25,219 nucleotides of DNA, from NCBI GenBank assembly GCA_002771015.1, contig PCUO01000009.1, positions 1 through 25,219 on the forward strand, given 5' to 3'. This document shows positions 1 through 25,219 of this stretch, piece by piece. The stretch is from Candidatus Yonathbacteria bacterium CG17_big_fil_post_rev_8_21_14_2_50_43_9. Lineage in GTDB: Bacteria > Patescibacteriota > Minisyncoccia > Phycocordibacterales > UBA1550. The translations under genes were made by a program, and so were the position numbers. Below the pieces are notes generated by a model that had not been told where the DNA came from, made no database searches, and saw nothing but the letters and a program-made list of their open reading frames with translations. Each line of letters starts with the position of its first letter. The first letter of the stretch is position 1.

Positions 1-3
1 TAT

Positions 4-66
4 TTACTTCATCTTCCCTCTCCTCCCCTCCTCAATCTTCTTATGATCGTCCGACGAAATTCCCTT
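4..66 (-). pseudogene. remnant of a second trmD 3' end
   Basis: Reading the minus strand from 66 down to a TAA at 4-6 gives 20 codons. They align without gaps to the last 20 residues of the intact TrmD next door, including the stop. Eleven residues match, among them the S..DH....IE..R.GK.K pattern. The tryptophan of IEKW is GGG (Gly) here, one base from TGG. An in-frame TAA precedes the segment, so it is not an active gene. Synonymous positions differ widely from the intact copy, so this is not a fresh duplication. It could be a fragment of a displaced allele or a recombination scar. A chance match is unlikely but not excluded for so short a segment. Confidence 0.45.
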
Positions 67-98
67 TTAGAAATTTTTTAGGGTAAACCACCCGAGGA

Positions 99-758
99 CT
101 ACTTTAGTTTACCTTCTCTCCATTTTTCTATCGCAGAATGGTCGCCGGACAGTAATACTTTTGGAACTTTATATTTCCTTCCTTTCCAGACGAGGACTTC
201 GGGGCGGGTGTACATTTCGGGAGAGGCAGTGCGTTCCTCTTCGAGCGACTCGTGCTTGCCGAGCACACCTTCTATTTGGCGTGAGCAAGCATCTACGACA
301 ACCATTGCAGGCACTTCCCCACCAGTGAGGACAAACGGCCCCACGGAAACCTCCTCTGCCTTAAAAATTTTCTTCACACGCGTGTCAATACCCTCGTAGC
401 GACCTGCGATGAGCACAATATCTGTGTATTTTTTTACAAGAGCTTTTGCGTACACGTTTGTAAATTGCTTGCCTCCTGGCGCAAACAAAATTACTTTTAT
501 CTTTGATGCTTTTCTCTTTGCAATACTCTTAACAATCTTTTCAAGTGTGCGAAGTATCGGTTCTGCTGTCATTACCATGCCGGGGCCACCTGCGTATGGG
601 CGGTCATCCACTTTTCCCCATTTATTACCCGAAAGCTCGCGAGGGTCATGATAGGAAATAGAAATATGTTTGCTCTCTTGTGCGCGTCCAAGAATAGACG
701 CGTCCACATACGGGCGCACTGCCTCTGTGAAAAGAGTGATAATGTGAAAACGAATCAT
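99..758 (-). CDS. trmD: tRNA (guanine-37-N1)-methyltransferase TrmD
   Basis: TrmD transfers a methyl group from SAM to N1 of G37 next to the anticodon, which prevents +1 frameshifting. The product (219 residues from the ATG at 758) shows the SPOUT trefoil-knot signatures: VDDRPYAGGPGMVM near the start, IAGRYEGIDTRV, and SVGPFVLTGGEVPAM, followed by the C-terminal SGDH..IE.WR helix. Length is normal for the family. A GTG at 773 would add five residues. I prefer the ATG because family members begin with MxFxIITLF, although GGA lies directly against it and neither start has a well-spaced Shine-Dalgarno sequence. It follows khpA, as in many bacterial rpsP-khpA-rimM-trmD-rplS clusters, but rimM is absent in between. 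Stop is TAG. Confidence 0.96.
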   Translation of the reverse strand: MIRFHIITLFTEAVRPYVDASILGRAQESKHISISYHDPRELSGNKWGKVDDRPYAGGPGMVMTAEPILRTLEKIVKSIAKRKASKIKVILFAPGGKQFTNVYAKALVKKYTDIVLIAGRYEGIDTRVKKIFKAEEVSVGPFVLTGGEVPAMVVVDACSRQIEGVLGKHESLEEERTASPEMYTRPEVLVWKGRKYKVPKVLLSGDHSAIEKWREGKLK

Positions 759-776
759 TCCTACAATATACACGAA

Positions 777-807
777 AGCGGGTCGTCACCAAAGGCGACG
801 ACCCGCT
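777..807 (-). other. strong hairpin between khpA and trmD
   Basis: An 11-bp perfect stem (777-787 with 797-807, arms AGCGGGTCGTC and its complement) encloses a 9-nt loop, just upstream of the trmD start. No T-tract follows on either strand, so it does not look like a simple intrinsic terminator. It could be a processing or stability element that sets trmD expression relative to khpA. Confidence 0.6.
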
Positions 808-866
808 CGAATCAGCTAACAGGTCACCAGAGTTGTGTCGGGACACGTGTCTTGAACATAGACTAA

Positions 867-1181
867 TTAGCTCTTCAAATCCTCAATCACCTCCTCTACT
901 GTCTTTGTAGCGCTTGAGCTTTTACCTCCTGCTGGTTCACTAATCTTCAAATTCACGCGCGCATTATTTTTCATTCCTACCACACGAAGAAGTGTGCGGA
1001 TTGCTTTTGCTGTATTTCCATCGCGCCCGATAATCTTTCCCATATCTCCTGGATTTACATCAAGGGTGATGAGTACACCCATCTCGTCCACTACGCGTAC
1101 TACTTTTACATCACTTGGATGATCGACGAGTGCCTTTACTACATATTCTAGAAATGTTACATCTGGTTCCTGTGTTGTCAT
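867..1181 (-). CDS. khpA: KH-domain RNA-binding protein KhpA
   Basis: Small RNA-binding protein of the KhpA/YlqC family. The 104-residue product has one KH domain (about residues 8-83) with the diagnostic loop GKIIGRDGNTAKAIRTLL, where the GRDG turn contacts RNA. In other bacteria KhpA pairs with KhpB and affects cell-wall synthesis and translation. This copy is 20-25 residues longer than usual because of a short N-terminal lead and a polar, Ser/Thr/Glu-rich tail after residue 83. It sits between alaS (95 bp upstream) and trmD (downstream), all on the minus strand. I see no Shine-Dalgarno sequence before the ATG. Stop is TAA. Confidence 0.93.
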   Translation of the reverse strand: MTTQEPDVTFLEYVVKALVDHPSDVKVVRVVDEMGVLITLDVNPGDMGKIIGRDGNTAKAIRTLLRVVGMKNNARVNLKISEPAGGKSSSATKTVEEVIEDLKS

Positions 1182-1230
1182 ATGATCGTGGTGGTTTATC
1201 TGTAATTACTACTAACATTTCAGCGTATTA

Positions 1231-1246
1231 GCTGATAAAAATCAGC
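1231..1246 (-). other. small hairpin in the alaS-khpA spacer
   Basis: GCTGAT and ATCAGC form a 6-bp stem around a 4-nt A/T loop. There is no U-tract after it in the alaS direction, so I do not call it a terminator. Confidence 0.3.
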
Positions 1247-1275
1247 ATACTACAAACGAACACTCTATTCAAGAT

Positions 1276-3063
1276 TTATTCGAGAACCGCCTTCACCCTT
1301 CTGATGCCAGCGCTTGAGGCTTCCTCCTTAGTTATCCTAAACTCCCCCATCGCTTCTGTATTCTCTACGTGTGGTCCACCGCAAAGTTCGGCAGAGTACG
1401 TGGTGCCATCGGGCTCAACCACAGAATACACATTAACCACATCAGGATACTTCTCCCAGAAACTTCCTTCCACGCCTCTTGCTTTCGCCTCCTCCTTTTT
1501 AATCTGCTCAATTTTTACCGCGCATCCTTTCGCAATCGCTTCGTTCACATACGCTTCCACTTTATCCAAAACATCTCGCTCCACTTTTTGCGGATATGTA
1601 AAGTCAAAACGAGTTCTTTCTTCTGTAATATTTGAACCTGCTTGATGCACATCATTTCCTAAATATTTGCGAAGGCCCGCTAGCATTAGGTGGGTCGCTG
1701 TATGAAGCGCTGTTGTCTTTTCACTCGCATCAGCAAGTCCGCCTTTAAACTTCCCTTCTGCCCCTGCGCGAGAAAGCTCTTGGTGTTTTTTGAACTCCTC
1801 GTCATACCCCGCTCTGTCCACAGAAACATTATGCTCCTCTGCAAGCTCCTCTGTCATCTCTATTGGAAAACCGTATGTTGAAAACAACTTAAACGCGTCA
1901 TCTCCAGAAATTGTTTTATTTTCAAAAAGTCGAGTAATCTCTTTTGTTCCACGTTCAAGTGTTTTTCTAAACCTATCCTCCTCCTTCCAAATTTCTTTTA
2001 CGATAATGTCTGTTTGTTCAAAAACATTATCGTACACTCCTCGATATTTTTGCGCGATAACAGGAACAAGTTCGGAGAGCATATTGTGCCCTATGCCAAG
2101 TATGTCTGAATAACGAACAGCTCGACGAAGAAGTCTGCGCAAAATATATCCTTGATCGGTATTTGAAGGTCTCACCCCATCTGAAATTATCATCACAGCG
2201 GTACGCACATGGTCGGCTACTATACGCGAGGCGCGAATGTGCCTAACGTCAACAGGAATGTCTCCTCCAGTCAGATCTGCAATCTTTTGCATTATCGGCG
2301 CAAACAAATCTGTTTCAAACACATTATCTTTTCCTTGTATCGCCATCACCACACGCTCTAGCCCTGAGCCTGTGTCTACATTTTTCTGCGCAAGCCTGCC
2401 AATCACCTTGCCGTCTTTTTTCTCGTACTCCATAAACACGTCGTTCCAAACCTCCACAATATCCTGCCTATCATCTGCCGTTAGATATTCCTCCATTGTC
2501 ATATCGCCTAGACCATTCTCTGTGACATCGTAAAACATTTCTGTGTCGGGACCGCAGGGGCCGTTGTCCCCCGGGCTCCACCAGTTGGATTTTGCAGGCA
2601 TAAAATAAATGTGACTGTCGGGCATATAATTTCGCCAAATCTCCAACGCCTCATTGTCGCGCGGAGCATCGTCGTTGCCCTCAAAGACAGTGACATACAA
2701 ACGCGACGTGTCCAAACCAAGTCCATCTTCTTTTGAAGTTAGAAATTCATAACTCCACATAATCGCTTCCTCTTTGAAATAATCACCGAGCGACCAGTTG
2801 CCGAGCATTTCAAAAAAAGTATCATGCGTTTTGTCACCAACCTCCTCAATGTCTTGCGTGCGAACGCATTTCTGGCTGTTCACGAGTCGCTTCCCGCTTG
2901 GGTGTGGTGTGCCCATTAGGTACGGCGCAAGCGGTTGCATTCCAGCAGTATTAAAAAGCACAGATGGATCATTCTCGGGAACGAGTGGCGCTGAGGGAAT
3001 AATCGTATGCCCGCGCTTCTCAAAAAACTTTAAAAATCTGTTGCGAATTTCTCGGGAGTCCAT
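1276..3063 (-). CDS. alaS: alanyl-tRNA synthetase, short form lacking the C-terminal domain
   Basis: Charges tRNA-Ala and edits mischarged Ser/Gly. The 595-residue protein has the class II catalytic core (characteristic FEMLGNWSLGDYFK at 84-97), the tRNA-recognition helices, and the SAD editing domain with zinc ligands HTATH (His454, His458) and CGGPH (Cys561, His565). It stops right after the SAD-domain sequence EASSAGIRRVKAVLE. The usual coiled-coil/DHHA1 and C-Ala dimerisation region, which takes the family to about 870 residues, is missing. The stop is clean, and short AlaRS forms are known to me from Patescibacteria, so I read this as natural reduction and not a truncation mutation. The start ATG is 8 nt from a -10-like TATAGA. 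Confidence 0.97.
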   Translation of the reverse strand: MDSREIRNRFLKFFEKRGHTIIPSAPLVPENDPSVLFNTAGMQPLAPYLMGTPHPSGKRLVNSQKCVRTQDIEEVGDKTHDTFFEMLGNWSLGDYFKEEAIMWSYEFLTSKEDGLGLDTSRLYVTVFEGNDDAPRDNEALEIWRNYMPDSHIYFMPAKSNWWSPGDNGPCGPDTEMFYDVTENGLGDMTMEEYLTADDRQDIVEVWNDVFMEYEKKDGKVIGRLAQKNVDTGSGLERVVMAIQGKDNVFETDLFAPIMQKIADLTGGDIPVDVRHIRASRIVADHVRTAVMIISDGVRPSNTDQGYILRRLLRRAVRYSDILGIGHNMLSELVPVIAQKYRGVYDNVFEQTDIIVKEIWKEEDRFRKTLERGTKEITRLFENKTISGDDAFKLFSTYGFPIEMTEELAEEHNVSVDRAGYDEEFKKHQELSRAGAEGKFKGGLADASEKTTALHTATHLMLAGLRKYLGNDVHQAGSNITEERTRFDFTYPQKVERDVLDKVEAYVNEAIAKGCAVKIEQIKKEEAKARGVEGSFWEKYPDVVNVYSVVEPDGTTYSAELCGGPHVENTEAMGEFRITKEEASSAGIRRVKAVLE

Positions 3064-3071
3064 AAATTTAG

Positions 3072-3098
3072 TCTATAAAGTTAAAGGTCAAAAGTCAA
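3072..3098 (-). promoter_or_regulatory. candidate alaS promoter
   Basis: On the minus strand TTGACT (3098-3093) is followed after 15 nt by TATAGA (3077-3072), then 8 nt to the alaS ATG. The -35 lies inside the GTCAAAA heptamer array, whose complement repeats TTTTGAC. The short spacer makes this weaker than the other promoters listed. Confidence 0.4.
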
Positions 3099-3100
3099 AA
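3080..3100 (+). repeat. heptamer repeat, GTCAAAA type
   Basis: Three consecutive 7-nt units: GTTAAAG, GTCAAAA, GTCAAAA, with a looser GTAGATA after them. The same GTCAAAN unit forms an array at 6454-6481. Confidence 0.65.
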
Positions 3101-3134
3101 GTAGATACAAATACAACTACTTGGGACGCTAAAA

Positions 3135-3617
3135 CTAATCTTCAGGCGAGAAATGCACAAGTGCCTTAACCTTGTTCTCTATATACCAAAGGCCTGTGAA
3201 AATAAATAATGCGAATACTGTCGCTACGACCGCCAAAACATAATATCCATAACCTATTGCCACGCCCACACCGGCTGCAACCCAAATGCCCGCCGCAGTT
3301 GTAACCCCGCTAACTTTTGAGCCCTTGAAAATAATGAGACCTGCGCCTATGAAACCGATTCCTTGAATAATAGCGGCAGTAACGCGCGCTGATGAATCTG
3401 TAAACATTGTGGCGTTGGAACTGTAACCGCCTGATGCAAGCACACCGACAATTACAAAAAGTGCCGAACCCATGGTCACGAAACCGTATGTTCGCATCCC
3501 AGCAGTCTTGCCAGCAAGAGCGCGCTCAATGCCAAGCGACATTCCGAGAAACATCGCTGTAAACAACTTGAGAACGATTTCTAAATCTTGACTGCTTAAA
3601 AGTGTTGTGATGTCCAT
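3135..3617 (-). CDS. MgtC/SapB family membrane protein
   Basis: Integral membrane protein of 160 residues with about four hydrophobic segments (roughly residues 15-30, 44-62, 78-100, 105-145). It carries the family signatures GIERALAGKTAGMRTYGFV after the first segment, GIGFIGAGLI in the third and VTTAAGIWVAAGVGVAIG in the fourth. The family is linked to growth in low Mg2+ and to modulation of the F-type ATP synthase in pathogens. The role in this organism is unknown. It is a single gene with its own likely promoter and an ATG 7 nt from the -10, so probably leaderless. Stop is TAG. Confidence 0.92.
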   Translation of the reverse strand: MDITTLLSSQDLEIVLKLFTAMFLGMSLGIERALAGKTAGMRTYGFVTMGSALFVIVGVLASGGYSSNATMFTDSSARVTAAIIQGIGFIGAGLIIFKGSKVSGVTTAAGIWVAAGVGVAIGYGYYVLAVVATVFALFIFTGLWYIENKVKALVHFSPED

Positions 3618-3624
3618 ATTAAGT

Positions 3625-3653
3625 ACTGTAGCAAATGCACATCGATTTTAAAA
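3625..3653 (-). promoter_or_regulatory. promoter of the MgtC-like gene, probably leaderless
   Basis: Minus strand: extended -10 TGC-TACAGT (hexamer 3630-3625), 7 nt before the ATG at 3617. A weak -35 (TTTTAA, 3653-3648) is 17 nt upstream. Confidence 0.5.
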
Positions 3654-3657
3654 GTAA

Positions 3658-3807
3658 TCACTCACACACCTTGAATACGAGGCGACAAGTAGCAAAAATG
3701 TGAGCTGTACGTCGCGCTTCAATCGACACTGCGCGACCCGATTTTGCAAAATCGACAGTGAACGTTTTTGCGACGACGGCAACAATGTAGTCAAGGATGT
3801 GTGATGG
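3658..3807 (-). other. open reading segment without a start codon, possible gene relic
   Basis: The 195-bp spacer between the nuclease gene and the MgtC-like gene holds 49 sense codons on the minus strand, between TAA (3808-3810) and TGA (3658-3660). They read like protein (for example DYIVAVVAKTFTVDFAKSG), but no ATG, GTG or TTG lies near the beginning. A second minus frame is also open over most of the span. It contains a 16-nt perfect palindrome, CGATTTTGCAAAATCG, at 3739-3754, flanked by CACTG/CAGTG. It may be a relic or an intergenic repeat. Confidence 0.3.
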
Positions 3808-3812
3808 TTACT

Positions 3813-4688
3813 TTAAAATTCCTGACAAACCTGATCAACTTCTTCTACGACCTTTCCAATCTGTTCGTCAGTAAATCCAATTGATTTTAGAGCCACTGGG
3901 CTATTTTTTAACTCGCGACACATTACAATTCCCTTTTCAAGCAAACTATTTTTGTCACCCTGAGTAAGTGTGGAAAGGAATGTAAGCGGATGCACCCCCG
4001 TTTCCAAAATCAAATCCTGCAAATTCCCTTTTTCAGGATAGTCCCAGCCAATCACAGTGAGCCCAGAGCAATTTGCATATTCAATTGCATCACTCGTGAG
4101 CTTGGTGTTTGTGATGAGCCACCCCTCGTGAACCTTCTTTACCTCTCCTTCGTGTCTTTTATGCGCTTCATCATGGGCTTTTTGCAAATCCATGAATCGT
4201 GCGTTAACATATAGCGCTACCTTCACGTCTGTTTTAATTCCCTGCTGATTGTGAAACTTGCACTCCGCAAAAATATGACGGTCGCCTTTTTGCATAAGCA
4301 CATCCACCTCGTGATCAACACAAAACCCCTGTAGAATTACACCTGTCTCCGCGGTGTAACCCTTTCCACGCAAAACCTCCGCGACAAACTTTTCAAAGGG
4401 GAATCCACTCGGCCCGAGCTCGAGCACAGCCTTACGAAGTGAGTATCGAATAGCAGCCGGATATTTGCTCTTCTTGAGAATAGAATATGCATGCTTGTAA
4501 AGCTGAGAGGTCTTCATCCCTTCATGAAGCTCAGGGATAATGTGCTCTACAATACGCTCAATAGTTTCATCATCAGCACCGGAGCGCGTAAGCGACCGGC
4601 GAAGCTTATTGAGGGAGAAACGCTCACGCTCTCCAGTACTCTTGATGACCCACAACACCTCACTTTGGTCGTTACTCTGATTGCTCAT
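3813..4688 (-). CDS. ATP-cone domain fused to an Mrr-type restriction endonuclease domain
   Basis: The 291-residue protein begins with an ATP-cone (residues about 11-90: VIKSTGERERFSLNKLRRSL, then paired helices), a nucleotide-sensing module best known from ribonucleotide reductases and NrdR. It continues with an Mrr/PD-(D/E)xK nuclease core (about 95-225). FEKFVAEVLRGKGY starts the fold, Asp129 (in HEVDV) and Glu142-x-Lys144 (AECK) supply the catalytic D-ExK set, and the later GWLITNTKLTSDAIEYA and GLTVIGWDYPEKGNL match Mrr family strands. The C-terminus (about 260-291) looks like a small helix-hairpin-helix. The architecture suggests nucleotide-gated DNA cleavage, possibly defence against modified DNA. 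No methyltransferase is adjacent. This is inference from domains; the target is unknown. Confidence 0.88.
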   Translation of the reverse strand: MSNQSNDQSEVLWVIKSTGERERFSLNKLRRSLTRSGADDETIERIVEHIIPELHEGMKTSQLYKHAYSILKKSKYPAAIRYSLRKAVLELGPSGFPFEKFVAEVLRGKGYTAETGVILQGFCVDHEVDVLMQKGDRHIFAECKFHNQQGIKTDVKVALYVNARFMDLQKAHDEAHKRHEGEVKKVHEGWLITNTKLTSDAIEYANCSGLTVIGWDYPEKGNLQDLILETGVHPLTFLSTLTQGDKNSLLEKGIVMCRELKNSPVALKSIGFTDEQIGKVVEEVDQVCQEF

Positions 4689-4694
4689 CCAATT

Positions 4695-4703
4695 AGTTTA
4701 ACA
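4695..4703 (-). promoter_or_regulatory. extended -10 of the nuclease gene
   Basis: Minus strand TGT-TAAACT followed by 6 nt and the ATG at 4688. No clear -35. The position predicts a leaderless transcript starting just downstream of the preceding terminator. Confidence 0.45.
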
Positions 4704-4713
4704 CAGGAAACAA

Positions 4714-4745
4714 GCAAAAGAAAAAGGCCGTGTTTTCACGACCTT
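4714..4745 (-). terminator. intrinsic terminator of the 128-residue protein gene
   Basis: On the minus strand a 9-bp stem (AAGGTCGTG with CACGGCCTT, one U-G wobble) closes an AAAA loop and is followed by TTTC TTTT. On the plus strand the wobble becomes a C-A mismatch, so it fits minus-strand transcripts, about 13 nt after the 4759 stop. Confidence 0.8.
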
Positions 4746-4758
4746 ACGAGGCGCTACT

Positions 4759-5145
4759 TTATTCAAACCAAATCATTTCCTTATCGTAGTCTGGCATTCT
4801 TATTGGCCCTTCAATTAAAACACTGCGTCCCGTTAATTTCCATTCACGGAAATGGTGGAAGGTGCTCGACTCAGCAAAGACGTAGAAAAAGAATGGCTTT
4901 CTTGATTTTCCTCTGCCGAAAAAGACATCTACTCGTGCCATGCGATCAAGAATTCCCTTTTCAGTTTCTTCCTCTGCGCTGATGACAATACTGCCCAAAG
5001 CTCCGCGCTCTTCACACAGGAGTCTGAACACATGCTCAAGAACTTCGTTAGAAAAGGCGCCGAACTCAATAAAAGAAGTGCTTCTGTACCTAAGGGCATG
5101 TTCAATACACCCATTAAACCTCAAATAACTCATCTTTCCACTCAT
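4759..5145 (-). CDS. hypothetical protein, 128 residues
   Basis: I do not recognise this family. The product is soluble-looking, with no signal peptide or membrane segment. Visible features are an Arg/Phe-rich start (MSYLRFNGCIEHALRYRS), a central mixed alpha/beta stretch (VLEHVFRLLCEERGALGSIV, then acidic SAEEETEKG), and a C-terminal half with VDVFFGRGKSRKPFFFYVF and LIEGPIRMPDYDKEMIWFE. The start is well supported by a GGAGG at 5151-5155, five nt before the ATG, one of only two clear Shine-Dalgarno sites in the window. It follows mnmA by 123 bp that hold a hairpin and a candidate promoter, and it has its own terminator, so it may be an independent unit. Confidence 0.72.
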   Translation of the reverse strand: MSGKMSYLRFNGCIEHALRYRSTSFIEFGAFSNEVLEHVFRLLCEERGALGSIVISAEEETEKGILDRMARVDVFFGRGKSRKPFFFYVFAESSTFHHFREWKLTGRSVLIEGPIRMPDYDKEMIWFE

Positions 5146-5170
5146 ATCAACCTCCGGTCAACGGATTTTG

Positions 5171-5193
5171 CATGTAGGGGTCAACCCTACATG
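5171..5193 (-). other. hairpin in the leader of the 128-residue protein gene
   Basis: A perfect 9-bp stem (CATGTAGGG with CCCTACATG) and a 5-nt loop, about 25 nt before the start codon and 16 nt before the GGAGG. Its minus-strand text TAGGGTTGAC nearly recurs in the hairpin at 9985-10005 (TAGGGGTTGAC). Confidence 0.6.
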
Positions 5194-5221
5194 GACACAA
5201 CAACAGGTCATATCAATAAGA

Positions 5222-5250
5222 AAACTACTACACAACACTCATTGCGTCAA
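5222..5250 (-). promoter_or_regulatory. candidate promoter in the mnmA-128 residue gene spacer
   Basis: Minus strand TTGACG (5250-5245), 17 nt, then a weak -10 TAGTTT (5227-5222). This would give a leader of about 70 nt holding the hairpin and the Shine-Dalgarno site. Confidence 0.3.
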
Positions 5251-5268
5251 ATTTTACACAGGTTGAAT

Positions 5269-6366
5269 CTATGTAGTTATTATTCCTCCGCCGAGGCACT
5301 CATTGCCATCACACAAAACGACCGACTGGCCGGCGTCGAATACTGCGGGCCTTTCAAGGCGAAGAAAAAAACCACTTTCATTCAAGGCTATAATCTTACA
5401 TTTGTATTGTTCTCCATGATAGCGCACTTGGGCAGTATATTTCCTTTTGGAATCTGGAAGTGCTCCTTTACAAAAGCTCGCTTGATCGGCTCGTAGCTCC
5501 TGCGAGGCACACTCTAGGGGCTTTATTGACTTACCTTCTAGTTGGTGCGCAACGGTGATTGTATTTTTCTCAAAATCCTTAGCTACCACGTAAAAAGGAG
5601 TGTCATCCGTGCCTTTTTTCGTCACTGTAAATCCGTGCCGTTCACCTAGTGTATAAAAATACGCGCCACGATGTGTGCCGATTGCTTCTCCTTTCTCATT
5701 CAAAACACATCCATCTTTCTCTCCAATATAGTGCGCGAGAAAATCCTTCATATCAAGCTTACCCACGAAGCAAAGTCCTTGAGAGTCCTTTTTCTCCGCA
5801 ACAGGGAGCGCAAACTTTTTTGCGAGCGCGCGAACTGCAGACTTTTTGTATCCACCAATCGGGAAAAAAGTTTTACGGAGCTGCTCCTGCCCAAGTGTCC
5901 ACAAAAAATACGATTGGTCTTTCGCATCGTCTACTCCTTTGAGCATTTCGTATATGCCAGTTTTTTTATCATATTTAACCTGCGCATAGTGGCCCGTAGC
6001 CACAAAATCCGCGCCTTCTTTTATAGCGCGTCTAAAAAATGCTCCGAACTTAATCTCCTTGTTACACATCACATCTGGATTTGGAGTACGGCCTGCTTTG
6101 TATTCGGCAATCATATAGTCTGCAACGCCCTCTTTGTATTCCTTTTCAAAATCCCAGGTGAGAAGCGGGATACCAAGGTGTGCTGAGACTCGCATTGCAT
6201 CAAGTCTCTCCTCGCGCCACATGCATGGCAAAAAATCCGGTTGCCATACCTTCATAAAAACTCCCGTCACATCATACCCAGCTTTTTGTAGGAGCGCTGC
6301 TGAAACCGACGAGTCCACTCCGCCCGACATTCCCACATATACGCGCCCTTTAGATTTTTTCTTCAT
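5269..6366 (-). CDS. mnmA: tRNA-specific 2-thiouridylase MnmA
   Basis: Thiolates U34 in the wobble position of tRNA Lys/Glu/Gln, using ATP and a persulfide relay. The 365-residue product has the PP-loop SGGVDSS (14-20), the catalytic Cys101 in NPDVMCNKEIKF, the ATGHYA motif (123-128), KDQSYFL (149-155), and the second catalytic Cys199 in DSQGLCFVG. The C-terminal beta-barrel domains follow. Length matches the family. It lies 116 bp downstream of mltG behind a large hairpin and heptamer repeats. The upstream AGGG, 7 nt before the ATG, is a possible weak ribosome-binding site. Stop is TAG. Confidence 0.97.
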   Translation of the reverse strand: MKKKSKGRVYVGMSGGVDSSVSAALLQKAGYDVTGVFMKVWQPDFLPCMWREERLDAMRVSAHLGIPLLTWDFEKEYKEGVADYMIAEYKAGRTPNPDVMCNKEIKFGAFFRRAIKEGADFVATGHYAQVKYDKKTGIYEMLKGVDDAKDQSYFLWTLGQEQLRKTFFPIGGYKKSAVRALAKKFALPVAEKKDSQGLCFVGKLDMKDFLAHYIGEKDGCVLNEKGEAIGTHRGAYFYTLGERHGFTVTKKGTDDTPFYVVAKDFEKNTITVAHQLEGKSIKPLECASQELRADQASFCKGALPDSKRKYTAQVRYHGEQYKCKIIALNESGFFLRLERPAVFDAGQSVVLCDGNECLGGGIITT

Positions 6367-6398
6367 TTGTTTACCCTACTTGAATACCATTAAAATCA

Positions 6399-6450
6399 CA
6401 ACTACCTCCAGTAAATTCTAATGCTCGTGAGAATTCGCTGGAGATAGTTG
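6399..6450 (-). other. large two-tier hairpin between mltG and mnmA
   Basis: Minus-strand RNA forms a 13-bp stem (6438-6450 with 6399-6411, with one U-G wobble that would be a C-A mismatch on the other strand). Inside it, after a 2x2 internal loop, is a 6-bp AATTCT/AGAATT stem. The sequence after it (TGTGATTTTAATGG) is only weakly U-rich. It could be an inefficient terminator or an RNA processing site controlling mnmA. Confidence 0.65.
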
Positions 6451-6453
6451 CTG

Positions 6454-6481
6454 GTCAAATGTCAAACGTCACAGGTTAATT
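6454..6481 (+). repeat. heptamer repeat, GTCAAAN type
   Basis: Consecutive 7-nt units GTCAAAT, GTCAAAC, GTCACAG, GTTAATT, immediately after the mltG stop. Same unit as at 3080-3100. Confidence 0.65.
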
Positions 6482-6482
6482 G

Positions 6483-7511
6483 CTACCTAAGATACTTTGC
6501 TTTGTTTGCCACATGTTCATTAAAAGTTTTCGCATAGTGCATCATGCCATCTTTGTCTGAAAGATAATACATATACGATGTTGCAGTCGGATGAATTGCC
6601 GCGCTAATAGTAACAATGCCCGGGTTCCCAATAGGACCTCCTGGGAGACCTTTGTTTGTATATGTATTGTACGCTGATTTAATTTTTAGATCTGCAGTTG
6701 TAAGCTCGCTTGATTTCCTGCCCAGTAGATACATAAATGTCGCGTCTACCTGTAGTGGCATTCCTTTTGAAATACGATTCCAAAGCACACCTGACACTAG
6801 AGCCATATCCTCGGGATTAGAAGCTTCTCGTTCAAGAATAGATGCCATAATAATTATATCGCGCAATGAATGCTTTGATGTTTCAATCGCGTCAGACCAT
6901 GGCTCTATCTTTTTATTAAAATTAGCAATCATCATTGTTTCTACACCTTGAGCTGTAATATTTTCTGGAAAATGATATGTGTCTGGGAAAAGGTACCCTT
7001 CCTGCGGACGCGCATGTTCTAGAAAAAATATTGTATCAAAATTGGAAATGTTTTTTTTCAAAACTGCTGCTACTTCCTTGTTAGACATTCCCTCCGGGAT
7101 AGTTACGCGTACCGCAGGAATTCCTGAGATGCTTCGCGCAATGCGTATTGCAATACGACATGCAGAAATCGGTTCTTTAAAAAGATACTGCCCTGCGGAC
7201 ACAGGCTTTGCGCCTCCGACTAGCTTCGCGCAAAATTCAAAAAAACTTTGTGAACGAATAAGATTTTCTTTTTCAAGGAGCGCGGAAACTTCTGTAAGTG
7301 ATGCGCCCTTTTTTACTGTAATCATTTTATTTTCTGGGAAACCGAACGGCGCCATCAAACGAAACGAAATGTACGCTGAAAAAAGGACAATTGTAATCAC
7401 GATAACAATCAAAACTTTTGCGCCTCGCTCCTCTATACCGAGCGACAACAGAAACTTTGAAAAACGTCCTGTTTCTTCTTCTATTACTTTTTCTTTTGGT
7501 GTTTGGTCCAT
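6483..7511 (-). CDS. mltG: endolytic peptidoglycan transglycosylase MltG
   Basis: MltG (YceG family) cuts nascent glycan strands and releases them from the synthesis machinery. The 342-residue protein has a cytoplasmic lead (1-30), one transmembrane anchor (about 31-52), a LysM-like domain (about 62-115), and the catalytic domain with EGYLFPDTY (171-179), ASILERE (223-229, with the expected catalytic Glu at 227), and YNTYTNKGLPGGPIGNPG (281-298). It is co-transcribed with the upstream DUF8128-like gene, with 5 nt between stop and start and no Shine-Dalgarno sequence, so translational coupling is likely. Stop is TAG. Confidence 0.96.
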   Translation of the reverse strand: MDQTPKEKVIEEETGRFSKFLLSLGIEERGAKVLIVIVITIVLFSAYISFRLMAPFGFPENKMITVKKGASLTEVSALLEKENLIRSQSFFEFCAKLVGGAKPVSAGQYLFKEPISACRIAIRIARSISGIPAVRVTIPEGMSNKEVAAVLKKNISNFDTIFFLEHARPQEGYLFPDTYHFPENITAQGVETMMIANFNKKIEPWSDAIETSKHSLRDIIIMASILEREASNPEDMALVSGVLWNRISKGMPLQVDATFMYLLGRKSSELTTADLKIKSAYNTYTNKGLPGGPIGNPGIVTISAAIHPTATSYMYYLSDKDGMMHYAKTFNEHVANKAKYLR

Positions 7512-7516
7512 GATGA

Positions 7517-8752
7517 TTAAACTGGCAAATTGACTGGTGCCTCCGACTTACGTGAAGGAATACGACCGAATGTAGGTGTCTGCGCAACACCTCCTGGGAA
7601 GTGATAAATAGTTGCAAGCTCCTCTGTGGTAAGCACAAACGGCTTCAATTTGCGTGGCAAGTGAAACCACGAACGCTGCTTGTATGCCTCAAACATATCC
7701 ATCTTTTTCCATGTTAGGCGAGTCTTGTCATAATCCTCCCAAGGAAAATCCCACCCATATGTTTGCTCGCCACCTTTGAATGAGTTTAGATTGTTTGAAG
7801 TAAACGGGCGCAATAGGCCACCTAGTGCTTTTATATGACCAAAATCCGCTTTATCTTTCTTTCCAAGATATATTGCGCGAATACCGCAATCAAAACCTAG
7901 TTTGTTTATACTACGCTCAATAGCGGCAACAGCGTCTTGTTCACCCTTGGTGGTCATAAAAAGTTTAGTAAAGCCCTCATCAGTTTTCTGGTCACGCTTC
8001 ATTATTTTTTCGATTAACGCTTTTCCTTCATCTTGCCATGTACCAATACTGCCATCGGCTTTTTTATATCGCTTACTTGCCGACTGCACAAGTATTTGAA
8101 TCCAAATTTGCTCGTCTTTTCCAATTGAGCCAAGGTACTCAATAATAGAAGTGATGGGATCAATTTTGAACTCCTCTTTCACACCCTCTTTGTCCATACC
8201 ATAGTCAACATAAGTTTTGATTGGATACGCGTCTTCTTTTGCGAGAATGTATTCAGAGCTAATCATTTCCCAGTCACCCTTTTTGCCTTTGTAGTCCACA
8301 TAGCGTGTGTAGTCTGGCACCTCGTGTATTTCTATATCTGGATACTGCGCGTAAAGTTGCGCTTCTATAACATTTTTGTAAAAAGCGCCTGTGCGAATAA
8401 AAAAGTGCACATTCCCCTCCAGGGATACCATCTCCAATGAAAACCAGTCCTTAACTTTTCCTTTCCAGTATTTGTCCCACCAAACAATCTTGCCGGATGA
8501 TTGATAGAGGGCATTTAGCATAATCTCCATTGCGAGCGGAGTTTTGTGAATCTCCTTTGGAATCTTGACCTCAAGCATTATCCAATTGATCCTCAAGATA
8601 TATCGCCCCTGCACATAATGCATCCACTGATGCCAAAACAAATAACCTAGAAAAATCGGACCCCAGTACGGGAACCATGCGAAAAAAGTTGATAGAAAAG
8701 AAACAACATGCGCGTATAACTCGCTAAATCCGAGAGACTGAATTAAATCCAT
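7517..8752 (-). CDS. DUF8128-like membrane-anchored protein
   Basis: The 411-residue protein has an N-terminal hydrophobic region (about 12-43, one or two membrane passes), then a large soluble part. Conserved-looking blocks are EVKIPKEIHKTPLAMEIMLNAL (60-81), FSLEMVSLEGNVHFFIRTG (105-123), AQLYAQYPDIEIHEVPDYT (131-149), and near the end FVLTTEELATIYHFPG (about 375-390) and a proline-rich SRKSEAPVNLPV tail. I associate this pattern with CPR proteins now called DUF8128 and with the N-terminal part of TraG/HerA-type DNA-translocase ATPases, where the ELATIYHFP block precedes the ATPase domain. No ATPase domain follows here, so the motor would have to be encoded elsewhere. It is the first gene of an operon with mltG. 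The function is inferred only. Confidence 0.75.
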   Translation of the reverse strand: MDLIQSLGFSELYAHVVSFLSTFFAWFPYWGPIFLGYLFWHQWMHYVQGRYILRINWIMLEVKIPKEIHKTPLAMEIMLNALYQSSGKIVWWDKYWKGKVKDWFSLEMVSLEGNVHFFIRTGAFYKNVIEAQLYAQYPDIEIHEVPDYTRYVDYKGKKGDWEMISSEYILAKEDAYPIKTYVDYGMDKEGVKEEFKIDPITSIIEYLGSIGKDEQIWIQILVQSASKRYKKADGSIGTWQDEGKALIEKIMKRDQKTDEGFTKLFMTTKGEQDAVAAIERSINKLGFDCGIRAIYLGKKDKADFGHIKALGGLLRPFTSNNLNSFKGGEQTYGWDFPWEDYDKTRLTWKKMDMFEAYKQRSWFHLPRKLKPFVLTTEELATIYHFPGGVAQTPTFGRIPSRKSEAPVNLPV

Positions 8753-8760
8753 ATTATCCT

Positions 8761-8769
8761 ATGATACCA
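8761..8769 (-). promoter_or_regulatory. extended -10 of the DUF8128-like/mltG operon
   Basis: Minus strand TGG-TATCAT, then AGGATAAT (8 nt), then the ATG at 8752. No clear -35. AGGA inside the spacer could also serve as a weak ribosome-binding site if the transcript starts further upstream. Confidence 0.4.
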
Positions 8770-8780
8770 TAAGGGGAACA

Positions 8781-8808
8781 GAATATGGAATATCGAATGT
8801 TGAATATT
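8781..8808 (+). repeat. heptamer repeat, GAATNTN type
   Basis: Four perfect-period units: GAATATG, GAATATC, GAATGTT, GAATATT. The last two recur inverted at 8867-8880, making a 14-nt inverted repeat around the terminator. Confidence 0.75.
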
Positions 8809-8821
8809 TAATAAATACAAA

Positions 8822-8850
8822 GAACCCGCCTCTCGGCGGATTCTTTTTTG
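8822..8850 (-). terminator. intrinsic terminator after the sigma-4/HARE gene
   Basis: Stem 8822-8830 with 8835-8843 and loop TCTC. On the minus strand all nine pairs form (one U-G wobble), followed by TTTGTATTTATT. On the plus strand there is one C-A mismatch but six T follow, so it may act in both directions. It lies about 45 nt past the 8888 stop. Confidence 0.8.
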
Positions 8851-8852
8851 AA

Positions 8853-8887
8853 TTTATTCTACCTTCAATATTCAACATTCTACCCTC
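8853..8887 (-). repeat. heptamer repeat, inverted copy
   Basis: Minus-strand 7-nt units from 8887 down: GAGGGTA, GAATGTT, GAATATT, GAAGGTA, GAATAAA. It is opposite in orientation to the array at 8781-8808, on the other side of the terminator. Confidence 0.65.
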
Positions 8888-9916
8888 TTACGCCAGCGCG
8901 TATTTCCCGTCCTTTGTTTTCTTGAACATTTTTGGGTCCTGAAGATTTACAAAGACTGTATTTTCTTTTACATAACGCTCCTTGAGTACGCGGTCAATAA
9001 TATCTTTTTTTGCAAGTGGTCCTTCCTTCTTGAGAACCTTTGCGATCACATCCTTCACAACACCTTTTTCGTAACCCCATGACGAGAGCGCATAGAGACC
9101 ACGACCTACTAACACAAAACGTTTGTCTTTTATAAGCTCATTGTGACAAGTTGCTACGTGCGCTTTTTTGTCAAAAATCTGAGTGATTGACTTTGCGACT
9201 TCTGTAAAGTGCATCGGTGAACCGTGCTTGCGAATAATAAGATACGCATAATCGCGCATCCCGCGAGCATTTACATTGTGTGACTCTGTAACACCCCACT
9301 CGCCAAGAGGATTTTTTGCAATCATTTTTGAAAGCGCCAACCAACGTTTTGTGATTTCCTCGTTTTTATACTCTTCAGAAACATCCTTAAGATGACTCAA
9401 AAACGCTGCAATGATTTCGCTTTCAGGAACCAGATCCTCGTGAGTAAGTGTTTTGTAAAGATCGCGAATAGCATCATGGACCTTCATAGAAACTTTGTCG
9501 TCAACAATCCAGCGATGGCGAAAATTCTCATCCTCTTTTTCACGTTTAAACTTGTCCCCGAGAACAAGCAGAAAATACATGTGGTTCTGCGTACTCTCAT
9601 CCTTAGCTATATGCATCAAAAAATCTTCTTCACAAACGACTCCACCCAATGACACTACTAGCTTATTTAATTCATCAAATACATCCGATTCCTTTTTGAA
9701 CGCGTCGGATTTCTTGATGGTCCCCAAAGCAAAGTTTTCAATCTGGCGAACGCGCTCGCGGGTTATACCATATGATTTGCCTATACCATCAAGTGTCATA
9801 CGATCAGTACTTTCACCTAAACCGTAGCGCTTTATCATCATATCAAGAGCGCGAGGCGAAAGAGAAGCGAGTAATCGTTTTACGACTTGTTTTGGCTTAA
9901 ATGTTATGGCTGACAT
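8888..9916 (-). CDS. sigma-70 region 4-like and HARE-HTH domain regulator
   Basis: The 342-residue protein starts with a sigma-70 region 4-type helix-turn-helix (about 15-70): MIKRYGLGE, then LDGIGKSYGITRERVRQIENFAL, which is the -35-reading motif of sigma factors. The middle (about 75-215) is helical. The C-terminus (about 222-342) has two winged-helix HARE/RpoE-delta-like units, DYAYLIIRKHGSPMHFTEVA...LVGRGLYAL and VIAKVLKKEGPLAKKDIIDRVL...KYALA. There is no sigma region 2, so it is not a full sigma factor. It may bind RNA polymerase or DNA as an auxiliary factor. It is 87 bp downstream of leuS, behind a dual hairpin, and ends before a strong terminator. Confidence 0.85.
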   Translation of the reverse strand: MSAITFKPKQVVKRLLASLSPRALDMMIKRYGLGESTDRMTLDGIGKSYGITRERVRQIENFALGTIKKSDAFKKESDVFDELNKLVVSLGGVVCEEDFLMHIAKDESTQNHMYFLLVLGDKFKREKEDENFRHRWIVDDKVSMKVHDAIRDLYKTLTHEDLVPESEIIAAFLSHLKDVSEEYKNEEITKRWLALSKMIAKNPLGEWGVTESHNVNARGMRDYAYLIIRKHGSPMHFTEVAKSITQIFDKKAHVATCHNELIKDKRFVLVGRGLYALSSWGYEKGVVKDVIAKVLKKEGPLAKKDIIDRVLKERYVKENTVFVNLQDPKMFKKTKDGKYALA

Positions 9917-9968
9917 ATGTAATTGCTATTAAAATATCTTGTTAATTAATTTTCTTGCACGAAGTAAA

Positions 9969-10005
9969 CCCTTTATATCATTAAAGGGGTTACGAGTCAA
10001 CCCCT
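9969..10005 (-). promoter_or_regulatory. two mutually exclusive hairpins after the leuS stop
   Basis: Minus-strand RNA can form hairpin A (9999-10005 with 9985-9991, 7 bp, AGGGGTT/AACCCCT), whose 5' arm overlaps the leuS TAG. It can instead form hairpin B (9982-9988 with 9969-9975, CCCTTTA/TAAAGGG, 7 bp), followed by TTTACTTC. The arms share 9985-9988, so only one can form at a time. This resembles an attenuator before the sigma-4/HARE gene. Confidence 0.5.
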
Positions 10006-12400
10006 AGTCTCCAACCACAATATTGATAAGTCTTCCTTTTACATAAATAATCTTTCTTATCGTATTGCCGTCTACCCATTTAACGATTGCTTCCCGCGCT
10101 AGAGCAAGCTCTTTTAGCGCATCCTCCGATGTGTCCGCAGGCAGAACTATAGTGTCGCGGAGCTTCCCACCAACCTGAATGGCAATGGTAACCTCATTCG
10201 CTACGCACTTGGAAGCGTCAAAAACCGGCCATTTTGCAATGTGGATTGATTCTTTGTTGCCTACTTCATGCCAGAGATCCTCTGTGATGTGCGGAGCAAA
10301 TGGAGCGAGGAGTAGGAGCAGAGTTTCATATGCGCTCTTTGGAATCGCTTTAAGTTTCTCTATTTCATTTACCAAAATCATCATCGCAGAGATTGCAGTG
10401 TTGAAACTAAACTCCTCAATATCCTCCCCAACTTTTTGGATTGTTTTGTGGATAATCGCTTCTTCTTTTATTTCTGCATTGTTTGAAACCTTATCCTTCA
10501 ATTTCCACACCCGCTCCAAAAAACGTCGCGGTCCGATGATTGTCTCACTTTTCCATGCCTTCATATCTTCAATGGGCCCGAGGAACATTTCATGGATACG
10601 TAGTGTGTCTGCTCCGTACTCTGAAACTATTTCATTTGGGTTGATAACATTTCCAAGCGACTTTGACATCTTGCGTCCGTCTTCCGCGAGAATCATCCCC
10701 TGGTGGAGAAGCTTCGTAAATGGCTCGTCAAAATTAATATAGCCAAGTTTTTTTAAAACTTTTGTAAAAAATCTTGCGTACATAAGGTGAAGCACAGTGT
10801 GCTCTGCTCCTCCCATATACATATCCACAGGAAGCCACTTTTCAATTGCTTCGCGTGAAGCGAATTCTTTATTATTTTTTGGGTCCGCAAAACGGAAATA
10901 GTACCAACTTGAGCAAACAAAAGTATCCATCGTGTCTGCTTCACGTCGCGCTGGTTTTTTGCAGGTTGGACACACAACATCATTAAATGTTTTTGAGTAT
11001 TTTAATGGAGACTCCCCTGTTGGACGAAAATCAACATCTGTAGGAAGAAGCACTGGAAGATTTTCCTCCTGCACTGGCACTTCGCCACATTCGTCGCAAT
11101 AAATAATAGGTATTGGCGCGCCCCAATAACGCTGTCTTGATACAAGCCAATCACGCAAACGATAATTTACTTTTTTAAAACCTAGTTTTTTTGATTCTAG
11201 CCATATAGACATTTCTTCGCGAGCGAGAAAAGAAGGGAGCCCACTAAATTTACCAGAATTGATGAGTGTGCCATCCTTTATGTATGCTTCTACCCCACCA
11301 AAACCATCAATAGACGGCAAGATTGACAAGTTGTATTTTTTAGCAAACTCAAAATCGCGTTCATCGTGTGCTGGGACTGCCATCACTGCTCCTGTGCCGT
11401 AGTTACTAAGCACATAACCAGCAATGAACACTGGCACAGATTCATTAGTAAATGGGTTAACCGCAGAAATCCCCTCAAGCTTTACTCCTGTTTTTTCTTT
11501 TGCGAGCTCTGTGCGTTCAAGCTCAGTCTTTTTACTGGTTTCTTTAATATACGCATCAATTTCATCGTTATTTTTAGCAGTTGCGCGGAGTTTTTGGATA
11601 AGCGGGTGTTCTGGAGCCAGAACCACATACGTCATTCCAAACACAGTGTCGATGCGTGTCGTGTATACGGCAATTGATTCCTTCACTTCTGGAATTTCCA
11701 TCTTGAACTCCGTACCTTCGCTTCTTCCAATCCAGTTTCGCTGAGCAGAGATTGTAGACGAAGGCCAATCAACTTTACCAAGGTCATCAATGAGCTCATC
11801 TGCATAATCGGTAATTTTGAAAAACCACTGATCAAGATCTTTTTGGATAACTTCGTTTTTACACCTTTCGCAAACACCATTCTCGGCCTGCTCGTTTGCA
11901 AGAACAGTTTTACATGATTCACACCAATTCACCTTCGCCTTCTTTTTGTATGCAAGACCATTTTTGTAAAGCAAAAGAAAGAACCACTGTGTCCATCGAT
12001 AATACTCAGGGGATGACGTATCAATCTCCCGCGTCCAATCTGAAGAAAATCCGAGACCCTTCATCTGCGCTATGAAATTATTTATATTCCGGTGAGTGCT
12101 TTTGTCTGGAGGTACGCCAGTTTTGATAGCGTAGTTTTCTGAAGGCAAGCCAAACGAGTCCCAGCCAATCGGGTGCATCACATTAAACCCATTCATACGC
12201 AAATAACGCGAATAGATACATGTTGCAGTGTAGTTTTCTACATGCCCAAGGTGCAACCCATCCCCCGATGGATATGGGAACATATCCAGCACGTATTTTT
12301 TGGGCTTGTCCGAGTTATTGTCGGCCTGATACATCCCAGCCGACTCCCATTCATCCTGCCACTTTTTCTCTATTTTAAGATGGTCGTATTTTTCAGACAT
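10004..12400 (-). CDS. leuS: leucyl-tRNA synthetase
   Basis: Class Ia synthetase charging tRNA-Leu, 798 residues from the ATG at 12400. Seen in order are the HIGH motif as HLGH (50-53, in FPYPSGDGLHLGHVENYT), a zinc-type CESC...CERC knuckle, the CP1 editing domain with YTTRIDTVFGMTYVVLAPEHP and the GTGAVMAVPAHDERD motif, a second Cys cluster (CDECGE...CPTCKKP), KMSKS (577-581), and the anticodon-binding and C-terminal domains. The frame is open for 23 more codons up to 12469. I reject those because a good promoter (TTGGTA-17-TACAAT) lies inside them and MSEKYDHLKIEKKWQ is the normal family beginning. Stop is TAG. Confidence 0.97.
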   Translation of the reverse strand: MSEKYDHLKIEKKWQDEWESAGMYQADNNSDKPKKYVLDMFPYPSGDGLHLGHVENYTATCIYSRYLRMNGFNVMHPIGWDSFGLPSENYAIKTGVPPDKSTHRNINNFIAQMKGLGFSSDWTREIDTSSPEYYRWTQWFFLLLYKNGLAYKKKAKVNWCESCKTVLANEQAENGVCERCKNEVIQKDLDQWFFKITDYADELIDDLGKVDWPSSTISAQRNWIGRSEGTEFKMEIPEVKESIAVYTTRIDTVFGMTYVVLAPEHPLIQKLRATAKNNDEIDAYIKETSKKTELERTELAKEKTGVKLEGISAVNPFTNESVPVFIAGYVLSNYGTGAVMAVPAHDERDFEFAKKYNLSILPSIDGFGGVEAYIKDGTLINSGKFSGLPSFLAREEMSIWLESKKLGFKKVNYRLRDWLVSRQRYWGAPIPIIYCDECGEVPVQEENLPVLLPTDVDFRPTGESPLKYSKTFNDVVCPTCKKPARREADTMDTFVCSSWYYFRFADPKNNKEFASREAIEKWLPVDMYMGGAEHTVLHLMYARFFTKVLKKLGYINFDEPFTKLLHQGMILAEDGRKMSKSLGNVINPNEIVSEYGADTLRIHEMFLGPIEDMKAWKSETIIGPRRFLERVWKLKDKVSNNAEIKEEAIIHKTIQKVGEDIEEFSFNTAISAMMILVNEIEKLKAIPKSAYETLLLLLAPFAPHITEDLWHEVGNKESIHIAKWPVFDASKCVANEVTIAIQVGGKLRDTIVLPADTSEDALKELALAREAIVKWVDGNTIRKIIYVKGRLINIVVGD

Positions 12401-12409
12401 TAGACTACT

Positions 12410-12438
12410 ATTGTAGCAAAACACGCGCCGAGTACCAA
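12410..12438 (-). promoter_or_regulatory. leuS promoter, predicted leaderless
   Basis: Minus strand TTGGTA (12438-12433), 17-nt spacer, TACAAT (12415-12410) preceded by TGC (extended -10), then 9 nt to ATG. Transcription would begin 0-3 nt before the start codon. A 10-nt palindrome CCAATATTGG (12435-12444) overlaps the -35 and could be an operator. Confidence 0.7.
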
Positions 12439-12468
12439 TATTGGCGCTCGACGGGGTTTTGAAGTGCA

Positions 12469-13437
12469 TTATCTGACAGGAGCAGGTTTTACTATAGTGT
12501 TAATCGGAGGATAAAGCTCTGGGTCAAGAGCGCGGTCAAAGCATACTCTCCCGGCTCCGTGTTGCCAGTTTTCATTTGCCAAAGTTTTATACACAGAAAC
12601 GGGACGAGAAAAATCATCTACAGCCATCCCCTCTGGAGTTTCCTTGCTAAATGTTGCGCATAGTTGGAATGAATACTTTCCCTTAACAAGGTATTCATAT
12701 TGCGCCTCAGTTGTTGGGTCAACCGGCATTACAAAACCGCTCAATGAATCCTTGATATCATCCAACACTGCTGGAAGTTTTTGTTTCGCTTGCCAATAAT
12801 AAATTATTTGATTTTGAATTGTTTGCAAACCATCCACCCTGTTTGCGTCAAAACGCTTTTCTTTTTGCGCGTATGGCGAACCCATTACAAAAAACCCCAC
12901 AACGACGGCAAGTATTACAAACGCGCCAGAGCCATAGGCAAAACGCTGATGAATGCCCGCGCTTTCTAAAGGCAAATGACACATACCATAAATGTAATAC
13001 CAAAACACAGACGAAAGCACGAGAATTATAGAAATTACCTTGAGAGCAAAAGCGAGCGTGATTTCCTGACCGGCTAAAAACGTTTGGAGTAAAACAATGA
13101 GGTCAACCGCTATCACAGCACCAGCAATAAACAGAGTGAGGTACACGAGCCACTTTCTCACCGACAATTCACGCTTCTCTGGAAATTCGGATTCCGAGCG
13201 CGACGTGATGCGCATAAAAAGAAGATAGAGGGGGAACGCGACTATGAGCATCGCTATAGCCAAGGAAACACCACCAGCGTACGGATCAACATATTCAAAA
13301 GGTTTTGGGTAAAGCTGATTGATAACCTCAAAAAGAAGTGTCAGGATGCTGGCAACACTGATATATAGTGTTACGATTGCACCGAAATAGAGAAAAAAAT
13401 CTTTTGGCGAGGTTCTAGGTTTTTGCGTGCTTTCCAT
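12469..13437 (-). CDS. DUF5671-like multi-pass membrane protein
   Basis: A 322-residue protein beginning MESTQKPRTSPKDFFLYFGAI. Five hydrophobic segments are visible, roughly at residues 15-38, 55-75, 100-120, 130-152 and 170-190. After them comes a soluble domain with a pilin-like or Tat-like theme: RFDANRVDGLQTIQNQIIYYWQAKQKLPAVLDDI, then FVMPVDPTTEAQYEYLVKGKYSFQLCATF and GRVCFDRAL. I recognise the N-terminal half as the DUF5671 type common in Parcubacteria. The function is unknown. The frame is open to 13473, but the promoter (TTGTCA-17-TACAAT) sits there, so the ATG at 13437 is favoured. Stop is TAA. Confidence 0.8.
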   Translation of the reverse strand: MESTQKPRTSPKDFFLYFGAIVTLYISVASILTLLFEVINQLYPKPFEYVDPYAGGVSLAIAMLIVAFPLYLLFMRITSRSESEFPEKRELSVRKWLVYLTLFIAGAVIAVDLIVLLQTFLAGQEITLAFALKVISIILVLSSVFWYYIYGMCHLPLESAGIHQRFAYGSGAFVILAVVVGFFVMGSPYAQKEKRFDANRVDGLQTIQNQIIYYWQAKQKLPAVLDDIKDSLSGFVMPVDPTTEAQYEYLVKGKYSFQLCATFSKETPEGMAVDDFSRPVSVYKTLANENWQHGAGRVCFDRALDPELYPPINTIVKPAPVR

Positions 13438-13444
13438 ACATATA

Positions 13445-13473
13445 ATTGTACACCAATGATGTACAATTGACAA
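13445..13473 (-). promoter_or_regulatory. promoter and operator-like repeat of the DUF5671-like gene
   Basis: Minus strand TTGTCA (13473-13468), 17 nt, TACAAT (13450-13445), 7 nt, ATG. It is the closest match to consensus in the window. A 7-bp inverted repeat TTGTACA-N7-TGTACAA (13446-13466) covers the -10 and half the spacer, as a repressor site would. Confidence 0.72.
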
Positions 13474-13565
13474 TACATAACCTCACATACATATTGCGCT
13501 CTTTGGGAAACCAAAGGAATGACAATATCCAATCAAAACAAAGGAATTAAGGGGGTCTGCCATTC

Positions 13566-14585
13566 TGTCTGATCGTCTGATACGCTTTTCGGTATATGAT
13601 TACCGAACAAGCACAAGAACGGGCAAAGATACTAACATTTTGGAAAAACATGGGACTGAAGCAGTTTTGGAAGCATACGGGGTACATAGGCTTACGCTCT
13701 TTTACTGGCAGAAGAATCTCAAGAATGGTAATGGAAAGACCCAAGCATTGAATTCTGGATCCAAGAGTCCAAAGGTAACAAGGAAGCGTCTCTGGGACGC
13801 AAACATCTTAGACGAGATTCGTCGCCTGCTTGATAGGTATCCAAACCTCGGAGAAGAAAAGCTCTACCCGTTTCTCGCAAAGTTTTGTACGGCAAACAAC
13901 CTTCCGTGCCCTAAGCACGTGACCATCGGACGACTCATGAAAGATATGGGAGGGTTACGAAAGTTCCCGCAAAAGGTGTCTCATTTCGGCAAGACCAAAA
14001 AGGTGAATCGCCAGAAAGTCTTGAGAAAACCTAAACATTTGAAGATTACGCACGCGGGGCATGTCGTCGCTCTTGATACCATAGAACGCTTCGTAAACGG
14101 ATGCAGGAGGTACATAATCACCTTCGAGGACATCCACACTCGCTTTGCCTTTGCATGGTGCACAACCTCTCACGCATCTCTTGCCGCCAAAGAGTTCTTT
14201 GACCTTTGTCGTGTTGCATTTCCATTCCAGATGGAGTTTGTGCTGACCGACAATGGTTCGGAGTTCAAGAAGCACTTCAATGAGGAGTTGAAAAATCTTC
14301 ACCTCACGCACTATCACACATACCCACGGACACCCAAGATGAATGCTCATGTGGAACGCTTCAACCGCACCATTCAGGAGGAATTCGTTGACTACCATAC
14401 CGGACTTCTCCTTGACCCAGTGAAATTCAACCATGCTCTCATGGACTGACTCGTGTTCTACAATACCGAGCGAGTGCACTGTGCCTTTGGCAATAAGTTG
14501 TCGCCTATGCAGTTTCTGGTACAATCACCCTATTATCAAGTAATTTTCTCCAAGGAGTGCAAAAGTGGGTGCGGTTATACAGACA
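13566..14585 (+). mobile_element. decayed IS481-type insertion sequence
   Basis: About 1 kb holding one broken transposase gene. Candidate ends are TGTCTG at 13566-13571 and its complement CAGACA at 14580-14585, a short terminal inverted repeat with a further weak match (CTTTT) about 20 nt in. I see no clear target duplication, so the ends are tentative. The right end falls 2 nt before the -35 of the next operon. Confidence 0.55.
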
Positions 14586-14617
14586 ATTTGTTATTTTATA
14601 TTTTTGTGATAGATTGA
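13596..14617 (+). pseudogene. IS481-type transposase, frameshift plus nonsense
   Basis: The ATG at 13596 starts MITEQAQERAKILTFWK. The frame is then lost at an A5 run (13644-13648) where A6 would continue KHGTEAVLEAYGVH. The next frame (from TTG 13640) runs 269 codons with an HTH region and the DDE integrase core: Asp in VVALDTIERF, Asp in VLTDNGSEF, and Glu in NAHVERFNRTIQEEF. A TGA at 14447-14449 interrupts LMD-stop-LVFYNTERVH, where the family has Trp (TGG to TGA). The same frame continues to SPMQFL and beyond. Two independent lesions with intact catalytic residues suggest recent inactivation. Other genes here stop normally at TGA or read TGG as Trp, so recoding is unlikely. Confidence 0.85.
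14588..14615 (+). promoter_or_regulatory. promoter of the receiver-ABC-permease operon
   Basis: TTGTTA (14588-14593), 16 nt, TAGATT (14610-14615) preceded by TGA (extended -10), then 8 nt to the ATG at 14624. It lies directly against the right end of the insertion element. Confidence 0.5.
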
Positions 14618-14623
14618 ATATCA

Positions 14624-15052
14624 ATGGAAGCGCCGAAAAAGAAAATTCTCTTAATAGACGATAACGAAATTGTTCGTTTGATGTTTTCAAATGTTTTTTG
14701 GCTTCATGGATTAGATCACAAATACGAGCTAAACACTGTTGGCACCATAGACGAGGCGTTTGTTTTCATAGACAATCCTTCCACTCGCCCAAACATCATC
14801 TTTACAGGACTTGTGATGCCATTCAAAAAGGACGGCAAAAAAGCAACGAGTGCTGAGGCAGGATTTTCACTTCTTAGTCGTGTAAAAAATAATCCTGATA
14901 CACAGACAATCCGTGTCGTTGTTTTTTCCGGATACAACGAGGGAGAATACCGCACGCAGGCGATGTCCCTCGGCGCAGAGATGTACCTACAAAAAGGTGA
15001 AAATATGCCACAGGATCTTATTGGGATTATCGAGTCATTTGACACTCCATAA
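14624..15052 (+). CDS. response-regulator receiver-like protein lacking the phospho-aspartate
   Basis: A stand-alone CheY-like domain of 142 residues with no output domain. The acidic pair Asp12-Asp13 (LLIDDNE), the conserved Ser102 (VVVFSGY) and Lys124 (YLQKGE) are in place. The strand that normally ends in the phosphorylated Asp reads IIFTGLVMP, with Gly62 where Asp is expected. It therefore looks like a pseudo-receiver that cannot be phosphorylated in the usual way. An insertion (FKKDGKKATSAEAGFS) follows. It is separated by only 2 nt from the ABC ATPase, so a partner role with the transporter is plausible. No histidine kinase is in the window. Confidence 0.85.
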   Translation: MEAPKKKILLIDDNEIVRLMFSNVFWLHGLDHKYELNTVGTIDEAFVFIDNPSTRPNIIFTGLVMPFKKDGKKATSAEAGFSLLSRVKNNPDTQTIRVVVFSGYNEGEYRTQAMSLGAEMYLQKGENMPQDLIGIIESFDTP

Positions 15053-15054
15053 TC

Positions 15055-16356
15055 ATGAGTACACCACTTGTAAAACTTGAAGACATAAACTTCTACTACA
15101 ATCGTGGGAAGCCTTCTGAGGTGCATGCGCTAAAAAACATCAATCTTGAAATTGAACGCGGAGAATATGCGGCATTTTTTGGACCATCTGGTTGTGGAAA
15201 AACAACACTCACATATTTGATTGGCGGTATCGAAACAGAAAACACGGATGAGGGACATATTCTCATCGACGGACGTGACCTTCGTGGACTTACAAAAAAA
15301 GAGCTCGCTGTTTACCGACAAATCGGTGTTGGTATTATTTTTCAGCAATTCAACCTTCTCCCTTCTCTAACAGTTTTAGATAATGTAGCACTTCCTATGG
15401 CATTTCTTGGCATTAGTGTTGATCGTCGCAGAAAAGAGGCTATGAAGCTACTGGATAGATTCTCGATGACAAGCAAAGCAGACCGTTTCCCTTCGGAACT
15501 TTCTGGCGGGCAACAGCAACGTGTAAGTATTGCGCGCGCCCTCGCAAACAATCCTCCTCTCATTATCGCGGACGAACCTCTCGGTAACTTGGACTCTGAA
15601 AACGCAAACAAAGCACTCGAGTTTTTAAAGGAACTCAATGAAAAAGACGGTCGTACTATTATTATGGTTACGCATGAATCTTGGAGTCTTCGCGACGTGC
15701 GCACTATTTTTTACCTCAAAGACGGAGAGTTGATTAGAAAAGAACAGCCAGAGAAAATGAAAGAAGCTAAAAAGAAGCTTTCAGAACATTTGTATCACAA
15801 ACTTTTTCCAGAGATAACAACGGAGAGACTAATGGCGCGTTCGCTTTCTTATATGCTTATGCGCGGATTCTCAGGAGACGAGATTAAGCGTTTTGAAATG
15901 TTTCTTGCAAAAAGGCTTTCTGGTGATATAGACACACCAACATTTATTGATTTTATAGACAGCCCTTATAAGGAGGGTGGTGTTGGGCTATGGAAACAAC
16001 GCGCAATCGCAATAGCAAAAACAGCGGAAGACATTGTAGAAAAAAGAAAAACAGTTGAGGATGTTTACATGGAGCTTCAAAAAGATCCCGAGACTCCTCT
16101 ATATGAAGAAGTTTCAAAAATGCGTTCCTGGCTATTGGAGGATTACAAAGGCATACTTTCAGACATTCAAATCGTGCGTTTTGACGAGGCAGTTGAGGAA
16201 CGTTTTCGAAACGTCATCAGTCCGGAAAACTTTCGCCAAGTGCTAGAGCTTTCACGTTCAGACTTTGGAGTTGGTCTCGCGCCAGGAACAGTACGATCAA
16301 TTTCAGAAAAGCTTGAAACAATACTCACTGGAAAAAACCTGCAAGTATTTCATTAA
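15055..16356 (+). CDS. ABC transporter ATPase (MacB/LolD type) with duplicated C-terminal extension
   Basis: Residues 1-230 are a standard MacB/LolD/FtsE-type ATPase: Walker [10 protein letters not shown] (43-51), Q-loop IFQQF, signature LSGGQQQR (149-156), Walker B and catalytic Glu IIADEP (170-175), D-loop GNLD, and switch His207. The rest (about 240-433) is not found in ordinary members. It is helical and contains a tandem internal repeat with a 96-residue offset. Residues 274-328 (I..RF...L..R, TF..FI, GVGL, I...AE.I) match 370-423 (I..RF......RF, NF..VLE, GVGL, I..KLE.I). It likely energises the permease encoded 8 nt downstream. The extension may bind the pseudo-receiver or cap the nucleotide dimer; that is inference. 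Confidence 0.93.
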
Positions 16357-16364
16357 AATATAAA

Positions 16365-17615
16365 ATGGAACAAAATATTCAGAAACCGCCGTCAAAACTT
16401 GAAGTAAAAACAGACCATAGTCTTTCTGTCTGGGATCTGCTCAAACTTTCACTTCGAGTTTTTCGCACAAAACCAACACGAACTATTCTAACTGTGCTCG
16501 GTATGTCCGTTGGTATCGGTACTGTAGTTTTTCTTGTGTCTCTTGGTTATGGACTTCAATACATTCTAATTGGTAACCTAATTACCAGCGAAGACTCTTT
16601 GATAACACTAGAAGCAGCATACCCAAGCGAAGCTGGGAAAAGTATCAACCTTGAGAAAATGGATGAAATAAAAACAATGGAGGAAGTGGACGCAATAAGT
16701 CCAGTCACAGAATTCTCTGGCGAACTTTCTATTGATGGTGGAGCTCCAGGCATTATCCCTGTGACTCGTGTCGTACGTTCATCATATTTTAGATATGCAG
16801 GAGTTTACCCAGATATTGGAGATGTATTCAGTGAGGACAATCCTGGAGCTGTTTTATCAATACAAGCATTGAAACTTCTAGGTCTTAGTGTAGATAAATC
16901 AATTATAGGGAAAGAGGTTTCTGGAAAAGTTTATTACCCTAAGCCGGACGGAGGCACGGAAGAAGTAATCATTTCTAAACTGCAAATTCGTGGAGTTATT
17001 ACTGACGAAAACGGACCGCCTCTTGCGTACATTCCCTACTATTCAGTCTCGAAGGAGCCAACGGCTCTCAAGAGTTTGCTAATCAAAGCGCGTAATGTTG
17101 ACCTAGTGGAGCCACTCCGTGACAAATTAGATAAAGAAGGTTTCCTCGTGAGCGCAAAAATTGACCTCGTGAATCAAGCTAGAAAGATCACAAACGCTAT
17201 CACAACTGTGCTCATGGTTTTTGGAACCGCAGCTCTAATCGTGTCTGCTATCGGAATGTTCAACACTATGATCGTTGGATTCCTTGAGCGTATTTATGAA
17301 GTTGGTGTTATGAAGTCGCTCGGTGCGACAGACGGCGATGTTCAAAACCTTTTCCTTATGGAATCCTTCATCATCGGATTTTTGGGAGGACTATCTGGAG
17401 TCGCTATCGGTATGGGTGGAGGCGCGGCAATCAACTTTGTTATGAGCACGCTTTCTCAAAACCTCGGAAGTAAAGCCCTCACGCTTTTCATTACTCCTGC
17501 ATGGTTTACCATAGCAACAATAATTCTCTCTTCGTGTATCGGTATCATCTCTGGAGCTCTCCCTGCAAGAAACGCATCAAAGCTTTCTCCTAGAGAAGCA
17601 TTCGTAAGGAAATAA
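16365..17615 (+). CDS. MacB/FtsX-type ABC transporter permease
   Basis: The 416-residue protein has the typical MacB layout: a short cytoplasmic lead, transmembrane segment 1 (about 40-66, RTILTVLGMSVGIGTVVFLV), a large extracytoplasmic MacB_PCD domain (about 70-270), and three C-terminal membrane segments (about 278-303, 322-352, 378-402). The FtsX motif EVGVMKSLGATDGDVQNLFLMES lies between the second and third segments, and the end is LPARNASKLSPREAFVRK. It works with the upstream ATPase, likely as a mechanotransmitter or for export of a peptide, lipid or lipoprotein. No periplasmic MacA-like adaptor is nearby. Stop is TAA. No clear terminator follows. Confidence 0.93.
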   Translation: MEQNIQKPPSKLEVKTDHSLSVWDLLKLSLRVFRTKPTRTILTVLGMSVGIGTVVFLVSLGYGLQYILIGNLITSEDSLITLEAAYPSEAGKSINLEKMDEIKTMEEVDAISPVTEFSGELSIDGGAPGIIPVTRVVRSSYFRYAGVYPDIGDVFSEDNPGAVLSIQALKLLGLSVDKSIIGKEVSGKVYYPKPDGGTEEVIISKLQIRGVITDENGPPLAYIPYYSVSKEPTALKSLLIKARNVDLVEPLRDKLDKEGFLVSAKIDLVNQARKITNAITTVLMVFGTAALIVSAIGMFNTMIVGFLERIYEVGVMKSLGATDGDVQNLFLMESFIIGFLGGLSGVAIGMGGGAAINFVMSTLSQNLGSKALTLFITPAWFTIATIILSSCIGIISGALPARNASKLSPREAFVRK

Positions 17616-17686
17616 TATATAGCAAAATATAAATTACCTCGCTCTCTTTCTTTTATTTAATACAGCGAACTAATATCAATTATCTC

Positions 17687-18393
17687 CTATCGAATTTTTT
17701 CCGCTTTGTAATCTACAATACCAATCGAGTCTTTCGGCATACTTCCCAATTGATTATTTTCTGTATAGTATCTTTTATAGATTCCGATTCTTATTTTTTT
17801 ATCTCCTGCCCATTATTACCACCAAAACCTTTCACAAAGCTTTCATTTTCTTTTTGCTCACTAACGACATATCGATTCAAAGTATCTAAATTAGTTACAT
17901 AAAGAGGATTACATCTCGAAAAATCTGCATACATATAATTCTCAACAAAAATAGGCTTCGATTTATCAAAATTATTAGGACAAGCACGAAGAGAATTTAT
18001 GCCATAATATATTAAATTTAATTTATCTAAATACAGGAGGTTTTTACACCCATCAGATTCCCATCGTGGATTAAAGTAAATTTTGTTCTTATTTTCATAA
18101 AAAATGCTAGATAGTGGGCCATTATTTTTTTTATAGAAGCTTCGTATGCATGAACAGCTATTTTACCTTCCTCCAAAACTCCTACTCCAACCACTTTAAA
18201 TTTTGACGTACCCACATTATCTTCTGATGTCACTGTCTGAGTAACAGGTAAAATTTGTTGCGAAACACCTGGTTGAACACGACGAGGGATTTGCTGACAA
18301 ACGGTTGGGGAAGGTTTCTGTGTATATATATAAAAAGCACTAACGGACAAAAAAAATGAGTACAATGAAAATAACTATGTATTTTTTATTAAT
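17687..18393 (-). pseudogene. AT-rich decayed gene for a secreted or membrane-anchored protein
   Basis: This fills the 785-bp gap between the permease gene and ychF. Minus-strand frames join at three A/T runs: T8 (minus strand of 18351-18358), A8 (minus strand of 18125-18132) and A7 (minus strand of 17794-17800). Joined, they give a hydrophobic start (NKKYIVIFIVLIF...SVSAFYIYTQKP), a Val/Gln/Pro linker, then SKFKVVGVGVLEEGKIAVHAYEASIKK, continuing in another frame with NNGPLSSIFYENKNKIYFNP and RACPNNFDKSKPIFVENYMY, and in a third with RIGIYKRYYTENNQLGSMPK and a TAG at 17687. The expected start codon is ATT (18391-18393), 6 nt from a TATAAT. Base composition is far more AT-rich than the neighbours, suggesting transfer. 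I do not recognise the family. Confidence 0.6.
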
Positions 18394-18400
18394 AAAAAAA

Positions 18401-19498
18401 TTATACTCTAAATTCAACCACATCTCCATCCTTTACTATATATTCCTTCCCTTCAATGCGGAGCTGCCCTTTTTCCTTTGCATTCGCAAACGAGCCTGCA
18501 TCAAGTAAATCCTTCCAAAAAATAACTTCAGCGCGAATAAACTTGTCTTTGAAGTCCGTGTGTATTGCCGTACCAGCCACAGGCGCTGTGCTCCCCTTTT
18601 TAATAGTCCATGCGCGCGTTTCTTTTTCTCCAGTAGTAAAATATGTTTCAAGACCAAGCATTTCGTAACCTTTTGTAATGAGGTCATTGATGCCGTCATT
18701 TTTTGAGCCAAGTTCTGCACGGAACATTTCTTTTTCTTCACCTTCAAATGCCGAGAGTTCGTGCTCAACACCTGCATCTACGATCACATAGTGCGCATTG
18801 CGCGCCTTGATGTACGCAATGAGAGCAACGTAACGCTCATCATTCATCTCATCCAAATTATTCCCTCCTGCTTTTTTGTTGAGCACGTACAAAATAGGCT
18901 TCATCGAAAGCAAGTGCATGGTGCGGATAATCACCAGTTCTTGTTCATTAAGCGACACCTCACGTGCTAGCTTTTCAGATTCAAGCGCCACTTGTACTCG
19001 CTGGAGTACTTCCTTTTCTTTTCCTGCATCCTTGTCTCCTCGCTTCACATCCTTCTCAATATTCGCGAGACGCTTTGTTACTGTCTGAATATCTGTGAGA
19101 ATAAGCTCAAGGTTAATGGTCTCAATGTCTGACACGGGGGCAATCTTTCCGTCCACGTGAATTATGTTACTGTCTTCAAAAATACGCACCACTTCTGCAA
19201 TGGCGTCTGTCTCACGAATATGTGAGAGAAATTGATTGCCAAGACCCTCACCTTCGCTCGCTCCTTTTACAAGACCGGCAATATCCACAAACTCCACCAC
19301 TGCGGGAATTGTTTTTTGTGTTTTTGAGAACTCCGCAAGCTTGTGTAGGCGCTCATCAGGCACGGCAACAACACCCACTGATGGGTCTATGGTGCAAAAC
19401 GGATAGTTCTCTGCTGGAACAGATTTTTTCGTTAGTGCGTTAAAAAGAGTGGACTTCCCCACGTTTGGAAGCCCGACGATACCGATTGCGAGTGCCAT
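18401..19498 (-). CDS. ychF: ribosome-binding ATPase/GTPase YchF (Obg family)
   Basis: Universal P-loop protein linked to ribosome and stress functions (OLA1 in eukaryotes). The 365-residue product has G1 GLPNVGKST (9-17), the G2 region [12 protein letters not shown] (31-42), G3 DIAG (72-75), a coiled-coil insertion (about 125-190), and a C-terminal TGS domain with the typical ending [16 protein letters not shown]. At the nucleotide-specificity position (G4) it reads NKKA (207-210), unlike the NVxE usual in ATP-using YchF and unlike the NKxD of GTPases, so base preference cannot be predicted. Length and rest of sequence are normal. Stop is TAA. Confidence 0.96.
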
Positions 19499-19576
19499 AA
19501 AATTATTTTAATATCTGCTGATACTCGCATTTTTTGTGGAAAAACTCAAGCACGTGCGCTGGGCCAGTATATATTT

Positions 19577-20913
19577 GACAGTAGACGAGCATCTTGAAAA
19601 CAATAGAAAACATGAAAATACCGCTCGAAAATGATTGGCGGGAGTACATCAAAAGGCGTAACCTTGAGCGTATGAGAAACACAGTCGAAAAGGAATTGAA
19701 CCCAAACCATTACCAACTATCAAGTGAAGCAAAGAAAAGGCTCCGTTGGTTGTATACGCTCTACTGCGAACAGGTGGGAAACGTTACACAGTGCGCGAGA
19801 AAACTTGGAATCTCCCGACAATGGTTATCATCTGAGATGAAAGCAGTTTTTGAAAAGAATGGGAAAGACACGCGTTCGCTTGAACCAGAGTCAAAAGTGC
19901 CAAAGAACATGCGAAACAGAAAAAGAGTTGCGAAATAAGTGGAGGACATGATTCTGAAAGTGAGGACGCGGTCTGAAAATGTGTGGGAGAAAAAGGATAT
20001 TGCGGTAGTGCTTCTGCGAGATCGCCATATCAAAGTGAACCCAAACACGGTGAACAAGTATCTGCACAAGCACGGGAAGATTGGTCCGAAGATATCAAAG
20101 AAAAATGATCGAGCATGGAAAGCAAAGTTAGAGATAGAAAAGCCCGAGGCAGAGTTGTTCGTGCGGTATCGTCCACCGAAAGCAACCAAGGATTTGGCGC
20201 CATGGGCACTCGTTGAGAAAGACATGAAATATGTTGTAAAACCAAACTCAAATGATGTTCCCGCGACACGATGCAAGAGCTTCTGGTATCAGCATACCGA
20301 AACAGATTCATTCACCAGAATACGGGTGCTCACGCTCGTGAAAAACAGCAATGCATGGAGGTCTGATTTTGCGCACAAGCAATCAAAAGAAAAGTTTCCG
20401 TTCGTCGTCGCATGCGAGAATACTGACAATGGAAGCGAGAACATGGGTGAGTTTCGTCTGTTGCTAAAAAAGATACGGTCTTTCACTTATACTCGAACGC
20501 AGGAATACCGACTGATAATCCGAAAGTGGAAAGGTCGCATCTCACAGAAGAGCTTGAGTTCTACCAGAAAGGTGGTTATAAAAAACATTTGAAGAACAAC
20601 AAGTAGCAACAGAAAAATTGGAACATTTCTACTACTGCAAAAAGTCTGCGTCCAAGACGCGAACTTGCTAGTTAGCAAGCGATAGGATACCTGACACCGA
20701 TGGAATTCTACGAATTATGGAAAACGAATACAGAAGAAGCTTTTGCGATTGTGAGGACGTATCAGGAATATTTAGCGAAACAACGAAGAAGACTTGCGGT
20801 GGCACGGTGGATTAAAAAGATAGAGCAAGTGCAAAAACTTATGGAATTTATTGACGTAAAATTAAACAAAAAGGTTGGACTAAAAAGAGCTAAAGGGTCT
20901 CTGATAAACTGTC
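19577..20913 (+). mobile_element. decayed DDE-type insertion element
   Basis: The region carries one multiply broken transposase. GACAGT at 19577-19582 and ACTGTC at 20908-20913 may be the ends, but six bases are weak support and I see no target duplication. Sequence 20914-20995 has no recognisable gene; it may be flanking scar. Confidence 0.45.
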
Positions 20914-20933
20914 GATTATGTTCAGTGGCTTGA
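19612..20933 (+). pseudogene. DDE/rve-type transposase with nonsense and three A-run frameshifts
   Basis: The ATG at 19612 (MKIPLENDWREYIKRRN) leads through an HTH (NVTQCARKLGISRQWLSSEM) to a TAA at 19936-19938 (VAK-stop-VEDMILKV, likely GAA to TAA). The same frame goes on through the DDE core: Asp in QHTETDSFTRIRVL and Asp in CENTDNGSEN. At an A6 run (20466-20471) the frame moves -1 to give VFHLYSNAGIPTDNPKVERSHLTEELEFY, which supplies the Glu. It moves again at A6 (20580-20585) to TFEEQQVATEKLEHFYYCK, and at A5 (20639-20643) to SLRP. A 21-nt insert with a CTTGCTA/TAGCAAG hairpin and a stop precedes QAIGYLTPMEFYELWK and the basic C-terminus. It is dead in several places. Confidence 0.88.
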
Positions 20934-20995
20934 GCGCATCCAAAACTGATCCTCTGGTACAACAAATCAGGCTGTCGGGAATACCGTAAGTTTAA

Positions 20996-21223
20996 TTATT
21001 TCTGTAAAACTTTTTGGAGCTCTCCCTGATGCGCCCTCATCACCTCCATAGAAGCAGCCTGCTCTGAACGGCCAGCTTTCACTTTTACCTTTATTTCATC
21101 ACCGATTTTTTTAAAAAGCTCTGGGTTCTTTTCTACAAGCCCGATGATGCGATCAATTTCTGCCTCTGGGACACCTTTGAGTTGGCGTTTTATAACCTGT
21201 TTAAGTAAAAATTCTTTTATCAT
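20996..21223 (-). CDS. small helical protein, 75 residues, CPR-type hypothetical
   Basis: A short, charged, all-helical protein: MIKEFLLKQVIKRQLKGVP, then AEIDRIIGLVEKNPELFKKIGDEIKVKV, then AASMEVMRAHQGELQKVLQK. There is no signal peptide, membrane segment or cysteine. I have the impression that proteins of this design (KGVP..EID.II..VE.NPELF) are widespread small hypotheticals in Patescibacteria, but no function is known to me. It has its own good promoter placed for leaderless translation, which supports it as a real gene despite its size. Stop is TAA. Confidence 0.8.
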   Translation of the reverse strand: MIKEFLLKQVIKRQLKGVPEAEIDRIIGLVEKNPELFKKIGDEIKVKVKAGRSEQAASMEVMRAHQGELQKVLQK

Positions 21224-21231
21224 ATGGGACG

Positions 21232-21260
21232 ATTCTATCAGAAAGTCACTGATCTTACAA
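21232..21260 (-). promoter_or_regulatory. promoter of the 75-residue protein gene, predicted leaderless
   Basis: Minus strand TTGTAA (21260-21255), 17 nt, TAGAAT (21237-21232) preceded by TGA (extended -10), then 8 nt to ATG. A GATCTT-N6-AAGATC inverted repeat (21251-21268) covers the -35. Confidence 0.68.
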
Positions 21261-21269
21261 ACAAGATCA

Positions 21270-21313
21270 ACTATGTCCGTATCTTATACTATAGTATGGG
21301 ATACGGACATAGT
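21270..21313. repeat. 44-nt near-perfect palindrome
   Basis: Arms of 21 bp (21270-21290 with 21293-21313) pair with two T-G wobbles and a 2-nt centre. They begin ACTATGTCCGTATC and end GATACGGACATAGT, around ATACTATAGTAT. It lies between the CAP-protein stop (21343) and the promoter of the 75-residue protein gene. No U-tract follows on either strand. Confidence 0.8.
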
Positions 21314-21342
21314 GGGTGATTATTAGTGAGTCGTTGACTCGC

Positions 21343-22347
21343 TCACAGAAAAGCGATGCATGCGTTAAACGCCTGCACGCCCGCATTATATGTTGCAACT
21401 GCAACTCTGTTTGCCTCTACGAGCGAGTTGTATTGTGGCACCAGCGCGTTGTATTCATTTACATATGTATTGTAGTTTGGGTCATGTTGCGAGGTCGCAT
21501 CAAGCTGGGCCTTCTTCGCATCAAGCTGGAAACGCAAATCAGCTATTGTTGCGCTAGTTGAATCAATCTGCGCTTTAAGTGTTTGATCTATCGCTGGACA
21601 CGCGGACAGTGGAAGCCCAAAACTTTGTACAGCGAGCCATGTCATATGACCCTCATACATTCCTTTACCAACAGCAACGCCGATCTCCCTATAATGCGTA
21701 TTCAAAATATTCGCGCGATGTCCGGGGCTGTTCATCCACGCGGTAACCACACCAGCGTCGCCCTCAAAATCTCCTAAAGCGAGGTTTTCTCCCACTGTCA
21801 CGTATGCGTACCCGACAGCCTGAGCCAAATCCGAAGGACCGACACCAGTTGGAGATACGTGTTCAAAGTATTGTTTTGCAAACATATCATCAACCTTCAT
21901 CTGCGCATCACGATTTAGAAGAGCGTTTTCAATAAGCGCCGGCAATACTCCATTTTGCGCCCGTTCTATGTTTGTGCGTTCTATTATTCCGCGCACAGTA
22001 AGGTCTGTCGCGCTTGTAGTCTTCGTAATTGCCCGAAGTGGACCAGGGGTAACAACGGACTTCTCTACCACTGCTGTTTTTGGAACAAGGCTGCCGTTTG
22101 CAGCAATTGCTGTTGCAGTAGCGGTTGTGGTTTTTGGCTCAACCTTTTTCGTTGCTACTTGTGTTGAGTTAGAAACAGCTGTTTCTAGGCTTGGTCGTGG
22201 ACTTGATTGCTCCTTTTTCACAACAACGGGTATTTCCTGCACGACCTCACTAGGCGCAAAAGTTTCTCTAAAATATGTATACGAAAGCGCTCCCGCACCT
22301 ATGAGTGCCAAAATCCCCGCGAGAATTTTTAGTAGTGATGCCAGCAT
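21343..22347 (-). CDS. membrane-anchored CAP (SCP/YkwD) domain protein
   Basis: A 334-residue envelope protein. An N-terminal membrane anchor (about 1-28, LLKILAGILALIGAGALSY) is followed by a low-complexity Thr/Ala/Val/Lys linker (about 35-110) that could span the wall. The CAP domain (about 117-250) has the family blocks YFEHVSPTG, GENLALGDF, VVTAWMNSPGHRANILNTHYREIGVAV and TWLAVQSFG. A C-terminal helical region (about 255-334) rich in Gln/Asn/Ala looks like coiled coil. CAP domains in bacteria are secreted; their activity is mostly unknown. It follows the methyltransferase by 4 nt. The AAGGAG in the last codons of that gene is a perfect Shine-Dalgarno sequence, 8 nt before ATG. It is the only intact gene here ending in TGA. 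Confidence 0.92.
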   Translation of the reverse strand: MLASLLKILAGILALIGAGALSYTYFRETFAPSEVVQEIPVVVKKEQSSPRPSLETAVSNSTQVATKKVEPKTTTATATAIAANGSLVPKTAVVEKSVVTPGPLRAITKTTSATDLTVRGIIERTNIERAQNGVLPALIENALLNRDAQMKVDDMFAKQYFEHVSPTGVGPSDLAQAVGYAYVTVGENLALGDFEGDAGVVTAWMNSPGHRANILNTHYREIGVAVGKGMYEGHMTWLAVQSFGLPLSACPAIDQTLKAQIDSTSATIADLRFQLDAKKAQLDATSQHDPNYNTYVNEYNALVPQYNSLVEANRVAVATYNAGVQAFNACIAFL

Positions 22348-22351
22348 TGCT

Positions 22352-23128
22352 TTATCTCCTTAATACCTCCAAAAAGAGAAACATTGGTATCTCTTTTCTC
22401 GCTCTGTCCTCTGCCTTTTTTCTCGGACCAGACTCGCTTTCTCTATGTGAGAGCCATTCCTCAAGGCGCGCCACTACGAAACCGCTATTCGCAAGCGTTT
22501 TGAAATAGTACTGAAGTGGGCGGTGAAACGAAATCGTTGTTTTCGTATCACGCTTGCTTGGGTTCATTTCAATCTCCACTTTTGATTCTGACATATAGCT
22601 GTCCACACGGCGATATTGCGTTTTTGCTTCTTCATCATATCCCCATGCACTCGCTTTTGGGATACGGAAAGCTGGATGATTGAGAACAATGAAAAGTTTA
22701 CCGTGAGGCTTAAGCACGCGCGCACATTCTTTGAAAACTTTGTGAGGCGCTTCAATGTTTTGAATCGCCAGCAAAATCGCAATTTTTTCAAATGAGCTAT
22801 CCTCAAAAAGTGAGAGGTTCTCAGCGGAGTGAGAAAAATATTTAATTTCCTTTGGGGACTCTTTTCTTGCAATTAGGACAAGCTGTTTGCCCAAATCAAC
22901 TCCCGTAGCATCAGCGCCTTCCTGAAAAAATGCGCGCGTAAAGAACCCCTGTCCGCACGCGAGGTCAAGCACGCGTTCCCCCTTTATAATAGCCATCGCA
23001 CGAAGAATGTTTGGTAAAATCACACGCGCTTGATAAGTGTCATCCCGCGCGAGAAGCGTGTCGTACCAATGCGCAACCCCTCCCCACGAGGTAGACTTGG
23101 ATTTTTTTGTAGGTTTTTTGTCTGTCAT
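22352..23128 (-). CDS. class I SAM-dependent methyltransferase
   Basis: The 258-residue protein has a Rossmann-like methyltransferase fold: motif I VLDLACGQGFFTRAF (about 53-67), an acidic end of strand 2 (ATGVDLGKQ), motif II-like FEKIAILLAIQNIE, and motif III ECARVLKPHGKLFIVLNHPAF. The C-terminal part (YFKTLANSGFVVARLEEW) resembles the UbiE/type 11 methyltransferases. The lead is Lys-rich and polar (MTDKKPTKKSKSTSWGG). The substrate cannot be told. It is the first gene of an operon with the CAP protein, divergent from the UDG gene, and likely leaderless. Confidence 0.9.
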   Translation of the reverse strand: MTDKKPTKKSKSTSWGGVAHWYDTLLARDDTYQARVILPNILRAMAIIKGERVLDLACGQGFFTRAFFQEGADATGVDLGKQLVLIARKESPKEIKYFSHSAENLSLFEDSSFEKIAILLAIQNIEAPHKVFKECARVLKPHGKLFIVLNHPAFRIPKASAWGYDEEAKTQYRRVDSYMSESKVEIEMNPSKRDTKTTISFHRPLQYYFKTLANSGFVVARLEEWLSHRESESGPRKKAEDRARKEIPMFLFLEVLRR

Positions 23129-23136
23129 TAAAATTA

Positions 23137-23145
23137 ATTATAGCA
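23137..23145 (-). promoter_or_regulatory. extended -10 of the methyltransferase-CAP operon
   Basis: Minus strand TGC-TATAAT (hexamer 23142-23137), 8 nt before the ATG at 23128. It is a full consensus -10 with the extended motif, and no clear -35. It sits almost back to back with the UDG promoter. Confidence 0.65.
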
Positions 23146-23147
23146 TA

Positions 23148-23156
23148 TGTTACAAT
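23148..23156 (+). promoter_or_regulatory. extended -10 of the UDG gene
   Basis: Plus strand TGT-TACAAT (hexamer 23151-23156), 6 nt before the ATG at 23163. Together with the minus-strand -10 it makes a 34-bp divergent promoter region in which the two polymerases should compete. Confidence 0.55.
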
Positions 23157-23162
23157 CGGCCT

Positions 23163-23735
23163 ATGAATAAAGTCCAAAAACTCAAAAAACTTCACAAAAA
23201 GTGGCTTCAGGAATGCACCTGTGAATTACGAAAAAACGCGATACAGGGTGTCCCTGGTGACGGCAGCGCGAATGCACAAATCGTATTTATAGGTGAAGCG
23301 CCAGGCTCAAAGGAAGACAAAGTGGGGCGGCCTTTCGTCGGCTCCGCGGGGAAATTTCTAGCAGAGATGCTTGAGAGTGTAAAAATGAAACGCGATGATG
23401 TATACATTACCAACATCGTAAAATATCGCCCTCCAAAAAATCGCGACCCAACATCTAAAGAGATTGCTGACTGCACACAGTGGCTTGAAGATGAAATAAA
23501 ACTCATAGACCCCACACTCATTGTATTTTTAGGGCGATACGCGATGAACCATTTCTTTCCAAAAGAAAAAATCTCTGAAGCGCATGGCGTGCTTCTCACA
23601 GAAAATCACTTCGGAAGGGTTCGCAATTTCCTTCCCCTCTACCACCCAGCTGCATCGCTATATAACGGTTCCATTCGTGACGTCATGAAAGATGATTTTA
23701 AGATGATTCCCAAAATACTTGGAGAATTGAAGTAG
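23163..23735 (+). CDS. uracil-DNA glycosylase, family 4-like, altered Fe-S site
   Basis: Removes uracil from DNA in base-excision repair. The 190-residue product shows the family 4 layout: VPGDG (30-34), catalytic-pocket motif GEAPGSKED (44-52), GRPFVGSAG (55-63), YITNIVKYRPPKNRDP (81-96) and YHPAASLY (160-167). Family 4 enzymes hold a 4Fe-4S cluster with four Cys. Here the first pair is Cys18-x-Cys20 (not CxxC), the third ligand position (VKC in classic members) is Tyr88, and Cys104 remains. The cluster may be lost or remodelled. The frame is open upstream to 23037, but the start at 23163 fits the family and the promoter. Stop is TAG. Confidence 0.92.
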   Translation: MNKVQKLKKLHKKWLQECTCELRKNAIQGVPGDGSANAQIVFIGEAPGSKEDKVGRPFVGSAGKFLAEMLESVKMKRDDVYITNIVKYRPPKNRDPTSKEIADCTQWLEDEIKLIDPTLIVFLGRYAMNHFFPKEKISEAHGVLLTENHFGRVRNFLPLYHPAASLYNGSIRDVMKDDFKMIPKILGELK

Positions 23736-23737
23736 AA

Positions 23738-23806
23738 ATACTAAAAAACCCCGTTGCATAATAAGCTCACGGCCGTGAGCTTATTATGCAACGGGGTTTT
23801 TAGTAT
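23738..23806. terminator. bidirectional terminator between UDG and atpC
   Basis: A 58-nt perfect palindrome (23744-23801) with centre CACGGCCGTG, flanked by A5 on the left and T5 on the right. It extends five more pairs past a single bulged A (23743), for 34 bp in all. It starts 3 nt after the UDG stop and ends 7 nt before the atpC stop, so it serves convergent transcripts from both sides. Confidence 0.92.
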
Positions 23807-23812
23807 AGTTTT

Positions 23813-24046
23813 CTACAAAATGACTGTCGCTTCATTGTGAGCCACTTCCAGTATACCGCTCTCCACGGAAATTATAATTTCCGTGCCTTCACTATCAATA
23901 ACTTTTAGCTCGCCCCTCATGATTGGAGTTGCAAGAGGCGCATGATGAGGAAGGATAGTTAAGTCGCCAATGCCACCCTTGCATGACAAACTCACTGCAT
24001 CTCCTTTGAAGAGCACTTCGTCCACTTTTGCGATGGTTAGCTTCAT
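23813..24046 (-). CDS. atpC: F1 ATP synthase epsilon subunit, N-terminal domain only
   Basis: A 77-residue protein that covers just the beta-sandwich domain of epsilon: LTIAKVDEVLFKGDAVSLSCKGGIGDLTILPHHAPL (3-38), then GELKVIDSEGTEIIISVESGILEV. The usual C-terminal helical hairpin (taking the family to about 130-140 residues), which inhibits ATP hydrolysis, is absent. The stop TAG is clean. The protein would still join gamma to the c-ring, but could not give epsilon inhibition. It follows atpD by 124 bp that hold a large hairpin. No Shine-Dalgarno sequence is seen. Confidence 0.93.
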   Translation of the reverse strand: MKLTIAKVDEVLFKGDAVSLSCKGGIGDLTILPHHAPLATPIMRGELKVIDSEGTEIIISVESGILEVAHNEATVIL

Positions 24047-24083
24047 ATTAGTTTTTGTTTGTTTATTTTCTTCATGCCCACGT

Positions 24084-24139
24084 CTTTGCTAGTACTCGAA
24101 GCAATCTAGGCTCATGGATTGCTTCGAGTACTCGCAAAG
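24084..24139 (-). other. long hairpin between atpD and atpC
   Basis: The stem has 22 pairs with one mismatch: CTTTGC plus AGTACTCGAAGCAATC (24084-24106) against the complement (24117-24139), with a 10-nt loop. No U-tract follows in the minus direction, so read-through into atpC is expected. It may be cleaved or may stabilise the atpD message, helping to make more beta than epsilon. Confidence 0.72.
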
Positions 24140-24170
24140 GCGAATCCTGACAGTGACTTTTAAATTCTGA

Positions 24171-25219
<1,049 letters not shown>

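What the first reader, a model, noticed from the sequence alone, without database searches (positions are those of the whole stretch)
3625..23163. Extended -10 elements 6-9 nt before the ATG in at least nine genes: leaderless expression as a general mode
Seen directly, as TGN-hexamer-spacing-ATG: MgtC-like TGC-TACAGT-7; nuclease TGT-TAAACT-6; DUF8128-like TGG-TATCAT-8; leuS TGC-TACAAT-9; receiver TGA-TAGATT-8; 75-residue protein TGA-TAGAAT-8; methyltransferase TGC-TATAAT-8; UDG TGT-TACAAT-6. The DUF5671-like gene has TACAAT-7 with a strong -35 but no TG. Three have a -35 at exactly 17 nt. Such spacing leaves 0-3 nt of leader. Known: TANNNT at this distance marks leaderless genes in Deinococcus and others. 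In contrast, clear Shine-Dalgarno sites appear only at the 128-residue protein gene and the downstream CAP gene. Inference: operon-first genes are leaderless and promoter motif and start codon form one unit, which also helps correct start calls (leuS, DUF5671-like).
Basis: partly seen in the sequence, partly recalled or inferred. Interest (0 to 1): 0.7.

Follow-up and report, generated by a model that had tools for sequence, protein, structure and literature searches.

The report
Leaderless genes, ribosomes lacking anti-Shine-Dalgarno
In this small-genome bacterium many genes carry their promoter right in front of the start codon, so the messenger RNA should begin at the first codon, and its ribosome has lost the sequence that most bacteria use to find start codons.

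Summary
All eight extended -10 elements and the ninth plain one stand where stated. Of 284 genes called blind to the motif in about half of this 638-kb Patescibacteria genome, 49 have TGNTANNNT 6-9 nt before the start, against 1-8 in ten other 4-nt windows; all 49 start with ATG. E. coli gives 0 of 112. A congeneric genome keeps 16 of 17. A related pattern exceeds its control in 142 of 142 genomes of the class and 374 of 379 of the phylum (by eye). These are sigma-70 promoters fused to the AUG; leaders of 0-3 nt are inferred, no RNA was mapped.
The larger finding lies outside the window: the 16S rRNA has lost the anti-Shine-Dalgarno CCUCC, as have 29 of 29 readable tails of the order; 57 of 90 in the class are altered. 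SD motifs are rare before operon-internal genes (4 of 145, about 12 expected) and no consistent recoded SD is seen. One order member, G214, has an unexplained SD-like excess at operon-first genes (10 of 46, 3.3 expected).

The parts
3625..3633 (-). extended -10 TGC-TACAGT, 7 nt before ATG 3617 (MgtC-like)
   Evidence: congeneric genome keeps an extended -10 at gap 6
4695..4703 (-). extended -10 TGT-TAAACT, 6 nt before ATG 4688 (nuclease-like)
8761..8769 (-). extended -10 TGG-TATCAT, 8 nt before ATG 8752 (DUF8128-like); my blind caller had put this start at 8578
12410..12418 (-). extended -10 TGC-TACAAT, 9 nt before ATG 12400 (leuS); gap 7 in the congeneric genome
14607..14615 (+). extended -10 TGA-TAGATT, 8 nt before ATG 14624 (receiver domain)
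   Evidence: kept in the congeneric genome
21232..21240 (-). extended -10 TGA-TAGAAT, 8 nt before ATG 21223 (75-residue protein)
   Evidence: kept in the congeneric genome with changed flanks
23137..23145 (-). extended -10 TGC-TATAAT, 8 nt before ATG 23128 (methyltransferase)
23148..23156 (+). extended -10 TGT-TACAAT, 6 nt before ATG 23163 (UDG); divergent, back to back with the previous one in a 34-nt intergenic stretch
13445..13450 (-). -10 TACAAT, 7 nt before ATG 13437 (DUF5671-like), no TGN
13468..13473 (-). -35 TTGTCA (5 of 6) 17 nt upstream of that -10
19505..19510 (-). -10-like TAAAAT, 6 nt before ychF ATG 19498; weak as a single case
6373..6378 (-). -10-like TAGGGT, 6 nt before mnmA ATG 6366; weak as a single case
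765..770 (-). -10-like TATATT, 6 nt before trmD Met6 (ATG 758), a likelier start than the GTG at 773
   Evidence: start judged from recalled TrmD N-termini
5151..5155 (-). GGAGG 5 nt before ATG 5145 (128-residue protein): SD look-alike, no CCUCC in this genome's 16S rRNA to pair with
22356..22361 (-). AAGGAG 8 nt before ATG 22347 (CAP protein): SD look-alike, no CCUCC in this genome's 16S rRNA to pair with

Best explanation
The elements are ordinary sigma-70 promoters of the extended -10 type (TnTGnTATAAT-like, weak -35 about 17 nt upstream) placed so that transcription starts at, or up to 3 nt before, the A of the start codon. The operon-first genes that have them make leaderless mRNAs, and promoter and start codon evolve as one unit. 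The ribosome of this lineage has lost the 16S anti-Shine-Dalgarno CCUCC, so the standard SD pairing is not available. Leaderless AUGs are presumably bound directly by 70S or tRNA-loaded 30S ribosomes. Operon-internal genes presumably start without SD, helped by an A/U-rich context (A-6, A-3, U-1) and short distances to the gene before. Shown here: motif, position, conservation, absence of CCUCC and scarcity of SD motifs. Inferred: the transcription starts and the initiation mechanism.
For: Extended -10 at gap 6-9: 49 of 284 genes against 1-8 in ten other windows. Pooled over 5 genomes of the order, gap 6/7/8/9 = 44/13/14/16 of 562 genes, other gaps 0-5. Hexamer positions left free by the pattern read A 0.72 and A 0.64, with T 0.71 two bases before TG and T-rich -29/-28; matches to TTGACA (4 of 6 or better) cluster at spacing 16-17, 7 and 7 of 49 genes, 0-4 at other spacings. 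All 49 genes start with ATG, against 203 of 235 others (Fisher p 0.002). 16 of 17 elements kept in the congeneric genome, against 6 of 11 copies of the motif elsewhere upstream (p 0.02). 16S tail lacks CCUCC: own genome, 29 of 29 readable of 30 loci of the order. No CACCTCC or CCTCCTTT within 800 nt downstream, as far as each locus runs, so no sign of a hidden 3' exon. SD 4-mers at internal genes: 4 of 145 in the order (about 12 expected), 25 of 36 in E. coli, 22 of 94 in four aSD-keeping Patescibacteria, 13 of these 22 from G252 alone. A-6 in 65 of 104 internal genes, strongest in G000; U-1 0.62 against 0.32 at decoy ATGs.
Against: No RNA 5' end was seen. Only about a fifth (extended) to two fifths (TANNNT, background included) of operon-first genes carry the element. 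G214, of the same order and also without CCUCC, has SD 4-mers at 10 of 46 operon-first genes against 3.3 expected (p 0.002 uncorrected, mixed motifs and gaps, 5-mers 4 against 0.7; internal genes 2 of 16 against 1.3); G464, in the class, 3 of 19 against 0.8: unexplained. Leaderless use does not need anti-SD loss: aSD-keeping relatives also show it, and the link inside the class is weak (pooled ratio 6.6 against 4.7, p 0.03, not corrected for kinship). A second, upstream promoter could add leadered mRNAs. The A-6/A-3/U-1 context could partly be base composition and is flat in G132. The mature 16S 3' end is not mapped.
Confidence: 0.88

Rival explanations
1. The -10-like elements are real promoters, but they give minor or alternative transcripts; the main mRNAs come from upstream promoters and have leaders.
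For: About four fifths of operon-first genes lack the extended element at the called start; transcription starts were not mapped.
Against: With leaders as the rule one expects -10 elements also 20-60 nt upstream; the extended element there is at 1-8 per window against 49. SD sites for leadered mRNAs are not enriched in this genome.
Confidence: 0.06
2. The TA-rich element is a translation signal or a composition effect near start codons, not a promoter.
For: Upstream regions are A/T-rich. In G374 operon-internal genes carry the extended element about as often as operon-first ones (8 of 52, 17 of 101).
Against: The TG dinucleotide, TTGACA-like hexamers at 16-17 nt, the T-rich -35, the sharp peak at gap 6 and the near absence at gaps 1-5 fit RNA polymerase geometry. 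The reversed-pattern control is far lower (49 against 5 in G000). In G000 operon-internal genes have the extended element less: 3 of 57 against 43 of 203.
Confidence: 0.03
3. The missing anti-SD is an assembly, intron or pseudogene artefact, and SD initiation works normally.
For: 16S insertions occur in the order (matches up to 2.9 kb long); one order genome, G185, also has a canonical tail near a contig end; G214 has an SD-like excess at operon-first genes.
Against: 29 of 29 readable tails of the order lack it, with an intact helix 45 and varied tails; at least 119 contig stretches of public genomes match an altered-tail pattern, 80 of them listed; SD motifs are not enriched in G000 and rare before internal genes of the order.
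Confidence: 0.03
4. SD pairing persists in recoded form: mRNAs pair with the new 16S tail.
For: In G000, 6 of 57 internal genes hold a 6-mer complementary to the new tail; upstream windows average 0.3. Two other groups reach low counts of shuffles: G464 internal 5-mers 7 of 13 (15 of 300 shuffles reach it) and G214 operon-first 5-mers 11 of 46 (22 of 300).
Against: For G000 shuffled tails give 3.1 +- 2.0 (35 of 300 reach 6) and its 5-mers are at the null (12 against 11.8); the congeneric genome 7 of 115 against 5.3; the remaining aSD-less groups are at or below the null apart from G132 operon-first 6-mers (35 of 300), while E. coli and G252 are clear. About 50 such tests were made in that call.
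Confidence: 0.04

Closest known systems
-10 motif adjacent to ORFs / leaderless genes of Deinococcus-Thermus (PMC12340547, passages and section 11 read; PMC3160421, passages read)
   Same: TANNNT-type -10 directly before the start codon, -35 helpful but not required; about 30% of ORFs in one survey, 46% of genes in D. radiodurans in the other; doubts about annotated starts
   Different: PMC12340547 reports -10 and RBS motifs side by side in that phylum. Here SD motifs are scarce, the order has lost the anti-SD, and TGN is common.
Leaderless transcriptome of mycobacteria (PMC4633059, PMC3898074; search listings only)
   Same: Large share of leaderless mRNAs with a -10 near the start
   Different: From recall, mycobacteria keep the anti-SD and use SD for leadered genes.
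[quoted passage not shown]
   Same: 16S without CCUCC and few SD sites; its Table 4 already lists one Campbellbacteria, one Wolfebacteria and one Peribacter genome and two SR1 genomes
   Different: There single genomes, and for the CPR entries no mechanism in the parts I read; here order-wide loss, graded loss in the class, and the promoter-start fusion as the alternative.
Bacteroidetes (Flavobacterium johnsoniae, PMC6847099, passages read)
   Same: No SD; adenines at -3 and -6 favoured
   Different: F. johnsoniae keeps the anti-SD sequence; its genes are, as far as I recall, mostly not leaderless.

Membership tests
Leaderless genes with TANNNT promoters | -10 hexamer at fixed 6-9 nt before the start, above background | tested here: met
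   49 of 284 against 1-8 in ten other windows; E. coli 0 of 112
Leaderless genes with TANNNT promoters | AUG start | tested here: met
   49 of 49 ATG
Leaderless genes with TANNNT promoters | mapped transcription start at the start codon | not testable with these tools
   no RNA data available
Sigma-70 extended -10 promoter | TGN before a TATAAT-like hexamer | tested here: met
   free hexamer positions A 0.72, A 0.64
Sigma-70 extended -10 promoter | -35 at about 17 nt | tested here: met
   4 of 6 or better at spacing 16 and 17 in 7 and 7 of 49 genes, 0-4 at other spacings; weak in single genes
Organisms without anti-SD (category iv of PMC10783764) | 16S 3' tail without CCUCC | tested here: met
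Organisms without anti-SD (category iv of PMC10783764) | SD-scarce genome | tested here: met
   G000: 10 of 284 at gap 4-11, control windows 13-29; order member G214 is an exception at operon-first genes
Deinococcus-type mixed system | RBS (SD) motif also enriched | tested here: not met
   G000 internal genes 1 of 57 with an SD 4-mer, 6.8 expected; operon-first 8 of 203, 11.2 expected

The most novel reading that the evidence does not exclude
Leaderless promoters fused to the start codon are the common and probably ancestral expression mode of Patescibacteria. On that ground whole lineages (here an entire order; holders of such tails include genomes named Kaiser-, Nomura-, Zambryski-, Taylor-, Adler- and Yonathbacteria; and several more families of the class) dismantled the Shine-Dalgarno system on the mRNA and the rRNA side without recoding it. 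Operon-internal genes then start by A/U context and coupling. This would be a very large group of bacteria without SD-guided initiation that relies on leaderless mRNA.
Probability: 0.6. Interest if true: 0.8.

Novelty: new variant of a known kind. Interest (0 to 1): 0.65.

Why it matters
SD pairing is the textbook way bacteria find start codons. A large branch of bacteria that carries leaderless promoters and has in part discarded both halves of the SD pair gives a natural test of how initiation works without it, and suggests an order of events: SD disuse first, anti-SD decay later. Practically, gene finders that expect SD sites may mis-call starts in these uncultured bacteria; a promoter-plus-ATG model would correct start calls and would tell which genes head transcripts.

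Tried and rejected
Recoded SD matched to the new 16S tail: the raw count in G000 looked high but shrank against shuffled tails, with no consistent sign in other genomes (the exceptions are given under that rival). A compensatory hairpin after helix 45 that outlives the anti-SD: 31 order tails beat plain shuffles of their 3' part (2 of 300 reach the observed) but not tails with 3' parts exchanged between species (57 of 300), so dropped. Link of anti-SD loss with strength of leaderless enrichment: weak. bS21 (PF01165) matched in 27 of 33 canonical, 9 of 15 one-change and 23 of 42 strongly altered genomes (canonical against strongly altered p 0.015), not corrected for kinship and with a weak model; no match in G000; not used. 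Family f131 looked like an exception with the TANAAT pattern (G265 5 against 7, G374 1 against 2); gene-based counts in G374 (GC 0.57) show TANNNT in 33 of 101 operon-first genes against 5.4 expected, so for G374 the pattern, not the biology, failed; G265 was not sampled. leuS footprint over the order (30 loci) shows TANNNT at 5-9 nt in many but not all; kept as illustration only. The number of independent anti-SD losses was not counted (no tree built).
Full report
What was checked. The window is contig C21 of a 638,213-base genome in 41 contigs, 94% complete. Four further genes (alaS, ychF, mnmA, trmD from Met6) have TANNNT at 6 nt. Each of these four is weak on its own, except alaS with a 5 of 6 -35.

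Is it more than chance? I called genes with a simple dicodon score that does not see upstream sequence, on 19 usable stretches plus the window (284 genes). TGNTANNNT lies 6-9 nt before the start in 49 genes. Ten other 4-nt windows give 6,5,3,3,8,1,2,2,4,1. TANNNT alone: 102 against 23-42. For operon-first genes: 43 of 203 (2.8 expected) and 84 of 203 (24.8 expected); for internal genes: 3 of 57 and 15 of 57 (0.5 and 3.3 expected) (283 genes). With any in-frame ATG within 30 codons allowed, 49 of 203 operon-first genes have the extended element; decoys give 3-5; TANNNT alone is less telling there (95 against 68 for the reversed hexamer and 27-29 at other gaps). E. coli K-12 with the same pipeline, 112 genes from 150 kb: 0 and 1, while its SD signal is recovered (54 of 112 at gap 4-11, controls 2-8).

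What the element is. Pooled over five genomes of the order (562 genes), gap counts are 44, 13, 14 and 16 at 6, 7, 8 and 9 nt and 0-5 elsewhere. Positions left free by the pattern read TA(t)AAT, a T stands two bases before TG, and the -35 region is T-rich at the 17-nt spacing. In the 49 G000 genes, 4 of 6 or better matches to TTGACA peak at spacings 16 and 17 (7 each). A gap of 6 nt puts the usual sigma-70 start on the A of ATG (established geometry, recalled). All 49 genes start with ATG, against 203 of 235 others (p 0.002). In the congeneric genome G239, of 93 reciprocal best pairs with the same start, 17 have the element in G000 and 16 of these keep it, several with rewritten flanks or a changed gap; copies of the motif elsewhere upstream are kept in 6 of 11 (p 0.02). 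In leuS the gap is 9 in one species and 7 in the other.

How wide. With TGNTANAAT-N6-9-ATG against the reversed pattern: G000 49 against 5. In the class, all 142 genomes exceed the control (read by eye; 90 of 90 in the scripted subset), some narrowly (G485 7 against 5, G524 5 against 4, G549 8 against 6). In the phylum, 374 of 379 do (read by eye; not exceeding: G057, G066, G169, G265, G374; several more only narrowly). G374, sampled directly, does have the element in a GC-rich form.

The ribosome. The 16S gene of G000 ends, after an intact helix 45 with a GGAA loop, in GAATCAATTCAAAA where E. coli has GGATCACCTCCTTA (recalled). In the order, 60 genomes were searched and 44 have a 16S match; 30 loci were read, 29 have a readable tail, and none of the 29 has CCTCC. 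Two more order genomes read by the class route, G132 and G185, lack it too; G185 has in addition a canonical tail near a contig end with an unlike stem, perhaps contamination, not pursued. In the class, 95 of 142 genomes have the anchor; 90 tails were scored (three of them of the order): 33 canonical, 15 with one change, 42 with two or more; G185, G485, G530, G535 and G550 were left out (G530's anchor is not in helix 45; the others had two places or were not fetched). For the phylum there is no fair estimate: the pattern needs ATCA, found 175 of 379 genomes, and its list was cut; outside the class the printed tails are CCTCC with few exceptions (G008, G334, and a spurious hit in G335). Of eight tails from further phylum genomes (13 loci tried), six have CCTCC and two of family f82 have one change. 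Within 800 nt downstream of helix 45, as far as each locus runs, no CACCTCC or CCTCCTTT occurs in the order loci. PMC10783764 (section 21 read) had already listed single Campbell-, Wolfe- and other CPR genomes without CCUCC.

The mRNA side. SD 4-mers at gap 4-11 before operon-internal genes: G000 1 of 57 (6.8 expected), order pooled 4 of 145 (12.3 expected, summed over six genomes), aSD-keeping Patescibacteria 22 of 94 (G252, family f33: 13 of 21; G374: 6 of 52; G331 2 of 14; G519 1 of 7), E. coli 25 of 36. Operon-first genes of the order: G000 8 of 203 (11.2), G132 0 of 43 (2.5), G239 1 of 38 (3.2), G380 2 of 40 (1.5), G432 1 of 47 (2.7), but G214 10 of 46 (3.3). On inspection the G214 sites are mixed 4-mers at gaps 4-11, four of them 5-mers (0.7 expected). 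G214 has no CCTCC. I cannot explain it; it may be chance (p 0.002 before correction for some 25 groups), miscalled starts, or a residual signal. Among aSD-keeping class members G331 and G519 the SD signal is weak as well, which suggests that SD disuse came before anti-SD loss (inference). Pairing with the new tail is not enriched beyond shuffles in G000 (6-mers 6 against 3.1, 35 of 300; 5-mers 12 against 11.8) or G239 (7 against 5.3); G464 internal (15 of 300) and G214 operon-first (22 of 300) 5-mers are the lowest of some 50 tests, while E. coli (20 of 36, 0 of 300) and G252 (12 of 21, 1 of 300) are clear. Internal genes of the order favour A at -6 (65 of 104), A at -3 (51 of 104) and T at -1 (0.62; decoy in-frame ATGs 0.32); A-6 is strongest in G000 (0.72 of 57) and flat in G132. 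F. johnsoniae uses A-3 and A-6 too (PMC6847099, passages read). The two SD look-alikes in the window therefore have no CCUCC partner.

Mechanism. Best reading: sigma-70 extended -10 promoters fused to the AUG give leaderless mRNAs for many operon-first genes; internal genes start SD-independently. Transcription starts, leader lengths and the ribosomal route are inferred. YchF, which PMC12641178 (passages) cites as promoting leaderless translation, seems to be encoded in the window (my naming from the sequence, not tested) with a -10-like element of its own; this is a remark, not evidence.

Prior art searched. The held library was searched for leaderless with Candidate Phyla Radiation, Patescibacteria, Parcubacteria, Saccharibacteria and candidate phyla, anti-Shine-Dalgarno with Candidate Phyla Radiation, and Shine-Dalgarno with Patescibacteria and Parcubacteria. 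Nothing listed there reports leaderless expression in this group, judged from titles and starts of abstracts, and from passages for PMC12641178, PMC6851277 and PMC10582724. PMC12340547 scanned upstream motifs across the bacterial domain (section 11 read) and may include such genomes in its supplement, which I could not read. Subscription papers and preprints were not searched.

Noticed in passing
23129-23162: The UDG and methyltransferase genes diverge from a 34-nt stretch that holds two back-to-back extended -10 elements, so each -35 must lie in the other gene's coding sequence.
   Followed up: partly
13640-14449 and 19594-20592, + strand: Two transposase/integrase-like reading frames; the second looks split into two ORFs (inspection only).
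   Followed up: no
1276-3063, - strand: alaS encodes only 595 residues, shorter than the roughly 870 of most bacteria (recalled); it may lack the C-terminal domain.
   Followed up: no
758-773, - strand: The longest trmD ORF starts with GTG right after a strong hairpin; Met6 with TATATT at 6 nt is the likelier start.
   Followed up: partly
phylum family f33 (G109, G157, G244, G286): Extreme enrichment of the start-fused -10 (for example 201 against 4 in G286); the two f33 16S tails read (G252, G168) keep CCTCC, and the one f33 genome sampled, G252, uses SD at internal genes: a mixed, Deinococcus-like system.
   Followed up: partly
G214 (L362-L366): SD-like 4-mers at 10 of 46 operon-first genes although its 16S tail has no CCTCC.
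   Followed up: partly
L077, L212, L215 and other class loci, directly after helix 45: Canonical tails are followed by CTAGGGAG or TAAGGAG that could pair with the CCTCC in the precursor; a similar hairpin in altered tails was not supported by the exchange test.
   Followed up: partly
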